Below, piece after piece: positions 1-64,000 of a DNA stretch of 64,000 nt. The stretch spans positions 1,585,001-1,649,000 of the forward strand of contig NZ_CAJRAF010000001.1 in assembly GCF_907164905.1 (NCBI RefSeq). The letters are read 5' to 3'. Within the stretch, counting starts at the first letter, position 1. Each line of letters starts with the position of its first letter. The position numbers and the translations under genes were made by a program. Under the pieces are notes generated by a model. That model worked only from the letters and a program-made list of their open reading frames with translations. It was not told the DNA's origin and did not search any database. This stretch comes from Dyadobacter sp. CECT 9275 (lineage in GTDB: Bacteria; Bacteroidota; Bacteroidia; Cytophagales; Spirosomataceae).

Positions 1-13
1 TTTTAATCATCAT
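1..13 (-). CDS. possible 5' end of a downstream gene (cut by window edge)
   Basis: Two consecutive minus-strand ATG codons at positions 13-11 and 10-8 open a frame (Met-Met-Ile-Lys) that runs off the left edge. They lie 34 nt downstream of the ATP-grasp gene stop, the spacing of a next operon member. Only four codons are visible, so neither coding status nor product can be judged. Confidence 0.2.
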
Positions 14-46
14 AATTGGTGTTGATGTTCCCTTGCTTATCTGATA

Positions 47-958
47 TTACCAGACATTGTTCTGGGGCAGTTTATGTCTGATAGGTTCCCTTGTGTTTTC
101 GGTGAATCTGTTGAAAACAGCGGAGGCAATATAGGGTGCGGCTTCTTCCCGGCAGGGGGCAAAGCTAGGCCAGTCATTCAGGTCAATGATTTTGAAATTG
201 CCGTCTTTGTCCACAATCGCATCGCCGCCGTAAACTTCCACACCCACCGCTATTGCGGCTGCATTGGCTATTACTTTCAGTTTTTCAGTATCAAATACAT
301 AATGAGAAGCCTGTCCGTTGATATTCTCGTAGTCGGTATATTTGTGGTGTTTATTTTCGAAGGGATAAAACCAGTAAAAAAATCCCGAGCTGCGCACACC
401 GTAAAACTTGACGAGATCCCCGGTCAGATGTTCGGAAACCAACGCCTCCTGGATATCACGCAAACCATATTCCCGCAGGATCTCATGCCCTTCCTGCCTT
501 GAACTTACAAATGTTACATCCTCCCGGTGCATGGCGTGGAAATCACCCCTCTTCACCCAGAACTGCTGGAACGGGAAACCGTCAAAAACCCCGGCATCGT
601 TGTAAAATGTGGAGACCACCAGGCTACGGGGCACTGGAATATTGTAATATTCCAGTGCTTTGTGCATGTTGATCCGATACGAATTTTCGATACTAAAGCC
701 CGAGTTGACAACTTTTGCCCCACGGTATTCCAATGACTGCAATTTTTTTACGACCTGTTTCTGGCGGGCCATGGTCATGATATGCTGAGATCCGTTCTGT
801 TCCTGAGCAAGGAATTCGTCCTCATCGTAAAGCTGGATTTTGCAGCCCATTTTCTGTAATTCTGCCAGCGTCAAAGAGAATATCGCCTCGTCGTTCCCAA
901 TATGATTGGGAGAGTATTTTTTATTGCGGCTCACCGCCAGTATTTCTAAATGTTCCAT
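47..958 (-). CDS. ATP-grasp fold protein, substrate unknown
   Basis: About 303 residues from the preferred start (Met at 958-956). An upstream Met at 1027 would add 23 residues that do not look like part of the fold. The N-terminal half begins with a Rossmann-like strand (LEILAVSRNKK). The C-terminal half resembles an ATP-grasp nucleotide site: a lysine strand (FWVKRGDFHAM), a second lysine strand (GDLVKFYGV) and the metal-binding tail (FKIIDLNDWPSF) with the Asp and Asn expected to hold magnesium. The family joins a carboxylate to an amine or thiol through an acyl phosphate. The acceptor cannot be read from sequence. No signal peptide, so probably cytoplasmic. It may head an operon continuing off the left edge. 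General fold fairly sure, function not known. Confidence 0.75.
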   Translation of the reverse strand: MEHLEILAVSRNKKYSPNHIGNDEAIFSLTLAELQKMGCKIQLYDEDEFLAQEQNGSQHIMTMARQKQVVKKLQSLEYRGAKVVNSGFSIENSYRINMHKALEYYNIPVPRSLVVSTFYNDAGVFDGFPFQQFWVKRGDFHAMHREDVTFVSSRQEGHEILREYGLRDIQEALVSEHLTGDLVKFYGVRSSGFFYWFYPFENKHHKYTDYENINGQASHYVFDTEKLKVIANAAAIAVGVEVYGGDAIVDKDGNFKIIDLNDWPSFAPCREEAAPYIASAVFNRFTENTREPIRHKLPQNNVW

Positions 959-1092
959 GTTAATCGGTACTAAGTTTATCTGAACGGGATAGGTTAATCT
1001 GCTTATTTGAAACTGATATGAATGCATCTCAGTTTCAAATCAAACCATGACCCTTCTGATCCGTTCAGATAAATTTTTAGCTGAGATATTCT

Positions 1093-4000
1093 TTAAATTT
1101 CTTCTACCACAACGGCCTCCTGTACCTGTGCGGGCCGGGTACGGAATGAGCGCCATTTCTCTCCCAATTTATCTACCAGGTAGTATACCATGGGCACAAG
1201 GTAGATCGTCAGCACCATAGAGCTGGACAGTCCGCCAATAAGGACCCATGCAAGGGAGTTTTTCCATTCTGCTCCCGCACCAGTAGCTGTTGCAATAGGG
1301 ATCATACCTATCACCATCGCAATGGTTGTCATCAGGATAGGGCGGAGCCGTTCTTCACCGGCATATAGAATAGCCTTGCGATAGTGCATGCCCAGCGCTT
1401 TCTGCTGATTGGCAAAGTCAACAATAAGAATGGCATTTTTTACAACCAGCCCGATCAGCATGAGCATTCCCAGCATGGAGAAAATACCAATATCCGATGA
1501 CGACAAAGCCAGTGCCAGCAAAGCGCCGATGACAGCAACTGGTATTGAGAATAATACCACAAACGGATACACAAAGCTGTCGTAAAGCAACACCATGATG
1601 AAGTAAACTAATATCAGGGCTGCGAGCATGGCGATACCCAGCGATCCAAAGCCATCCGACTGGTTTTTTGCGTCTCCGCCCCATGAGATTTCTATTCCAT
1701 CGGGCAGCGGATTTTTAACAAGATCTGCCTGTATCTGAGCGGTTAAAGTGCCAGATCCGATTCCAAGTGTGTTGGCTGTAACAGTTACCGAAGAGCGGCG
1801 GTCCTTGCGTTCCAGCATGGATGGACCGGTGCTCAGGCTTACATCGGCAAACTCCGAAAGACGCACGGAACGGTTGGCAGCAGGACTGAAAAAGTTGATA
1901 CTTTTCACATCTTCAGGATCTTTCCGGTCAAAAGCATCCAACATGATGCGGATATCATAATCCTCGCTGCCGTCACGAAATTTGGAGTCGTCGTTTCCTG
2001 CAAATGCATTCTGGAGTGTAGCGCCGACGGTCTGGATACTGAGGCCGAGTTTCGCCATTTTCTCCCGGTCTATATTGACTTCCACTTCCGGATTTCCGGC
2101 TTCAACACTGACGTTCACGTCATTTGCACCCGGTGTTTTGCTGATCCGGTTCCCAAGGTCCTGGGCCGCTTCCAGCAGTTTTTCCAGATTGTCGCCTGCC
2201 AGGAATATTTCGATGGGGGAGGTGCCGGAATTTACTATACCCACCACAGCGGAGTTGAATTCGATAGCCACAAATTTCTTTTCCAGCTCTTTCCGCAACG
2301 CAATCATATATTGCTCCGTGGGCAGGTGGTTTGGCCGGTTTTCCGCCGGGAGGAGTTCTACCGTAAGTTCTGTGCGGTTTGTTTGTCCTTGTCCCGAACT
2401 GTTAAGGCCGGTACTTGCCCCGCCGACGTTTGCGAAGATCGTTTTTACCTCGGGCTTCCGGCGCAGATAGTCTTCAATGCTTCTTGCTGTTAAATTATTG
2501 TGCTGAAGGGAGGCGCTCTTGTCGAGTTTCATGGTAAGCAGAAATTTCCCCTGATCGCCCTGTGCCACAAACTGCTGGCCTATAATGCCGAGGCTCATTA
2601 CAAATCCGGTGGCAACAAAGATGGCGGCCAGGATACCTGTAAAAGCAAGTTTATGGGTTAATACCCATTCCAGGCTGCCATGGTACCACTTGGTGAGGTT
2701 GTTGAGCATCTTTTCAAACCACAACAAAAATGCCTGGAAAGGATTTTTCGGGTTAAGGTGTTCAAGTTTTGCCAGCCGGGAGGTCATCCAGGGCGTAAGC
2801 GTAAAGCTTGCCACCAGACTGACCATCGTTGCAAAGGCCACTGTTAATGAAAACTGACGGAGCAAATCACCGATTACTGAATTGACGAAAGTGATCGGAA
2901 CAAATACTACCACAATTACCAGCGTAATGGCTACAGCCGCAAAACCGATTTCGCTCATGCCGTCCAGTGTCGCCTGCCAGCGGTTTTTACCCATTTCGAG
3001 GTGTCGCTGAATGTTTTCAAGTACTACAATGGAGTCATCCACCAATATACCGATCACCAGCGAAAGGGCCAGCAAGGTCATCAGATTGAGGGTATATCCC
3101 ATCACATACATGAAGAGGAAGGCCGAGATGAGTGACGCAGGTACCGAAACCATCACAATGAAAGCATTGCGGAAACTATGCAGGAACAAGAGCATGACGG
3201 CTCCTACCAGCAAAATGGCAATGAACAGGTCATGCGTGACGGCGTCAACGGATTCGAGGGTGAAAATGCTGCTGTCATAGGCAATGGCAAAATTAACTTT
3301 GTCCTTTGCGTTGGCTTTTTCAATTGTCTCTAATTTTAATTTGACCAGCCTGCTGATCTCTACGGCATTGGCGTCCGTCTGTTTTTTGATGAATAACCCG
3401 ATCCCGTTTTCTCCGTTATACCGGCTGATACTTTCCGATTCGCTCAGACCATCGGTTACCGTGGCTACATCTTTCACCCGCACCGGGCTCCCGCTGATAC
3501 CTCCTGCTGTTTTTGGCGTTGCAACCACCAGTTCGCGGATATCGTCCATTGACCTGAATTTGCCAGCCAGCCGCAGCGTCATGTTTTCGGAGGTGTTTTT
3601 TACTTTTCCGGTCGGGAAATCCATATTAGCCTGATTGATGGCCATGGTCACGTCAAGAATAGACAGGCCATAATAATTAAGTTTGTCGTCATTGACGTTG
3701 ACCCTGATTTCCCGCTTGTCGCCACCCACCATGTTGATTTCCGCAACGCCGGGTATTTGTTGCAAAATGGGTAAATACTTATCCTCCACCTGCTGGTAAA
3801 AAACTTCAGTCGGTAAGGTGGACGTGGCCAGTAACTGCATGATCGGCTGATCGCTCGGAGATATTTTTGTCAGTGAAGGTGTGGTGGCATCCTCCGGGAG
3901 GTCGCTCACCATGTTGTTGATATCGCGCTGTGCATCCTCCATGGCCAGGTCAATGTCGGTGCCAGGCTTGAACTGGATAATAACTACTGAGGCCCCCTCG

Positions 4001-4254
4001 TGAGACTGGGACTTCACGTTGTCGATATTGTCCAGGCCCGACACTGCGTCTTCAATCCGCTTGGTCACTTCTGTTTCCACCTCTGAGGAAGCTGCCCCGG
4101 GATACACCGTGGTGACCGTGATGGTTCCTACCGAAAATTCGGGCAGCAATACGTAACTCAGCTGGGTGTAGGAAAACAAACCACCGATGATCAGTACTGC
4201 AAAGAGTACGATGATCATGGAAGGACGTTTGATGATGGTTTCTATAAAATTCAT
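1093..4254 (-). CDS. RND efflux pump, inner-membrane permease (HAE1/AcrB-like)
   Basis: 1053 residues, the normal length for a tripartite RND pump. The N-terminus is the first membrane helix after a short amphipathic start (MNFIETIIKRPSMIIVLF). The large porter loop follows, with YPGAASSEVE and DIDLAMEDAQRDIN. The TM4 proton-relay pair Asp-Asp is seen in GILVDDSIVVLENIQ. A second helix bundle contains GIVVKNAILIVDFANQQ-type sequence near the C-terminus. It exports drugs, dyes, solvents or lipids from membrane and periplasm using the proton gradient, together with the adaptor and TolC-like protein directly upstream. The adaptor stop is 26 nt away, so one operon. The acidic tail (VVVEEI) is unusual but short. 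Substrate cannot be predicted. Confidence 0.93.
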   Translation of the reverse strand: MNFIETIIKRPSMIIVLFAVLIIGGLFSYTQLSYVLLPEFSVGTITVTTVYPGAASSEVETEVTKRIEDAVSGLDNIDNVKSQSHEGASVVIIQFKPGTDIDLAMEDAQRDINNMVSDLPEDATTPSLTKISPSDQPIMQLLATSTLPTEVFYQQVEDKYLPILQQIPGVAEINMVGGDKREIRVNVNDDKLNYYGLSILDVTMAINQANMDFPTGKVKNTSENMTLRLAGKFRSMDDIRELVVATPKTAGGISGSPVRVKDVATVTDGLSESESISRYNGENGIGLFIKKQTDANAVEISRLVKLKLETIEKANAKDKVNFAIAYDSSIFTLESVDAVTHDLFIAILLVGAVMLLFLHSFRNAFIVMVSVPASLISAFLFMYVMGYTLNLMTLLALSLVIGILVDDSIVVLENIQRHLEMGKNRWQATLDGMSEIGFAAVAITLVIVVVFVPITFVNSVIGDLLRQFSLTVAFATMVSLVASFTLTPWMTSRLAKLEHLNPKNPFQAFLLWFEKMLNNLTKWYHGSLEWVLTHKLAFTGILAAIFVATGFVMSLGIIGQQFVAQGDQGKFLLTMKLDKSASLQHNNLTARSIEDYLRRKPEVKTIFANVGGASTGLNSSGQGQTNRTELTVELLPAENRPNHLPTEQYMIALRKELEKKFVAIEFNSAVVGIVNSGTSPIEIFLAGDNLEKLLEAAQDLGNRISKTPGANDVNVSVEAGNPEVEVNIDREKMAKLGLSIQTVGATLQNAFAGNDDSKFRDGSEDYDIRIMLDAFDRKDPEDVKSINFFSPAANRSVRLSEFADVSLSTGPSMLERKDRRSSVTVTANTLGIGSGTLTAQIQADLVKNPLPDGIEISWGGDAKNQSDGFGSLGIAMLAALILVYFIMVLLYDSFVYPFVVLFSIPVAVIGALLALALSSSDIGIFSMLGMLMLIGLVVKNAILIVDFANQQKALGMHYRKAILYAGEERLRPILMTTIAMVIGMIPIATATGAGAEWKNSLAWVLIGGLSSSMVLTIYLVPMVYYLVDKLGEKWRSFRTRPAQVQEAVVVEEI

Positions 4255-4280
4255 AATTTATTTCTTTAAAAATGAATAAG

Positions 4281-5330
4281 TTACTGGGCAAGAACAGCCG
4301 TTCCGTTCTGCAGGTTGATCTGCCCGCTGGTTACCACTTTGTCTCCTTCCTTCAGTCCTTTGGTAATTTCGTAGTACTCATTGTTGGTAGTACCCACTGA
4401 CACATCTTTAAGAATTGCTTTTCCATTTTCGATCACAAAAAGCTGAGGATTTTTAGCTGAACCTATAATGGCCTGTCGTGGCACCGATAGCCCCTCGCCC
4501 TTCACCTGGTTGGAATTGGTAACAGACCCGTACATGCCTGCGCGGAGCGGGTTATTTTTGGAGTTCTGCACCATGATTTCTACCGGATAGTTGTGGGCAG
4601 CATCCCCTTTTGAGCTGATCAGTGAAACCTTGCCTGCAAAGTTATGATCCGGATAAACGTCTGTTTTAACCGCGATCGACTGCCCTGGATGAAAGTGATT
4701 GATTGATTTTTCGGGTACATCCACCACGAGTTTCAGAACGGCAATGTCGGTAATCTCCGCAATAGGAGTACCTATAGAAACCACTGAACCTTTCTCAACA
4801 AGTTTCTCCGTGATGATCCCGGAAAAAGGGGCGGTAACATTGGTGTTCTGAATCTGCTTGTTCAATTGCTTGATCTGCGCCTGCGTTGCCCGGATATTCA
4901 GCGCGGTTCTCTCCAGATTCACTGCGGCTACGGCGTCGCCTTTAACGAGTACCTCATAACGTCTCAGGTCATTCTGATAACCTTCCAGCGTAACCTGCAG
5001 CGCTTCTACCTGATAGTGAAGCTGTTCGTCGTCCAGCTTGGCAACAAGCTGTCCGGCCTGTACGTACTGTCCTTCCTGAATAAGCAACCGAACCAGTTGT
5101 CCACCTGCGAGCGGGCTGATCTGCGCCTGGCGGTTGGGAGAGAAGGAGCCCAGGAAGCCGCTTTCCTGAGAAAGGTTGCGTTTTTCGACTGTGGCCGTTT
5201 TTACACCTATCCTTTGGTCGGGGTCGGGGCGGTATACTTTGGCCTCCGTTTTTTCTTTATTGTTTAATAATTTGGCTGCAGTTAGGCCTATCGTAGCCAG
5301 TAGTGCAATGAAAATGAATGCGCGTTTCAT
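4281..5330 (-). CDS. RND efflux periplasmic adaptor (membrane fusion protein)
   Basis: About 349 residues from the chosen Met at 5330, which begins a good signal/anchor sequence (MKRAFIFIALLATIGLTAAK). An upstream Met at 5396 would put 22 polar residues before it. Domains in order: N-terminal strand (GVKTATVEKRNLS), lipoyl-like half (GGQLVRLLIQEGQYVQAGQLVAKLD), a coiled-coil hairpin (about residues 100-150), the second lipoyl half (VTAPFSGIITEKLVEKGSVV), a beta-barrel domain, and a C-terminal membrane-proximal domain (GLKEGDKVVTSGQINLQNG). It links the pump to the outer membrane channel. It lies between the two partner genes in the same direction, so the tripartite assignment is strong. Confidence 0.92.
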   Translation of the reverse strand: MKRAFIFIALLATIGLTAAKLLNNKEKTEAKVYRPDPDQRIGVKTATVEKRNLSQESGFLGSFSPNRQAQISPLAGGQLVRLLIQEGQYVQAGQLVAKLDDEQLHYQVEALQVTLEGYQNDLRRYEVLVKGDAVAAVNLERTALNIRATQAQIKQLNKQIQNTNVTAPFSGIITEKLVEKGSVVSIGTPIAEITDIAVLKLVVDVPEKSINHFHPGQSIAVKTDVYPDHNFAGKVSLISSKGDAAHNYPVEIMVQNSKNNPLRAGMYGSVTNSNQVKGEGLSVPRQAIIGSAKNPQLFVIENGKAILKDVSVGTTNNEYYEITKGLKEGDKVVTSGQINLQNGTAVLAQ

Positions 5331-5401
5331 GGGTGTTAATGTTTGGTATGTGACAGGAGTATGGTCGGAACCTGGAATGATTCCGGATTTATGCAATGAA
5401 A

Positions 5402-6721
5402 TTATTTTTCGAGGAGTGCACCGGTTGCTTTTTTCCAGTCAAGCTCTGCCTGCAGAAGCTGCACCAGTGAGGTCAGGTAATTGGTTTGTGCTTCATTCAA
5501 AGTATTCTCCGCCTGGATTACGTCGGTCAGGGAAACGGTACCTTCTTTAAACTGTAACTGTGTTTGTTTGTAAACCCTTTCTGCCAGCCGTACCTGATCG
5601 CTTTTGGAACGGATATTTTTTTGTTCAACAGTAAATTTGCTTTGGGCATTGGCCTCTTCCATCTGAAAGGTTTCCTCTAGTTGTCTGATTTGGACATTAA
5701 GCTTCTCAGTATCAATTCTATTCTGCGTCGCTTTAGCTTTTCTTGCAAAACCATCAAACACATTCCAGTTCAGCTGCAAACCGGCCCAGTATCCGGGTAC
5801 TGCCTTTAATACCGAATTTTCTCCGCCTTTGCCATAGTATGCCAGGTTGGCTACTCCATAAGCGCTGACGGTGGGTATAAAACCGGCTTTGATATTGCGC
5901 CCGTCGAGTTCGTTGAGGTCTTTCTGCCTTTCCAGTAATTTCACTTCGGTTCTTCTCAACGGCTCGTATACTGTTTTGCCGGGATTAAGCATGTCATTGC
6001 TAACTGTTACTACTATACGTATGGTGTCGGATTGGGGCAGGCCCGTATAGAGTTTCAGCAGGTTGGCAATCTGGTTGTAAGAATCTCGTACCGATGCGAG
6101 CTGTGTTTCCGTAGCGGTTTTATTGATCAAAATCCTGTCTTTGTCTATTCCCTGGGCCATCTGATTTTGATAGAGCAGGTTGGATATCTTATAAAGCCGG
6201 TCCTGAGACACAAGATTGGTGTCCAGAAATGCTATCTGCTGTTTCAGCATAACCAGGTTATAGTAGGCGTAGGCAACGTTGTAAGCAATGTCTTCCTTTG
6301 TTTTTACAGTACTAAGCGCCGTCAGGTCTCGGCTCAGGTTAGCGGCTTTCAGTGCAAAACGGACGGATGGATTGAAGAGCGTCTGTGATACCTGGGCAGA
6401 TGTGGAAAGATTATAGGGAAGTCCCAGCGCCAGTGTCGTATAGGATCCTTCCGGACCCCCGAAAGTACTGGCCGGAACTACCTGTCCGGGAATTTTAAAA
6501 TAGCCCTTGTAGTCGCCAGATATGTTAAAGCTGGGCAGCAGGCGGGCTTTCACCTCGTCTATTTTGGCACTGGTCTTTTTTTCATCCAGTGTCGCCGACT
6601 GGATCTCGAAACTATTTTTAAGTGCCAGCTCCACCAACTGGTCAAGATTGTACTCTTGGGCATGGAGTGTCCCTGAAAGCAATACCATCAACAGGCTTGC
6701 CCAATGAAATGAAAATTTCAT
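5402..6721 (-). CDS. TolC-family outer membrane efflux channel
   Basis: 439 residues with a signal peptide (MKFSFHWASLLMVLLSGTLHAQ). Two repeated halves carry the long helices typical of outer membrane efflux proteins, for example LVELALKNSFEIQSATLDEKK at the start and VSLTDVIQAENTLNEAQTNY close to the end. The latter is the conserved C-terminal OEP repeat motif. It forms the trimeric duct across the outer membrane and periplasm for the pump encoded just downstream. It is the first structural gene after tetR, with a 66-nt intergenic stretch carrying an operator-like box. No sign of truncation. Confidence 0.93.
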   Translation of the reverse strand: MKFSFHWASLLMVLLSGTLHAQEYNLDQLVELALKNSFEIQSATLDEKKTSAKIDEVKARLLPSFNISGDYKGYFKIPGQVVPASTFGGPEGSYTTLALGLPYNLSTSAQVSQTLFNPSVRFALKAANLSRDLTALSTVKTKEDIAYNVAYAYYNLVMLKQQIAFLDTNLVSQDRLYKISNLLYQNQMAQGIDKDRILINKTATETQLASVRDSYNQIANLLKLYTGLPQSDTIRIVVTVSNDMLNPGKTVYEPLRRTEVKLLERQKDLNELDGRNIKAGFIPTVSAYGVANLAYYGKGGENSVLKAVPGYWAGLQLNWNVFDGFARKAKATQNRIDTEKLNVQIRQLEETFQMEEANAQSKFTVEQKNIRSKSDQVRLAERVYKQTQLQFKEGTVSLTDVIQAENTLNEAQTNYLTSLVQLLQAELDWKKATGALLEK

Positions 6722-6752
6722 AATAATTAACAGAAAATGGATAAAATAAATA

Positions 6753-6770
6753 TTTTAAATATTTGTTTAA
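6753..6770. promoter_or_regulatory. putative TetR operator upstream of the efflux genes
   Basis: The 18-nt box TTTTAAATATTTGTTTAA lies between the tolC-like start and the tetR stop. It contains two TTTAAA half-sites separated by six bases. The same box, with one base different, sits upstream of tetR at 7476-7493. Two near-identical A+T-rich boxes at exactly the two places a local TetR repressor would act make an operator likely. Binding is inferred, and A+T-rich intergenic DNA can match by chance. Confidence 0.45.
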
Positions 6771-6787
6771 ATTAGGGGCAAAAAAAA

Positions 6788-7399
6788 TTACTTTTTCCAG
6801 AACAGGTAACTCAGTACCATATCCAGTACCGTATTTTTAAATTCTTCGGCAAAGACCATGAATTGCTCTTCGCTTTTCTCAAACACTTCCTGGTGTATGT
6901 TTTTACCCAGGAAAACAAACTGAATTCCACAAGTGATCAATGGCAGGATCGAATCTATTTCAATGGGACGCAACGTACCTTCCTTCACCATTTCAGTGAG
7001 CTGATCATTGAACTTCGTGGCCTTGATCCGTCGCATTTTATGAAGCGGCAGCAACCGGCGTGGCTCCTTGTGCACTTCACTCATGACAAAAATAACCAGG
7101 TCCGGTTCACGTTTCATCATGTCAAACTGATGATTCACCACTTCTATAATCTTTTCTTTCAGGCTGATAGACTTGTTAAAAATGTCTATGGTTTCCTGAA
7201 AGTACAATTCGATCATATCCCTGAATATCTCAAGGAACAACTTTTCTTTACTCCTGAAATAATAGTTGGTAAGCGCAATATTAGTATCAGCAGCATCCGC
7301 AATATCTCTTGAAGTGGTACCGTCAAAACCCTTTTTCAGAAAAACCTGCTTGGCTGCCTCCCGGATTTTATCTTCACTGGTTTTGGAAATACACTTCAT
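6788..7399 (-). CDS. TetR/AcrR-family transcriptional regulator
   Basis: 203 residues. The N-terminal helix-turn-helix (about residues 8-55) has the family signature: an AAKQVFLKKGFDGTTSRDIA helix pair followed by the recognition helix and the NYYFRSKEKLFLEI hinge. The C-terminal ligand-binding domain is all helical and weakly conserved. It sits first in the efflux operon, 66 nt upstream of the TolC-like gene, in the same direction. It probably represses the pump genes and itself until an effector compound binds, acting through the paired boxes at 6753-6770 and 7476-7493. Effector unknown. Confidence 0.9.
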   Translation of the reverse strand: MKCISKTSEDKIREAAKQVFLKKGFDGTTSRDIADAADTNIALTNYYFRSKEKLFLEIFRDMIELYFQETIDIFNKSISLKEKIIEVVNHQFDMMKREPDLVIFVMSEVHKEPRRLLPLHKMRRIKATKFNDQLTEMVKEGTLRPIEIDSILPLITCGIQFVFLGKNIHQEVFEKSEEQFMVFAEEFKNTVLDMVLSYLFWKK

Positions 7400-8101
7400 T
7401 TTGAGTTTTTCACTTTGTAATTACGATCCAAAGTTGTGGAATAGATTTTATAATACCAAAACATTTAAATTAAATTTTTAAATGTTTGTTTAATTGTTTT
7501 GTTTAATCTTCACTATTTTATAATTTTTTGTATTATTCCTTTTTTTTGTATCTACGAAAAGTTCCGGACCTCTTACCATAACGTGGCTTTTGTCTGTGAT
7601 GTACCATAGAGGCATGTATCCAGGCCCATCCCGGCGACGAGATAAAAAAGAAAATTATTGAAAATGCTTGCAATTGTAAAATTAACAAATTTACTTTGTC
7701 TATATATTTTATAGACTAACCTTCGAACCACCCGGAGTGAGGTATTAACCCATGGATCATTTGAAAATGGTTAATTTACTTTATTTACGAATTTGTTCCC
7801 GGCAAAGCCAGGTGGTTTACAGCGACGTCATCCGTGTAATGATGCATTGTTGCTGATATTCTGATTCCCCAAAATTGATTTGATTACTGCACTGTACGGA
7901 TATATTCCCGGTAGGTAGTTTGTCGGAATATCCTAATCATCGGTGGTTGGCGATTCTGGACTTGCCGGCACGCTGCCTCGGGAATATTTCTGTAACGTGT
8001 GGTTTGAGGTAACCTGTCAGGAGGTTGCGTATAGCTTAAAGCGTTTTTCATAAACCTGTCTTACGGCCGCGCTTACGTATGCAGGCCTGGGATATGCAGC
8101 T
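7400..8101. other. 702-nt intergenic stretch with no convincing complete gene
   Basis: It holds the tetR promoter region and operator-like repeat (7459-7493) and a small perfect inverted repeat, GTCTATA-TATTT-TATAGAC (7698-7716). A 34-codon frame opens at an ATG at 7752 but resembles nothing I know. The last part (7937-8050) is open in the same frame as the desaturase fragment that follows, interrupted by TAA at 8051-8053. It may therefore be decayed coding sequence of that gene, though its translation is not recognisable. Otherwise nothing. Confidence 0.5.
7459..7493. promoter_or_regulatory. inverted repeat and putative TetR operator upstream of tetR
   Basis: A perfect 11-bp inverted repeat, AAACATTTAAA (7459-7469) and TTTAAATGTTT (7477-7487), with a 7-nt spacer, overlaps the box TTTTAAATGTTTGTTTAA (7476-7493). 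That box matches 17 of 18 bases of the one before the tolC-like gene. It lies 60-94 nt upstream of the tetR start, a sensible place for autoregulation. The repeat is directly visible; its role is inferred. Confidence 0.5.
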
Positions 8102-8545
8102 TTGTTTGTGAAATTGATCAAGTCACTCATTACCACAGGTGCACATTCCAGCATTCCCTGGGATAAGCCTTTTTATGAAATTAAATGGCTCAACCCCATT
8201 GGCTGGGTATTGGAAAGATTTATTTCTACTCCTGCCACGCATCATGCGCATCATGCGGATACTTCGGATGACGGTGTGGGATACTACAAAGGCAATTTTG
8301 GAAATATGTTTTTCCTGTGGGACATCATTTTTGGTACCGGCATCATCACCCGGAAATACCCTGCGTCGTACGGTATCAAACATTACCAGGAAGAGGAGTG
8401 GTATGCGCAGTTCCTATGGCCGATATTCAAATCAAAAAAGGAAGGCAGTGAGCTGTCTGCGAACGGTCCTATGGTAGGAGACGAAGTGCCGGTGGTTGTC
8501 CGTGAGCCCATTATTCTTTCGCCGGAAATTGCGCAACAGGCTTGA
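8102..8545 (+). pseudogene. C-terminal fragment of a sterol desaturase / fatty acid hydroxylase-type protein
   Basis: 147 codons, with no ATG: the frame opens after TAA at 8051-8053 and the first usable start is TTG at 8102. It contains the last third of a membrane di-iron hydroxylase: a histidine cluster THHAHHADTSDD followed by YKGNFGNMFFLWDIIFGT, the family's closing motif. The earlier histidine boxes (HxxxH and HxxHH) and the N-terminal membrane helices are absent, and full-length members have roughly 250-400 residues. Most likely a 5'-deleted, inactive gene. The C-terminal tail past residue 110 is ordinary. A translated remnant cannot be excluded. The neighbouring gene is also broken, which suggests a decaying patch. 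Confidence 0.7.
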
Positions 8546-8589
8546 TCCGGTTCTGATGATTCTTTTAAAACCAATTTCTGGCAATTAAA

Positions 8590-9320
8590 ATGGTAAAGAT
8601 GAAAAAATTACAACCGTTCGGATTTTTATTGCTGATGCTTGTGCTTCAGAATACCGGGTTTGCCCAAAACCGTGAGAAAAGCCAGTTGCTTACTTTTGAA
8701 GCATTTGAGGCAAAGTTGCAAGCCGCGGGAAAAGATGCCCAGATACTCGACGCACGTTTGCCGGAGGAGTATGTTCAGAATCACCTGGAAGGGGCAGTGA
8801 GTTTCAGTGTAACCCAAAAGGATGATTTTGCCAGGGAAACCGCCAGACTCAACAAGGATAAGCCGGTATTTATTTATTCTATCGGCAATGGAAGAAGCGG
8901 TGTGCTGGCTAAGGAACTCCGGGAGAATGGTTTCACGGATGTAACGGAGATACCGGGAGGTTTGAGTAAATGGATCGGCTTGGGCAAGCCGGTTGTTTCC
9001 ACTGTGGGCAAAGGCCTCTCGCTGTCTGACTATGCTGCTTCATTGAACAGCGACAAGCTGGTACTGGTTGATTTTGGTTCAAGATATTGCGGCTCCTGTA
9101 AAAGACTTGCCCCACTATTGATTCGCTTAAAACAGAGCAGGCTAATGTTTTAAAGGTAATTCATGTTGAGGCCTATGAAAACAAACAGCTCACCAAAGAG
9201 CTGGGAATTACAGGGCTTCCCACTTTGATACTCTATAAAAACAATGAAGTGGTATGGAGGAAGACAGGCGGCGCTTCCCGGAAAGAAATTGAAAAAATAC
9301 TGGCCGCACAGTCCTTGTAA
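8590..9320 (+). pseudogene. exported rhodanese-thioredoxin fusion, frameshifted
   Basis: The first frame gives 187 residues: a signal peptide (about residues 1-25, ending GFAQ), a rhodanese-like domain (about 35-135) and the start of a thioredoxin domain with the redox pair C167-G-S-C170. The frame then runs into TAA at 9151. Reading from about 9120 in the next frame restores the rest of the thioredoxin fold (KELGITGLPTLILYKNNEVV) to TAA at 9318-9320. One missing G near 9120 explains the break (a Leu-Asp junction would be restored). The rhodanese loop reads YSIGNGRS, with Ser97 where the catalytic Cys normally is, so that domain would not transfer sulfur even if intact. Whether the frameshift is real or a sequencing error cannot be told here. 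Confidence 0.8.
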
Positions 9321-9368
9321 CTTCTCAATATGGGAACAGCGTTACAGGCTTTGTGACGCGGCAATAGA

Positions 9369-9404
9369 AAAATGAGCCAGGCTTTTCACGACCTGGCTCA
9401 TTTT
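9369..9404. terminator. bidirectional intrinsic terminator
   Basis: Perfect 13-bp arms AAAATGAGCCAGG (9369-9381) and CCTGGCTCATTTT (9392-9404) around a 10-nt loop, with A and T tracts at both ends. It lies between two convergent genes, the frameshifted rhodanese-thioredoxin gene and carB, and can serve both. Confidence 0.9.
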
Positions 9405-9427
9405 AAATATTCGGCATTTTATCTTCC

Positions 9428-12271
9428 TTAACGGCTCAGATAAAGGTTTCTTTCACTGTATATTTTCTGGAAGAAATCATCCTGCAGGTCATCTATAAAG
9501 TAAATGGCCTCACCGGTCGACTTCATTTCAGGCCCTAATTCCTTGTTCACATTCGGGAATTTATTGAAGGAGAAAACAGGGATTTTTATAGCCCATCCTT
9601 TTTTTACCGGTTTGAAATCAAAATCAGAAACCTTCTTGGCGCCAAGCATCAGTTTGGTAGCGTAGTTCACATAAGGTTCCTGGTATGCCTTACAGATAAA
9701 AGGTACCGTGCGCGAAGCACGCGGATTGGCTTCTATCACATACACCACCCCGTTTTTAATCGCAAACTGTACGTTAATGAGCCCTTTCACGCTCATGGCC
9801 TTGGCTATTTTTTTGGTATGGTCTTCAATCTGACGTACTTCATCGTCTGTCAGGTCAAAGTGCGGAAGTGCGGCATGTGAGTCCCCGGAGTGGATACCTG
9901 CAGGCTCAATGTGCTCCATGATCCCGATGATGTATGAATCTTCTCCGTCGCAGATGGCATCAGCCTCCGCTTCCAGGGCACCTTCCAGAAAGTGATCCAG
10001 CAGGATATTGTTATCCGGAATATCATGGAGGATTTTCACTACATGCTGTTCCAGTTCTTTTTCGTTGATAACAATTTTCATATTCTGGCCACCCAGTACA
10101 TAACTCGGCCTTACCAGCAATGGGAAGCCCAGCGTACGGGATAATTCCACAGCTGCGTCGGAGGTACGGACGGTCCCAAATTTGGGATAAGGTATACCCA
10201 GTTCTTCAAGTAGGGGAGAAAAACGCCCGCGATCCTCGGCCCAGTCAAGAGAATGGTAACTGGTACCGATGATTTTGATACCATACTTGTCCAGTTTTTC
10301 TGCCATTTTCAGGGCAGTTTGTCCGCCCAGCTGAACGATGACTCCTTCCGGTTTTTCGTGTTCGATGATATCAAAAACGTGCTCCCAGAAAACCGGTTCA
10401 AAGTATAACTTATCCGAAATGTCCGGATCCGTAGATACCGTTTCCGGATTGCAGTTGATCATAATGGTTTCATAGCCCGACTCTTTGGCTGCAAGCACAC
10501 CATGAACACAGGAGTAGTCAAATTCAATACCCTGGCCAATGCGGTTAGGACCCGAGCCCAGCACAATTACTTTCTTGCGATCGGAAACAACAGACTCGTT
10601 ATCCGGCGTATCCTGGGAAGAATTAAAAGTAGAGTAGTAATAAGGTGTTTTTGCCTCAAATTCCGCCGCACAGGTATCTACGCATTTGTAAACACGTTTG
10701 ATGCCCATTTCCTTTCTTTTATCGTAAACCTTACTTTCCTTGGTTCCGAGCAGATGCGCGATCTGACGGTCTGCATATCCTTTTTGTTTCGCTGTCAGAA
10801 GCAGTTCTTTGGGAAGATCACTCAGGTCGTATTTTTCGATCTGATGTTCCAGTTCTATCAGTTCTTCAATCTGGCGGAGGAACCAGGCATCGATCTTGGT
10901 AAGGTTCTGGATGGTCTTGAACGAAAGGCCGATTTTGAATGCATCGTATATATGGAAAAGGCGATCCCAGCTCGGGTGCTGAAGACTGTGTTTGATCGCT
11001 TCCTGGTCGCGGAGTTCGCGGCCATCGGCACCTAGTCCGTTGCGGCGTATTTCCAGCGACTGGCAAGCTTTCTGAAGTGCTTCCTGGAAGTTTCTTCCGA
11101 TACCCATGGCCTCTCCGACTGATTTCATCTGAAGGCCCAGTGAACGGTCGGCGCCCTTGAATTTATCGAAATTCCAGCGAGGTACTTTAACGATCACATA
11201 GTCGATAGATGGCTCGAAGAAAGCAGAAGTACTTCCTGTGATCGGGTTAATGAGTTCATCCAGGTGATATCCGATTGCCATTTTTGCAGCAATTTTTGCA
11301 ATTGGATAACCCGTTGCTTTGGACGCCAGTGCGGACGACCGGGATACCCGCGGGTTTATTTCGATGGCAATGATCTGGTCGTCTGCCGGGTTTACCGAGA
11401 ACTGAACATTACAACCGCCTGCAAATTTTCCGATCCCGTTCATCATTTTGATCGAAAGATCACGCATTTGCTGGTACAGGGTGTCGGGCAGTGTCATGGC
11501 TGGGGCCACGGTAATGCTGTCTCCGGTATGCACGCCCATCGGGTCAAAATTCTCGATGGAGCAGATGATGATAAAGTTACCAAGGCCATCGCGGAGCAAC
11601 TCGAGCTCATATTCTTTCCAGCCCATCGCGCTTTGCTCCACCAGTACCTCATGAACCGGAGATGCGTGCAAGCCGTTATTAAGTGCTTTGTCGAAATCCT
11701 CTTCTTTTTGCACAAAACCGCCACCTGTACCTCCCAGGGTATAGGAAGGGCGTATTACCAGGGGAAAACCAATTTCCTGGGCAATTTCTTTACCTTCCAA
11801 AAATGATCTGGCAGTACGACCCTTACAGACATTCACCCCAAGTTCAAGCATTTTCAGACGGAATTTCTCCCTGTCTTCGGTGGTTTCTATGGCCTTGATG
11901 TCGACTCCGATAATCTCAATATTGTATTTTTTCCAGATACCTGCTTTATCACAATCAATGGCAAGATTCAGGGCCGTTTGTCCACCCATTGTTGGTAACA
12001 CAGCGTCGATGGGCCTTCCCAGCGCTTCGTGTTTTTCGAGAATTTCTACAATGGATTTTTTTTCGAGAGGAAGCAGATAAACATGATCAGCACTGATGGG
12101 GTCAGTCATGATCGTTGCGGGGTTGGAATTGATGAGTACAACCTCAATACCTTCTTCGCGTAGCGAACGGGCTGCCTGAGAACCTGCGTAGTCAAACTCG
12201 CACGCCTGACCTATAATAATTGGACCTGAACCGATAATTAGAACGGACTTGATATTCGGATTTTTGGGCAC
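9428..12271 (-). CDS. carB: carbamoyl-phosphate synthase large subunit
   Basis: 947 residues. It makes carbamoyl phosphate from bicarbonate, two ATP and ammonia delivered by CarA, feeding pyrimidine and arginine synthesis in the cytoplasm. Two homologous halves are clear. The first opens with IIGSGPIIIGQACEFDYAGS and has NPATIMTDP. The second opens at about residue 570 with LGSGPNRIGQGIEFDYSCVHG and has NCNPETVSTDPD. Each carries an ATP-grasp domain (for example IAIEINPRVSRSSALASKAT and YVIEANPRASRTVPFICKAY). It is about 125 residues shorter than the E. coli enzyme because the C-terminal MGS-like domain, which binds UMP and ornithine there, is missing; the sequence ends soon after the second ATP-grasp half. 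carA is not adjacent. Confidence 0.96.
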   Translation of the reverse strand: MPKNPNIKSVLIIGSGPIIIGQACEFDYAGSQAARSLREEGIEVVLINSNPATIMTDPISADHVYLLPLEKKSIVEILEKHEALGRPIDAVLPTMGGQTALNLAIDCDKAGIWKKYNIEIIGVDIKAIETTEDREKFRLKMLELGVNVCKGRTARSFLEGKEIAQEIGFPLVIRPSYTLGGTGGGFVQKEEDFDKALNNGLHASPVHEVLVEQSAMGWKEYELELLRDGLGNFIIICSIENFDPMGVHTGDSITVAPAMTLPDTLYQQMRDLSIKMMNGIGKFAGGCNVQFSVNPADDQIIAIEINPRVSRSSALASKATGYPIAKIAAKMAIGYHLDELINPITGSTSAFFEPSIDYVIVKVPRWNFDKFKGADRSLGLQMKSVGEAMGIGRNFQEALQKACQSLEIRRNGLGADGRELRDQEAIKHSLQHPSWDRLFHIYDAFKIGLSFKTIQNLTKIDAWFLRQIEELIELEHQIEKYDLSDLPKELLLTAKQKGYADRQIAHLLGTKESKVYDKRKEMGIKRVYKCVDTCAAEFEAKTPYYYSTFNSSQDTPDNESVVSDRKKVIVLGSGPNRIGQGIEFDYSCVHGVLAAKESGYETIMINCNPETVSTDPDISDKLYFEPVFWEHVFDIIEHEKPEGVIVQLGGQTALKMAEKLDKYGIKIIGTSYHSLDWAEDRGRFSPLLEELGIPYPKFGTVRTSDAAVELSRTLGFPLLVRPSYVLGGQNMKIVINEKELEQHVVKILHDIPDNNILLDHFLEGALEAEADAICDGEDSYIIGIMEHIEPAGIHSGDSHAALPHFDLTDDEVRQIEDHTKKIAKAMSVKGLINVQFAIKNGVVYVIEANPRASRTVPFICKAYQEPYVNYATKLMLGAKKVSDFDFKPVKKGWAIKIPVFSFNKFPNVNKELGPEMKSTGEAIYFIDDLQDDFFQKIYSERNLYLSR

Positions 12272-12520
12272 AGTAATTAAAAGTTAGAAGAAATATGGAT
12301 TTTTTTTCTTTGAGGAACAGATTCCCTGCCGGTATGAGTCGGCTTTTTTAGGGGTACGTCCAAAAATTCCACAAAGTTAATTCACATATCTGAAAAAGAA
12401 TACCCCTTTTCTGATTTTAATATAAAATTTAATTTCTTCATTGTCCTTTAAGGTGCTGGTGAATGCCCTCTTAAAAGGAAAAGATTCTGGGAAAAATAAA
12501 GGCGGAAAATGGTAAATGCA

Positions 12521-14362
12521 TCATTGCAGGGGGACGATGGAGGGAGCGGAGATGTCAAAATCGCGTAGCCTGAGGGGAATATTGCCATCTGCACCAAACC
12601 GGAAGACGGAGGTGTTCCCGGGGATATTCGGGTAGTAACCCACCCTGAGCTGGATGGTATTAAAAGTAAGATTTTCATTCCTTAACCGTAAGCCAAGGCC
12701 ATATCCCTGATACACCGGGCCATGGAGCAGTGATTTGACACTATTGACCAGGCCGAAGTCAGCGAACACAAAATAGGCAATACGGAATCCGAGAAGGCTT
12801 TTATCGGAGAAGAAAACGGTTTCCATGCCAAGGGTAAGCCTTTTAGTACCAATGAGGCGGTCGCTGCTGATTCCCCTGATTCCCTGCTCCCTGCTGATGT
12901 TGAGGTAATCCAGTGAGTCGCGGTTGACGCCGTAGGTATATTTAAGGGTAACAAACTGCCTGAAAAAGCTGTACCTGAAAGGGATCAGATTGCTGATGTA
13001 GTTGAGTTGGCCGTTGTAAACACCCTGCTGCATTTTACTGCTTTTGAAATAACTCCCGAAGTTCAGCAACAGATAGGAATACCCCATATTGCGGGGGAGG
13101 TAAAGCCCTTTAGCAAACTGAACGCCGCCATAACCCCTCTCTCCGAACTGCGTACTTTCCTGTCCACCAGTTACAGATAACAGGTTTCCTACAGGGACGT
13201 CCTCTGTCCGTCCGAAGCCATAGATCAGTACATCCCTTTTGTAGTTACGGTTGGAAAAGCCTAGGCTCAGGAGGGTAGCACTTCTGTTCCAGTAAATTTT
13301 GTTGAGATTGGGTCCCACCTCCGGACGGTCGTGGAATACATATTTATTATGACGCAAAGCCACCACCAACCGGGAGTTTTTGGTAAAGATCTTGCTTTCA
13401 AACGGAAATTTGAAAGCCCTGCCCAGCCATGAGTCGTAATAAAAGAAAGAAGTGGGGAAACGTATTTCAACCTCGGTATCATTAATTTTCCTCTTGTACT
13501 GCCGCAACCGGGTATGTCCTGCTTCTAAAGCACCGGCATACTTGGTTTCATTGGTAAGGAAAGGCCTGAAAAAACGTACCGACTGCTCCTTCAAATCCCT
13601 TTCATAAATAAAATTGGCCTGGCCGGTTATAAAGGTTTTTCCGATGTAGGGGATTGTGTAGATGGTCCTGAACTGGAATTTCTGAAGGGTGTCTTTGCCG
13701 TCCCACCTGACCGCCGTAAGCTGGGAGTGGGTGGTTCCCTGTACGTTAATATTTTCGACCCCCACATTAAATTTATTAAAGGTATTAAAACCGCCCGAAA
13801 TATTAAGCGACCAGGCATCCTGTATGATTACCATTACGTCGGCCATCCAGGTGATATCTTTTCTTGGGATCACAACAATACGGGCATCCACCACCAGCTT
13901 GTTGGAACGCAGCAGCCGCTCATTGTCCTTGAGTACCTGCGCCTTGATCTCGTCCCCTTCCGAAAATAACAGGAACGATCGCCTGATGATGCCCTCGCGG
14001 GTATTGGTATGTAAATTTTTACTCAGAAAGCGCTCTAGTTGATTTCCCGTTCGGGCAGTGTCATATACAGACTGACCCAGGATATTCAGCTGTTTTACGA
14101 TGATATTCTTGATAATCATCCCTTCATATTCTGTAAAGGGATTGGTTTCAATTTCCTTCACCTCCTTCACCTGTCCCTGATTGTAGACGTCTCTGAAAAG
14201 CAGACGGTAAATGGCCTTCGAAAATTTTGTTTTCGACATCCTCAGTTTCAGATTGGTATACCGGATACTGTCTCTGTTAGCCACACTTTTCGGGATCGTA
14301 TCCTGATTTTGTGCAGCCGCAGATATACTCAGCAACAATAGAAACATCAAAAATTTATACAT
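12521..14362 (-). CDS. POTRA/beta-barrel outer membrane protein (Omp85-like)
   Basis: 613 residues with a signal peptide (MYKFLMFLLLLSISAAAQ). Residues about 75-170 look like a POTRA domain: a strand IIKNIIVKQLNILGQSV, then a helix with SFLLFSEGDEI, LKDNERLLRSNK and the closing strand VVDARIVVIP. The remaining 430 residues alternate hydrophobic and polar residues with many Tyr and Phe, as in a transmembrane beta-barrel; the last strands contain LRVGYYPNIPG. BamA/TamA relatives insert or move proteins or lipids at the outer membrane, but with only about one POTRA this is not the housekeeping BamA. Exact role unknown. It lies between carB and an exported thioredoxin-fold protein, all in the same direction but with gaps over 100 nt. 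Confidence 0.75.
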   Translation of the reverse strand: MYKFLMFLLLLSISAAAQNQDTIPKSVANRDSIRYTNLKLRMSKTKFSKAIYRLLFRDVYNQGQVKEVKEIETNPFTEYEGMIIKNIIVKQLNILGQSVYDTARTGNQLERFLSKNLHTNTREGIIRRSFLLFSEGDEIKAQVLKDNERLLRSNKLVVDARIVVIPRKDITWMADVMVIIQDAWSLNISGGFNTFNKFNVGVENINVQGTTHSQLTAVRWDGKDTLQKFQFRTIYTIPYIGKTFITGQANFIYERDLKEQSVRFFRPFLTNETKYAGALEAGHTRLRQYKRKINDTEVEIRFPTSFFYYDSWLGRAFKFPFESKIFTKNSRLVVALRHNKYVFHDRPEVGPNLNKIYWNRSATLLSLGFSNRNYKRDVLIYGFGRTEDVPVGNLLSVTGGQESTQFGERGYGGVQFAKGLYLPRNMGYSYLLLNFGSYFKSSKMQQGVYNGQLNYISNLIPFRYSFFRQFVTLKYTYGVNRDSLDYLNISREQGIRGISSDRLIGTKRLTLGMETVFFSDKSLLGFRIAYFVFADFGLVNSVKSLLHGPVYQGYGLGLRLRNENLTFNTIQLRVGYYPNIPGNTSVFRFGADGNIPLRLRDFDISAPSIVPLQ

Positions 14363-14476
14363 GGGGCCGGACAGGCAATGTAATCGGTCTATTAAATGTA
14401 CGAATATCAGTTAACGTAAGATTACTTACTTTTAATATCGTACCAGCATACAGACTATCCTAGCCCGATCCGGGTT

Positions 14477-16156
14477 TTATTTTTCAGCGTTTAGAATGGC
14501 GGGGATCAACTTTTCCGGGGCATTCGGAGCGGGAGCATTTTTAGAGTGGAATTTCCCATTAGGCTTTATGATAGCGTAAGTGGCTGGTTCACTTGGATTT
14601 AATCTGAAGATGAGGTCCATTACCTGATTGGAGTTTAGGAACATGTGTATTCCTTTCAGGTTGTGGCGGACAATGTATTGCCGGGCCAGATCCGTGGAAA
14701 TCAATTCCTGTTCATCCTGAAGATGCAAATAAATAATTTCTACCGACGGGGGCAGCTGAGCGCGTATACCAGCCATGTACTCGAGATCTTCCCTGCTTTT
14801 GGCATCTTCCAGATTCCATTTTACCAGGTATAACGTTTTACCAATGTATTTTTGCAAAACATCGTTCAGCCAGGTATTGCCTCTGTCATTGGATGCACTG
14901 ATCCAGTAGCCAGGTATTACCTCCACAGGGTAGGATCGCACATCTTTAAACGAAACAAACTTTCGGATATCACTGCTGTCCTTCACTTCCAGGCTGACCA
15001 GTTCGGCCAGTGATTTTTTCAACTGCGGGAATTTCAGACGTGTCTGGATATGTTTATTGAGTGCGATCTGTTGGTTGTAACTGAATTTATAGAAATTGTT
15101 TGATAGATATCTGGCGTTGAGAAAATCCAGTGCTGTGCTGTCAAACAATTCTCGGTAAACACGGCTTTCCCGTTCAAAGTCGAAGAGCAGGTTCAACACC
15201 GGTTCGTTGCGCCCGAAAAGACGGCTCATGAAATCAACATCCGATTTTTCCCCGGCACCGTTTTTTTTAAGATCCGTCAGTTTTTCTCTTTCCGCCTCCG
15301 TAAGGTTGGGGGTATTGTTCAAAAAAAGGTCGGCCATTGTTTTTACCGGGAGCGAGTTATTTCTTCCCGGCGAAAGGCTCTTTTTGTCTTCTACTTTGGC
15401 ATCTGCATAGGACCCGAAACGTGCCAGCCAGGTTGCTCTCTGGGCGGTTAAAGGCGGGTTGTTGAGCCGCTGGATGCTATCAGCGATTTTAGTGCCCAGT
15501 TCCAGCCGGTTGGCCAGTACGTATTCATAAATATTCTGCTGCTTTTCATCTTCGGCCAGGGAGCTCACCCAGGTTTTCAGGGCCGGTGACAGGATGGCTT
15601 TGGCGGATACTTGTGTGAGGGCCGACTTTCTGAGCTGAGCCCTCTGTTCGGCTGCGCGGAGCGCCTCATCGGGAGAATTGTCCCAGAATGTTTTGTAAAA
15701 ATCCACACCCAGCGTTTTGTTGGAAGTGAAAGATTTATTCTCGCTCTCCAGGTAAGAATAGTACTGATTGTTAGCATCCGCATTGACGCCGGAAAAGTAA
15801 AACAACCGTTTCGCCGTAGCGAGTGAGTCTCCGTCGAAAGTAATCTGTATTTCTCCGGGTGAGCCCAGAAAGGTAGTAAAAGCTTTTCCGCCATAGTCCA
15901 GATAAAATTCTTCCTGCTGATAAAAGATAGGAAGTGATACCCTGAAAGTACCGTCGGGCTGCAGCGGAGCTTGTTTGGAAAGTTCGGACTGTGGCTGTAA
16001 AATGTTGTTCCTGGAAAAGGTCACCACGGATGCCTGGCGATAGAGCCTTCCGTTGAGATTCAGTATTTGTCCCTTAATGATCAAAGAGTCAGTCTGACTG
16101 TAAGACGACAAGGGTATCAGAAAAATGGCCAGTATAAAAGCGATGCGAAATTGCAT
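14477..16156 (-). CDS. exported thioredoxin-fold (TlpA-like) protein without cysteines
   Basis: About 559 residues from the chosen Met at 16156 (MQFRIAFILAIFLIPLSSYS, a good Sec signal). The Met at 16204 would add 16 polar residues. An N-terminal beta-rich region (LIIKGQILNLNGRLYRQASV) resembles the domain preceding TlpA-like thioredoxins in Bacteroidota. A long helical middle follows. The last 150 residues look like a thioredoxin fold (GKTLYLVKWNLEDAKSREDL, then SVEIIYLHLQDE and ATYAIIKPNGKF). No CxxC motif is present, and I find no cysteine in the mature protein, so it cannot be a dithiol oxidoreductase. It probably has a structural or binding role in the periplasm. Function not known. Confidence 0.7.
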   Translation of the reverse strand: MQFRIAFILAIFLIPLSSYSQTDSLIIKGQILNLNGRLYRQASVVTFSRNNILQPQSELSKQAPLQPDGTFRVSLPIFYQQEEFYLDYGGKAFTTFLGSPGEIQITFDGDSLATAKRLFYFSGVNADANNQYYSYLESENKSFTSNKTLGVDFYKTFWDNSPDEALRAAEQRAQLRKSALTQVSAKAILSPALKTWVSSLAEDEKQQNIYEYVLANRLELGTKIADSIQRLNNPPLTAQRATWLARFGSYADAKVEDKKSLSPGRNNSLPVKTMADLFLNNTPNLTEAEREKLTDLKKNGAGEKSDVDFMSRLFGRNEPVLNLLFDFERESRVYRELFDSTALDFLNARYLSNNFYKFSYNQQIALNKHIQTRLKFPQLKKSLAELVSLEVKDSSDIRKFVSFKDVRSYPVEVIPGYWISASNDRGNTWLNDVLQKYIGKTLYLVKWNLEDAKSREDLEYMAGIRAQLPPSVEIIYLHLQDEQELISTDLARQYIVRHNLKGIHMFLNSNQVMDLIFRLNPSEPATYAIIKPNGKFHSKNAPAPNAPEKLIPAILNAEK

Positions 16157-16236
16157 AATTGTCAGGGAATTTATAGCGAAAAATAGTGAGGCTTTCCCTG
16201 TCAAACAAATTTCGTTGCCTGCATTTTTAACAAGGA

Positions 16237-16275
16237 GGCGGGAGCAACAGGCTTTATCGTAAAGTAATTCCCGCC
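16237..16275 (-). terminator. possible terminator after nuoC
   Basis: Arms GGCGGGA (16237-16243) and TCCCGCC (16269-16275) enclose a 25-nt loop just after the nuoC stop on the minus strand. The following T-tract is weak, so this is a modest candidate. Confidence 0.35.
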
Positions 16276-16285
16276 AGGCGTTGAA

Positions 16286-16801
16286 TTACTGTGCATTTCC
16301 ATCTTCATAGCGTACGGATATACCGTGATATTTTTCCTGAGCGCTGTAATCTTTTCGGAGCGGGTGCCCTTCCCAGTCTTCCGGCAGTAAAATCCGGCGG
16401 AGGTCTTTATTTCCTTCAAAGTAAATACCGAGCAGGTCAAAAGCTTCTCTTTCGTGCCATTCTGCGGTACGCCAGATGTGGCTTACCGAAGGAACTACCG
16501 GTAAAGGCTCTTTGTCCTGGTTTCTCGGGAAAATGATCTTAAGCATCAAATCGTGGCCATAGGGGATGGAGGTGAGGTTGTAAATTACTTCCATGGTAGC
16601 CAGGCCCGGGCCGTTGTCGATGGCAGTAACGCAGGCCAGGTAGTCGAAATATAAACGGCTATCCTCGTGAAGATACCTGCAGATATCTGTCAGAGATTCG
16701 GTTTTGACAACAATAAAGGGCTGTATGGCATTGTCCCGGCTTTCGGTGATTGCATCGGGAAAACGTGTAACAAGTATCTGATTTATTTCTACAAAGGTCA
16801 T
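16286..16801 (-). CDS. nuoC: NADH-quinone oxidoreductase subunit C
   Basis: About 171 residues from Met at 16801 (MTFVEINQIL). An upstream frame to 16882 would overlap nuoB and add non-conserved sequence. This is the 30-kDa hydrophilic subunit of complex I, in the peripheral arm at the quinone-binding end. The family signature is plain: EREAFDLLGIYFEGNKDLRR then LLPEDWEGHPLRKDY. It is a free subunit, not the NuoCD fusion of enterobacteria. It follows nuoB by 37 nt, so they are co-transcribed. nuoD, expected next, is not here: the following gene is the unrelated thioredoxin-fold protein. Confidence 0.95.
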   Translation of the reverse strand: MTFVEINQILVTRFPDAITESRDNAIQPFIVVKTESLTDICRYLHEDSRLYFDYLACVTAIDNGPGLATMEVIYNLTSIPYGHDLMLKIIFPRNQDKEPLPVVPSVSHIWRTAEWHEREAFDLLGIYFEGNKDLRRILLPEDWEGHPLRKDYSAQEKYHGISVRYEDGNAQ

Positions 16802-16838
16802 ACCGGAATGATTAAATAAAAGGCAAGTTGGGCGATCG

Positions 16839-17372
16839 TCAGGCAAATGGAACGGCTGTTTTTTCTTCCGCCTGCATGGCAAGAAACACTTCCGGTGCTA
16901 GCGGATGGCTCGCTTTAATTTTTTCCTGGAGTTTAAGAAAGCCTCCGATCAAAGCCTCCGGCCGCGGAGGGCAACCGGGGACGTATACATCCACAGGTAT
17001 GATCCGGTCAACACCTTTTACCACATGGTAACCGTGTTCCCAGTAGGGGCCGCCGCAGTTGGAGCAACTTCCCATCGAAATCACATATCGGGGCTCGGGC
17101 ATCTGCTCGTAAAGTCTACGGATACGATCAGCCATTTTAAAGGTTACGGTCCCTGCAACGATCATCACGTCCGACTGCCTCGGGGAAGGGCGTGGCATAA
17201 TACCAAACCTTTCCAGGTCATAGTTGGAGGCATAGGTAGCCATCATCTCGATCGCGCAGCAGGCCAGTCCAAAGCCCATAGGCCATAAAGACGACAGCCG
17301 GGCCCAGTTCATCAGGTCCTCGGCATTGGTCAGTATGATCCCGCCGTCACCGGTTTTTATTCTTTCAGTCAT
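16839..17372 (-). CDS. nuoB: NADH-quinone oxidoreductase subunit B
   Basis: 177 residues. This complex I subunit holds the terminal 4Fe-4S cluster N2 that passes electrons to quinone. The four ligands are visible: adjacent C38 and C39 in [11 protein letters not shown]103 in [12 protein letters not shown], and C134 in [11 protein letters not shown]. Length and motifs are normal. It is upstream of nuoC in the same transcript, but nuoA, normally directly upstream, is 2 kb away beyond two genes on the other strand. The 319-nt gap upstream should contain the nuoBC promoter. Confidence 0.96.
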
Positions 17373-17691
17373 CAGCTTTTGCTCTTAAGTGTCACCCATT
17401 TTTATTTAACCTCAAACGATTGAATAAAATTCGGCGATAAATCAAAAATGGAAGGTATCCTTTCTCTGTCAGAATGTTAGCATTTCCTCCTGCCTGCCTG
17501 CTTTTCCTGCCTGTAGTGCTTTAATCGTTTTTTAACCCTTTTTTATGCATTTCAGGGCGGTTGGGCTGCAACAGTTTCCGCATTACAAAAGTATACATAT
17601 TATGTATACCAAACGGACCGGCTTGTGGCAAATGCAACATAAGCGGTTGCGGAGGGGTATACAAACAGTACCTCAAATAAAATTTTATCTT
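17373..17691. promoter_or_regulatory. divergent 319-nt region with a 19-bp palindrome
   Basis: This gap separates nuoB (minus) from the first paralogue gene (plus) and must hold both promoters. Its outstanding feature is a perfect palindrome GTATACATA-T-TATGTATAC at 17591-17609, with another GTATAC at 17657-17662. It looks like a dimeric regulator site about 80 nt upstream of the plus-strand start. I could not assign core promoter elements with confidence. Confidence 0.45.
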
Positions 17692-18414
17692 ATGAAAATC
17701 AGAATCATTTTTACAGCGTTATTATTAGTGGTATCTCTTCAGTTTTTGCAGGCCCAGCCCGATTCCACCGCGAAGGAGTACAAAACGGGTTTCGCGGTTT
17801 ATATTGAAACGGGCTTTCTGACCAATAACAGCTTGTCGAATATCCGGAAGACCTTAAAAACCAGGAACGTGGATCCTTTCAGCATCTCCATGACATCTCT
17901 GGTGCTGGCAAAACGCTATGAAACCAAACGGTGGATCACTGAAAGCAGGCTGGTTTTTACGAATCATGGAAATATGAAAAATGAAATTGATACCAAACGT
18001 GCCACGCTCATGGGAATAGGCTTGGGGCTTATCACCGGGCCCAAGATTGTAAATACCAGCCAATGGAACGTTTCCATACCCGTGGGATTAGATGTGATGG
18101 CCTACAGGATGACAATCAAAAGTAACTATTCGGCAGGTATCGCAAAGGTGATTGATACCCCTGCTGCTTATCAGGCCGTTAAATTATACACCGGTTCTCT
18201 CAATGCCTCTGTTGGGGCAGCGGTTGATTACAAGACCAATTTCTGGAAGAAAAAGCTGGACAAATTTTACATCAGCGGAAAGCTGAGTTATCAGTTGCCG
18301 ATTACCACCACGGGACAGTGGCGGGGTGATAATGTGCAGGTTAACGACATGGCGTCTTTCAAGCCTAATCAGTTATACGGCCAGTTGGGTATCATATTGT
18401 TCCCGAAACTCTGA
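17692..18414 (+). CDS. exported protein, tandem paralogue 1 (probable outer membrane beta-barrel)
   Basis: 240 residues from Met at 17692, which starts a clean signal peptide (MKIRIIFTALLLVVSLQFLQAQ). An ATG at 17545 would add 49 residues of non-coding character. After the signal come short amphipathic strands rich in Gly, Tyr and Phe, with GLGLITGPKIVN, WNVSIPVGLDVMAYRM and DKFYISGKLSYQLPI, and a C-terminal strand ending in Leu (YGQLGIILFPKL), as in small outer membrane barrels. The next gene is clearly homologous, matching in length, order of motifs and ending (SFKPNQLY). I do not recognise the family. It sits on the opposite strand between nuoB and nuoA. Confidence 0.75.
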   Translation: MKIRIIFTALLLVVSLQFLQAQPDSTAKEYKTGFAVYIETGFLTNNSLSNIRKTLKTRNVDPFSISMTSLVLAKRYETKRWITESRLVFTNHGNMKNEIDTKRATLMGIGLGLITGPKIVNTSQWNVSIPVGLDVMAYRMTIKSNYSAGIAKVIDTPAAYQAVKLYTGSLNASVGAAVDYKTNFWKKKLDKFYISGKLSYQLPITTTGQWRGDNVQVNDMASFKPNQLYGQLGIILFPKL

Positions 18415-18435
18415 CCGGAATAATCCTGTTACATT

Positions 18436-18472
18436 ACAAGCAAAACTTCTGGATTCCGGAAGTTTCGCTTGT
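18436..18472 (+). terminator. hairpin after paralogue 1
   Basis: A 13-bp imperfect stem (ACAAGC and AAACTTC paired with GAAGTTT and GCTTGT, one A/C mismatch) 21 nt after the stop of the first paralogue. There is no T-tract, so it is either a weak terminator or an mRNA-stabilising hairpin within a two-gene transcript. Its right edge overlaps another GTATAC (18471-18476). Confidence 0.45.
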
Positions 18473-18564
18473 ATACGCACTCTTAATACAAGAATTCTCG
18501 TTGGATGTGAGAACAAATAATTGGGGTTCATCGTTAAGGCATTAGTACTTAAAAATGAATCGAT

Positions 18565-19323
18565 ATGAAAAACCAAATACTGCTGATTGTCTGTTTTTTT
18601 GCGTTATCAACCCATTTTGCCAGTGCCCAGGAAGATTCTACCGCCAGAAAGTACCAGACGGGTATGGCCATCTATGGGGAGTTCGGGCTACTGTCCAACA
18701 AGAGTTTTGACGCAGTAAGGGATAAAATGATGAGCCTGGATGTCAAACCATTTGAATCAGTAATGGCTTCTATTGTGCTGGCCAAACGTCTGGAAACAAG
18801 GAGATGGTTCTCCGAAGCGCGCCTGATCCTGATGAACAGTACCAATTATACCAAAAATAAAAATGACGTAAAGGGCTATTTTGGCGGAATTGGTATTGGC
18901 ATGGATGCTGGCCCCAAGCTGGTCAGTACGAAACATTGGAACGTGCTGATACCCATCGGATATGATCTGATGCTGTATCGGATGATGATCAAAAATAACC
19001 AGTCGGCAACATTGGGGCAGGTCGTTACCACACCGTCATCTTTTCAGTCGGCAAAATTCTACACCGGCAATATCAACCTGCACGGTGGGATAGGGGTTGA
19101 CTACAAAATCAATATCAACGGGAAATGTACTGACAAACTGTATATCAGTTCGAAGGTATCTTATCAGTTACCTTTGCTCACAAACAAAAAGTGGAAAGGG
19201 GATGACGTAACGGTATCTGACCTGCCATCTTTTAAGCCCAACCAGCTATATTTCCAGATCGGGCTGATCGCTTTCCCTAAACATGACTACAGAATGTGGA
19301 AGGGAATGCATCACAGGATGTGA
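18565..19323 (+). CDS. exported protein, tandem paralogue 2 (probable outer membrane beta-barrel)
   Basis: 252 residues with a signal peptide (MKNQILLIVCFFALSTHFASAQ). It aligns along its whole length with the preceding gene: both mature proteins start with Asp-Ser-Thr-Ala, then KTGFAVYIE/QTGMAIYGE, VLAKR-ETKRW/ETRRW, GLGLITGPK/GIGMDAGPK, SYQLP and SFKPNQLY. It differs by a 13-residue C-terminal tail (HDYRMWKGMHHRM) rich in His and Met. A probable small beta-barrel of unknown function, created by tandem duplication. It ends 30 nt before the convergent nuoA stop. Confidence 0.75.
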   Translation: MKNQILLIVCFFALSTHFASAQEDSTARKYQTGMAIYGEFGLLSNKSFDAVRDKMMSLDVKPFESVMASIVLAKRLETRRWFSEARLILMNSTNYTKNKNDVKGYFGGIGIGMDAGPKLVSTKHWNVLIPIGYDLMLYRMMIKNNQSATLGQVVTTPSSFQSAKFYTGNINLHGGIGVDYKININGKCTDKLYISSKVSYQLPLLTNKKWKGDDVTVSDLPSFKPNQLYFQIGLIAFPKHDYRMWKGMHHRM

Positions 19324-19339
19324 CAGGCACGGCTGCCTG
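19324..19339. terminator. short hairpin between converging genes
   Basis: CAGGCA-CGGC-TGCCTG (19324-19339) begins immediately after the stop of paralogue 2 and lies just beyond the nuoA stop on the other strand. Six G+C-rich base pairs, no clear T-tract; position suggests a shared 3' hairpin. Confidence 0.35.
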
Positions 19340-19353
19340 CGCACCTAACCTGC

Positions 19354-19824
19354 CTACTTCTTTGAGTACTTCTCATTCACCGACTGATACATATCCATCG
19401 GTACTGGAGACTCTATATGGGGTATTCTGGGTTGCGGGCGCACCCAATCCAGATACCCCTTCACCCATGCATAAGCCAGCCCAATCACCAGGATCAAAAC
19501 AAAAACCGTCATTTCGGCGAGTGCAAACCAGCCCCAGCGGCCATTGGTCTGTTCTATCAGGTCAGCATTGCCGAATACCACCGACCATGGAAAAAGGAAA
19601 AGCAGTTCAACTTCAAACAAAACAAAGATGAGTGCAACGACATAAAATCTGACGTTGAACTGGATATTGGCATTACCCAGCGGATCTTCACCGGATTCGT
19701 AGGTCGTAAGTTTTTCCTCGTTCGGACGATGAGGGCGCAGCCATTTGGCCAGCACCAGCATGGTACCCATCAGCACCAGCCCTGCAATGATAAAAAGTAG
19801 TATTGCTCCGAAATCAGAAACCAT
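19354..19824 (-). CDS. nuoA: NADH-quinone oxidoreductase subunit A
   Basis: About 156 residues from Met at 19824 (MVSDFGAILLFIIAG). The longer frame to 19938 adds 38 residues with no helix. This small complex I membrane subunit has three helices, the first at about residues 5-30. The conserved quinone-side loop reads TYESGEDPLGNANIQFNVRFY, and the second helix begins VVALIFVLFEVELLFLFPW with the conserved acidic pair. Normally nuoA overlaps or touches nuoB; here it is separated by two opposite-strand genes, so it must be transcribed independently. A C-terminal tail of about 25 polar residues follows the last helix. Confidence 0.95.
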   Translation of the reverse strand: MVSDFGAILLFIIAGLVLMGTMLVLAKWLRPHRPNEEKLTTYESGEDPLGNANIQFNVRFYVVALIFVLFEVELLFLFPWSVVFGNADLIEQTNGRWGWFALAEMTVFVLILVIGLAYAWVKGYLDWVRPQPRIPHIESPVPMDMYQSVNEKYSKK

Positions 19825-19961
19825 ATCGCCTAAAAATAGTAAACCGTAAAAATACGGATTTTTAGCCGGGAGAAGATTCGGGCATGGATAAAAACCGGCA
19901 GAAAAAAGTATTTTTGGGAATTCTTTTATTTGCATCAATGTTGCATTTTTAAAAAACAGGT

Positions 19962-20861
19962 ATGGTTCAGTTTGACGTAATTATTATTGGAGGAAGTTAT
20001 GCGGGGTTATCTGCGGCAATGGCGCTGGGACGTTCTTTAAGAAAAGTGCTGGTCCTTGATGCAGGTGATCCGTGTAATAAAAATGCACCTCATTCGCACA
20101 ATTTTTTAACAAGAGACGGAGAAGTGCCTGGGACGATCAGTACCATTGGCCTGGCCCAGGTTCTGAAATACCCCACCGTGGAATTCCAACGGCAGGAGGT
20201 AACTTCCGTTGTCAGAACGCAGTCTGGAATATTTGAAGTGGCGACGGGAACGGCTGTGTGGCAAGCCCGGAAAATTCTGTTTGCAACGGGTATCAGGGAT
20301 ATTATTCCAGATATCCCCGGTATGCAGGCATGTGTGGGGATATCGGTGATTCATTGCCCTTACTGCCATGGTTATGAAGTACATAGCAAACCCACCGCTG
20401 TGCTCGCGAACGGAGACATGGGGTTTGATTATGCGAGAATGGTCTTTAATTGGACAAAAGACCTGACCTTACTCACCAACGGCCCCGCAAATCTGACGGT
20501 TGAAAACCATGAGAAATTGTTGTCTCGTGGTGTTAAAATAGAGGAGGCGGAGGTAGTTGAAGTTTTGCATACCCATGGACAGGTCAGCGGGGTCAGGTTT
20601 AAAGATGGAAGAGAATTGGATACCGAGGTAATTTATTCAAGAAATCCTTTCGTACAGAAAAGTTCTATTCCAGAGCACCTGGGCTGCGAAAAGGAAGAGA
20701 ATGGATTATTAAAAGTGGACGATTTTCAGCGCACGACGGTCGAGGGTATCTATGCCGCAGGAGACAACTGCTATCCCGTACGGTCTGTGGCTGGCGCCGT
20801 GGCAACGGGTAATAAGGCCGGTGCGTTTATCAACCATGAACTGATCCAGGAGGATTTTTAA
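19962..20861 (+). CDS. thioredoxin-reductase-like NAD(P)/FAD oxidoreductase
   Basis: 299 residues, cytoplasmic. The FAD-binding motif is at the N-terminus (VIIIGGSYAGLSAAMALGRS). A redox-type pair C132-P-Y-C135 sits in HCPYCHGYEV, where thioredoxin reductases have CxxC. The FAD/pyridine segment near the C-terminus reads GIYAAGDNCYPVRSVAGAVATG. The NADPH Rossmann motif in the middle is degenerate (LANGDMGFDYARMV rather than GxGxxA). It belongs to the short thioredoxin-reductase-like flavoproteins; electron acceptor not known. Convergent with the thiF-like gene and overlapping its end by 4 nt. Confidence 0.85.
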   Translation: MVQFDVIIIGGSYAGLSAAMALGRSLRKVLVLDAGDPCNKNAPHSHNFLTRDGEVPGTISTIGLAQVLKYPTVEFQRQEVTSVVRTQSGIFEVATGTAVWQARKILFATGIRDIIPDIPGMQACVGISVIHCPYCHGYEVHSKPTAVLANGDMGFDYARMVFNWTKDLTLLTNGPANLTVENHEKLLSRGVKIEEAEVVEVLHTHGQVSGVRFKDGRELDTEVIYSRNPFVQKSSIPEHLGCEKEENGLLKVDDFQRTTVEGIYAAGDNCYPVRSVAGAVATGNKAGAFINHELIQEDF

Positions 20862-21916
20862 TTATAGGCCTTCATCCAGAGGCCCCTCCCTTCAAATCCG
20901 GCCTGCCGCAAAAGCGTAGCGGCAATCTGGCTGCGTTTACCGGTGCGGCAGTAAAAAACAATTGTTTTGTCTGCCGGCATTTGTGACAGACTTTGTGGCA
21001 GGTCGGGGAGGGGAATGTTAATACCACCAATAAAATCCTCTTCAAATTCATATTCCTCCCTTACATCCACCAAGTGGAAGCTGTCAGGATTATTTTGCAA
21101 TGAGATTTCAAATTCCTCAAAAGTGATCTCTCCTGGCTGAGCGGTATGCTGCTCGCTGGTTGGGGCTGAAATCGCTGTTTTTCTAATCTCAGTATCCGGA
21201 TTTCGGGAAAAACTGAAAGTATGGGTTTCATTGCTGAGGGCGTTAAAAATAAGAAGCTTGCCGGATAGCGGCTGGCCTATCTCACACACCATCTTGATGA
21301 CCTCGTTGGCCATGTAAGAACCAATGATACCCGGGAGGATACCAATGACTCCCGCCTCAGCACAGCTGTCACCCTCTTCGGCGTCAGGAAAAAGGCAGCG
21401 GTAGGTAGGCCCACCACGGTAATTAAATACCGAAACCTGGCCTTCAAACCGAAGTATTGAACCAAAAACCAGCGGTTTATCCAAAGCCACACAGGCATCG
21501 TTCACCGCGTACCGGGTGGGGAAATTGTCTGAACCGTCAACGATTATGTCAAAACGCTCAATGAGCTCAGTAGCATTGTTTTCCGACAGGCGTTTCTGGA
21601 AAGTTTCAATGTTCACATAAGGATTTAACGCCAGCAGTTTCTCCTGGGCAATGAGCGCCTTGCTTTTGCCGACGTCGTCAGGGCCGTAAAGTATCTGCCG
21701 GTGAAGGTTGCTGATATCCACTGTATCGTCATCTACAATGCCGATCGTTCCAATTCCTGCTGCGGTAAGGTATTGTAAAAGCGGACAGCCCAATCCTCCG
21801 GCACCAATGACGAGCACCCGGGCATTTTTCAGTTTTTCCTGTCCACGGAGGCCTATCTCAGGCAGGATAATCTGGCGGCTGTATCGTTTTCTTTCGGTTG
21901 GTTCAAATGGCGTCAT
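20858..21916 (-). CDS. thiF: ThiF/MoeB-type adenylyltransferase fused to rhodanese
   Basis: 352 residues. The E1-like domain (about 1-245) adenylates the C-terminal glycine of ThiS so that sulfur can be loaded for thiazole synthesis. It shows the nucleotide loop VLVIGAGGLGCPLLQYL, DDDTVDISNLHRQILY, and the conserved Cys in GDSCAEAGVIG. The two CxxC zinc pairs of classical MoeB are not complete (only YRCLF is seen). Residues about 260-352 form a rhodanese domain with catalytic C323 in FYCRTGKRSQ, probably the sulfur donor. It is the last gene of the thiS-led operon, 71 nt after thiH. A molybdopterin role (moeB) is possible in principle, but the context points to thiamine. Confidence 0.88.
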   Translation of the reverse strand: MTPFEPTERKRYSRQIILPEIGLRGQEKLKNARVLVIGAGGLGCPLLQYLTAAGIGTIGIVDDDTVDISNLHRQILYGPDDVGKSKALIAQEKLLALNPYVNIETFQKRLSENNATELIERFDIIVDGSDNFPTRYAVNDACVALDKPLVFGSILRFEGQVSVFNYRGGPTYRCLFPDAEEGDSCAEAGVIGILPGIIGSYMANEVIKMVCEIGQPLSGKLLIFNALSNETHTFSFSRNPDTEIRKTAISAPTSEQHTAQPGEITFEEFEISLQNNPDSFHLVDVREEYEFEEDFIGGINIPLPDLPQSLSQMPADKTIVFYCRTGKRSQIAATLLRQAGFEGRGLWMKAYN

Positions 21917-21987
21917 AGGTACCTTGAGCAGCAGAATGGTATTCTGATTTTATTATTTAACATGAACAGTTGTAACGAAAACAGGGT

Positions 21988-23103
21988 TCAAATCTGGAAA
22001 ATCTTGTCCCAATCTTTCCAGACCGGCTCATATCCCCTGGATCTGATAACCTGTGCTATTTCAGCCGGACTCCTTTCATCAGAGATTTCAAATTGTTCCA
22101 GCGACTCGGGCGCTACGGCATACCCTCCCGGATTTGTTTTTGAGCCTGCGCTGATAGACGTGATGCCCAGACCGATTACGTTGTTTCTGAATTTTTCCGA
22201 TTCTCTGGTCGACAAGCTGATCTCAACTTCTTCATCCAGCAGCCGGTAAGCACAAATTAACTGAACAAGTTCTTTATCCGACATTTCTACCTTTGGACTG
22301 AGCCCACCCGAGAACGGCCTGAGCCTGGGAAATGACAAGCTGTAACGGGTCTGCCAATAGGTTCTTTCCAGATATCTCAGGTGTAAAGCCGTAAAAAAGC
22401 TGTCGGTTCGCCAATCCTCCAGACCGATCAAAACGCCCAGACCAATTTTATGAATTCCCGCTTTCCCGGCACGGTCCGGCGTTTCGAGGCGGTACCCAAA
22501 GTTTGATTTTTTACCTTTCGGGTGGTGTTTTTTATAATCTTCCTCATGATAAGTTTCCTGATACACCAGGATCGAACTTGCACCGGAGGCAATGAGCTGC
22601 TCATATTCCGGCTGGTCCATAGGCTGGATTTCCATCGATATCTGGGAAAAATATGGCCTGATGATTTCCAGTACCTTTTTGAAATACTCAAGATGTACGG
22701 TCTGATTGGCTTCTCCGGTCACCAGTAAAACATGGTCATATCCCAGGCTTTTGATCACCTTCACTTCCTGCAGTATCTCGCTTTCCGAGAGGGTCTTGCG
22801 CCTTACTTTGTTGTCCAGACTGAACCCGCAATAGGTACAGATGTTGGTGCACTCGTTTGAAAGATAGAGCGGGATATACATCTGAATTGTTTTTCCAAAC
22901 CGCTTTTGCGTTAGATTCTGGCTGATATGCGCCATATGTTCCAGATAGGGTAAAGCAGCAGGCGATACCAGCGCTTTGAAATCCTCCATCGTTCTCCGGG
23001 GATTTTCCAGCGACCGTTCAACATCCTTTGCGGTTTTGTCGTAGATACTTTCCCGGACGTGGCTCCAGTTGTATGACCGGAACTCTTCTTGAAAACTACG
23101 CAT
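21988..23103 (-). CDS. thiH: 2-iminoacetate synthase
   Basis: 371 residues. A radical S-adenosylmethionine enzyme that splits tyrosine into p-cresol and dehydroglycine (2-iminoacetate), which ThiG joins to the ThiS sulfur and deoxyxylulose phosphate. The 4Fe-4S ligands are C85, C89 and C92 in [17 protein letters not shown]. Other family landmarks: [31 protein letters not shown] and [16 protein letters not shown]. Its start overlaps the thiG end by 8 nt, so translation is probably coupled. The presence of ThiH rather than the oxidase ThiO is typical of anaerobic or facultative lineages but also common in aerobic Bacteroidota. Confidence 0.96.
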
Positions 23104-23860
23104 CCAGAAAAAGCGTTAACGGGCTGCTTGCTGCCGCAGAATTTCCTTTGGCTGCCAGTCCGGCCTCAAATGCCAGTCTTCCTGCTTCCACACCCAGCCT
23201 GAAAGCATGGGCCATACCGACAGGGTCGGAAGCTACGGCTATGGCCGTATTGACCAGTACGGCATCTGCACCCATTTCCATTGCTTTTGCTGCGTCGGAA
23301 GGTGATCCGATGCCTGCATCCACAATCACGGGAACAGCACTTTGTTCAATAATGATTTCGAGAAAGTCTGCTGTTTTCAAACCCTTATTACTGCCGATGG
23401 GAGCCCCCAGGGGCATTACGGCAGCCGCACCGGCGCTTTCGAGGCGCTTGCACAAAACGGGGTCAGCGTGTATATAGGGCAAAATAACAAAGCCAAGTTT
23501 TGCGAGCTGTTCGGTTGCCAGCAGGGTTTCCATGGCATCGGGCATGAGGTATTTGGGGTCAGGGTGGATTTCCAGCTTCACCCAATGCGTTTCCATTGCT
23601 TCTCTTGCCAGCTGTGCTGCCAATATCGCCTCCCGGGCATTTCTTGCGCCCGAAGTATTCGGCAGCAGGTTGATGTGACCGTGCTTCAGGTACCTGAGGA
23701 TCTCGTCATCCTGCCGGCCAGAAGCTACTCTGCGCAAGGCAACGGTCACCAGTTCCGACCCTGAGGACAACAGGGATTGCTCCATTAGGGCACCGGAGCT
23801 GAATTTCCCCGTTCCGGTAAAAAGCCTTGAATGGAAAGTCTTATCAGCGATTTTTAGCAT
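23096..23860 (-). CDS. thiG: thiazole synthase
   Basis: 254 residues, cytoplasmic TIM barrel. It forms the thiazole phosphate ring from deoxyxylulose 5-phosphate, dehydroglycine and ThiS thiocarboxylate. The Schiff-base lysine is K95 in [10 protein letters not shown]. Other signatures: [12 protein letters not shown] near the start, [16 protein letters not shown], and the phosphate loop [32 protein letters not shown] in the last third. Overlaps thiE by 7 nt and thiH by 8 nt. Normal length. Confidence 0.97.
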
Positions 23861-24474
23861 AATGTTTTATAAAGTTGTGTAACAAATTGTTTGCGGTCAG
23901 GGGAATGAGTAATGGCAGCGGACATGGCCACGCCATGTACACCCGCGGACAGGAGGCCGGTAATATCTTCATCCGTAATACCGCCGATCGCGATCACTGG
24001 GATACTGATGTTCATTTGATGGATTGTTTCAAGAATCGCTCTGTAGCCGTCAGCACCCAGTACCGGACTTAGGTTTTGCTTGGTATTAGTAAAGCGGTAA
24101 GGGCCAAGTCCTACGTAGTCTGCGCCCTCCTGCACCCTTTGCAATACATCCTGCAGCGTATTGGCAGTACCACCGATGATCATGTTTCCGCCCATCTGCC
24201 TGGCCGTTTGGATGGGCAGATCTTCAAGCCCGAGATGTACGCCAAAAGCGCCTGTATCCCGGGCAACTTCCGGATAATCGTTGATGATCAGTTTGGCACC
24301 GTATGAATCGCAGAGGTTTTTAGCAAGTGATGCTTTTTCCAGGATCATTTCCGCAGGCTCGTTTTTAATGCGCAGTTGTATCCATCTGCAGCCCGCGTCA
24401 AGCGCGGAGGCTATGCTTTCCAGGTGTGTAAAAGCAGCCGTCTGATTCGATATAAAATGAAGTTTGCCGATCAA
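23854..24474 (-). CDS. thiE: thiamine phosphate synthase
   Basis: 206 residues. Couples the hydroxymethylpyrimidine diphosphate and thiazole phosphate halves to make thiamine phosphate. Motifs seen: [52 protein letters not shown] and [13 protein letters not shown] with the terminal phosphate-binding [11 protein letters not shown]. It starts 3 nt after the TenI-like gene and overlaps thiG by 7 nt. Of the two ThiE/TenI-fold genes here this one has the more complete active site, so it is the likely synthase. Confidence 0.94.
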
Positions 24475-24477
24475 AGT

Positions 24478-25077
24478 TTATTGGTTTAGCACATTGTTAA
24501 GTTGAATAAAAGTCTGAGGAGCTTTTGCCGGATTTTTCCATAGGGTACCTGACACGGCTGCTCCGTCAAAATTCATCTCTTTGATGTTACGAATATTGGA
24601 CTGATCAATTCCACCCAGTCCGATGACCGGTAACTTTTTCTCCGCTGCATCGAGCCGGAAGCCGGGAGGAAGGATACCCTGATACCCCGGTTTGGAAATA
24701 CTGTTGTAAACCGGACCGAAAAATGTATAATCAAAAGAAGTTAATATGTTTGTATCCAGCAATTTGTGGATGGAAGTACTCAGGATAAAACCTTCTGATT
24801 TCATTTGCATCAGCGTGCTCTCATCCGTTGTCATCCGTAAATTTTCGGGAAAATGCAGCCGCCTGATCCCATATTCCAGGGCTACGGGAAAATGTTGATG
24901 AACGGCGATTTTGGATAAAAAGGCAGGGCAGATGCCACGCAGCAGACGGTCCAGATCCGATGCGGTCCCATCGGGTTTTCTGAGATGCAGGTATTCCATC
25001 CCGTTTTCAAAAAGCAGGTTAATGCACCCAGCCTCATTGGGCAGATACACAGGTGACGATATGACGATCAGCTTCAT
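24478..25077 (-). CDS. ThiE/TenI-fold protein (probable thiazole tautomerase)
   Basis: 199 residues with the same barrel fold as ThiE but more divergent: YLHLRKPDG replaces the pyrophosphate loop, and KIAVHQHFPVALEYGIRRLHFPEN stands where ThiE has its substrate Asp and Gly-rich segments. FFGPVYNSISKPGYQG and LPVIGLGGIDQSNI are conserved. TenI proteins do not make thiamine phosphate but aromatise the thiazole tautomer released by ThiG. Two such genes side by side, one canonical and one divergent, fit a ThiE/TenI pair. Annotation programs may call both ThiE. It starts 1 nt after thiS. Confidence 0.82.
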   Translation of the reverse strand: MKLIVISSPVYLPNEAGCINLLFENGMEYLHLRKPDGTASDLDRLLRGICPAFLSKIAVHQHFPVALEYGIRRLHFPENLRMTTDESTLMQMKSEGFILSTSIHKLLDTNILTSFDYTFFGPVYNSISKPGYQGILPPGFRLDAAEKKLPVIGLGGIDQSNIRNIKEMNFDGAAVSGTLWKNPAKAPQTFIQLNNVLNQ

Positions 25078-25078
25078 C

Positions 25079-25282
25079 CTAACCGCCTTGTGTGGCTCTG
25101 ATGATAATTAATTGATCATCAGGCTGCAGTTGGTGCAAGGCCCACTGCGATTTGCTGACCACCTGGTTATTGATGGCTACCGCTATTCCCTGATGATTTG
25201 TTTCGAAAATTTCTGTCAGCAATTGCTGCACGGTAAAAGTGTCAGGAATTACGCTGGGTGTTTGGTTGATTTTTATCTCCAT
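25079..25282 (-). CDS. thiS: sulfur carrier protein for thiazole synthesis
   Basis: 67 residues from Met at 25282 (MEIKINQTPSVIP). The longer frame to 25396 would run through the riboswitch and is rejected. A ubiquitin-like fold with the required C-terminal Gly-Gly (IIIRATQGG), which ThiF adenylates and a sulfur donor converts to thiocarboxylate. First gene of the operon, 76 nt downstream of the TPP riboswitch. Confidence 0.94.
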   Translation of the reverse strand: MEIKINQTPSVIPDTFTVQQLLTEIFETNHQGIAVAINNQVVSKSQWALHQLQPDDQLIIIRATQGG

Positions 25283-25358
25283 TCCGGTTATCGTTTGAGA
25301 AACTTGGGGAATGGACCTTGCAGAAAAAGATATAAGTAAACCCTTCAGGAGGCTCACT

Positions 25359-25437
25359 ACTTTTCCCTTCGTCAGTATGAACTGCATCAGGTTCAAAGGG
25401 TATAATCTCAGACCACCATAGTGGACACCCCCAAAGT
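25359..25437 (-). promoter_or_regulatory. TPP riboswitch (THI element)
   Basis: The minus strand carries the conserved core of the thiamine pyrophosphate aptamer: GGGGGTG near the 5' end, the CTGAGA loop, then ACCCTTTGAACCTGAT and CGAAGGGAA. The closing stem P1 is ACTTT (25437-25433) with AAAGT (25363-25359). It precedes thiS by 76 nt and should lower expression of the whole thiazole operon when thiamine pyrophosphate is abundant. The switching mechanism is not clear from sequence. The remaining intergenic DNA (25438-25678) should hold the promoters of this operon and of the plus-strand acetyltransferase; nothing else stands out. Confidence 0.95.
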
Positions 25438-25678
25438 TTTAACAAAACTAAGTCAAAAATATGACGAATAAAACCTTCCGCCGGGAAGTACCTGCATGAT
25501 GACGAAATATCGATATGGCGGTCTGATAAATATGCGATAAATTTGAAAGGTACAAGTATCAGGTCCGGACATTAAACAAAAGCATACGAGTTAACCGAAA
25601 TGCCCGACCGTTGGGACTGTACACTCATATTTTAATCTAAACGATAACTCATTTAACCGAAATACTAAGTTTACCAGA

Positions 25679-26176
25679 ATGGATCTTAGAATAAGAAACG
25701 CCACAAAGAAGGATTTACCCGCGATTTTAGAAATTGTTAATCAAACGATCCTCACGTCCACCGCAATTTATGATTATGAGATCAGGACGCTTGAGGAGCA
25801 AACGGAGTGGTTTGAGCGTGTGACGGACAACGGTATGCCCATCATTGTTGCCGATCAGGATGGGGAGGTGCTGGGATATGGTTCATACAATACCTTTCGC
25901 CCCAAAATAGGGTACCAGTTCACGGTGGAGCACTCTATTTATCTTGACGAGAAGTCCAGGGGTATGGGTGTAGGAGGCAAGCTATTGGGCAGTCTCATTC
26001 AGCGGGCACGGGAGCAGGGCCTTCATACGATGATAGGAGGGATAGATGCGGCCAACAGGGGAAGTATTGAATTTCACAAAAAATATGGTTTTGTAGAAAA
26101 GGGTTATCTGAAAGAAGTGGCCTACAAGTTTGATCAGTGGCTGGACCTGGTCTTCATGCAGCTGATTCTTGAATAG
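25679..26176 (+). CDS. GNAT acetyltransferase, phosphinothricin/amino acid N-acetyltransferase type
   Basis: 165 residues. Transfers acetyl from acetyl-CoA to an amino group. Closest in pattern to the Pat/Bar/MnaT group: LRIRNATKKDLPAILEIVN at the start, STAIYDYEIRTLEEQTEWF, the acetyl-CoA loop KSRGMGVGGKLL, and NRGSIEFHKKYGFVEKGYLKEV with the FDQWLDLVFMQL tail. Such enzymes acetylate methionine sulfone, phosphinothricin or similar amino acids. Single gene facing the BASS transporter, sharing a bidirectional terminator with it. Confidence 0.9.
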   Translation: MDLRIRNATKKDLPAILEIVNQTILTSTAIYDYEIRTLEEQTEWFERVTDNGMPIIVADQDGEVLGYGSYNTFRPKIGYQFTVEHSIYLDEKSRGMGVGGKLLGSLIQRAREQGLHTMIGGIDAANRGSIEFHKKYGFVEKGYLKEVAYKFDQWLDLVFMQLILE

Positions 26177-26194
26177 GGGGCCGACTGGCACAAA

Positions 26195-26227
26195 AAAATG
26201 GCTGCCCGCATCCGTGGCAGCCATTTT
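26195..26227. terminator. bidirectional intrinsic terminator
   Basis: Perfect 12-bp arms AAAATGGCTGCC (26195-26206) and GGCAGCCATTTT (26216-26227), 9-nt loop, A/T tracts on both sides, located between the convergent acetyltransferase and BASS transporter genes. Confidence 0.9.
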
Positions 26228-26254
26228 GCTATGTTATACTGTTGTTTTTTAATT

Positions 26255-27361
26255 TTAATGTGCTCGTCCGGTTTCTACGTAGGTATCTTCATCACCGGTT
26301 GGTTTCCCCTGCCACCAGGATGCCAGTATTGAGCCTGTAATGTTCATCAACGGCCCGAACACGGCTGGGGCAAGACCTACCGTAGCCATTTTTCCCATTT
26401 CTTTCGCGATACCGGATGCAAGTCCGCCATTTTGCATACCCACCTCAATAGCGATGGTACGGCAGTCGCGCTCGCTCATTTTGAATAGCCGTCCCGACCA
26501 GTAACCCAGTGTATAGCCCGAGAGATTGTGAATCAGTACGAGGAGCAACAAAGTGGGGCCGATGGTCAGCAGGCTGTCGCGGCCGGCAGCGGTGATGATC
26601 ACGATAATGAAGGCAATTCCGCCCATGGATACGAGCGGCATGGCGTTGTCCAGCCATTTGGCCTTTCCGCTGAATAACTTATTGAATATCAGCCCTGCTC
26701 CGATAGGTATGATGACCATTTTTACGATATCCCACATCATGTGGAGGGTATCTATTTTGACAAATGCACCAGCCAGAAGGCTCATCAGTACCGGCGTTAC
26801 AATAGGCGCAAGCATGGTAGAAATGGCGGTGATGGTAATGGAAAGTGCCAGGTTTGCTTTGGCAAGATAGGATATCACATTGGATGCCATACCGTTAGGA
26901 GAACAGCCAATCAGGATTATTCCTGCTGCAATTTCAGGCGGAAAACCACTCAGATTGGCGAGTGTGTACCCGATACTGGGCATAATAATAAAATGGCTTA
27001 TCACTCCGATCAATACACCTTTTGGCATTTTAACAACGCCTACAAAATCCTGGAAACTCATGGAAGTTCCCATTCCGAACATGATGAGCTGGATCAGGGG
27101 GGTGATCAGCACAGCCAGTTTGAAACCGTTGAACTGCTGAAAATACTGGGGATAATAGAGGGCAGTGGTTACGGCAGCAAAAATAATGGTGGTATAGGTA
27201 AAGCCCTTGAGCTTTTCAAAACCACGAAAACTGATGGCCAGCGCCAGGAAAAACAGGATGAAAAAAGGCCCTGCCTGAGGAAGGCTGCCGGTTAAACCCA
27301 GGTAGAGTGCAATGAGGAGGCAAACGGCCGCTATACCTGACAATAGCTTGTAAATATTCAT
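26255..27361 (-). CDS. BASS-family (bile acid:sodium symporter-like) transporter
   Basis: About 368 residues from Met at 27361 (MNIYKLLSGIAAVCLLIALY). A polytopic membrane protein with about ten helices. The family signature segments are GVLIGVISHFIIMPSIGYTLA, IAAGIILIGCSPNGMASNVI with the discontinuous helix motif, and EVGMQNGGLASGIA in the second half, both at the sodium and substrate sites. Members import bile acids, pyruvate, pantothenate or other organic anions with sodium. It is the last gene of module A, separated from the RraA-like gene by a terminator hairpin, so it probably has its own promoter. An organic-acid product of the exported pathway is a reasonable substrate guess only. 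Confidence 0.88.
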   Translation of the reverse strand: MNIYKLLSGIAAVCLLIALYLGLTGSLPQAGPFFILFFLALAISFRGFEKLKGFTYTTIIFAAVTTALYYPQYFQQFNGFKLAVLITPLIQLIMFGMGTSMSFQDFVGVVKMPKGVLIGVISHFIIMPSIGYTLANLSGFPPEIAAGIILIGCSPNGMASNVISYLAKANLALSITITAISTMLAPIVTPVLMSLLAGAFVKIDTLHMMWDIVKMVIIPIGAGLIFNKLFSGKAKWLDNAMPLVSMGGIAFIIVIITAAGRDSLLTIGPTLLLLVLIHNLSGYTLGYWSGRLFKMSERDCRTIAIEVGMQNGGLASGIAKEMGKMATVGLAPAVFGPLMNITGSILASWWQGKPTGDEDTYVETGRAH

Positions 27362-27450
27362 GTTTTTATTTTTATTATACAATTTTAAAAAGGGCATAGT
27401 TTATTATTTCAATGACTTTTGGCAGATACCAGTCTGTCAGTGTTTAGAAA

Positions 27451-27526
27451 AAGATAGCAGATTAAGGCCGCTTTATTGCTGAAAAAGCAGGAACAGAAGC
27501 TGCCTTACTTAATAAACTGCTATCTT
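27451..27526 (-). terminator. large terminator hairpin after the RraA-like gene
   Basis: On the minus strand 10-bp perfect outer arms (AAGATAGCAG and CTGCTATCTT) are extended inward by an imperfect ATTAAGGC/GCCTTA-CTTAAT pairing. The hairpin is followed by CTTTTTC. It starts 11 nt after the RraA-like stop and precedes the BASS gene by 90 nt. Confidence 0.8.
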
Positions 27527-27537
27527 CCTTCAGAAAA

Positions 27538-28467
27538 TTACCAGGTTCTTTTTTTCATGTATTCGTCCAGTTCCGAACGTTTCATGGGGATTTCCTTAGG
27601 ATTTTTATCCAGCCATTTCAGGAAATCTTCTTTCAGTTTGTCGGTCCACTGGCTGTCAATCTGGCCAGGAGTATATTTCCCTTCTTTGAGCATCTGAATA
27701 CCAAATTTGTCACGGATAGCGATGAATTCGGCGGTAAGTACCACTTTTTCTACCAAATGAGCGGGAATGAAAATCACGCCCTCTCTTTTTGCGAGCACCA
27801 CATCACCGGGAAGTACGATGGCCCTGCCGATGCGGATGGGTGTGTTCAGTCCTGTAAGTACGACGTCTTTCAGGTAGGAAGGATCCCAGTCTCTCACAAA
27901 AGCATTGAAACCTTCTATTTTGGACAGACCTTCCAGGTCACGGGAGGAGGCATCGAAAATGACACCGGTTCCGGTTTTTGCAAAAATAGAGTTGCCAAGG
28001 TTATCGCCGATAAGGGTTCCCTGGGCAATCTTCCCGAAACCATCCGCCACATATACATCACCTTTGGAGAGCTGGTCAATGGGCCAGGAATTGGTGTTGC
28101 CAATGCGGCCTGCTTTTTGGCCACGTTCTTTAATGTTTTTTTCAATATCCGGACGAGAGGGCATGAACTGCGCGGTAAGTGCACGCCCTGCAATGGGGAC
28201 ATCATTATGAATCATTTTCCAGTTTCCGTCGAACTGGCAGTTGTAACCTTCATTCTGCAGGACAACCCAGGCTTCTTCAATGGCAATTTCTTTCACGCGG
28301 CGGATCATGTCGTCCGATACTCTGGGGCGTCCGTCAGGAAAACGTTCTCCTTTCCATTCTGAAGTAAGGAAGATCAGTTCTTCTTTGGAAATGGTCTGTG
28401 CCCTGACAACGGCCAGGCTACCTATGAGACAGAGAGAGGTAAGCAGACTGAAAACTTTCAATTTCAT
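27538..28467 (-). CDS. exported RraA-like / HMG-CHA aldolase family protein
   Basis: 309 residues with a Sec signal (MKLKVFSLLTSLCLIGSLAVVRAQ). The core (about 85-250) is the RraA/dimethylmenaquinone-methyltransferase-like fold: KGDVYVADGFG, LGNSIFAKTGTGVIFDASSRD with the Arg-Asp that binds keto acid and metal, and IVLPGDVVLAKREGVIFIPAHL, the usual closing signature. Family enzymes with these residues are class II pyruvate aldolases for 4-hydroxy-2-oxo acids; E. coli RraA lost that activity and binds RNase E. Export is unusual, and an RNase E role is impossible outside the cytoplasm, so an aldolase or decarboxylase role is favoured. The extra N- and C-terminal parts (each about 60 residues) are not in the minimal family. 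Follows the S15-type hydrolase by about 170 nt. Confidence 0.82.
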   Translation of the reverse strand: MKLKVFSLLTSLCLIGSLAVVRAQTISKEELIFLTSEWKGERFPDGRPRVSDDMIRRVKEIAIEEAWVVLQNEGYNCQFDGNWKMIHNDVPIAGRALTAQFMPSRPDIEKNIKERGQKAGRIGNTNSWPIDQLSKGDVYVADGFGKIAQGTLIGDNLGNSIFAKTGTGVIFDASSRDLEGLSKIEGFNAFVRDWDPSYLKDVVLTGLNTPIRIGRAIVLPGDVVLAKREGVIFIPAHLVEKVVLTAEFIAIRDKFGIQMLKEGKYTPGQIDSQWTDKLKEDFLKWLDKNPKEIPMKRSELDEYMKKRTW

Positions 28468-28523
28468 AAAATAATAGTCAATTAAGCGGCAAATGGATAA
28501 TGTAAAATCTGATGATAGGTTTT

Positions 28524-28555
28524 TTGCCGGAAGTTATACCTGAAACTTCCGGCAA
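28524..28555. other. 12-bp inverted repeat between the hydrolase and RraA-like genes
   Basis: Perfect arms TTGCCGGAAGTT (28524-28535) and AACTTCCGGCAA (28544-28555) with an 8-nt loop. On the minus strand it is followed by A residues, not T, so it is not a standard terminator for the upstream gene. It could be an operator, or an mRNA-end hairpin. Confidence 0.5.
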
Positions 28556-28641
28556 GTTAGCCTAATTCTGCATGAATATGAACTTTGGTATAGGTAAGCT
28601 ATTTCTGAATTAAACCTTCTACATTGTTTGATTATCATCCG

Positions 28642-30450
28642 TCAGTTTCCGGACAGGTCGGTAACAACAGGTAAAATAATACGGCTTAACTTAGGCCCGC
28701 CATGATGGACGGTCTGCTGTGCAATGCGTGTTTTGGTACTGCTTCCAAGAGGCTCGCCGGTATTTGGATTTCTGTCAAACTGCGGGAAATTACTGGAAGT
28801 GATATCCACCCGTATGCGGTGGCCCGGCAAAAATGCATTGGCTGTTCCGGTCAGTTCAATTTCGTACTCATAAACCTGATTGGGTGTGAGCAGTTTCATC
28901 TTATCCAGTCCCTCACGGAATTTCGCCCTGATGATCCCTTCTGAAACAGGCATGGCATAACCATTCGGATACACATCCACCAGCTTGATCATCCAGTCGG
29001 TATCCGGGCCATCTGTTGCCGCATGGAGTTTCATTTTTACAGGACCGGCTATGGTGATCGGTTTTTCGAGAAATTCACTTGTATAAACCAATACATCCTG
29101 GCGTTGTTCCAGCGTGCGCTGGTCACGGGGGCCGGAAGATGTAGGCGTACCGCAGCAGTTGTTTCCTCCCATGGTGGGTACCGGGTTTTCGGGGTCGTAA
29201 CGGTATGTGTCTGTTGCAGCTTTTTCTGGTTTGGTAAAAGATAACGTACCTTCTCCGCGTACCGAATTGGCAGCACCTTTTGCACCCAGATACAGCTCCT
29301 GATATTTTGTTCCTGGAATGGGCCAGTCGGTCTCGCCGCGCCATTTGTTGATACCCATGTAAAAAAGTTTCACAGGTTTCTCCTTATCCAATCCGTTTTT
29401 GATACCTTTCAGGTGATAATCAAAGAAGCCGAGTTCCGTCTCAAATTGTTCAACATAAGCGGCAGGAGTGAAATCCACTCCGCCAAATGACTGAGAAGGA
29501 CCATGTCCCCACGGGCCTATGATCATCCGTGCATTGGCTCTTGCCTCGGGTGTTGCACCTTTGTTTTTCATACCCACATATCCGTTGATCGTTCCCATCA
29601 CGAAGATGTCAAACCAGCCACCTGAGGTATATACGGGTACCTTAATTTTGTTAAAACGTTCTTCGTCACTAATGGATTTCCAGTAATCGTCATAACTCTC
29701 ATGTTTGATCCAGTCGCGGTAATGCTGCACCACAGAACCTGCTCCCCTCATATCCATATCTTTAAGTGGCAGGTGCATCAGTACATTTTCATATTTCAAT
29801 TCTTCCGGCATAAAGGCTTCGGTATGCCAGGTCTGAGGAAGCATAATACGGTTGGGCATCCGTGCCACGCCCCAGCCGTAGTTGAAACTCAGGCGGTAGG
29901 CTCCTCCCATGGTCAGCCAGTTGGCATAAATGTTGGTGGAAGCCAAAGCCGGAAATGCAGCGGTTAAGTGCGGCGGTGCCATGCTGGCGGCCTGCCATTG
30001 GTTGTGGCCCAGGTAACTTCCTCCCTGTGTACCAACCTTTCCGTTCGAGAATGGCTGCGCCGCTGCCCATTCAATCGTGTCGTAACCGTCATTGGCTTCA
30101 TCCCTGAAAGGCTCCCATTTGCCATCGCTTTCGTAACGGCCACGCACATCCTGAACAATCACAACATAACCGCGCTGTGCGAACTTGGTCATGGTTTGGT
30201 GGTGAACGCCTTCGCGCTGCGATCCGTAGGGTGTCCTGGTGATGATGGTTGGATACTTTCCAGGCGCCGCAGGCATGTACAGATCGGCGTAAAGGATGAC
30301 CCCGTCGCGCATGGGAATTGCCCGGTGTCTTTCAATTTTTATTTCATTGAACTGGTTCGCATAGGCAAGCGCATTCGAAATAAAAAGCGCGCTGGCAAGC
30401 AGGAGTATTCGAAGTAAACCGAAAAATTTTGGATGAGGTTGAGTATTCAT
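28642..30450 (-). CDS. exported CocE/NonD-type (peptidase S15) hydrolase
   Basis: About 602 residues from Met at 30450, with a signal peptide after a short N-region (FFGLLRILLLASALFISNALA). Alpha/beta-hydrolase domain of the X-Pro dipeptidyl-peptidase/cocaine-esterase family: RDGVILYADLYMP, YVVIVQDVRGRYESDG and the nucleophile S145 in GTQGGSYLGHNQ. A probable catalytic His is in MIIGPWGHGPSQ. The C-terminal jelly-roll domain (about 375-600) includes TDWMIKLVDVYPNGYA. Substrates of the family are proline peptides, esters and acylated beta-lactams or amino acids, so the bond cut here is unclear. It starts 32 nt after amidohydrolase A and is surely co-transcribed with it. Confidence 0.88.
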   Translation of the reverse strand: MNTQPHPKFFGLLRILLLASALFISNALAYANQFNEIKIERHRAIPMRDGVILYADLYMPAAPGKYPTIITRTPYGSQREGVHHQTMTKFAQRGYVVIVQDVRGRYESDGKWEPFRDEANDGYDTIEWAAAQPFSNGKVGTQGGSYLGHNQWQAASMAPPHLTAAFPALASTNIYANWLTMGGAYRLSFNYGWGVARMPNRIMLPQTWHTEAFMPEELKYENVLMHLPLKDMDMRGAGSVVQHYRDWIKHESYDDYWKSISDEERFNKIKVPVYTSGGWFDIFVMGTINGYVGMKNKGATPEARANARMIIGPWGHGPSQSFGGVDFTPAAYVEQFETELGFFDYHLKGIKNGLDKEKPVKLFYMGINKWRGETDWPIPGTKYQELYLGAKGAANSVRGEGTLSFTKPEKAATDTYRYDPENPVPTMGGNNCCGTPTSSGPRDQRTLEQRQDVLVYTSEFLEKPITIAGPVKMKLHAATDGPDTDWMIKLVDVYPNGYAMPVSEGIIRAKFREGLDKMKLLTPNQVYEYEIELTGTANAFLPGHRIRVDITSSNFPQFDRNPNTGEPLGSSTKTRIAQQTVHHGGPKLSRIILPVVTDLSGN

Positions 30451-30482
30451 GCGTGGTGGATTTAGGATCAAAGGATAAAAAG

Positions 30483-31757
30483 CTACCTGCGTGAAATTAC
30501 GAGGGGGTTGGTAAGACCATTCAGGTCATACACGACTCTTCCCGCGCGAATCGTCACTTCGGCTTCCAGTTTTTGTTTGCCTTGTATTTTGGTACCGGTG
30601 TAGTCCCAGAACCCGAAGGTGCCGGTATCATTCAGCTGGAACTTGCCATCGATCAGTCTCAGAACGGCAACATCCGCCCGGGAGCCGACAGAAAGATTAC
30701 CGAGCTGTTCGCGGTGGATCGCCTGCGCGGGTGCCCAGGTACTGGCTTTGATCACACTTGGCAGGTCCATACCCATGGCCAGAAACTTGGACATTACATT
30801 CAGCATGTCCTTCATGGCATTATTCATGCTTCCGGTGTGGATATCGGTACTGATGGTGTTAGGGTAAAATCCGCTTTTAACAGCGGGGATGGCCTGGGAA
30901 AAGGCAAAACTGATCCCACCGTAACCGACATCGAAAAGGATACCTTTTTTGCGGGCTTCGTATACAAACGGTTTGATTTTGCCGGTGGCTACATCCAATA
31001 TGGGCTCACGGCTCGAGAGCTGCCCAAAGCAATGCGTAAAGATATCTCCCGGCCGCAGGTGTTTCATGAAGAGTTCTTCAATGGGAAGCACAGGCGTACT
31101 TCCTCCGAAATCGATCATGACGGGGATATTGGCGAGTTTACCCGCCTCAACGGCCTTGTCGGTGGGTGTCCAGTTGTATCCGTTATAGTGCGCAAGTTTT
31201 ACGCCGACCACATACTCCGGATTTTCCATAGCCACTTTGGCAGTAGCAGCCGCATCCATATCATCCACATTCTGTTCGTAGGTACCGCCCCGCATGCCTT
31301 CGCCCACAATGTTGAGAAATGCAAGTACCCGGGTTTTTGAAATATCAATGGTTTGTTTTTTGAAATCGGGAAAAGATTTCCAGCCGGAACAACCTGCATC
31401 CACAACCGTAGTGACGCCGGTACGGAAAGTGAAGCCGTCTGGCGGTAAGGCATTGGGGCCGTTGCTGTACGTCTGATCCATTTTGGTTCCAAAGAAATTG
31501 TGCGAATGAATGTCAATAAGCCCGGGGGTAACGTACAGGCCTTTGGCATTAACAACCTGCCTGCCTTCTTTTGGGTCGATATTTTTGGCAACGAGCTTAA
31601 TGGTATCGCCGTTCATGGCTACATCCAGCAGTGCATTGATATTGTTTTTAGGATCAATAACACGGCCGCCCTTGATAACAACACTATATTTCTGCGCAGC
31701 GGCAACCTGGATACCTAGTGCAAAGACACTCAGCAAAACGATCAGCTTTTTCTTCAT
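30483..31757 (-). CDS. exported amidohydrolase/deacetylase, COG3964 type (copy A)
   Basis: 424 residues with a Sec signal (MKKKLIVLLSVFALGIQVAAAQ). Amidohydrolase-superfamily barrel with candidate metal ligands H84 and H86 (LIDIHSHNF), K187 (GVKLAH, probably carboxylated), H242 (DIFTHCF) and the catalytic D305 (TISTDIHTGS). It resembles the group long mis-called dihydroorotase. Studied members of that group hydrolyse small esters or N-acyl groups. A close paralogue lies in module B (43669-44913); the first 240 residues align without gaps and the active-site residues match. The long 5' gap to susD (317 nt) carries two hairpins, so a separate promoter with the S15 hydrolase is likely. The real substrate is unknown. 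Confidence 0.87.
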   Translation of the reverse strand: MKKKLIVLLSVFALGIQVAAAQKYSVVIKGGRVIDPKNNINALLDVAMNGDTIKLVAKNIDPKEGRQVVNAKGLYVTPGLIDIHSHNFFGTKMDQTYSNGPNALPPDGFTFRTGVTTVVDAGCSGWKSFPDFKKQTIDISKTRVLAFLNIVGEGMRGGTYEQNVDDMDAAATAKVAMENPEYVVGVKLAHYNGYNWTPTDKAVEAGKLANIPVMIDFGGSTPVLPIEELFMKHLRPGDIFTHCFGQLSSREPILDVATGKIKPFVYEARKKGILFDVGYGGISFAFSQAIPAVKSGFYPNTISTDIHTGSMNNAMKDMLNVMSKFLAMGMDLPSVIKASTWAPAQAIHREQLGNLSVGSRADVAVLRLIDGKFQLNDTGTFGFWDYTGTKIQGKQKLEAEVTIRAGRVVYDLNGLTNPLVISRR

Positions 31758-32074
31758 GTTTGTGGTTTAAGGGAATAAAATAATAAATAAAAGTTTTGCC
31801 GGAAAGGTAAGACTTGCCAGTGACCCGGTGTCTTTTGCGATTGAGAGCTACTTATTCCGAGCATTTTCAGTCGGCGTCTTCCGGAGTCCAGATGTTAGAC
31901 ATCATTTTGCAGGTGTGATCCCTATCCAACTTGAAAGTTTGTTTTATCGGTCTTGCCGTCTCGTCATTTTTCGGGCCGTTTTGCGAGACGTTCACGGGAA
32001 GATCCGTTTTGTCATAAAAAGAAATACGGATTGTCAGTTTATTAACAACCCGTATTCCGTTAAATGTATCTCAA
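31758..32074. other. 317-nt gap between susD A and amidohydrolase A
   Basis: No gene. It holds the terminator at 32023-32056 and a second inverted repeat, CGTCTCG (31957-31963) with CGAGACG (31984-31990) around a 20-nt loop. The rest, up to the amidohydrolase start, presumably contains that gene's promoter. I could not fix promoter elements. Confidence 0.55.
32023..32056 (-). terminator. terminator after susD A
   Basis: On the minus strand AATACGG (32056-32050) pairs with CCGTATT (32029-32023), extended by TTGT/ACAA inside, followed by TTTCTTTTTATG. It begins 18 nt past the susD stop, so the susCD transcript of module A probably ends or is attenuated here. Confidence 0.7.
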
Positions 32075-33619
32075 TCACTTATCCCACCATACTATGCTGG
32101 AAAGCGTGTTGGTGCCACCTTGTCTGGTGCGTGCTTCGTAGAAATTCGTCTGATTGTAAGTTTCTTCCGAATCCGGGATCACAAAACGGGTGGGGATTTT
32201 ACCTCCCGTGAGGTTACCAGGGTAGTTGGTCGGGATAAGCTTGGGATAACCGGTACGTCTCCAGTTGGAGAATATCTCGTATTCATCCTCCAGGAAAAGA
32301 GATACCCATTTCTGCGTGTGGATCTGCTCCATCTGCTGCTCAACCGTGCCGGCCGCATTGTAAGGGTTGACGTCCAGGTACGCATTCACTTTAGCATCTG
32401 ATATGGTAGCCGCCGCTCCGAACAGGGCCCATTGTCCCATTCCTGCTTTTACAGCCTTGTCGTAGGAATCCTTCGCAGTGGCTCCCGCATACCATCCTCT
32501 CAAAGTTGCTTCTGCTAGTAAAAGATTGGTTTCAGCATTTCCAAAAACAAGCAGAGGGGCGTTGTATTTCAGGAGCGTATTGGGGTTTGGCTCCGAAAAG
32601 CTGTTGAAGTTTTCGGGTACGTTGTTGTAAAGGGCATTGGGCATACCCAACTGGAGCGCTGTGCTGGTATCCGCAACAAAACTGCTTCCGGAAGGTATCC
32701 ACACAATGGAGATTACATTCAGACGCGGATCTTTGGTTCCTTTCAGGTGGTCAATCAGGGTTTTTGCAAATTTACCACCCTCGATATTCTGCCCGCCGGG
32801 TGTGATGTAATCAGTACTTAACAAACCACTGGCAATGAAATTCCGGCTTGCGGTCTGGGTTCCGTCCACATAGGCGATCACGGCGCGGTCAGCATCTGCC
32901 GTAATAATGCCACCTGCAATTGCTTTTTCTACCCATGTTTTTGCCATGGTTGGATCAACCTGTGTCAGGCGCATGCCCAGGCGGAGCATAAGTGAATAAG
33001 CAAATTTCTTCCATTTGGTTACGTCTCCGCCGTAAATGAGATCGGCATTGGCAAAAGTGGGCTTCGTCGTATCAAAAGCCTTGGCTGCTTCATCCAGTTC
33101 TTTCAGCATGTCAGCATAAATAACTTGCTGTGTATCGTACTTTGGAGCATAATTTTTGTCCGCGAGCGCTTTGCCGGCATCAAAATAGGGGATGTCACCA
33201 TAAAGATCCGTCAGGCGATGGAACAGGTATGCCTTCCAGATACGCGCTACAGACAATTTGTTAACATCGGCAGGGTTAACTGAAACGGCTTCAATTACCT
33301 GAGCCAACTCAATGACGGCCCCTGTGTAAGCACCCCAGTTTCCGGTTGAATAACCGTAGTTAAAGTACTTGTCTCCCGCGGCAGGAACCTCTTTACAGGT
33401 AGCGAAGTGCTGCATGGACTGGCCAATGGTGAGGTAGGCAGCCCCGGTATAGTTTACGCTGACGGCATCCAGCTGGGCTTTTGTGAAAAGAAACCCTGGC
33501 ACTACTTCAGAGGATTTATTGGGGTCCTTGTTCATTTCCACAAAACCATTGTCGCAGGAAGGTAACATCAGGGCCAGAGGAGCTGCAAATAATATTTTTT
33601 GAATCAGATTTTTCATCAT
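32075..33619 (-). CDS. SusD/RagB-like outer membrane lipoprotein (module A)
   Basis: 514 residues. A lipoprotein signal ends at C22 (ALMLPSCDNG). The surface-exposed helical TPR-like protein closes over its SusC partner and delivers substrate. Features of the SusD-like_2 subfamily: FVEMNKDPNKSSE at the start, KWKKFAYSLMLRLGMRLTQVDP, and LFLEDEYEIFSNWRRTGYPKL near the end, followed by the NTLSSIVWWDK terminus shared with the module B SusD. It lies 16 nt after susC. This subfamily is often tied to peptides or other non-glycan nutrients; no polysaccharide-degrading gene is near, which fits. Confidence 0.93.
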   Translation of the reverse strand: MMKNLIQKILFAAPLALMLPSCDNGFVEMNKDPNKSSEVVPGFLFTKAQLDAVSVNYTGAAYLTIGQSMQHFATCKEVPAAGDKYFNYGYSTGNWGAYTGAVIELAQVIEAVSVNPADVNKLSVARIWKAYLFHRLTDLYGDIPYFDAGKALADKNYAPKYDTQQVIYADMLKELDEAAKAFDTTKPTFANADLIYGGDVTKWKKFAYSLMLRLGMRLTQVDPTMAKTWVEKAIAGGIITADADRAVIAYVDGTQTASRNFIASGLLSTDYITPGGQNIEGGKFAKTLIDHLKGTKDPRLNVISIVWIPSGSSFVADTSTALQLGMPNALYNNVPENFNSFSEPNPNTLLKYNAPLLVFGNAETNLLLAEATLRGWYAGATAKDSYDKAVKAGMGQWALFGAAATISDAKVNAYLDVNPYNAAGTVEQQMEQIHTQKWVSLFLEDEYEIFSNWRRTGYPKLIPTNYPGNLTGGKIPTRFVIPDSEETYNQTNFYEARTRQGGTNTLSSIVWWDK

Positions 33620-33635
33620 TGGAGAAATTAAATGA

Positions 33636-36600
33636 TTAGAATTTTACCATCAGGTTCACACCCATGCTTCTTGTTCTGGGTACACCAAATGCTTCCAGAC
33701 CCTGCGCATTGGTACTTGTATAACCGGATTCCGGATCAAAGTACTGGTTCTTCTTATCCTTGTAAAGAATGAACAGGTTACGTGCAGTCAGAGATATAGA
33801 GGCCGACTGTAGTTTGAGCAAGGAGAATTTGCTTACAGGCAAATTGTAGCTCAGCACCACCTGACGAAGTTTGACGAAATCATTGTTGAACATAAACATG
33901 GCCGTGTAATTCTTATCATTATCATAATAAGTATCTACGTCAACTTTTTGCCAGGTTTTGGTGTAGGGTGCTCCCTCGGCCGTAACACCTTCTACGGTTA
34001 TGCCGGTATCACGTCCTGGAAGTGTTTCCTGAGGCAGACCAAAACGATAGGCATACTGATACAGGTTGGAGTAAACGATACTTCCGAATTTTCCGTCAAT
34101 CAGTACGTTCAATGAGAAGTTTTTGTAGGTGAAATTATTGGTGATACCCATGGTCAGAGGAGGAGTTCCCTGTCCGATCTTTTCCAGATCACCTCTTACC
34201 GCGTAACCGCTGGCAGGGTTGAAAATTACGTTTCCGCTGGCATCCGTTTTCTTGCGGTACCCCCAGACGGTACCGTATGGCTCGCCCACCTTGTTACGGA
34301 TTAAGCCACCGCCGATTCCGCTGCCGACGTCAATACTTTTAAGGCCTTCTGCCAGTTTTTCGATTTTACTTTTATTGTAAGCCATGTTGAAACTCACATC
34401 CCATCCGAATTTCCCGGTTTTAACGGGTGTTCCGGTAATGAGCAATTCAACCCCCTTGTTGCTTAGTTCACCCACATTCAGCAAAGCCGATGTGTAGCCA
34501 GAAGAAATAGCGATTGTACTTTGTACGATATCGTCTGTGGTTTTCCGGTTGTATAGGGTCAGGTCAAAACCCAGGCGGTTGTTAAGGAAACGGGCTTCAA
34601 TACCTCCCTCATAGGTTGTGGAAGTAAGCGGACGCAAATCGGGGTTGGGAACCAGGCTTGATCCCAGTGTCTGAACCGGCCGACCGTTATGGCCACCCTG
34701 TACCATGCTGTAAGTGGGATAAATGATATAAGGAGCTACGGTTGCACCTCCCACTTGGGCCCATGATCCGCGAAGTTTTGCAAAACTTACCGCCTCGGGT
34801 AATTTAAAGGCTTCGGACAAGATCAGCGATCCACCCACGGAAGGGTAGAAAATACTATTGCTTTTTGGATTCAGAACCGAGAACCAGTCCTGTCTTCCCG
34901 AGAAAGTCAGATAGGCAAAACCTTTGTACCCAAAATCAGCTGAGGCGAAAACTGAGTTGATAGCACTTTTATTGTATGTTGGCGTTGTAGAAAGGATCGC
35001 AAGGTTGGTATAGCTATAGAAGTAAGGTACCGTAAACTCGCTTCCCGCAATGAGCGTCTGATCGTAAACACTTCTTTGTGAGTTACCACCCAGCATGGCC
35101 GAGAAACTGAGATCTTCAAAGAAGTTGGTATTGTAGTTCAGCGTCAGCATACCGTTGGTTTCCGATGAAGTTGTTTTTCTGGCCTCGTAGGTACCCAGCG
35201 GTGCATAGTTATTGTTGGTAGGCTGTACGTATTCAGACTGGAAACTGTAGTAATCCTGGCTAATACTTCCTTTGATGAAGAAGTTGTCAAGGATGTCATA
35301 TTTGATGTTTGCCTGCCCGATGAAACGGTTTTTGCTGTCGTCGTTTTTAAATTTGTTAACAACAAAGTAAGGGTTGGATGCAATGGGGACCGGGTTCCAG
35401 GCAAGTTCGACACCTGTTACCGGGTCATAACCCGGAGCCAGGCTGCGGATATCCACGACGTTTGCCGCCAGATAAGTCGCCCAGTGAGGGTTCATATCCG
35501 CATATCCGACTTTAGGACGGTTCGTGCCCTGTTCCAGGTTATACTGAACAACGGTTTCGATGCTCAGCTTTTTACCCAGAAGAGCATTCAGATTTAGGTT
35601 TGCTATGCGCCTTACAAAAGATGAATTGGGTACAATGCTGTTGGACTTGGTATTGTTGAGACCCAGGCGGAAATTTACGTTTTGATTTCCTCCCGTGAAG
35701 GCCACCGAATTGATATAGTTAGTACCTGCATCATAAAAATGCTTAAGATTATCCTTCTGAGGGGAATAAGGATGCAGTTTCCCGTCTACCTGGATGGTGG
35801 GCTGTCCGTCCATTTTAGCGCCGTAGGAAAGACGTCCCGTGCTGATGGCTTCGGTCAGCGTGGTTGGCTTTTTACCATCCACACCCTGGCCATACTCATA
35901 CTGCCAGTTAGGAATCACAGCAATACTTTCAAATGTAAAATTGCTGTTTACTTCCACACCGATGCCTTTTTGTGCACGTCCTTTTTTGGTGGTGATCAAA
36001 ATTACACCGTTGGAAGCGCGGGCGCCGTAAAGGGCCGCTGCCGGGCCACCTTTCAAAACACTGATGGATTCAATATCATCCGGGTTAATACCTCCGATAC
36101 CGTCCCCACGGTCCACGTTCATGGCGTTACCGTCAGAAGTAGTACCGCCACCAGGAATACTGTTGTCCATTGGCATACCGTTGATTACGTACAGCGGCTG
36201 GTTGTTTCCATTCAATGAGCCATTCCCACGGATAATGATACGGCTGGACCCGCCGGGGCCTGTTGCCATACCTGTGGCATTCACACCCGCAATTTTACCG
36301 GTCAGTGCGTTGGCTACGTTGTTTTCACGTGCCTGGGTAAATTCACTTCCCTTTACTTCACTTACGGCATAGGCCAGTGCTTTTTTCTCCCGCGCAATAC
36401 CAAGGGCCGTAATCACGACTTCATTCAGCGCTTTTGCCTCCGGCACCATCTTGACCGATATCGTGCTTTGCGTACCTACGGTAACTTCCTGGGAAGTGTA
36501 ACCCACAAAACTGAAGATCAGTACTGCAGTTGTAATTTCTTCATCAGGTATATCCAGCCGAAAGGAACCGTCAACATCAGTTGATGTTCCTCTTTGAGTA

Positions 36601-37088
36601 CCTTTTACGAGAACACTTACCCCAGGCAGACCGTTGCCCGTTTCATCTTCCACTTTACCGGTTAGGTTACGTTTGGGAGCCAGGATAATTGAATTTGCCG
36701 GAACGCTTTCTTCCACCTGAACGGGTTGGCTGCGTTTTAATATGATTCGGTCCTGCACCACTTCATAAGAGACCTTGTAAGGGGAAAGAATTTTGGTGAG
36801 TACCTCTGAAAGTGCTTCGCCCTGAAATTTGTAGCTGACCTTCTGGTTGCCGGCAAAAATCTGCGGGTTGTACATAAACTTAACCTTCGTTACGTTTTCG
36901 ATCTTGTCCAGCGCATAGTCAACCTCTGCATTGGATAACCTTAACGTTACTTTTTGTTCCAGAATCCTCTGCGCACGCAGGTCGTATGCGTGCACCAAAG
37001 TGGAAAAGGCAATGGAAAGAAGGGCTTGATACAGACTAATGCGCATGATTTTCTGTAAAGCATGATGAAAATGTACTGTTTTTGACAT
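33636..37088 (-). CDS. SusC/RagA TonB-dependent transporter with STN domain (module A)
   Basis: 1150 residues. Signal peptide within the first 40 residues. STN (secretin/TonB short N-terminal) domain at about 45-115 (VTLRLSNAEVDYALDKIE), which signals to a FecR anti-sigma factor. Then a carboxypeptidase-regulatory-like domain (about 140-215, GKVEDETGNGLPGVSVLVKG), the plug with the SusC signature (SGNGVILITTKKG-type segment ARASNGVILITTKKG), and a 22-strand barrel ending in Phe (GVNLMVKF). It imports a bulky nutrient across the outer membrane with TonB energy and the SusD partner. Upstream are FecR and sigma, fitting a cell-surface signalling unit. Confidence 0.95.
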   Translation of the reverse strand: MSKTVHFHHALQKIMRISLYQALLSIAFSTLVHAYDLRAQRILEQKVTLRLSNAEVDYALDKIENVTKVKFMYNPQIFAGNQKVSYKFQGEALSEVLTKILSPYKVSYEVVQDRIILKRSQPVQVEESVPANSIILAPKRNLTGKVEDETGNGLPGVSVLVKGTQRGTSTDVDGSFRLDIPDEEITTAVLIFSFVGYTSQEVTVGTQSTISVKMVPEAKALNEVVITALGIAREKKALAYAVSEVKGSEFTQARENNVANALTGKIAGVNATGMATGPGGSSRIIIRGNGSLNGNNQPLYVINGMPMDNSIPGGGTTSDGNAMNVDRGDGIGGINPDDIESISVLKGGPAAALYGARASNGVILITTKKGRAQKGIGVEVNSNFTFESIAVIPNWQYEYGQGVDGKKPTTLTEAISTGRLSYGAKMDGQPTIQVDGKLHPYSPQKDNLKHFYDAGTNYINSVAFTGGNQNVNFRLGLNNTKSNSIVPNSSFVRRIANLNLNALLGKKLSIETVVQYNLEQGTNRPKVGYADMNPHWATYLAANVVDIRSLAPGYDPVTGVELAWNPVPIASNPYFVVNKFKNDDSKNRFIGQANIKYDILDNFFIKGSISQDYYSFQSEYVQPTNNNYAPLGTYEARKTTSSETNGMLTLNYNTNFFEDLSFSAMLGGNSQRSVYDQTLIAGSEFTVPYFYSYTNLAILSTTPTYNKSAINSVFASADFGYKGFAYLTFSGRQDWFSVLNPKSNSIFYPSVGGSLILSEAFKLPEAVSFAKLRGSWAQVGGATVAPYIIYPTYSMVQGGHNGRPVQTLGSSLVPNPDLRPLTSTTYEGGIEARFLNNRLGFDLTLYNRKTTDDIVQSTIAISSGYTSALLNVGELSNKGVELLITGTPVKTGKFGWDVSFNMAYNKSKIEKLAEGLKSIDVGSGIGGGLIRNKVGEPYGTVWGYRKKTDASGNVIFNPASGYAVRGDLEKIGQGTPPLTMGITNNFTYKNFSLNVLIDGKFGSIVYSNLYQYAYRFGLPQETLPGRDTGITVEGVTAEGAPYTKTWQKVDVDTYYDNDKNYTAMFMFNNDFVKLRQVVLSYNLPVSKFSLLKLQSASISLTARNLFILYKDKKNQYFDPESGYTSTNAQGLEAFGVPRTRSMGVNLMVKF

Positions 37089-37183
37089 AATTTTGATTGT
37101 TGTCGGTTAAAATTCGGCATAACATTTCCCTGACACCCTTTCAAGAGGGTTGATGTAAGCGGTTACAAAAGGGGGAGCTTGAA

Positions 37184-37223
37184 GAGTCGGTGGATGTTGG
37201 CGCATCGCCGACTCGTTTTTTTT
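37184..37223 (+). terminator. plus-strand intrinsic terminator between fecR A and susC A
   Basis: Arms GAGTCGG (37184-37190) and CCGACTC (37208-37214), with an inner GATG/CATC extension and a 6-nt loop, followed by eight T residues (37216-37223). This is textbook form but in the plus direction, while every gene nearby is on the minus strand. It could block antisense transcription, or the hairpin may act in the minus transcript. Confidence 0.6.
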
Positions 37224-37300
37224 ACTGGTGACAGAATCTGTAAGAATTTATCTCATAGGCAGTTAATAAATTATTTATGGGTTAGTTCCGGTTTATTTGC

Positions 37301-38404
37301 TTACATACATCCTTTGCTGGTAATGATGATGCTGGCATCCATTTGTTCGTATTGCGCACCAATTGTTTTACATATCAGATCGATCTTTTCAAAGAGTGGC
37401 TCATCAGAAAGCGTGGCAGTCAGAAAGCAATTGTTCATGGTTTCATTATCATAAATAATCTGAATCCCGTAAGATTTTTCGAGTGTGGCAAAGACAGTCG
37501 AAATGGGAGAAGCTTTAAAAATAAAAGACTGGCTCTGAATGGGTAATTCCAGAACAGCCGGGTCGGCTATCAGGCTTCTGGTGAGGCGTTGTTCTTTCGG
37601 CGCAAATACAATCTGCTGATTGGGGGTAAGCACCATCCCGTTCAGTTTGTTATCCGACTGCTGTGTGGCGAGTGCTTCGTGGGTCAGAGGGAAAACGGAT
37701 ACCTTCCCTGTTTTAACCACCACCTTCACATCGGTTTCGTTGTCAAATGCACTTATTTTAAAACTTGTTCCCAATACCTTTGTAGCCAGCGTGTTGGCAT
37801 AAACAAAAAACGGTTGATCTGGCTTTTTGGCTACTTCAAAAAACGCTTCCCCAGAAAGAAACACCTCTCTTTTGCTACCGGCAAAACGGGTAGGGTAGGT
37901 GATCCGGCTGTTAGGCTGAAGCAGGATACTGCTGCCGTCTTCCAGGATAACCAGCTTGGGCAGGCTGGTATCATTGATGTTTTCCTGAAGCGGCTCCTGT
38001 ATTTTGCTCAGGATCTCCTTGTATGTGCTCGTACTTTTTCTATTGAAACTCTGTCTGTTAAACCACCAGCCAACACTCAGGGCCAGCAGGATGGAAGCTG
38101 CAATACTGTACCATCTCGGGCGGAAGAGCCAGAAACGTGAAGGGCGTTTCCCCTCATTTTCTCCGATGGTCAGTGAAAGCCGGTAGATTTCGGAGGAAAC
38201 CTCCTCGTCGGTAATCTGTTCAAAGTAGGACAGGGTGGAATCCAGGAATTTCCGGGTTCTTACGATAAGATCAGTTTTGTCCGGGTTCAGTTCCAGCCAT
38301 TCTGTCCAGAAGAGGGTATCTTCCGGATTGTTATATAACACCCATCCTCTGAACGACGAATCAGCAGCAAGTTCCTCAGGTGAATAATTACGGTAATCAG
38401 GCAT
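37301..38404 (-). CDS. FecR-family anti-sigma factor (module A)
   Basis: 367 residues. N-terminal cytoplasmic part (about 1-92) that would hold the sigma factor, one membrane helix (WYSIAASILLALSVGWWF, about 96-113), the periplasmic FecR domain (ILEDGSSILLQPNSRITYP through GEAFFEVAKKPDQPFFVYA and VLGTSFKISAF) and a C-terminal DUF4974-type domain (about 280-362) that contacts the STN domain of SusC. It follows its sigma gene by 134 nt and precedes susC by 212 nt. Releases the sigma factor when the transporter is occupied. Confidence 0.93.
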   Translation of the reverse strand: MPDYRNYSPEELAADSSFRGWVLYNNPEDTLFWTEWLELNPDKTDLIVRTRKFLDSTLSYFEQITDEEVSSEIYRLSLTIGENEGKRPSRFWLFRPRWYSIAASILLALSVGWWFNRQSFNRKSTSTYKEILSKIQEPLQENINDTSLPKLVILEDGSSILLQPNSRITYPTRFAGSKREVFLSGEAFFEVAKKPDQPFFVYANTLATKVLGTSFKISAFDNETDVKVVVKTGKVSVFPLTHEALATQQSDNKLNGMVLTPNQQIVFAPKEQRLTRSLIADPAVLELPIQSQSFIFKASPISTVFATLEKSYGIQIIYDNETMNNCFLTATLSDEPLFEKIDLICKTIGAQYEQMDASIIITSKGCM

Positions 38405-38538
38405 ACGGATCCGATAATATTTTGGCGGAATTATTATAAGGATGCAATACTCTAGCGTGAATACTCTTCGGGAAGAAATTTTTTTTGTTATTCCTTGAAA
38501 TACGAGAAGAACGTACTGTGGAATAATCGGATACAGCC

Positions 38539-39147
38539 TTAAAAAAAACAGGAGCAGGCGGCAATCAGATACTGTAGTATTGGTAATTGGGATTTCAGGG
38601 TGGAAATTGCCTTAAATAGCAAATTGGCAACAGACTGGCGGTTTACCTGCATGAGGTCAGCGATTTGTTCATTTTCCAGCCCTTCGTAATATTTTAAAAA
38701 TACGGCTTCTTTCTGACGTTTGGGAAGCACATCCAACGCATTCCTGACCCGAATCTGATTTTCAGTTACGGCTTCATTTTGTTCAATTTGTGTTTCGGCA
38801 TTTTCAAAGTCCGACAAATAGCCTAGGTTTTCGATGTCCAGAAATGTGTAAGCATTATTGCTTTTGCGGAATTCCTGCAGGACCTGATTACGAAGCGCTT
38901 TGAGAAAGTAAATGGTGACAAACTGAATGTTGATACCAGCCCTTTTTTCCCAGATGTGCATGAGCAGCTCCTGGATAGAATCTTTGACAAATTCCTTGTC
39001 GGAGGTAAAATTAAGGGCGTAATTAAACAGTGTACGATACTGTTTATCCGCGAGCTGGCAGAAGGCTACGCTGTCTCCTTCTCTGGCCTGTTGCCACAGA
39101 TCCAGCAGCAACTCATTTTCAGCAACGATTCGTTGTCTCTTATTCAA
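38539..39147 (-). CDS. ECF sigma-70 factor (module A)
   Basis: 202 residues. Region 2 (about 25-95, LADKQYRTLFNYALNFTSDK, then FVKDSIQELLMHIWEKR) and region 4 (about 135-190, LPKRQKEAVFLKYYEGLENE, then IADLMQVNRQSVANLLFKAI) of the Bacteroidota FecI-like group. Directs RNA polymerase to the susCD promoter when FecR lets it go. It is the first gene of module A. The C-terminus (ACSCFF) is an unusual hydrophobic Cys-rich end but very short. Confidence 0.93.
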   Translation of the reverse strand: MNKRQRIVAENELLLDLWQQAREGDSVAFCQLADKQYRTLFNYALNFTSDKEFVKDSIQELLMHIWEKRAGINIQFVTIYFLKALRNQVLQEFRKSNNAYTFLDIENLGYLSDFENAETQIEQNEAVTENQIRVRNALDVLPKRQKEAVFLKYYEGLENEQIADLMQVNRQSVANLLFKAISTLKSQLPILQYLIAACSCFF

Positions 39148-39279
39148 TTTTATATAGCTAGGTTAACAAAGAAACTGTTAAATCGTCATAATATGAAATG
39201 ATCGAGGTATATTATTTTGATTGAAAAAATATAATCCTGATATTTTGCAGTTTCTCAAAATAAAAGATTGAAAAAATGC

Positions 39280-39315
39280 AAAAAGGTCCCGGCTGTCTGG
39301 AGCCGGAACCTTTTT
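39280..39315. terminator. bidirectional intrinsic terminator closing module B
   Basis: AAAAAGGT-C-CCGGCT (39280-39294) and AGCCGG-A-ACCTTTTT (39301-39315) form a 14-bp stem with one mismatch and a 6-nt loop, with A/T tracts at both ends. It lies 29 nt past the RidA-like stop and separates modules A and B. Confidence 0.88.
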
Positions 39316-39344
39316 ACACTTGCACTTGCATAAGCCCTTTGCTA

Positions 39345-39803
39345 CTAAATATAAGCGATACAATCGATCTCCACCAGAGAATCGCCCGGTACCCCGCCAT
39401 ACACCGCGACGGTGGTACGGCATGGTGGCTTGCTTCCGAAGCGGCCTTTGTAAGCTTCGTTCATTTTTTTGTAATCGTTCAGGTCATGAAGGAAAACGCT
39501 GCATTTTAAAACCTTTTCCATGGAAGATCCCGCCTTGATCAGCTCTTTTTCAAGCTCGTCCAGTACGTGTTTGGTATGTGCGGTAATATCACCTTCGAAG
39601 TGAGCACCTTTTCCTGCAACAAAAACCAGGTTGTTAAATTTGGTATGGCCTGAGAAAAGAGGCACATCCTGATACATTTCCACATCGCCTACCTCTTTTT
39701 CCGGAGCAGGATCAGCAATGGCTTTGGATGCAGCGCCAAGCCCTGCAACACCAGCTACCGAAGCAAATAATTTTTTAAGGATAGATCGTCTTTCTGTCTT
39801 CAT
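39345..39803 (-). CDS. Tat-exported RidA/YjgF-family protein
   Basis: 152 residues. The N-terminus has a twin-arginine motif (ERRSILKKLF) followed by a hydrophobic stretch ending ASKAIADPA, so export through Tat is predicted. The RidA core retains R129 (PPCRTTVAV) and E145 (LVEIDCIA), the residues that in active RidA hold the imino-acid carboxylate and activate water. Active members hydrolyse 2-aminoacrylate and related imines or enamines released by PLP enzymes. RidA proteins are normally cytosolic, and a PLP enzyme with the same export route is encoded in this module (44960-46183). Last gene of the dehydrogenase operon, 35 nt after the preceding gene. Confidence 0.87.
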   Translation of the reverse strand: MKTERRSILKKLFASVAGVAGLGAASKAIADPAPEKEVGDVEMYQDVPLFSGHTKFNNLVFVAGKGAHFEGDITAHTKHVLDELEKELIKAGSSMEKVLKCSVFLHDLNDYKKMNEAYKGRFGSKPPCRTTVAVYGGVPGDSLVEIDCIAYI

Positions 39804-39838
39804 GATTGTTGGATTATGGATGAATGTAAATGATAATA

Positions 39839-41317
39839 TTAAGCTTTTTTCTTCTTTTTTGCCATTTTAGGGTCAGCCGGGAAGGTGATTTTCCATAAAC
39901 TTCCGCCTGCTTTGTTACCGCCCTGCTTGCCGCCATATTCGATGATATAGACTACATTGCCTATCTGAAGTGCATCAGTGGGCGCTGTGAAACCTTCCAC
40001 GATCCGCGTTGTTTTCACTTTATAGTTGTCCGTCGTTTTGTCATAAATCATGTCGAGGTGCAACAAGTCCTTGCCCTGCCTGCGAAGCGGGTTAGGATTA
40101 ACCGCACCGTTACGGTTGCCACCGGCATACCTGATCACAAATCCGTCGCCCTGAAAATCTTTTGCAAGGGCTTTTTGGTTATCGAAAAACAAAGCGAGGG
40201 GAGAGGAGTGGGCATTAAACGTACCGACCGTTTTACCGGTGGTGTCTCCATCCATCACGATCCCCGTTTTCCGGTCGCGATACTCATTTGCATCAGGGCC
40301 AAGGTTTTGAACTGCGGGTGTAAAGTTTACGCCTACAGGCCGTTTGGGGTAATCGGGGTCATTATGGAAATATTTCATCAGCCAGGCAAAAGCGAACTTG
40401 CTGAGAAAAGGATCCGTCTCCGGATTGGGCTGGTAGTCAGGATATTGTTGTGGGTTGTCAATTCCGCCCATTACCCAGGGAAAGCCGTAATGATGCCCTT
40501 TTCTGATCCAGAACATATCTTCCGGGTGGTCATAGTCGCCGGAGTTGGATACTGCAAACAGATTTCCCTTTGGATCAAAGGCCATGTCATAGGCATTGCG
40601 GATCCCTTCAGCGTAGATATAGCCGTCTGCTTTGAGCTTTGCTTCATCGTCGGGCAGTACCAGATCTTTTACATCGATCGGGAACCTGAATATTTTTGCT
40701 GTCAGGGCATTGTCGCGTGCGTTAGGATATTCACCTCCGTTGTCCTGTACCTCGCCGTGGTCTGTGCGGGCACCGGTGTTGACAAAGATGTACTTCCCGT
40801 CCGGGCTGATTTCCAGTGCATTCCAGCCATGGTCAAAAGTTGTTTTATTAGCGCCATACTCCACCGTATTAAAAACGACCGTCATCACTGGCTTGGCAAG
40901 AGCGGGGTTCATATCATATTTCACCATACGCCCTTTGTTGCCCTTGTTATTGTTAACGTTAATATTCCCGGCCAGGAAAAGCGTGTTTTTGTGAAAAGCA
41001 GCGCCCTGCAGCCGGGTAATGCCATGATCTGCTGCCGAAAGCACTTTTTCACTTGTGGGCACGCCATTCACCTCTTTGATACGAAGCACATCTCCGAAGA
41101 AAGTAGTGTAATAAATTTCCCTGGTAACCGGATTTAGGATAATCCTGACGGCTTCGGGCTCAACTTTCATGAAATGCTCAACCGTGATATCGTTTCTGAG
41201 CGCTTTGGGTGGGGTAACAGCCTGTTCCTTAGGGGTCTGGGCGGTAGCGGCCGCCGGAGCCATCAGTGAAAGGGCCAGCAGGTAATTTTTAAAGGTTAAT
41301 TTGTTTAATCGTTTCAT
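39839..41317 (-). CDS. exported glucose/sorbosone dehydrogenase-like beta-propeller
   Basis: 492 residues with a signal peptide (about 1-27, ending ATAQ). Pattern of the PQQ-dependent sugar dehydrogenase (GSDH) propeller: VRIILNPVTREIYYTTFFGDVLR, HGWNALEISPDGKYIFVNTG, YAEGIRNAYDMAFDPKGNLF and a last blade PTDALQIGNVVYIIEYGG. Several family proteins of this type have no demonstrated PQQ, so cofactor use is uncertain. It starts 18 nt after the cytochrome c gene, which could accept its electrons. The C-terminus ends in five lysines plus Ala (KKKKKA), an odd basic tail. Confidence 0.8.
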   Translation of the reverse strand: MKRLNKLTFKNYLLALSLMAPAAATAQTPKEQAVTPPKALRNDITVEHFMKVEPEAVRIILNPVTREIYYTTFFGDVLRIKEVNGVPTSEKVLSAADHGITRLQGAAFHKNTLFLAGNINVNNNKGNKGRMVKYDMNPALAKPVMTVVFNTVEYGANKTTFDHGWNALEISPDGKYIFVNTGARTDHGEVQDNGGEYPNARDNALTAKIFRFPIDVKDLVLPDDEAKLKADGYIYAEGIRNAYDMAFDPKGNLFAVSNSGDYDHPEDMFWIRKGHHYGFPWVMGGIDNPQQYPDYQPNPETDPFLSKFAFAWLMKYFHNDPDYPKRPVGVNFTPAVQNLGPDANEYRDRKTGIVMDGDTTGKTVGTFNAHSSPLALFFDNQKALAKDFQGDGFVIRYAGGNRNGAVNPNPLRRQGKDLLHLDMIYDKTTDNYKVKTTRIVEGFTAPTDALQIGNVVYIIEYGGKQGGNKAGGSLWKITFPADPKMAKKKKKA

Positions 41318-41335
41318 CGGGTATGTGAACAGGAA

Positions 41336-41761
41336 TTATTCAGTCTTTGACAATTTTCTTAAATAGGCCACCAGTTGCCATCTTTGCTCTGCTGAAAATA
41401 CATCTTTGAAAGGGGGCATGTTCCCTCTCCCGTTGGACATTTTCCAGAACAGTGCGCCGTCAGATTGTCTGGTTACAAGGGTATCATGAAAATTCGCAGG
41501 TTTTTCGCCGAGGGCTCCTCCCGCGGCTCCATCGCCATAACCGCTGTCGCCATGGCAGGAAGCACAATAAAGGCTGAACAACTCTTCTCCGTGTGCCAAT
41601 GTCAAAGGTTCGTCATGAAAGGGACTTTTAAGCGTATCGGCCCAGGCCGGAGCGATCCACGGTTCCCTGGCGTCTGATACATGCGGGGGAGAAACAAACC
41701 CAGCCATTGTTAAACCAGTGATCAGGATTAAGGTTGCGGCTAATTTTTGATTTTTAAGCAT
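41336..41761 (-). CDS. exported mono-heme cytochrome c
   Basis: 141 residues with a Sec signal. Heme-binding C66-A-S-C69-H70 (YCASCHGDSG) and a distal Met in RGNMPPF near residue 115, the two axial ligands of a class I cytochrome c. Probably carries electrons from the neighbouring dehydrogenases toward the respiratory chain. Lies 93 nt after the fusion dehydrogenase gene and 18 nt before the propeller gene. Confidence 0.93.
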   Translation of the reverse strand: MLKNQKLAATLILITGLTMAGFVSPPHVSDAREPWIAPAWADTLKSPFHDEPLTLAHGEELFSLYCASCHGDSGYGDGAAGGALGEKPANFHDTLVTRQSDGALFWKMSNGRGNMPPFKDVFSAEQRWQLVAYLRKLSKTE

Positions 41762-41854
41762 TTAAGGATAATTTGAAATGGGTATTCTTTCATTTGTTCC
41801 GAAATAGGCCGAAGAGCTATGCCCTTTATCCGGAAGAGTTTGTTAACGAGGGTA

Positions 41855-43597
41855 TTACTTTGGTGCTGTTATGGTTTTTCGTACTCCGGCAACTTCTTCG
41901 GTACTCACGGCATCGGCTGAGTTACCAAAATTGCTACGGATGTGGGTCAGTACTTCTGCGATTTCCTGGTCCTTCAAAAAGCTATGTTGCGGCATAACAT
42001 TGTTGTATGACTGTCCGTTGACCTCTATCGGCCCTTCCAGTCCTTTCAGTACTACTTCTATCAATCTTTTCTTATCGCCGGTTACCCAGTCGGACCCGCC
42101 AAGGGGAGGGAACCGCTGAGAATCACCTTTTCCGTTTCTTTGGTGGCAGGCAGCGCAGTAAACGCTGTAAACCTTTCCTCCTGCAACAGGTTTGTCTTTA
42201 TCCAGATTGTCTTTCACAACGTCCGGAGTACGGATATGAGACATCGTTTTACGTTTTTCCATCGAGGCCAGAGAGGCCTTGGTGAACTTTTTCTTGCTGC
42301 CTTTGTATGTGATTTTCCAGATTTTTCCTTTTTCGGTCTCGGCTATATATATGGATCCATCGGGCCCCATGGCGATACCCATCGGGCGGTATTTTGCATC
42401 GCTGGTGTTCACAATGGGATCTACACCGGCAAAGCCATCCGCAAAAACCTCATATTCGCCCGAAGGGTTACCGTTTTTAAAGGGAACAAAGCCGATGAAA
42501 TAACTTGCCTGCGGATAAGGAGCACGGTTGGTGGAGCCGTGAAATGCAATGAAGGTGCCATTTTTGTAATGATCGGGAAACTGGCTGCCCCTATAGAAGA
42601 GCATGTCGTTTGGTGCCCAATGGCCGGGAAAACCGATCAGCGGTTTTTCATACTGGTCGCAACGGCCCACAATTTTACCATCTCCGCCATATTCGGGAGC
42701 GAGTAATTTTTTGCCCTGCATCTGGTCATAATAACAATAGGGCCAGCCTGCATCGGTTCCCTCTTTTAATCTTAAAAATTCTTCGGAAGGCAGCACGGCA
42801 CTTTGCCAGGGAGTGAAGACCTGCGGCCAGAGCCTGAGCAGATCGTCCCGGCCGTGTACCACCGCATACAGGTTGTCGTCCTCGAAATTCCAGTCCATTC
42901 CCACCACGCTGCGGAGGCCGGTTGCATACCTGCTGCCATCTTTCTGCGTCTGTCCCACCTTATTGGCATCAAAGCGCCATATCCCGCCATGGTCCTCCAG
43001 TAGCGGACAGGGGTCAATACCTACGGAACCTGGGGTGCGGTTTCGTTCCTGGCACGCGTTGGAAGGTGCACCAAAAGCAACGTACATATTACCTTTGGTA
43101 TCAAAAGTAAGCGGCTTGGCAATGTGTTCATGCATGCCGTGCGGGTGATCGTCGGTCAGTATGATTTCCTGCGGACTTTCCGGTACCAGCTTTCCGGGAG
43201 TCAGTTTATAACGGTATACGATCAGTTCCGAACTGAAATAGAGGTATCCGTTATAAATACGCATGCCCGTACCGTAGGCCCTTTCTTTGGCATTTCCTCC
43301 AAAACGTTTGATGATATCTGCGCGCCCATCGCGGTTGGTATCCCGCAGGGCAATAACGGATTCATTTTTATCGGCAAAACGGGCCTTCACGTAAATATCG
43401 CCATTGTCGTTGACAGCCAGGTGGCGGGCTCGGCCCGGAAGACTGTCAACGACAACGGTGGCTTCAAATCCTTCCGGTAAAAAAAGACCTCCGTTTTTGC
43501 TGTTTACAGCTGGTAATTCTTCAGTGCCTGGTCCCGTAAAACCGGCTGCCACAATCAGAAGAGAAGCTGTGACAAATTTTAAATTAAATGAAAACAT
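41855..43597 (-). CDS. exported sorbosone-dehydrogenase-like propeller fused to cytochrome c
   Basis: 580 residues with a signal peptide. Residues about 35-440 are a PQQ-type propeller of the L-sorbosone/glucose dehydrogenase group (LPEGFEATVVVDSLPGRARHLAV, VVGMDWNFEDDNLYAVVHGRDDLL, YRPMGIAMGPDGSIYIAETEKG). Residues about 470-560 form a cytochrome c domain with CAACH (VYCAACHQRNGKGDSQRF) and an axial Met in NNVMPQHSF. The fusion passes electrons from the oxidised substrate directly to its own heme. It appears to lead an operon with the cytochrome c, the second propeller and RidA, downstream of a hairpin that follows amidohydrolase B. Confidence 0.88.
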   Translation of the reverse strand: MFSFNLKFVTASLLIVAAGFTGPGTEELPAVNSKNGGLFLPEGFEATVVVDSLPGRARHLAVNDNGDIYVKARFADKNESVIALRDTNRDGRADIIKRFGGNAKERAYGTGMRIYNGYLYFSSELIVYRYKLTPGKLVPESPQEIILTDDHPHGMHEHIAKPLTFDTKGNMYVAFGAPSNACQERNRTPGSVGIDPCPLLEDHGGIWRFDANKVGQTQKDGSRYATGLRSVVGMDWNFEDDNLYAVVHGRDDLLRLWPQVFTPWQSAVLPSEEFLRLKEGTDAGWPYCYYDQMQGKKLLAPEYGGDGKIVGRCDQYEKPLIGFPGHWAPNDMLFYRGSQFPDHYKNGTFIAFHGSTNRAPYPQASYFIGFVPFKNGNPSGEYEVFADGFAGVDPIVNTSDAKYRPMGIAMGPDGSIYIAETEKGKIWKITYKGSKKKFTKASLASMEKRKTMSHIRTPDVVKDNLDKDKPVAGGKVYSVYCAACHQRNGKGDSQRFPPLGGSDWVTGDKKRLIEVVLKGLEGPIEVNGQSYNNVMPQHSFLKDQEIAEVLTHIRSNFGNSADAVSTEEVAGVRKTITAPK

Positions 43598-43625
43598 ACT
43601 TGATCAAGCGGGTTGAAAAATAAGG

Positions 43626-43660
43626 AAGGATTCAGGCATAACCACGCTGCCTGAATCCTT
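43626..43660 (-). terminator. hairpin after amidohydrolase B
   Basis: Perfect 13-bp arms AAGGATTCAGGCA (43626-43638) and TGCCTGAATCCTT (43648-43660), 9-nt loop, 8 nt past the amidohydrolase stop. The T-tract on the minus strand is interrupted (CCTTATTTTTC), so termination may be partial. Confidence 0.7.
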
Positions 43661-43668
43661 TTCTATCT

Positions 43669-44913
43669 TTAATAAACCGGCGTAGCGATGCCGTTGAGGT
43701 CGTAAACAATTTTGCCGCCCATGATGGTCATCTCACATTCCAGTTTTTGTTTGCCTTCCATCTTGTAGCCGGTTTTGTCATAAAAGCCAAACTTTCCATT
43801 CCTCATTGAGAAAATGGCTACGTCTGCAATAGCATTTTCAGAGATATGTCCCAGGTTTTCGCGATGAATTACCTGGGCGGGTGTCCAGGTACTGGCCTTG
43901 ATCACCGATGGCAAATCCCAGCCCATTACGTAAAATTTGGACATAACGCTGAGCATGTCTTTCATTGAGCCGTTCATACTGCCGGTATGAAGATCGGTGC
44001 TGATGGTGGATGGATAAAATCCCTGTTTAAGTGCCGGAATGGCCTGCGAATAATTGAAACTCGCACCACCATAACCCACGTCGAACACGATCCCGCGTTT
44101 TACGGCATCCCATACGAATGGTTTGACCTTCGCAGTTTTTTCATCTACCACAGTTTCACGGATATCGCCGGGAAGAAGTGTGTAAACATGGGTGAAGATA
44201 TCTCCTGGCCGCAGGTGTTTCATAAAGAGCTCTTCCAGGGAAAGCGGGGGAGTACTTCCTCCAAAATCCACGATTACAGGCATTTTAGCTAGTTTTCCGG
44301 CAGCAACAGCATTGTCAACCGGTTTCCAGTCACGGCCCTGGAAGTGAGCTACTTTAAAACCCACCACATCGTTTTTATTACGGAGGGCCACCGCCGCAGC
44401 CAGCTGAGGATCCATATCACTGGTATCCTGCTCATAATCCCCTCCACGCATACCCTGGCCCACAATGTTCATGAAGGAGAGTACCCGTGTTTTGGAATTA
44501 AAGATGATGTTCTTTTTGAAAGTATCAAAGTTGGACCAGCCCGCTCCACCGCAGTCTACAATGGTTGTAACGCCAACCCGGAAGGTATATCCGTCCGGAG
44601 CCAGCGCCACAAAACCGTCGCTCAGGTAATGGTTGGGCTGCGTACCCGCAAAAACGTGTCCATGAATGTCAATCAGGCCCGGTGTAACGTACATGCCTTT
44701 GGCATCCACCACCTGGCGTGCTTCTTTGGGATCAATATTTTTGGCAATTTTTTTGATCTTACCTTCGAAGATACCCACGTCCATGATGGCATTCAGGTTG
44801 TTTTTCGGATCAATCACCGTTCCGCCTTTGATCACAATACTATATGTCTGGGCCTGAACTGAAAAAATAGCCAGGCATAACAGGCAGCAGGTCAGTAAGG
44901 ATTTTCTTTTCAT
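43669..44913 (-). CDS. exported amidohydrolase/deacetylase, COG3964 type (copy B)
   Basis: 414 residues with a Sec signal (MKRKSLLTCCLLCLAIFSVQAQ). Same architecture as copy A: H84 and H86 (LIDIHGHVF), K187 (GFKVAH), H242 (DIFTHVY) and D307 (TISTDLHTGS). Long shared stretches such as SGSMN-type metal loop and MKHLRPGDIFTH make recent duplication plausible. It starts 46 nt after the PLP enzyme; in other bacteria this amidohydrolase type is often adjacent to a SelA/DgaE-like gene, which supports a common pathway. Copy A instead has an S15-type hydrolase next to it, so the two copies may act on related but different acyl compounds. Confidence 0.87.
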   Translation of the reverse strand: MKRKSLLTCCLLCLAIFSVQAQTYSIVIKGGTVIDPKNNLNAIMDVGIFEGKIKKIAKNIDPKEARQVVDAKGMYVTPGLIDIHGHVFAGTQPNHYLSDGFVALAPDGYTFRVGVTTIVDCGGAGWSNFDTFKKNIIFNSKTRVLSFMNIVGQGMRGGDYEQDTSDMDPQLAAAVALRNKNDVVGFKVAHFQGRDWKPVDNAVAAGKLAKMPVIVDFGGSTPPLSLEELFMKHLRPGDIFTHVYTLLPGDIRETVVDEKTAKVKPFVWDAVKRGIVFDVGYGGASFNYSQAIPALKQGFYPSTISTDLHTGSMNGSMKDMLSVMSKFYVMGWDLPSVIKASTWTPAQVIHRENLGHISENAIADVAIFSMRNGKFGFYDKTGYKMEGKQKLECEMTIMGGKIVYDLNGIATPVY

Positions 44914-44959
44914 GATTTAAAAGATAAGGGTCAGGGGTTTTCTGTTCACTGAAAACGGA

Positions 44960-46183
44960 CTAAACAACTGCTTTCGAAAATTCCTCTTTGAGCCGCGCAG
45001 CCACAATTTTGTCCTCACCGGCTTTCAGCATCCAGGTGGTGATGGTCAATGCATTATTTCCTGCAGGCATAAATTCTATGGATGGATTTCCGTTTCTGAG
45101 GTTTTCCTGTAAAGCTTTCACGGGAAGGTTCACTTTGGCCATATCCCAGGTGATCTTAAGCGTAGGGGTGTGGTTGCCCAGTTCGGGCGTAAACACCTCC
45201 GTGGTAATTCCGTTGACACTTTTTGCAGCTTTTTCGATGGTTGCAACACGGTCCTCCCACATTTTCCATTCCTTCTTGTGGTCCATGTTTACGAATTTCT
45301 CCAGGGCCACATACATACCCAGTATTTCTTCCTTATTCACCTTCATTCCACGACCAATGGTTGATCCGCGCGGAGGCATGCTCAGCCGGGCAGCAGCGAT
45401 CAGGTCTTTTTTACCCATGAGTATACCTGCGCTCTGCGGTCCTCTCATTGCTTTTCCGCCTGATACGCATACAAGATCAAATCCCAGATCATTGAAACGC
45501 CACAGGTTCTCTACCGGCGGTACATCGGCAGCCATGTCGATCATCGTAGGTATCCCATGGCGCTTGGCAATTTTCACCCATTCTTCATGTTTGATCGCTC
45601 CCGAGTCGGCCTGGATGTTAAGGAACCACATCATGGCCGTTTTTTCATTGATGGCCTTTTCAAGTTCATCAACCGTTTCAATGTAAACAATTTTGCAGCC
45701 TGTGTTGGTCAGGGCGTGGGAATAGCCGATGTTATGGCCTTTTTGGATAATCACCTCTGACTTCATGCCGGTACCTTCCAGGTGTGGCAAGGCTTCCACT
45801 TTCTTTTGGTCCATGCCGGTCAGTACACCTGCTAGTCCAAGGGTCAAGGCTGAAAAGCAACCGGCTGTTACTACTGCCGATTCGGCGTGGGTAAGTGCGG
45901 CAATTTTTTCTCCCACTTTGGTCTGAACTTCGTCCAGCATCATAAATTCCTGTGCAGCTCCCTGGATGGTCGCTACTACTTCGTCTTGCATCAGGGAGCC
46001 GGTCATGGCTGTGTAGGTACCGGCGGCATTAATGAACGTCCGAATGCCTAGTTCCTTGGCAAGGTTGCGTACGGGTACTTTGGTTGCAGCGGATGCAAGC
46101 GGGTTAAGGCTGTTTTCACCCAAAACTCCACCCAGTAAAGGCAGGCTGGACAGATGTTTAATGAGGTCTCTTCTGTTAATCAT
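44960..46183 (-). CDS. Tat-exported SelA/DgaE-like PLP-dependent enzyme
   Basis: 407 residues. N-terminus MINRRDLIKHLSSLPLLGG is a twin-arginine signal. The mature part is a fold-type I PLP enzyme of the SelA-like group: FINAAGTYTAMTGSLM (substrate loop), VVTAGCFSALTLGLAG, D216 in PTMIDMAAD (pairs with the pyridine nitrogen) and the Schiff-base lysine K244 in VSGGKAMRGPQS. The group includes D-glucosaminate-6-phosphate ammonia-lyase (DgaE) and selenocysteine synthase; export rules out the latter. Probably an ammonia-lyase acting on a periplasmic amino acid or amino-sugar acid. Tat would export it folded, with PLP bound. It follows susD by 213 nt of A+T-rich DNA and heads the amidohydrolase. 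Confidence 0.87.
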   Translation of the reverse strand: MINRRDLIKHLSSLPLLGGVLGENSLNPLASAATKVPVRNLAKELGIRTFINAAGTYTAMTGSLMQDEVVATIQGAAQEFMMLDEVQTKVGEKIAALTHAESAVVTAGCFSALTLGLAGVLTGMDQKKVEALPHLEGTGMKSEVIIQKGHNIGYSHALTNTGCKIVYIETVDELEKAINEKTAMMWFLNIQADSGAIKHEEWVKIAKRHGIPTMIDMAADVPPVENLWRFNDLGFDLVCVSGGKAMRGPQSAGILMGKKDLIAAARLSMPPRGSTIGRGMKVNKEEILGMYVALEKFVNMDHKKEWKMWEDRVATIEKAAKSVNGITTEVFTPELGNHTPTLKITWDMAKVNLPVKALQENLRNGNPSIEFMPAGNNALTITTWMLKAGEDKIVAARLKEEFSKAVV

Positions 46184-46283
46184 GATTGGTAATGGACAGC
46201 GTATTCAAAAAATACGATTGGTTAAAATTTTGAGATAAAAAGTTCCAGATTAAAGATGAATTTTATATGGGTGAATACTCTTT

Positions 46284-46299
46284 AAAATATTAATATTTT
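46284..46299. promoter_or_regulatory. 16-bp perfect palindrome upstream of the PLP enzyme gene
   Basis: AAAATATTAATATTTT (46284-46299) lies about 100 nt upstream of the PLP-enzyme start in the A+T-rich gap after susD. It may be part of an independent promoter/operator. In such base composition a chance palindrome is possible. Confidence 0.3.
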
Positions 46300-46396
46300 T
46301 TAAATTTATTTAAAATGTAATTATAAAGTTTGGTGAATTCTGGTTTTGTTTAACTTTTATTTTGTTGTTTCAGGTCTAAAGCACACCTTTTCAGCA

Positions 46397-47974
46397 TTAG
46401 TTTTTATCCCACCAAAGTGGCGTACTTGCCTTGTCTGGCCCGCCCAAAAGGGAAACAGCACCTTCCATAGCCGCAGCATTGTTGGTATACTCCTGCTGCA
46501 GGAAAGGAATTCTTCTGGGAAAACGGGTTGCAGGTACATCGGTATTAACAGAGTTAACCACCGTATATAGTTTAGGCAAACGCGTTCTGCGGAATTCGGC
46601 CCAGGCTTCTATGCCGTCAGGATACAAGGCCAGCCATTTCTGAGTGGCGATCTGCTCTCTTTGAATAGCCTCCGTGGCGGCCCATTTCACGGTAATACCG
46701 GATAGTGCAGGAGAATTCTGCTGGTCGGCAGGTGCCACCGGTGTATGGTTACTTGCGATATAATCATTTACCACCTGGCCTGTAATACCCCATCCTTCCA
46801 TCGAAGCCTGGATACCTTTTTCATAGAATTCGCGGGCCGTTCCGGTTTCTGTATTCCAGCCGTTCAGGGCTGCTTCTGCCAGCAGGAAATAGGCTTCTGA
46901 AGTGTGCATAATGTCTTGTGCTACGGCCAGCTGCCTGTCCCATGCCGAACCTTTTCCTGTGTTTCTTATCCAGCGGGTACCTATGTTGGAGTTGTAATCA
47001 TTGGTATTGAGTGTCTGGGTAAGCTCCGAGGAGCCAAGCCCGTTGCGCAGGCCTTCATAGGTTTTGGTGGTGAAAGCCGGTTGGAAATAGATACCGATCC
47101 GAGGGTCCTCAAAGCCTTTCAGTACCGACTCCATGGCTGCGCTCATGCGAAACTCGCCCCAGCCGGAAATGAAGGAAAGTCCGTTGTAATCACTCCCGAT
47201 TAGATTTTTGGTCATCATGGCGTTGTCTGCCAGGGTGGCTAAAAGTCCTCCGGCAATGGCTGCCTCAGCTTCTGTTTTTGCTTTGGCGGGATCAGCCTTT
47301 GAGATACGCAAAGCCAGGCGAAGCCGAAGGGTGTTGGCGAATTTTATCCATTTTGAAACATTTCCCGCGTAAACGATGTCGTAGTTACCATAAGGCGTTT
47401 CCGAGGTTTTACCTGCCAGAATGGTTGTTGCTTCCGCCAGCCGTTTGAAAAAATCGTCGTAGATATCCTTCTGAGCATCATATTTTACAGTGCTCGGCGC
47501 AATAGCCGCTTCGAAATAGGGAATGGGACCGTAATAATCCGTTACACGGTGAAAAGCGTAGACCCACCAGATACTTGCCAGTGCATATTGGGAAGAGGAA
47601 GGGGCTACCTCATCAAAAAGTTTCCTCAACTGGGGCGCAACCTGTGTGTAGATGGGATTCCAGTGGCTGTCGATCCAGGTGGGGTGCATATAGTACCTGT
47701 CGGACTGGAAGTTAGGTGTTGTGGTTGCATAGTACTGCGCATATAAATCGGCGAACAGATTTTGAGCTGTCTGGTAATTACCAGCCGAGTAGGATGCCTG
47801 TTGCTGGGCACGGGCAAATAAATAGGGAAGTTCGGCGTCGGTGAGTTCGGTGAGTGCTGTTTTACTGGTATTAATCTCGTCAAAATCTCCGGTACATCCT
47901 GCCATTACGCCTGCTACTCCCGCCAATACAGTTACTGCCGCAATTCTGATATATATTTTCGTGACTAATTCCAT
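46397..47974 (-). CDS. SusD/RagB-like outer membrane lipoprotein (module B)
   Basis: 525 residues with a lipoprotein signal ending at C27 (AGVMAGCTGD). SusD-like_2 subfamily, as in module A: FDEINTSKTALTELTDAELPYLF, VSKWIKFANTLRLRLALRISKADPAKAK, KWLALYPDGIEAWAEFRRTRLPKL and a similar terminus (STPLWWDKN). Binds the nutrient at the cell surface with its SusC partner, 49 nt upstream. Together with module A this is the second non-glycan-like SusCD pair in 16 kb. Confidence 0.93.
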   Translation of the reverse strand: MELVTKIYIRIAAVTVLAGVAGVMAGCTGDFDEINTSKTALTELTDAELPYLFARAQQQASYSAGNYQTAQNLFADLYAQYYATTTPNFQSDRYYMHPTWIDSHWNPIYTQVAPQLRKLFDEVAPSSSQYALASIWWVYAFHRVTDYYGPIPYFEAAIAPSTVKYDAQKDIYDDFFKRLAEATTILAGKTSETPYGNYDIVYAGNVSKWIKFANTLRLRLALRISKADPAKAKTEAEAAIAGGLLATLADNAMMTKNLIGSDYNGLSFISGWGEFRMSAAMESVLKGFEDPRIGIYFQPAFTTKTYEGLRNGLGSSELTQTLNTNDYNSNIGTRWIRNTGKGSAWDRQLAVAQDIMHTSEAYFLLAEAALNGWNTETGTAREFYEKGIQASMEGWGITGQVVNDYIASNHTPVAPADQQNSPALSGITVKWAATEAIQREQIATQKWLALYPDGIEAWAEFRRTRLPKLYTVVNSVNTDVPATRFPRRIPFLQQEYTNNAAAMEGAVSLLGGPDKASTPLWWDKN

Positions 47975-48023
47975 AGGTCTTTAAAAATGAAATTTCTGAT
48001 TAATATGAATTTCATCCATGATG

Positions 48024-51000
48024 CTAAAATCCTAGTTTTAAATTGAGTCCAACCGTTCTGGTGGATGGCAATGTTCCGTATTCCGCCCCCTGGTAATTGG
48101 CAGAACCCAGGTTAACGTCCGGATCAAACGGCAGTTTACGTTTTTTCAGACCGGGAATATCCATCCTGGCGCTGCCTCTGTAAAAGAAGAACAGGTTGCG
48201 GGCTGTAAGTGACAGCCGGGCGTTTTTAATAAACAAACAGGCCGGCGTTGGAATATTATATCCCAACGAAAGCTCTCTTAGTCTCACGTTGGTAGTATTA
48301 TACGCAAAGAAACCACCCCATGTATAACGTCCCTGAGATACCGTTTGCCAGAATGTCTCGGCGGTGATGGGTACTGTGTTCTGTTCTGAGGTAACAACGC
48401 CATCGTCGGTTTCCACTACGGCCGGAAGTATCCAGCCTCCTTCGCGGTTTTCTTGTGTATACTTCGCCGTTCCGTCATAGGCCAGGTTACCATCTGTACC
48501 TGAAACCATTGTTCCGCCCACCCGTCCGTCGATCAGGAAGGTAAGCGTAAATTTCTTATAGGCGAAGGTGTTAGTGAAACCGAAGGTGAACTTAGGGTTG
48601 AAATTTCCTACAATGTTGTCAAATGAGGTCTGCACCGGAAGCCCCTTTGAGTTTACTACGTAATGGCCGTTGGCGTCGGTCTTCCAGCCATAGGCCTGCA
48701 GGTCGCCATACGATTTGCCTTCGCGTACGATAGCCGTAGTGGTGCGGGTATTTCCGCCCAGGGTCGCCGTTTTGATACTCGGGTGCAGCTTGATTACTTT
48801 GTTTACATTCCGGGCAAAATTGAGGGAGGCGTCCCAGGTAAATTTCCTTCCCCTGAGCGGAGAGGCCGACAAGGTGAGTTCAAAACCGTGGTTGTTGATC
48901 TTTCCCGCATTAACATACTGGCTGGTGAAACCGGTCGGACGGGCGAGGTTCAGTGTGAGCAACTGGTTGACCGTGTTACTGTTGTAATAGGTAAAGTCGA
49001 TGCCCAGGCGCCTGCCGAACATGCGGAGGTCCAAACCGAATTCCGTTGAGGAAGAAATTTCAGGTTTGAGGTTTTCCGCAGGTTTGGTGGTATTTCTGGA
49101 AATGAACCCTCCGGTACCGCCTTGCGAGAAATTGTAGGTTTGTGAAAGGCTATATGGTGATGCATCGTTGCCTACCTGTGCCCATGATCCCCTCAGTTTC
49201 AGAAAGCTGATCCAGGAGGGAAGCTCGAATGCTTCGGAAAGAATGGCATTCGCGCCGAAAGAGGAATAGATATAGGAGTAAGGCTTCGGAAGTGTGGACG
49301 ACCAATCGTTACGTATCGACGCGTCCAAAGTGATGAAATCACGCAAGGAAACGGATGCCGTACCGAAAACATACTGAAGTTTCTTTTCGGAGAAACCTGT
49401 GATCTGCGTTAAAGCGGAGGCAAAGGAAAGATCAAAACGGTTCGGAACCGAAAGTCCGGTTGTGCTGGCTCCTACCTGTGAGAATCGGTTATAGGTTGAA
49501 CCCGCCCCAAAGTTGTACGTCACCGTGAGGTCGTTTCCGATGTTATTATGGCCAGAAAGGATCAGGTCCATGTTTCTTTCCAGCTGCTCACCGGTGTAGT
49601 CCGAAAATGAACCACCGGTACCTGCAAACAACAGCGTACCGGCAGCGTAACCGAAATTGTAGCGGTCGGCGTACCAGTCGTAACTGATCCGGCCCTGCAC
49701 ATTGAGCCAGTCGGTGAGGTTGTACCTGGCTGACCCCAGGACGATGACCCGATTCCTTTTTTCTGAAGCAAAAGTTTTGTTCAGCGTCCAGTAGGGGTTC
49801 ATGTAAATACTCGAGCTGGTCCAGTAGGTAGGCTGTCCGTTTTCATCCTGATAGGTATTGTAAACATTATTCAGGTCCACACTGCGAGGAACCTTGTAGA
49901 GGTTCATGGTTACGGAGCTTTCCTCACCGGAGCGTGGTTTGTTTTCAATACTCTGATTGGTATAGGTAACTTTGGCATCTGTTGAAAAACGCTTGCTGAT
50001 TTGTGTATTTAGCCGAAGGTTCATGCTGTGGCGCATAAGCTGGTTGTTCGGCAGGATGCCCTGGTTGTAATTATTGGTATAGGACAGGTAACTCTGTACC
50101 TTGTCGGTACCGGCCGAAATTCCAATGGAGTTGTTAGTTGCCACCGCATCACGAAAAAAATCCCTGATGTTATCGGGATAGGTAGTGGCCTCGGCACCCC
50201 AGCTATATGGTGAGTTGGAACTGGAAATGCCTCCAGCACCCTGCCCGAATTGATTCTGCAGGCGGGGTAATAAAAATGGTGTTTCAACCGAAACACCTGA
50301 ATTGATATCGGCAGAAATTTTTCCGGCCTTGCCTTTTTTTGTTGTGATCATGATCACACCGTTGGCTGCACGGCTGCCATACAGTGCAGAAGCGGCCGGT
50401 CCTTTCAGTATGTTCAGTGATTCAATATCGTCCGGGTTGAAGTTGTTGGCCCCGTCACTGCCATTGATACCCCCGAAATCTCCGGTAACCTGACTGCGTA
50501 CCGTGTTGTCGACAGGTACTCCGTCAATGACGAACAGCGCGTTGTTATTACCTGTAATGGAACGATTACCGCGCAGGATCACGCGGGTGGCAGAGCCCGG
50601 GCCCGAAGAACTTTGGGTGATACCGATCCCGGCAATCTTGCCCGAAAGTGTATTGACGAAATTGGGATCCCTTACGTCCGTCAGCTGTTTCCCGTCTATT
50701 TGCTGGGTTGCATAGGTAAGTGTTTTTGCGTTACGCTCAATTCCCAGAGCGGTTACCACTACTTCCCCAAGCTGTTTCACATCTTCGTTTAATACCACAT
50801 CAACAACATGGCGGTTCTCTACGGCAATTTCCCGGGTAGTGTATCCAATGGATGAAAAGATCAGGACAGCATTGTCATCAGGAATGGCCATTGTGAAATT
50901 TCCGTTACCGTCCGTTGAGGTTCCCCGGTTTATTCCTTTGATCACAATGTTGGTTCCCGGAACGGCTGAGCCGGTAGCATCCTTCACGGTGCCATTTATT

Positions 51001-51443
51001 TCCCTGGTAATATGCTGCTGCGCTGCTGATGGAACCGAAACTGGCTGCGGAGCCTGGCCGGTGGCTCCAGAGGCCGGTTTGCTGCTGATGATAATATTGT
51101 TATTCACCTGGGTATACCCCAGGCCCGTACCGTTTAGTATCAGTTCCAAAACTTCTTTAACGGGTCTTTTTTCGAGAGATACAGATACCCTTTTCTTTCT
51201 ATGGATCCGCTCAATGCTGGTTATGAACTTAAAGTCGCTCTTTTTCTCAATCGCTATAAATGCATTCTGGAGAGTAACGTTATGTAGGTGTAATGAAATT
51301 TTGACATCTTCTATACTCTGCATTTTGCCGGATCCCACGGCAGTGGAACGTCCGGTACATAATACTGAAATCAATAGAAAACCAAGAGATTTCCAATGCC
51401 CGACGCAGGAACCGGATCGCTTGGTAAATGTCTGTTTTCTCAT
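48024..51443 (-). CDS. SusC/RagA TonB-dependent transporter with STN domain (module B)
   Basis: 1139 residues. Signal region in the first 40 residues, STN domain at about 48-118 (ISLHLHNVTLQNAFIAIEKKS to GYTQVNNNIIIS), carboxypeptidase-regulatory-like domain at about 150-220 (GTVKDATGSAVPGTNIVIKG), plug with the SusC signature (SRAANGVIMITTKKGKAG), and a barrel ending GLNLKLGF. It differs from the module A protein along most of the barrel, so the two probably take different ligands. The STN domain and the FecR/sigma genes upstream indicate ligand-triggered autoregulation. Ends 49 nt before susD. Confidence 0.95.
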   Translation of the reverse strand: MRKQTFTKRSGSCVGHWKSLGFLLISVLCTGRSTAVGSGKMQSIEDVKISLHLHNVTLQNAFIAIEKKSDFKFITSIERIHRKKRVSVSLEKRPVKEVLELILNGTGLGYTQVNNNIIISSKPASGATGQAPQPVSVPSAAQQHITREINGTVKDATGSAVPGTNIVIKGINRGTSTDGNGNFTMAIPDDNAVLIFSSIGYTTREIAVENRHVVDVVLNEDVKQLGEVVVTALGIERNAKTLTYATQQIDGKQLTDVRDPNFVNTLSGKIAGIGITQSSSGPGSATRVILRGNRSITGNNNALFVIDGVPVDNTVRSQVTGDFGGINGSDGANNFNPDDIESLNILKGPAASALYGSRAANGVIMITTKKGKAGKISADINSGVSVETPFLLPRLQNQFGQGAGGISSSNSPYSWGAEATTYPDNIRDFFRDAVATNNSIGISAGTDKVQSYLSYTNNYNQGILPNNQLMRHSMNLRLNTQISKRFSTDAKVTYTNQSIENKPRSGEESSVTMNLYKVPRSVDLNNVYNTYQDENGQPTYWTSSSIYMNPYWTLNKTFASEKRNRVIVLGSARYNLTDWLNVQGRISYDWYADRYNFGYAAGTLLFAGTGGSFSDYTGEQLERNMDLILSGHNNIGNDLTVTYNFGAGSTYNRFSQVGASTTGLSVPNRFDLSFASALTQITGFSEKKLQYVFGTASVSLRDFITLDASIRNDWSSTLPKPYSYIYSSFGANAILSEAFELPSWISFLKLRGSWAQVGNDASPYSLSQTYNFSQGGTGGFISRNTTKPAENLKPEISSSTEFGLDLRMFGRRLGIDFTYYNSNTVNQLLTLNLARPTGFTSQYVNAGKINNHGFELTLSASPLRGRKFTWDASLNFARNVNKVIKLHPSIKTATLGGNTRTTTAIVREGKSYGDLQAYGWKTDANGHYVVNSKGLPVQTSFDNIVGNFNPKFTFGFTNTFAYKKFTLTFLIDGRVGGTMVSGTDGNLAYDGTAKYTQENREGGWILPAVVETDDGVVTSEQNTVPITAETFWQTVSQGRYTWGGFFAYNTTNVRLRELSLGYNIPTPACLFIKNARLSLTARNLFFFYRGSARMDIPGLKKRKLPFDPDVNLGSANYQGAEYGTLPSTRTVGLNLKLGF

Positions 51444-51544
51444 TCTTTCGTATTAAAATAAATAATTCTGATAAGAGGGATATCGAAATTACAATGCGTT
51501 AAATTACATAGCTCCTTCGAGAAAATCTTAACGTTTTCCGGCCA

Positions 51545-52564
51545 CTAGTGGCAGACCCCGCCAGTAATAATGACTTCGTCTCCTGAGATTTTGTAATGAA
51601 AGGAATTGGATATACTCAGCAGTTTCAATATGTCCGCCAACCGGGCGTCTCTGTTAAAGCTGGCCATGACACGGCACCCTCTGAGTTTTGAATTCAAAAT
51701 CCTTATTTTTTTTCCATACCGGTCTTCCAAACTTTTTGCTACCTCTTCGTAGGTGTTGTCCCTAAAAGCAAGCGGGTCAAGTCTCCAGGCAGCAATATTA
51801 TTCAATCTAACGATGCTTGTATACGTTTGTGCATTTTGCGTGTCTACCACCAGTTTTTGCATTGGTGTAATTTTGCTTGAAGCAGGTACCGAGCCATTGA
51901 TACTCTCTGTATTTACTTCCACTTTTCCTGTCATAACGGAAACCTCTCCGTCTTTTTCATCCGGATAGGATCGCACATTGAACGAGGTACCCAATACCCG
52001 GGTGGATATCCCTTTACTCTTTACGATAAACGGTTTCTCCTTGTTTGGCTTTATTTCAAAAAAGGCCTCGCCCACCAGCGTAACCTCCCTGAGATCACCT
52101 TCAAATACTACCGGGTAGGTCAGAATACTCTTTTTATTCAGCCAAACGGTAGAGCTGTCCGGAAGTGTTATTTTTATTACATCGTAATTTCCGGTCACTT
52201 TCTGTTCAAACGCAAGCGCTGGCCTTGCAGTAATCATCCCTTTGTAAAAATTGAACGCAATGCCCAGGATCAAGATAATGCTTGCTGCCATAAACCAGGC
52301 ATTTGCGCTTATGCTCAGTATCCTGTTCTCTGCTGCCTGCTGTTTTTGCGCAGCCATCCGGGAATGGAGTACATGAAGGCCGCGTTCAAGGCTGAAACTA
52401 TTATTCTCAGGAATCTGCTGATTGCGCCATGCACTTTCCAGCTGCTGGAACAGCAGATGATTTTCCTCGTCTTCCAGCCATGTTTCCATGAAAGACATTT
52501 CGTCCAAGCTGCATTCGCCTGTTAAGTATTTGGCGATTAAAGGCCATGGTGTTTGATCTGACAT
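51545..52564 (-). CDS. FecR-family anti-sigma factor (module B)
   Basis: 339 residues: cytoplasmic part (about 1-85) with YLTGECSLDEMSFMETWLED, a membrane helix (AWFMAASIILILGIAFNFY, about 88-106), the FecR domain (ITLPDSSTVWLNKKSILTYP, GEAFFEIKPNKEKPFIV, VLGTSFNVRSY) and a DUF4974-like C-terminus (LADILKLLSISNSFHYKI). Lies 67 nt after its sigma gene and 101 nt before susC. Same role as in module A, with little sequence identity outside the FecR core. Confidence 0.93.
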   Translation of the reverse strand: MSDQTPWPLIAKYLTGECSLDEMSFMETWLEDEENHLLFQQLESAWRNQQIPENNSFSLERGLHVLHSRMAAQKQQAAENRILSISANAWFMAASIILILGIAFNFYKGMITARPALAFEQKVTGNYDVIKITLPDSSTVWLNKKSILTYPVVFEGDLREVTLVGEAFFEIKPNKEKPFIVKSKGISTRVLGTSFNVRSYPDEKDGEVSVMTGKVEVNTESINGSVPASSKITPMQKLVVDTQNAQTYTSIVRLNNIAAWRLDPLAFRDNTYEEVAKSLEDRYGKKIRILNSKLRGCRVMASFNRDARLADILKLLSISNSFHYKISGDEVIITGGVCH

Positions 52565-52631
52565 GAATAACTGGCTTGCTGAAATTAGGACAAATAAAAA
52601 ATGGCGGTACCCCTATCCGCGCCGAATTTTT

Positions 52632-53174
52632 TTAGATAAGATGAGTTTTCTGGAGAAGCTTAAGTTGCTTCAGCGCCTTACCCATTTGATTTTCAACTGT
52701 TTTGGAAGAAAGGGAAAGGATCTCTGCAATTTCGTTGTACGTAAACCCTTCAAACCGGTTTAACTGAAATATGGCCTTTCTTTTTTGGGGAAGTATATTG
52801 ATCAGGTTGTGGATATTGGATTCAAATTCCTGGTACATGAGGGTTTCTACCGGGCCGGGCGCATTTTCAATGAGATCGTCACTCAGTTCATCCATTACAT
52901 TTTTTTCCTGTTTCATGTAATTGATGCTGGTGTGGCGGGTCGCAGTGAAAAGGTAGGATCTCAGGTTGCGGTCGATCATGAGTGATTCCCGCTTTTCCCA
53001 TATTTTGTAAAAGACATCTGCGACAATCTCTTCTGCCAGATCATTCCGGCCTGTGAAATAAGATGCAAACCGGCAAAGAGAATTATAGTACTTTTTAAAT
53101 AAAGAATCCAACGCCCTGCTGTCACCCTTTTTGATAAGGGCGATTAGAAGTAAATCATTTTGGTTATTGATCAT
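52632..53174 (-). CDS. ECF sigma-70 factor (module B)
   Basis: 180 residues. Region 2 (YYNSLCRFASYFTGRNDLAEEI, VFYKIWEKRE, NLRSYLFTATRHTSINYM) and region 4 (LPQKRKAIFQLNRFEGFTYN, IAEILSLSSKTVENQMGKAL) of the Bacteroidota FecI-like sigma factors. First gene of module B. A TTTG (53205-53208 on the complement) with 19-nt spacing to a TAAGTT-like element is visible but sits too close to the start codon to be trusted as the promoter. Confidence 0.94.
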   Translation of the reverse strand: MINNQNDLLLIALIKKGDSRALDSLFKKYYNSLCRFASYFTGRNDLAEEIVADVFYKIWEKRESLMIDRNLRSYLFTATRHTSINYMKQEKNVMDELSDDLIENAPGPVETLMYQEFESNIHNLINILPQKRKAIFQLNRFEGFTYNEIAEILSLSSKTVENQMGKALKQLKLLQKTHLI

Positions 53175-53373
53175 AAATTAACTTACTGTTGCTTAAACCA
53201 ATTTCAAATGCTTCTCCAGGTAAATTTGCCGGGGTGGTTTGGATTCATGCAGTTATCCGGATTTTTATATGGCTCAGAATAAAAATAGTGTCATTTAATT
53301 CTGTATACTCCATTGTTGGGCGAATAACAACCTACGATTTGTTAAAATTATAAAAGTATATTCAAAACGAAGT

Positions 53374-53415
53374 AACACGCTGTAAAATTTTCTTGTAAAT
53401 TTTTTACAGCGTGTT
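53374..53415 (-). terminator. inverted repeat / terminator after the lactonase gene
   Basis: 14-bp perfect arms AACACGCTGTAAAA (53374-53387) and TTTTACAGCGTGTT (53402-53415) with a 14-nt A+T-rich loop, 26 nt past the lactonase stop. No clear T-tract on the minus strand beyond the stem. Confidence 0.65.
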
Positions 53416-53441
53416 GGCCTGATTGGGTAAAAAGGCAGTGC

Positions 53442-54551
53442 TTACTTCAGAAAGTATTGTTTCACGCATACCGGAGTAGGCACGCTGATCTCCTTTCCAG
53501 TGTACGTTAGCTGGCCGTTTCCAGTGTTCCGGTTAAAGAAAACCACATTGTTATTGTCGCGGTTGGTCACGATTGCCAGCTGGCCTTTTTCATCAATCAT
53601 GAAGTTTCGTGGATGTTTTCCATGGGTATCTGCGTGTCCGGCAACGGTAAGTTTACCGGTAGAGGAGTCCACGGCATAAATAGCCAGGCTTTCATGGCCC
53701 CGGTTGGAAGCATAAAGGAATTTGCCATCCGGTGAAAAATGAATATCTGCGGCGTAACTTTTACCAGAAAAATCAGCCGGCAGCATTGTTACTCTTTCCA
53801 GCGGTACAAGCGCCCCCGTACCCTTTACGATCTTGAAGGAATTAACCACTGATGCCAGCTCACAGGCAGAATACCCAAAGTTTCCATTCGGGTGAATGGC
53901 AAAATGCCTAGGACCATCACCGGCTTTTACTTCCGCAAATGGAACCGCCGCAGGTGTTAGCTTTCCGGTTTTCTGGTTAACGGCATATACCATAATTTTG
54001 TCAATACCGAGGTCAGACGCGTAGATATACCTGCCGTCGGCAGAGGGGATAATCGAGTGCATGTGAGGTTTTTGGCCAGGTGCTCCCTTGTCCTGGATGG
54101 TGTCGGCGAGGGCACCGATGCTGCCATCTTTTTCGAGCAGATAAACGGCCAGGTCGCCGCTTCCGTAGTTGGAAACATAAATAAAACGGCCCTTGGGATC
54201 CACGCTGACGTGGCAGGGGCCTCTTCCCTGAGCGGGTTTGTCGTTAATAACGGATAATTTTCCGGTAGTCTGGTCAATGGCATAGGCCGAAATGGTACTG
54301 TTACCTTCATTGGCCGAATACAGGTACTTTTTGTTCGGATGGAATTCAAGAAATGAAGGGCTGTTCTTATTGACGAGTACCTGTAGTTCTTTGAATGACA
54401 AATTCTTCCGGTCAAATTCGTAAACATATATCCCTTCTCCCTTCTGAGTGTAAGTACCTACGTACAGTATTTCCCGGGTTTTCTGTGCAAGTGTGGTCAT
54501 CATGCTGATGATCAGGAAACTAATTGCTAGAAATATTTTTCTGGTTATCAT
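53442..54551 (-). CDS. exported lactonase, 7-bladed propeller (Pgl/YbhE-like)
   Basis: 369 residues with a Sec signal (MITRKIFLAISFLIISMMTTLAQ). Repeated propeller blades: SPSFLEFHPNKKYLYSANEG, GRGPCHVSVDPKGRFIYVSN, GDGPRHFAIHPNGNFGYSAC, FSGKSYAADIHFSPDGKFLY and HPRNFMIDEKGQLAIVTN. Relatives such as E. coli YbhE open 6-phosphogluconolactone in the cytoplasm; this one is exported and so should act on an unphosphorylated lactone. It follows the CBM9-like gene by 44 nt, almost all of which is a 14-nt tandem repeat ending 3 nt before its start codon. Could consume lactones made by the PQQ-type dehydrogenases of module B. Confidence 0.87.
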   Translation of the reverse strand: MITRKIFLAISFLIISMMTTLAQKTREILYVGTYTQKGEGIYVYEFDRKNLSFKELQVLVNKNSPSFLEFHPNKKYLYSANEGNSTISAYAIDQTTGKLSVINDKPAQGRGPCHVSVDPKGRFIYVSNYGSGDLAVYLLEKDGSIGALADTIQDKGAPGQKPHMHSIIPSADGRYIYASDLGIDKIMVYAVNQKTGKLTPAAVPFAEVKAGDGPRHFAIHPNGNFGYSACELASVVNSFKIVKGTGALVPLERVTMLPADFSGKSYAADIHFSPDGKFLYASNRGHESLAIYAVDSSTGKLTVAGHADTHGKHPRNFMIDEKGQLAIVTNRDNNNVVFFNRNTGNGQLTYTGKEISVPTPVCVKQYFLK

Positions 54552-54554
54552 GGT

Positions 54555-54594
54555 ATTGGAATAAATAGTTTGGAATAAATAGTTTGGAATGAAT
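54555..54594. repeat. 14-nt tandem repeat in front of the lactonase start
   Basis: The unit TTTGGAATAAATAG is present about 2.8 times (54555-54594), the first copy having AT for TT at its left end and the last diverging at GAAT. It fills the 44-nt space between the CBM9-like stop and the lactonase start codon. Confidence 0.85.
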
Positions 54595-54595
54595 C

Positions 54596-55339
54596 TTATT
54601 CGAAAATCAGTGTGCCGAATTTCTGGAATTCGTGGAAACTGCCGCCGGTTTTTTGCCAGGAATAATATGCGGTTTCCTGGTCGTAATCAATACGATAGAA
54701 GTTTCCTTTCCAGCGGGTGCCTGATACCGGCACCGAAGGAATCATAGGGTTCATGAGCCTGAAGGGGATAAAAAATTCGGCTTTCCATCCTTCCACGGCT
54801 GCCATGCTTTTCCTTTGTCCGCCCTGGACACTGGTGGCATGCTGTACTTTGTTGCGTTCGTCGTAATGCCAGGGCCGCCATCCCTGGATGCCGCCTTTTA
54901 AATGAGGTACCAGGATAACCAGTTCATAATCAAGTGGTGATATTTCATATTCCAGGTAAATGGGTACGGCGGTGTCAGGCCAGAGAAAAACTTCCACAAC
55001 GTCTTCCTTGAACAGCGCACCAAAATCTTCCAAGATGGTTGCGGTCAGTTTTTTATCCTCATTATCAAATAGGAAATACATTCCTTTGTCGGAATAAAGG
55101 ATTTTGACACGTGAGGAAAACTGTCGGCCCGGCTGTTTTTGACCTGGTCCGTTCTGTACGGCGATGTTAAACCATTGCGCTGCGGACCAGTTGGGGGCTG
55201 TGCCTTCACCATTTACGGCAAAGTCGGTTGTTTTTTTGATCAGCAGGGTAGAGTCGGCGCTGCCGGCAAAAACCGGATTGCAAAAACTTCCAATTCCTAT
55301 CGCAGCAAGCGACAGTATTGAAAAAAAACTTTTAAGCAT
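54596..55339 (-). CDS. exported CBM9-like (DOMON-fold) protein
   Basis: 247 residues with a signal peptide (about 1-25). The mature part resembles the carbohydrate-binding module family 9 fold found alone in Bacteroidota: DFAVNGEGTAPNWSAAQWFNI, FSSRVKILYSDKGMYFLFDNED, FLWPDTAVPIYLEYEISPLDY and WKAEFFIPFRLMNP, finishing AYYSWQKTGGSFHEFQKFGTLIF. It probably binds a sugar or related ligand in the periplasm or at the surface; no catalytic motif is seen. First gene of the two-gene unit with the lactonase, divergent from the MHS transporter. Confidence 0.78.
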   Translation of the reverse strand: MLKSFFSILSLAAIGIGSFCNPVFAGSADSTLLIKKTTDFAVNGEGTAPNWSAAQWFNIAVQNGPGQKQPGRQFSSRVKILYSDKGMYFLFDNEDKKLTATILEDFGALFKEDVVEVFLWPDTAVPIYLEYEISPLDYELVILVPHLKGGIQGWRPWHYDERNKVQHATSVQGGQRKSMAAVEGWKAEFFIPFRLMNPMIPSVPVSGTRWKGNFYRIDYDQETAYYSWQKTGGSFHEFQKFGTLIFE

Positions 55340-55587
55340 TTTTGATATTTGGTAAGAGTTGGGACGCAGGAGCGTTCGGGACCGGCAATTTCATCAGGTT
55401 TTTAGATATTACCAAATGGCCGGGGGAAAATGAGATAATTTTCGAAAATGCAGCTTTTTGCTCTATTACATGAGTAATGAAGGGGGGATCCTGTCTTATT
55501 CCTCTAAATTCATTTAATATTCCCGTCCAAACCGGTCTGAAGGACGAACCTTACCTACGTTATTTATCCTGACCCTTTTTAAAACCA

Positions 55588-57123
55588 ATGAGTTCAAAGA
55601 AAGACAATGTGACGCAAAGCATTACACAGGTAATTGCTGCATCATCCCTTGGTACCCTGATCGAATGGTACGATTTTTACATTTTCGGCAGCCTGGCCGT
55701 TATCATAGGCAATCAGTTATTTCCCAGTGACGCGGGCGCTTCGGCGTTGATCAACACACTGGCTATTTTCGCAGCCGGATTTATTGTGCGTCCCTTTGGT
55801 GCTTTGGTTTTCGGGCGGCTGGGTGATCTTATCGGCCGCAAATATACTTTCCTGCTTACACTTGTGCTCATGGGAGGTTCCACATTCCTCATTGGGCTTA
55901 TCCCTTCTTATTCTAGTATCGGATATGCAGCGCCTATCCTTGTGCTGATCTTACGGCTTGTACAGGGGCTGGCCCTCGGAGGCGAATATGGCGGAGCGGC
56001 TACCTATGTGGCTGAACATGCGCCAGCGGGGAAACGCGGTTTTTTTACCAGCTGGATACAAACTACGGCAACGCTGGGCCTATTCCTTTCACTTGGCATT
56101 ATAGTACTCACCAAAAATATCCTGGGTGCGGATACTTTCGCCGACTGGGGTTGGCGGATTCCGTTTCTGTTGTCGATCCTGCTGGTGGGCGTATCCATTT
56201 ATATTCGGATGAAAATGCATGAGTCCCCGGTTTTTACCAAACTGAAATCGGAAGGAAAAATCTCATCCAACCCGCTGAAAGAAAGTTTTCAAAAGAAAGC
56301 CAATTTTAAAATGGTACTGCTGGCGCTTTTTGGTGCTACCATGGGGCAGGGGGTAATCTGGTACACCGGCCAGTTTTACGCTCAATCGTTTCTGGAAAAC
56401 ACCTGTAAGCTTGATTTCAATGAATCTAGGTATATTTTGCTGTGGGCCATTTTATTTGCGACTCCGTTTTTTGTTGTTTTCGGATCATGGAGCGACAAGG
56501 TGGGCAGGAAATGGATTATGCTTACAGGGATGTTACTGGGTATCGTGTTCTATCGGCCTATATATCAGTATTTCATTGATGCCACCAATGTGAAGGAGTT
56601 TGAAAAAACCGAATTGCTGAGCGAATCAACACCGGTTATTACGCGGGAGGTGGTGAAGGGAGGACTTGATTCTGTCATTACTTCGACCTCCTCTAAAGTC
56701 CTCAAAAACGGCATGACATTTAAAGAATCTACCATCACCGTGGTTCCGGAAGATGTACTGGCCCCGGTACCGGCGGTTCAAACGGTTATCAAGGACGTTA
56801 CCCTGTCCGACTCCACCTTTACGGTATTTATTCTGCTTGTATTTTTTCAGGTATTGCTTGTAACCATGGTGTATGGCCCCATTGCGGCATTTCTTGTGGA
56901 GCTTTTCCCCACACAGATACGGTATACTTCCATGTCTCTTCCGTATCATATTGGTAACGGTGTTTTCGGCGGTCTGGTGCCTTTTATTGCTACGCTGGTT
57001 GCATCATTTCAGGGTTCCACGCCTTTGTCAGGCTTATGGTATCCGATCGGCGTCGCGGCGTTGTCCTTCGTGATCGGAGCGGTTTATATCAGCAACCGTG
57101 TTGATCGTAATGTGATGGATTAA
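55588..57123 (+). CDS. MHS-family MFS transporter
   Basis: 511 residues, 12 helices. The start QVIAASSLGTLIEWYDFYIFG and the loop GRLGDLIGRKYTF are the metabolite:proton symporter signatures (group of ProP, ShiA, KgtP, citrate carriers), with GLALGGEYGGAATYVAEHAP in helix 5. An extra stretch of about 80 polar residues (331-410, DATNVKEFEK to LSDSTFTV) separates helices 8 and 9 and is absent from enterobacterial ProP. Imports an organic acid, betaine or proline with protons. A small membrane protein gene follows by 69 nt. Divergent from the lactonase unit. Confidence 0.91.
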   Translation: MSSKKDNVTQSITQVIAASSLGTLIEWYDFYIFGSLAVIIGNQLFPSDAGASALINTLAIFAAGFIVRPFGALVFGRLGDLIGRKYTFLLTLVLMGGSTFLIGLIPSYSSIGYAAPILVLILRLVQGLALGGEYGGAATYVAEHAPAGKRGFFTSWIQTTATLGLFLSLGIIVLTKNILGADTFADWGWRIPFLLSILLVGVSIYIRMKMHESPVFTKLKSEGKISSNPLKESFQKKANFKMVLLALFGATMGQGVIWYTGQFYAQSFLENTCKLDFNESRYILLWAILFATPFFVVFGSWSDKVGRKWIMLTGMLLGIVFYRPIYQYFIDATNVKEFEKTELLSESTPVITREVVKGGLDSVITSTSSKVLKNGMTFKESTITVVPEDVLAPVPAVQTVIKDVTLSDSTFTVFILLVFFQVLLVTMVYGPIAAFLVELFPTQIRYTSMSLPYHIGNGVFGGLVPFIATLVASFQGSTPLSGLWYPIGVAALSFVIGAVYISNRVDRNVMD

Positions 57124-57192
57124 TGACCTTCTCCAGGGAATGACCGTCTGTATTTTTGTAAAACCGAAATTGATTTTAATACTGAACATATT

Positions 57193-57444
57193 ATGAATAA
57201 TATCAAGAAACTTTTAGGCCTGGTGTGGATGCTGTCGGGGCCGGTTATCATTATCTTTCTGATTCAGCAGGCACTGGAGAAAATTGGAGCGGCTACGGAA
57301 GGTATTGCCCGTACCAACACCAGTCTTCAGTGGGGGATCATTATCCTGATCTTCATCCCGATATGCGCCGGATTGGTAATCTTCGGGTTTTATGCCTGGA
57401 AGGGTGAATATGACCGCTTGCCGGAGAGTTCTGAAGAGCTTTAA
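57193..57444 (+). CDS. small membrane protein next to the MHS transporter (DUF6814-like)
   Basis: 83 residues with two membrane helices, LLGLVWMLSGPVIIIFLIQQAL (about 7-28) and IIILIFIPICAGLVIFGFYAW (about 50-70), then a short acidic tail (YDRLPESSEEL). This small family regularly follows MHS-type transporters in Bacteroidota as I recall it, which suggests an accessory subunit. Separated from the transporter by 69 nt and followed by a terminator, so a two-gene operon is likely. No function has been read from its sequence. Confidence 0.8.
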   Translation: MNNIKKLLGLVWMLSGPVIIIFLIQQALEKIGAATEGIARTNTSLQWGIIILIFIPICAGLVIFGFYAWKGEYDRLPESSEEL

Positions 57445-57465
57445 AGCTTAGCAGATTGTTAATGG

Positions 57466-57497
57466 TGCCTTCACATCAAATGGTGTGAAGGCATTTT
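57466..57497 (+). terminator. intrinsic terminator after the transporter pair
   Basis: Perfect 10-bp stem TGCCTTCACA (57466-57475) and TGTGAAGGCA (57484-57493), 8-nt loop, followed by TTTT, 21 nt after the stop of the small membrane protein. Confidence 0.88.
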
Positions 57498-57567
57498 CTA
57501 TTTACAAAGGTTGTTATTTAGGGGGATATTAACTTACTTTCCCGGCAGTCATCTGATATTACCATTT

Positions 57568-58749
57568 ATGAAAGACGAAGTTTATATCCTTTCCGCAGCC
57601 CGCACACCAATCGGTAGTTTCAACGGAGTATTGTCCTCGGTACCGGCAGGGAAGTTAGGAGCGGTTGCTGTAAAAGGTGCGCTGGAGAAATCCGGTTTAC
57701 AGGTCAATGATGTTCAGGAAGTGTTTATGGGGAACGTAATTTCGGCTAATCTCGGGCAGGCACCCGCCAGGCAGGCTGCACTTTATGCAGGTTTGCCTCC
57801 GGAGGTGATCTGTACAACTGTCAATAAGGTTTGTGCTTCTGGGATGAAAGCCTTTATTTTTGGTGCGCAATCTATTCAACTGGGAGATGCAGATGTGGTG
57901 GTCGCCGGGGGGATGGAGAATATGTCGCAGGTACCGTACTATCTGCCAAAAGCCCGGACCGGTTATGGTTATGGGAATGGAGAAGTGGTGGACGGCTTGC
58001 TCAGGGATGGCCTGACCGATGTATACGACCAGCAGGGAATGGGTGTTTGCGGTGACCGCACGGCTACGAAATACCATATCAGCCGGGAACAGCAGGACGA
58101 GTTCGCGATCCGTTCTTATCAAAGAAGTACCAAGGCAAGTGAGGAAGGCTATTTTAAAGAAGAAATTGCAGGCGTGGAGATCGCAATGAAAGGTGCTACC
58201 TCCGTTGTAGATACCGATGAGGAGTACAAACGTGTGAAATTTGACAAGATACCTTTTCTGAAACCGGCGTTTTCGGCGGATGGAACGGTGACGGCCGCCA
58301 ATGCGTCCACCCTCAATGATGGCGCGGCTGCACTGGTCCTGGCATCCGCTGAAATGGTGCAAAAGCATCATCTGAAGCCCATGGCCAGGATTGTAGCTTA
58401 TGCGGATGCCGAGCAGGAGCCCATGTGGTTCACAACCACTCCGATTCTTGCTACACAGAAGGTACTTAAAAAAGCAGGATTGTCCCTGGGTGACATTGAT
58501 TATTTTGAGGTGAATGAAGCTTTTGCCGTGGTGGCGCTGGCCTATATACAGGAGCTGAAACTGGATGTTAACCAGGTAAATATATTGGGAGGGGCCGTTT
58601 CGCTGGGGCATCCGCTGGGTGCATCCGGTGCCCGGATTATCACAACGCTGTTGTCCGTCCTGAAGCAGAAAAACGGGCGATATGGCCTGGCAGCGATCTG
58701 TAATGGCGGCGGCGGTGCATCGGCAGTTATTATTGAAAGATTGGGTTAA
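57568..58749 (+). CDS. acetyl-CoA C-acetyltransferase (thiolase)
   Basis: 393 residues from Met at 57568 (MKDEVYILSAARTPIGSF). The frame extends upstream to 57511 but the extra residues are not thiolase-like. Catalytic C89 in TTVNKVCASGMKAF accepts the acyl group. NEAFA, the His in LGGAVSLGHPLGASGARI and the Cys in CNGGGGASAVIIERLG complete the active site. Degradative or biosynthetic thiolase cannot be separated by sequence alone, but the length and DGAAALVLAS segment fit the acetoacetyl-CoA type. Single gene, ending 9 nt before the convergent GtrA-like gene. Confidence 0.94.
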   Translation: MKDEVYILSAARTPIGSFNGVLSSVPAGKLGAVAVKGALEKSGLQVNDVQEVFMGNVISANLGQAPARQAALYAGLPPEVICTTVNKVCASGMKAFIFGAQSIQLGDADVVVAGGMENMSQVPYYLPKARTGYGYGNGEVVDGLLRDGLTDVYDQQGMGVCGDRTATKYHISREQQDEFAIRSYQRSTKASEEGYFKEEIAGVEIAMKGATSVVDTDEEYKRVKFDKIPFLKPAFSADGTVTAANASTLNDGAAALVLASAEMVQKHHLKPMARIVAYADAEQEPMWFTTTPILATQKVLKKAGLSLGDIDYFEVNEAFAVVALAYIQELKLDVNQVNILGGAVSLGHPLGASGARIITTLLSVLKQKNGRYGLAAICNGGGGASAVIIERLG

Positions 58750-58758
58750 GCCTTCCGC

Positions 58759-59262
58759 TTAACGGATCAGTACTTTCAGGCGGTTGTAAAAACCGGTACT
58801 TTTAAAAGTGAAGGTTTTATGAAGGATATAGTTACTGATGAAACTAAAACCCATACCGGTGAGATAGGAGCCCATTTCTGTAACGTTCACTTCCTTTTTA
58901 GCGAATGGAAGTTTTACTTTGTAAATTTCCATACCCAAATATTCCGTTGCAAGTTTGAAGGAACCCACGGTAAACAGTTGAGTGACCGCCAGTGAAATTA
59001 AGGCAACCATAAAGAATTTTACCATTTCTCTTCTTGTCTGATTGCTTTTACGAGCATCAAACGCGAACAGTTTGGTAAGGATAAAACCGGCTACAAAACC
59101 GACCATATAAGAAGGGATGATCGAGTCGCTCCATGATATGTCGAACCAATCCTGAATTAAACTACTGGATACCAACTGTATTACGGCTCCCGTTCCAGCG
59201 ACAAGAAAATAAGCAATTAAGTCTTTGATATTGAAGATTTTACTATTCCGCTGCTTGGTCAC
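58759..59262 (-). CDS. GtrA-like membrane protein
   Basis: 167 residues with about four helices: DLIAYFLVAGTGAVIQLVSSS, the second around SYMVGFVAGFILTKLFAFDA with the conserved GxxxxFxxxKxxxF-like pattern, a third at FFMVALISLAVTQLFTVGS, and SYLTGMGFSFISNYILHKTFTF. GtrA proteins are small polytopic partners of glycosyltransferases, thought to help flip lipid-linked sugars. No glycosyltransferase is adjacent, so its partner is unknown. Confidence 0.82.
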   Translation of the reverse strand: MTKQRNSKIFNIKDLIAYFLVAGTGAVIQLVSSSLIQDWFDISWSDSIIPSYMVGFVAGFILTKLFAFDARKSNQTRREMVKFFMVALISLAVTQLFTVGSFKLATEYLGMEIYKVKLPFAKKEVNVTEMGSYLTGMGFSFISNYILHKTFTFKSTGFYNRLKVLIR

Positions 59263-59545
59263 TGTGTTGCTGGTTGGTAAGAAAATTGCTAATTCGGGCT
59301 CAATATTAGAAAGAAATTACGGAGCGACCAAAGTGGCTTTGTAAATTTGATTTAAAGGTAAAGCACAAATTACCAATCGGAAACGGAGTGACCGTTATCG
59401 TTTCTCAGGGTCAATAGGATGTCAAATCGCTAAACCTGACGACCGTGGACTGTTTTTTTTGCCTTGTTTTAATCATACTTTAAACCATTCTTCATCCGGT
59501 GATTCGGTGTCCGCCGGACATCCTTGCCAAATTAAAAAACACATT
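59263..59545. other. 283-nt divergent intergenic region
   Basis: No gene recognised. It separates the GtrA-like gene and the outer membrane protein gene and presumably holds both promoters. A short inverted repeat TGTCC-GCC-GGACA (59508-59520) lies 26 nt upstream of the plus-strand start. Confidence 0.4.
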
Positions 59546-60061
59546 ATGAAAAGAATATTTTCTATTATCAGTATATCGATCTTATTGGCATTTTCTGCCG
59601 AGGCACAAACTAAAAAATGGGCGGTTGGTTTCGAGGTAGGGGAGCCGGTGGCTGTCAGTATCCGTAAATATGGTGATAAAAATGGCCTGGACGTCAGTAT
59701 AGGAACTTATACCGGTTTGTTAAAAGGCAAAAGGGAATACCGGAAAGGGGAATATGCCAGCGTTGGGTTCATGTTTAACGCAACCTATCTATGGTATCTT
59801 CCGTTGATGAACCAGCGTATGACGGCTTATGGCGGAGTAGGTGCTCAGATCAACTCAAGACGGTATTTCCCGGAGCCCAAAAATAAGGATGTGCATGAAA
59901 ATACGATATCCACGGGGCCTTCGGTTACCCTGGGTCTTGAATTTTTCTCGGCTCAGAAGCCATCTTCTTTTTTCATTGAAGGAGGCGGATACCTTGAGGC
60001 CTTACCGAAAATATTTTATTTCAATCCAAATCTCAGTATTGGGGTGAGACATAACTTTTGA
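59546..60061 (+). CDS. small exported outer membrane beta-barrel-like protein
   Basis: 171 residues from Met at 59546 (MKRIFSIISISILLAFSAEAQ, a good signal); an ATG at 59459 adds 29 unconvincing residues. The mature part has strands with alternating residues (AVGFEVGEPVAVSIRKYG, ASVGFMFNATYLWYLPL, MTAYGGVGAQINSR, VTLGLEFFSAQ, FFIEGGGYLEALP) and ends in Phe (LSIGVRHNF), all as in eight-stranded barrels of the OmpW/OmpA-barrel size. Function unknown. The next gene starts 6 nt later. Confidence 0.72.
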   Translation: MKRIFSIISISILLAFSAEAQTKKWAVGFEVGEPVAVSIRKYGDKNGLDVSIGTYTGLLKGKREYRKGEYASVGFMFNATYLWYLPLMNQRMTAYGGVGAQINSRRYFPEPKNKDVHENTISTGPSVTLGLEFFSAQKPSSFFIEGGGYLEALPKIFYFNPNLSIGVRHNF

Positions 60062-60067
60062 CAATGT

Positions 60068-60670
60068 ATGATGGGACAAAAAATATTTCCTGCTGCCATC
60101 GCATTTTTATGGCTGCTGACGGCTTGTACAGGTGTGAGAAAAGTGTCGGGTACCCTCACCAAATCCGATGAAAAGAATAACAGCCGCTATGCCGGGCATG
60201 GCGATTACCTGAACCGACCGGATACCGCATCGGCTCCGCCGGTCAGGTATAAGCCATTACTTGCGGAGGAGAGTAAAGAGGATAGTAAACATGCCGGGAG
60301 TAGTGATACTTACCGGCGCGATTATGCGCGGATTTCGGAAACAACAGCGCCGGGGATAACTGAAAGTAGTAAGGAAGGAGGTTCCGAGCGGCTACTTGTG
60401 CTGCAGTATCAGGAGATGGACAGGCTGGCTGATGTGGTGCTGTATGAAATAAGTGTGGTTGAAAAAAGGTGGGATATGCTGATAGAACAGTATAAAAACG
60501 CCTCTGTGCCAGAAAGGGAGCAGATCTCGCGTGAGCTGGAAAGCTTGGATACCCGCAAACTTTCTCTGTACAAAGCCTATGTGAAAATTTATAAGGAAGG
60601 TAAAAACGACTGGCCAGCTACGAAAAAACAAGTAGAAGAAATACTTTTGGTACTGAGGGGAGTGAAATGA
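60068..60670 (+). CDS. hypothetical lipoprotein
   Basis: 200 residues. The signal ends in a lipobox with Cys at about residue 20 (LWLLTACTGVRK). A low-complexity, charged, Ser- and Asp-rich linker follows (about 25-110), then a helical C-terminal half (VLQYQEMDRLADVVLYEIS, VVEKRWDMLIEQYKNASV, PEREQISRELESLDTRKLSL) that could form a coiled coil. I do not recognise a family. It starts 6 nt after the small barrel gene, so the two probably act together at the cell envelope. Confidence 0.72.
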   Translation: MMGQKIFPAAIAFLWLLTACTGVRKVSGTLTKSDEKNNSRYAGHGDYLNRPDTASAPPVRYKPLLAEESKEDSKHAGSSDTYRRDYARISETTAPGITESSKEGGSERLLVLQYQEMDRLADVVLYEISVVEKRWDMLIEQYKNASVPEREQISRELESLDTRKLSLYKAYVKIYKEGKNDWPATKKQVEEILLVLRGVK

Positions 60671-60681
60671 CCCCGCGACCT

Positions 60682-61698
60682 TTACCAGCCAGCCCCTTTT
60701 GTGTTGGTTTGTACGCGGCAGACATAACTGTCCACGGTAAGATACAAAACGGAACCGTCATTTCCCCACGCGCAGTTTGACGTAAGTTCGCTCATTTCGA
60801 GGCGGCCGAGCAACTTTCCCTGGGGGTTCAAAACCAAAATACCTCCGGGTCCGGAGGCCCATAAATTTCCGTCCCTATCAATTTTTAAACCATCCGGTAA
60901 TCCTTTCAGTCGCCCGCTTTTTAACATAGGTGTGGCGTCGTACAGCAGTTTCCCTACGCCTATGTGGCCATCGGCAGTTACCGGGTAAGTCATATAAATC
61001 GCTCTTTCGGGGTCAGACTGTGCCACATACAAGGTTTTGCCGTCAGGCGAAAAGGCAAGCCCGTTGGGTCTGGTGAGGTCTTTAATCTCCATGCTCACTT
61101 TCCCGTCAGGTGAAAGCCTGTACACCCCGAAATTGGTAATTTCCCGGCTGGGATCATCGTGCTTTTTCTCCAGTCCGTAGGGCGGGTCGGTGAAATAGTA
61201 ACTTCCGTTTGAATGCTGTACTACGTCGTTGGGGCTGTTGAAACGTTTCCCTTCGAATTTATCCGCCAAAGTTATTTTACCCCCTTTGGTTAGTGGCATG
61301 GCAGATATTCTCCTGTCACCATGTTCGCACGCAATAAGCCTACCCTGGTCATCAACCGTGAGGCCGTTGCTGCCCGGCTCGTCACTGTAATATCCCAGGC
61401 CGGTATATCCGGAAGGTTTCAGGAAAACCGAAAGGCCCTCCTTTTCTTCCCATTTGTATATCACATTTTTGGGAACATCCGAAAACAAAAGGTAATTGCC
61501 GTTTTTAATCCAAACAGGCCCTTCCGACCAGTCGAAACCACTTGCCAGTACCTCTATCCTGGCATTTTTCGAGATCAGTTTTTCAAAGGCAGGATCTTCG
61601 GCGATGATTTTACCAATGGTAGGATATGTTTTCTGTGCCATTAAAGAATTGCAGGAAATTAGAAGGAACACAATGAGATGAGATTGCAGGTATTTCAT
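60682..61698 (-). CDS. exported SMP-30/gluconolactonase-type protein
   Basis: 338 residues with a signal peptide (MKYLQSHLIVFLLISCNSLMAQ; a lipoprotein reading at the Cys is possible but a poorer lipobox). Six-bladed propeller of the SMP-30/gluconolactonase group: ASGFDWSEGPVWIKNGNYLL with the metal-binding Glu, GSNGLTVDDQGRLIACEHGDRR, KRFNSPNDVVQHSNGSYYF with the Asn, and LKGLPDGLKIDRDGNLWASG with the Asp. Opens sugar lactones outside the cytoplasm. This is the second exported lactonase in the window, of a different fold family. Stands alone; converges on the lipoprotein gene. Confidence 0.88.
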   Translation of the reverse strand: MKYLQSHLIVFLLISCNSLMAQKTYPTIGKIIAEDPAFEKLISKNARIEVLASGFDWSEGPVWIKNGNYLLFSDVPKNVIYKWEEKEGLSVFLKPSGYTGLGYYSDEPGSNGLTVDDQGRLIACEHGDRRISAMPLTKGGKITLADKFEGKRFNSPNDVVQHSNGSYYFTDPPYGLEKKHDDPSREITNFGVYRLSPDGKVSMEIKDLTRPNGLAFSPDGKTLYVAQSDPERAIYMTYPVTADGHIGVGKLLYDATPMLKSGRLKGLPDGLKIDRDGNLWASGPGGILVLNPQGKLLGRLEMSELTSNCAWGNDGSVLYLTVDSYVCRVQTNTKGAGW

Positions 61699-61769
61699 TG
61701 ATGCTGTTGTATAAAATTATTTATATCTAAAATGCAGCAAATGATATAACCTACTGTTTTACCGAGGCA

Positions 61770-63290
61770 CTATCGGGCAGGCTGTGGGGAGGTATTAAAA
61801 ATACACGAAGCGTAGGAACCGAGCCTGTAAATGTCATTTTCATGGCAATCGGCCTGGTTGCTGGTAAACAGTATGTTTTTAAATGCCGTTTGAGAAAGGT
61901 CAATTTCTTTGATTTCCGAAGTCAGATTATGGACGATAAGGAAAGATTCTTCCTCGTCATAGCGGATGTACGCAAGCATCTGCTCATCGGCAAGCGCATA
62001 AGGGAGCAGGTTGGGTTCAATTACTTTTCCCAGGGCGGTTCTGGATTTTTTGAGGGCAATCAGATTTTTATAGTGATAAAACAGGGAGTTTTGATCCCGC
62101 TGCTGTACAGACAATGGTTTTACGGTTTCCAGAGTCGAAAACACTGCCTCAATCCAGGAAGGTTTTTCGGGATCATCCTCCTGCACTGTCCATAAAAACG
62201 GTTCCCTGATGTGCGGATCTGGTTTCATACCCAGCATCCCGATTTCCTCGCCATAGTAAATATACGGCTGGCCGGGTAAGGTGAGCAGGATGCTTGCTGC
62301 CAGCTTTTTCTTCCTTTCATCATTATTTACCACACTGCCGATCCGGTCCTGATCGTGGTTGGTGAGCATAATTGCATCAACAAACTGAGGGTTGGATACT
62401 TTAAAAAGAGTGTAACTCGCAATCAGTTTAGCTACCAGATCCTCATCTTTTTCCCTGACCAGGATCCGCTGTATGGCAAAGCTGAGATCAAAATTAAAGG
62501 CCGCATTAATATGCTGGAAGTATGGCGCAACTTCTTCTTTTTCAGCCCAAACCTCGCCAACCGTAAATGCCCCTGGCCTGGCGTTATGAATGGTTTCACT
62601 GAAAAATTTCCAGAATTCGCAGTTGTCCGCTTTGGCCCAGATCGGGTAAATATGCCGTGCAGCGTCGAGCCTGAAACCGTCAACGCCAACATCCGTCAAC
62701 CAGAAATTAATGATTCGGGCTACTTCCTGTCTCAGTTCGGCCGACTCATAATTGAGGTCAGGCATACCCTTGTAGAAAAGCCCATAGTATTTTTCGGAAT
62801 CTTCCCCGTTGTCGTGCCAGGGGTATACTTCCTGAGAGTCATTGGAAGTTTCCCGCCGGGCTATGCCCAGCATGTTGATTTCGGCGTCATTCTTCCACCA
62901 GTAAAAATTCCGGTAACGACTGTCTTTGTTTTTCCTCGCTTCCACAAACCACGGGTGCAGGGTACTGGTATGGTTTATGATCAGATCCAGGTAAACGGCT
63001 ATCCCCAACTGGTGTGCCTCATGCATCAATTCGCGGAAGTCTGACAGGGTCCCGTATTCAGGCTCTATATCATAGTAGTCGCGCACGTCATATTTATGAT
63101 AACTTGGTGAGGGATGTACCGGGGTGAGCCATAGGGCTTCAATGCCTAGCTCTTTCAGATAGGAAAGTTTTGAAATGATTCCTCTTATATCCCCTATGCC
63201 GTCGCCGTTGGAATCACAAAATGACCTCACAAATATCTCGTAGCATACCTTTGGGATAGGAACCGGGCCGTGAAAGTCAGTTAATTGCAC
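61770..63290 (-). CDS. GH13 alpha-amylase-family enzyme, cytoplasmic
   Basis: 506 residues without signal peptide. (beta/alpha)8 barrel with the four GH13 regions: VYLDLIINHTS; the nucleophile D209 in DGFRLDAARH; the acid E246 in VGEVWAE; and D313 in LTNHDQDR. The YEIFVRSFCDSNGDGIGDI start and early KYDVRDYYDIEPEYGT are typical of the oligo-1,6-glucosidase/trehalose synthase/amylosucrase-like subgroups. The short C-terminal beta domain (about 420-506) is present. Likely acts on small alpha-glucosides inside the cell; the exact bond is not determined. It lies 16 nt after maf. Confidence 0.9.
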   Translation of the reverse strand: MQLTDFHGPVPIPKVCYEIFVRSFCDSNGDGIGDIRGIISKLSYLKELGIEALWLTPVHPSPSYHKYDVRDYYDIEPEYGTLSDFRELMHEAHQLGIAVYLDLIINHTSTLHPWFVEARKNKDSRYRNFYWWKNDAEINMLGIARRETSNDSQEVYPWHDNGEDSEKYYGLFYKGMPDLNYESAELRQEVARIINFWLTDVGVDGFRLDAARHIYPIWAKADNCEFWKFFSETIHNARPGAFTVGEVWAEKEEVAPYFQHINAAFNFDLSFAIQRILVREKDEDLVAKLIASYTLFKVSNPQFVDAIMLTNHDQDRIGSVVNNDERKKKLAASILLTLPGQPYIYYGEEIGMLGMKPDPHIREPFLWTVQEDDPEKPSWIEAVFSTLETVKPLSVQQRDQNSLFYHYKNLIALKKSRTALGKVIEPNLLPYALADEQMLAYIRYDEEESFLIVHNLTSEIKEIDLSQTAFKNILFTSNQADCHENDIYRLGSYASCIFNTSPQPAR

Positions 63291-63306
63291 GAAGTACTAT
63301 GTTGGT

Positions 63307-63891
63307 TCAGTCGGCAAGGTACGGCTTGAGTTGCTGATATACAAGATGTACCGGAAGTCCCATGATGGTGTAAAACGAGCCCTCAATTTTTTCAATCCCT
63401 ATCATACTGATCCATTCCTGGATGCCATAAGCACCAGCTTTGTCAAAAGGGCTGAATTCCCTGACATAATAATTTATTTCTCCGGGTTCCAGTTGACGAA
63501 ACCAAACCCTGGCGCTATCGGTAACGGTACTGATCTGCGCACCATCCAGGATACTGATCGCCGTAAATACCTCATGTACAGTACCAGATAGCATGGCGAG
63601 CATTTCACAGGCTTCGGCTGCATCGGCAGGTTTTCCCAGAATTTGATTGTCAATCACTACAATCGTATCCGCGGTGAGTACCAGGCTGTCGTCAGCGGCA
63701 GACCGGAATTCTTCTGCTTTGGTCTGTGAGATATGGGCAGCCACCAGGCTGCGGTGCAGGTCCGGGGGGAATGATTCGTCCGTTGGTATCACCCGGACGG
63801 TAAAATCAAAACCGGCTTTGGTGAGCAGCTCTTTGCGCCTGGGCGAATTGGAGGCAAGTATGAGTGGTTTCTTCAGTTTGAACATGTACAA
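63307..63891 (-). CDS. maf: Maf-family nucleoside triphosphate pyrophosphatase
   Basis: 194 residues (Met at 63885 would give 192 and is equally possible). Small cytoplasmic enzyme that hydrolyses dTTP/UTP or modified nucleotides to monophosphates. Family motifs: ILASNSPRRKELL at the N-terminus, the central LVLTADTIVVIDNQILGKP with the catalytic Asp, KAGAYGIQEW and GSFYTIMGLPVHLVY near the end. Full length. First of a probable two-gene operon with the GH13 enzyme 16 nt downstream. Positions 63892-64000 upstream show only A+T-rich DNA that may hold its promoter. Confidence 0.94.
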   Translation of the reverse strand: MYMFKLKKPLILASNSPRRKELLTKAGFDFTVRVIPTDESFPPDLHRSLVAAHISQTKAEEFRSAADDSLVLTADTIVVIDNQILGKPADAAEACEMLAMLSGTVHEVFTAISILDGAQISTVTDSARVWFRQLEPGEINYYVREFSPFDKAGAYGIQEWISMIGIEKIEGSFYTIMGLPVHLVYQQLKPYLAD

Positions 63892-64000
63892 TAATATTTT
63901 TTCTATATAAGTATTTGATTATAAATTATTTATTGCGTTTTGATGTGGTCTGCGCAGGGAAATTTTAATTTTTTTCAGACAACTCGGAACTATCAGAAGC

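Follow-up and report, generated by a model that had tools for sequence, protein, structure and literature searches.

The window, that is, the whole stretch of DNA analysed, comprises 64,000 nt of the Dyadobacter sp. CECT 9275 genome. ORF and profile searches place 20 minus-strand genes at 26255–55339, the named ones all intact, and so confirm the genes, the orientation and the Sec- or Tat-like starts on enzymes that an earlier note had described. Families represented are BASS/SBF, RraA-like, CocE/NonD (S15), two amidohydrolases, RidA, two GSDH-type propellers, cytochromes c, SelA/DgaE-like, a lactonase, CBM9 and two complete FecI-FecR-SusC-SusD cassettes. The locus thereby has the SusC–SusD pair and regulator of a polysaccharide utilisation locus, in two cassettes with FecI/FecR; in a profile search, none of the 20 proteins encoded in this interval matched a family of glycoside hydrolases or polysaccharide lyases. 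The genes are listed below, with one further gene from outside the claimed island.

26255..27397, minus: BASS-family (bile acid:Na+ symporter, PanS-like) inner-membrane transporter, presumed keto-acid importer (PF01758, 2.8e-37)
27538..28467, minus: RraA-like aldolase, Sec signal (PF03737, 2.8e-15)
28642..30471, minus: CocE/NonD (S15) hydrolase, exported, variable accessory (TIGR00976, 496 bits, cut-off 66)
30483..31757, minus: amidohydrolase 1 (PRK09237/cog3964 type), Sec signal (NF006689, 442 bits, cut-off 371)
32075..33619, minus: SusD-like lipoprotein 1 (PF12771, 3.7e-85)
33636..37088, minus: SusC-like TonB-dependent transporter 1 (TIGR04056, 651 bits, cut-off 368)
37301..38404, minus: FecR-type anti-sigma factor 1 (PF04773, PF16344)
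38539..39147, minus: ECF sigma factor 1, FecI type (PF08281, 1.8e-12)
39345..39803, minus: RidA, Tat signal (PF01042, 1.4e-19)
39839..41317, minus: GSDH-like beta-propeller (PROP1), Sec signal (PF07995, 5.4e-07)
41336..41761, minus: cytochrome c, exported (CytC) (PF13442, 4.4e-14)
41855..43597, minus: AA12/PQQ sugar-dehydrogenase-like propeller fused to a C-terminal cytochrome c
43669..44913, minus: amidohydrolase 2, Sec signal (NF006689, 438 bits, cut-off 371)
44960..46183, minus: SelA/DgaE-like PLP enzyme, Tat signal, PLP Lys244, presumed ammonia-lyase
46397..47974, minus: SusD-like lipoprotein 2, variable cassette (PF12741, 2.7e-123)
48024..51443, minus: SusC-like transporter 2, variable cassette (TIGR04056, 631 bits)
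51545..52564, minus: FecR-type anti-sigma factor 2 (PF04773, PF16344)
52632..53174, minus: ECF sigma factor 2 (PF08281, PF04542)
53442..54551, minus: seven-bladed lactonase, exported (PF10282, 5.2e-107)
54596..55339, minus: CBM9-like protein, exported (PF16011, 4.9e-06)
60682..61698, minus: SMP-30/gluconolactonase (SGL), exported, outside the claimed island (PF08450, 5e-45)

The 29 kb had been taken as a single unit, a view rejected here because the S15 hydrolase, the second SusCD cassette and PROP1/CytC differ among relatives. The S15 protein, which matches cocaine esterase (3.5e-110), is absent from six other Dyadobacter genomes examined, L132 and L135, and present in D. bucti (L123); this CocE-type esterase, earlier listed among the exported enzymes, is optional, and so is the second SusCD. 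A SusCD cassette lies immediately upstream of the SelA-like gene in 14 of the 28 loci L072–L099, five of these cassettes being only 34–41% identical to that of the window. The PF10282 lactonase occurs in 30/35 Dyadobacter regions versus 2/66 others, and an SGL gene is close to the island in part of the genus (13/35 regions). A supposed second-SelA remnant at 31758–32074 was dismissed as an 8-residue chance match; L123, L131, L132 and L135 have a SelA gene at the matching place.

Conservation of the exported enzymes as a module is supported, the SelA-like, amidohydrolase and RidA genes standing together in nearly all regions compared. The set recurs in one Acidobacterium as well as in several families of Bacteroidota. 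The functional unit would consist of a Tat-exported SelA/DgaE-like enzyme, a Sec-exported cog3964-type amidohydrolase and a Tat-exported RidA, export being predicted. Frequent companions are the AA12-like propeller–cytochrome c fusion, the RraA-like aldolase, the BASS transporter and SusCD. Counts do not represent independent events, as some regions share a genome or overlap (e.g. L129 and L147), and core co-occurrence was counted without five regions of <12 kb (L099, L103, L113, L116 and L153), three of which (L099, L116 and L153) show no amidohydrolase and no RidA; L141 has RidA and no amidohydrolase. The non-Dyadobacter set (n = 66) omits own-genome paralogues and G043, G058 and G114. The variation of S15, SusCD2 and PROP1/CytC, together with two separate sigma/anti-sigma sets, would suit the idea that there is no pathway at all, and that SusCD loci with exported enzymes, two or three of them and mutually independent, are adjacent by chance; the cohesion of the three core genes, extending to a second phylum, makes this very improbable.

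Export was called by a crude script rule at a strict setting in 82 regions (L072–L153), omitting matches that start past residue 45. Signals were found in 81/99 SelA-like proteins (RR near the start in 99/99; four further had no start found), 98/100 amidohydrolases, 81/85 RidA proteins (RR in 82/85; one further without a start) and 14/14 RraA proteins, with controls at 0/59 (FecI), 0/59 (FecR signal) and 0/17 (cytosolic relatives). These strict figures are quoted because a laxer setting flagged 2/17 cytosolic relatives and 2/8 thiolases; RR by itself, found in 17/59 FecR proteins, is a weak sign. The near-universal Sec or Tat starts reported earlier hold for the enzymes; the BASS transporter is expected to begin with a membrane helix instead of a signal. 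The earlier note had named homologues with the same neighbourhood and no export signals as evidence against its reading, and these were encountered only in distant form, in Alphaproteobacteria (L161 and L167). There, amidohydrolase, RidA and SelA-like families adjoin as in the island, but without signals, at about 28–36% identity, beside an ABC transporter and an IclR regulator, and with His at amidohydrolase strand 5. This set is read as the cytosolic counterpart of the exported module.

Both amidohydrolases (61% identical) exceed the NF006689 (PRK09237) cut-off. Amidohydrolase 2 keeps His84, His86, Lys187, His242 and Asp307, which we take to be metal ligands, and has Asp216 instead of His at the strand-5 position; this position is Asp in 98 and Glu in 5 of 103 exported amidohydrolases and His in 6/6 cytosolic ones. 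The island enzymes resemble cog3964 amidohydrolases (PRK09237; 2ICS, 2OGJ, 8JE0) in five of six presumed metal ligands, and differ from them in export and in Asp/Glu replacing the strand-5 His. RidA scores 64 bits against TIGR00004, below the cut-off of 106, and passes that of PF01042 (70.7 versus 27.3); it keeps Arg129 and Glu145, presumably equivalent to the catalytic R105 and E120 of the E. coli protein, and R and E recur in 87/87. The RraA-like protein, with PDB relatives 5X15 and 3NOJ, keeps Arg176-Asp177 and Asp222 (R, D and D in 16/16), and the BASS transporter matches NF047939 (1.3e-68), yet under its cut-off. PROP1 has no convincing PDB match by sequence. The propeller at 41855..43597 has the PQQ-dehydrogenase fold of AA12/PQQ sugar dehydrogenases, with putative PQQ binding and sugar oxidation, and differs from AA12/PQQ pyranose and aldose dehydrogenases in its C-terminal cytochrome c. 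A pqqC search, made to assess PQQ synthesis, gave no match in any genome, controls among them.

The predicted fold of the SelA-like protein matches those of DGL, SelA and threonine aldolase, its closest solved structure being the oxygen- and PLP-dependent enzyme Cap15 (8t7j). This counts against a pathway built on an ammonia-lyase: the protein might be a PLP oxidase of the Cap15 kind, its imine product handled by RidA. That option seems improbable, given that DgaE families rank first in NCBIfam (TIGR01437, 178 of 385 bits; NF047797, 147 of 600 bits), that the sequence matches DGL (4.5e-33) better than Cap15 (2.6e-25) and that the gene order of L145 calls for a keto-deoxy acid. Cap15 is biosynthetic, unlike the presumed catabolic role of the island.

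In the excerpts available from the Salmonella study (PMC9529869), D-glucosaminate is phosphorylated by PTS uptake and degraded in the cytosol by DgaE (DGL) and DgaF. DgaE shares the fold and PLP lysine of the SelA-like protein and the conversion of a 2-amino aldonate to a keto-deoxy acid and pyruvate. The exported family differs from it in lacking the His pair, whose roles the same excerpts describe, and Arg301. HH occupies the pair columns in 0/104 exported proteins versus 5/7 other relatives, and His the second column in 1/104 versus 6/7, one of the seven, from Natronococcus, having no determined start; Arg is at the 301 column in 1/104 exported proteins. DgaE columns 332 and 346 were judged by eye, in the displayed alignment rows only.

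What is observed is the gene content, the signal-like starts, a conserved core, the retention of catalytic residues and the predicted folds of two members; from them we infer every reaction, substrate, order and location in what follows. We lean towards seeing in the island a module that breaks down an N-acylated amino-sugar acid outside the cytoplasm, with N-acetyl-glucosaminate or N-acetyl-galactosaminate as the likeliest substrate. N-acetylhexosamine glycosides would cross the outer membrane through SusCD, and C1 would be oxidised to a lactone by the AA12-like dehydrogenase–cytochrome, with electrons passing to cytochrome c. Once a lactonase has opened the ring and the amidohydrolase has removed the acyl group, the Tat-exported PLP enzyme may act on the free 2-amino aldonate, eliminating its C3 hydroxyl and releasing an enamine that the Tat-exported RidA would hydrolyse to ammonia and 2-keto-3-deoxy-hexonate. 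The RraA-like enzyme could then cleave this product into pyruvate and glyceraldehyde, the keto acid being taken up by BASS.

The chemistry of the module is compatible with the oxidation, deacylation, deamination and cleavage of an N-acyl amino sugar proposed in the earlier note. Some relatives have further genes beside the core: GH20 hexosaminidase, gluconolactonase (in a single gene run together with GH20), or 2-keto-3-deoxy-galactonate kinase (DGOK) plus aldolase. In L145, the sole clean DGOK case, the aldolase is of the KDPG type. These additions point to an N-acetyl-hexosaminate deaminated to 2-keto-3-deoxy-hexonate. Against the pathway count the absence of RidA from the 12.7 kb of L145, of an amidohydrolase from L141, of LPMO10 from the genome, of GH20 from all 35 Dyadobacter regions and, flanks being short, of RraA from all but 22/66 non-Dyadobacter regions. 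Five other SelA clusters exist in the genome that holds the window, with no amidohydrolase near p2 and p3, which likewise counts against it; window-type RidA is in none of the five, p1 having a PF14588-like Rid. A further point against it is that the G131 DGOK may be part of an adjoining galactonate operon, the situation seen in the window's own genome. The earlier interpretation as a whole is partly supported, and weakened by the optional S15 and SusCD2 and by the lack of a glycoside hydrolase in the window. Three candidates were rejected: a GH20 of G131 (12.5 kb off, other strand), an own-genome DGOK 12 kb from p2 (opposite strand, apparent galactonate operon) and an LPMO as aldonate source, PF03067 (LPMO10) having no match in the genome.

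Other neighbours, namely M81, gamma-glutamyltranspeptidase and M19 genes near some clusters, suit peptides or D-amino acids and count against the amino-sugar pathway. The substrates of the module might be N-acyl-D-amino acids or D-amino-acid peptides. In that case it would still work extracytoplasmically, with the amidohydrolase as deacylase, the PLP enzyme deaminating hydroxy-D-amino acids and RidA clearing the enamine, and the sugar genes would be neighbours from other pathways. Cytosolic relatives adjoin ABC transporters, M81 peptidase, dipeptide epimerase and gamma-glutamyltransferase, p1 has gamma-glutamyltranspeptidase and M81, and M19 dipeptidase homologues occur in six regions; Atu3266, a cog3964 relative, is reportedly an acetyl-(R)-mandelate esterase. 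Simple D-amino acids would need neither the AA12-like dehydrogenase of 39/66 non-Dyadobacter regions, nor GH20 and gluconolactonase in one gene run, nor DGOK with KDPG aldolase (L145), nor the RraA aldolase, and we consider this explanation unlikely.

Returning to the amino-sugar acid module, the site of cleavage may differ from that proposed. It is conceivable, if doubtful, that the RraA-like protein serves some other function and that BASS or MFS brings the intact keto-deoxy acid into the cell, where it is phosphorylated: L145 and G131 have DGOK and aldolase without RraA, RraA occurs together with a galactonate-type MFS in L138 and L176 (TIGR00893, under cut-off), and two DGOK genes lie elsewhere in the genome. 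The RraA Arg/Asp residues kept in 16/16, the signal in 14/14 and the co-occurrence with BASS (16/22 non-Dyadobacter regions with RraA versus 9/44 without) count against this alternative. We suggest, tentatively, that some Bacteroidota and Acidobacteria may have a full unphosphorylated extracytoplasmic route that turns N-acetylhexosamine into pyruvate: a Tat-exported PLP lyase would pass its enamine to an exported RidA, and periplasmic cytochromes would collect the electrons. If so, PLP ammonia-lyase, RidA and RraA aldolase, regarded as cytosolic, would act as one periplasmic pathway, and RidA would gain an extracytoplasmic role. The SelA-like/amidohydrolase/RidA set, for which no assigned substrate was found, would be explained, with a clear prediction for proteins now called only ‘aminotransferase class V-fold’ or ‘amidohydrolase/deacetylase’.

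The earlier statement that no described pathway is arranged like this is contradicted by no title found in the literature, and RidA is in no title among the literature matches listed; but the same logic has been published for the cytosol. As the available excerpts describe it (PMC9537276), the ong pathway of Pseudoalteromonas prydzensis degrades GlcNAc1A from oxidised chitin, an LPMO supplying the aldonate, and resembles the island in TonB-dependent uptake, an amidohydrolase-superfamily deacetylase, a PLP deaminase leading to KDG and a RidA-family partner required for growth; it differs in using a KDG kinase where the island has an exported aldolase. The OngB deacetylase is of subtype V, with Cys/His/His, in the excerpts of a second report (PMC12017989). 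The island amidohydrolase, judged by its presumed ligands (HxH, Lys, Asp, His, Asp), would not belong to that subtype, and the window PLP enzyme, with its DGL, SelA and threonine-aldolase fold matches, is not of fold-type III as OngC is, although a PF14031 gene is present in the G098 cluster.

The island comprises 20 genes, none broken, in a genome of 7.2 Mb with its nearest named protein relatives in Dyadobacter:

26255-55339, minus strand throughout: two FecI-FecR-SusC-SusD cassettes, together with signal-bearing enzymes

The propeller protein of 41855-43597 contains a cytochrome c domain, and its propeller is predicted to adopt an AA12-like fold. The same-strand neighbour of the island (window 20858-25396) was recognized by eye as a group of thiamine biosynthesis genes (ThiF/MoeB-rhodanese, ThiH, ThiG, two ThiE and ThiS).

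The SelA-like PLP enzyme, the amidohydrolase and RidA form a real and conserved module, predicted from sequence to be exported. An alignment of SelA-like proteins, scanned against one genome per species, matched 520 stretches. Of these, 480 are relatives, and the top 80 were taken as 75 loci, with hosts such as Dyadobacter, Larkinella, Spirosoma, Chitinophagaceae, Cyclobacteriaceae, Sphingobacterium and Olivibacter, among others. The SelA-like gene occurs in 40 of 150 genomes of the family sample and in 8 of 395 in both the phylum and the class samples, hence a patchy yet wide distribution. Conservation of the island, left by the earlier note to a comparison of gene neighbourhoods, is borne out for this core, the three genes standing together in nearly all regions compared. 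Among the regions of at least 12 kb within L072-L153 (extracted around SelA-like genes), the amidohydrolase and RidA are each found in 76 of 77. In the wider set, 66 regions come from outside Dyadobacter, of which 62 have the amidohydrolase and 60 have RidA; each of the two is in 34 of the 35 Dyadobacter regions.

Other parts are variable. The S15 hydrolase is present in L123, and absent from L132, L135 and six other Dyadobacter genomes compared. A SusCD cassette immediately precedes SelA in 14 of 28 loci (L072-L099). An extra SelA-like gene lies ahead of amidohydrolase 1 in L123, L131, L132 and L135; at this position the window has neither a second copy nor a remnant. Among five other SelA clusters of the same genome, SelA is paired with an amidohydrolase in p1, p4 and p5, and stands without one in p2 and p3. 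The p1 cluster (L062:13269-18611), a second SelA-amidohydrolase-propeller arrangement, adjoins an M81 metallopeptidase and a gamma-glutamyltranspeptidase. An additional PF14588-type Rid protein recurs in such clusters (20 ORFs in 18 loci, e.g. L151:14299-15513).

Export signals were scored in the 82 regions L072-L153 with a crude script, used at its strict setting, that considers a hydrophobic stretch, charge and a cleavage-site pattern. Signals were found in 81/99 SelA-like proteins (RR in 99/99), 98/100 amidohydrolases, 81/85 RidA, 14/14 RraA and 56/62 propeller-cytochromes, and in none of 59 FecI, 59 FecR and 17 cytosolic relatives. This upholds the earlier view that the enzymes of the island bear signals. 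As a sign of export, RR carries weight only together with a hydrophobic stretch, since 17/59 FecR proteins have RR when no further signal test is applied. Twin-arginine motifs are seen in the N-terminal starts of SelA-like and RidA proteins. The window's genome has six SelA-like copies, every one with such a motif, and a TatC gene. Five of six presumed amidohydrolase metal ligands are kept in at least 102 of 103 proteins; at the strand-5 position, 98 of the 103 exported enzymes have Asp and the other 5 Glu, and 6/6 cytosolic relatives have His. In RraA, Arg176, Asp177 and Asp222 are kept in 16/16.

A related cluster exists in Granulicella tundricola (Acidobacteriota), in the order RraA, SelA-like, RidA, second SelA-family protein, amidohydrolase, lactonase, BBE-type oxidase, hypothetical gene and GH35, with GH29 and GH125 upstream. 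RR starts occur in its SelA-like protein, RidA, second PLP protein and lactonase, and a Sec start in its amidohydrolase; the script flagged no signal in SelA-like and RraA, even under its laxer rule, and the annotated start of the oxidase is without one. In some Chitinophagaceae-type genomes, a longer second SelA-family protein (~540 aa, 34-38% identical, Tat-like start) lies beside two amidohydrolases. Second longer SelA-family proteins are found at:

L119:12996-14594
L147:10738-12369
L158:13689-15287 (Granulicella)

The closest published logic is that of the ong pathway for GlcNAc1A (oxidised chitin) in Pseudoalteromonas prydzensis. As set out in PMC9537276, it has a deacetylase, a PLP deaminase, RidA and KDG kinase, and growth on GlcNAc1A needs each ong gene; there, the cytoplasmic location of the enzymes is a prediction and the role of RidA is given as unknown. 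OngB is assigned to amidohydrolase subtype V in PMC12017989. The logic therefore has a precedent, and the module's enzymes belong to other families or subtypes and are predicted to be exported. Alphaproteobacterial clusters combine an ABC transporter with amidohydrolase, RidA and SelA-like proteins, all three without signals, and look like its cytosolic counterpart. Among the papers listed in literature searches covering few subscription journals, none addressed an exported RidA, a periplasmic glucosaminate pathway or this gene set.

As to substrate, we lean slightly towards an amino-sugar acid, the best-supported reading; its main rival is that the module acts on N-acyl-D-amino acids. In L170:4515-13174 (genome G976), seven same-strand genes encode SelA-like, amidohydrolase, GH20, SMP-30 gluconolactonase, RraA, BASS and CBM9 proteins (GH20, gluconolactonase, RraA and BASS assigned by Pfam). 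L140, L142, L146, L170, L172, G098 and G126 each have a GH20 at most 2.4 kb from SelA, amidohydrolase or propeller and on the same strand, and Pfam confirms it in L140, L142, L170 and G098. GH20 is found in 0/35 Dyadobacter regions, and the four matches in the window's genome all lie outside the island. The G098 cluster encodes a D-serine-dehydratase-type protein (PF14031), with a homologue in G126; OngC is related to this class, as described in PMC9537276. In Enterococcus faecalis (L159:3898-7200), a MupG-family gene precedes an EF_0837-type amidohydrolase and DgaE, hinting at an amino sugar as substrate of the cytosolic version.

In L145, DGOK (2-keto-3-deoxy-galactonate kinase), a KDPG-type aldolase and a galactonate-type MFS are flanked by two SelA-like genes with gaps below 80 bases, and no RidA occurs within its 12.7 kb, an absence that the cautious leaning on substrate already takes into account. 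DGOK is present in 26 of 41 genomes searched, seldom close to SelA. On contig C2 of the window's own genome (L156:8318-15561), one run contains DGOK (by family search) and, by eye, a quinoprotein-like protein, a KDPG-type aldolase, an MFS and a dehydratase-like protein; it looks like periplasmic galactose oxidation with galactonate breakdown.
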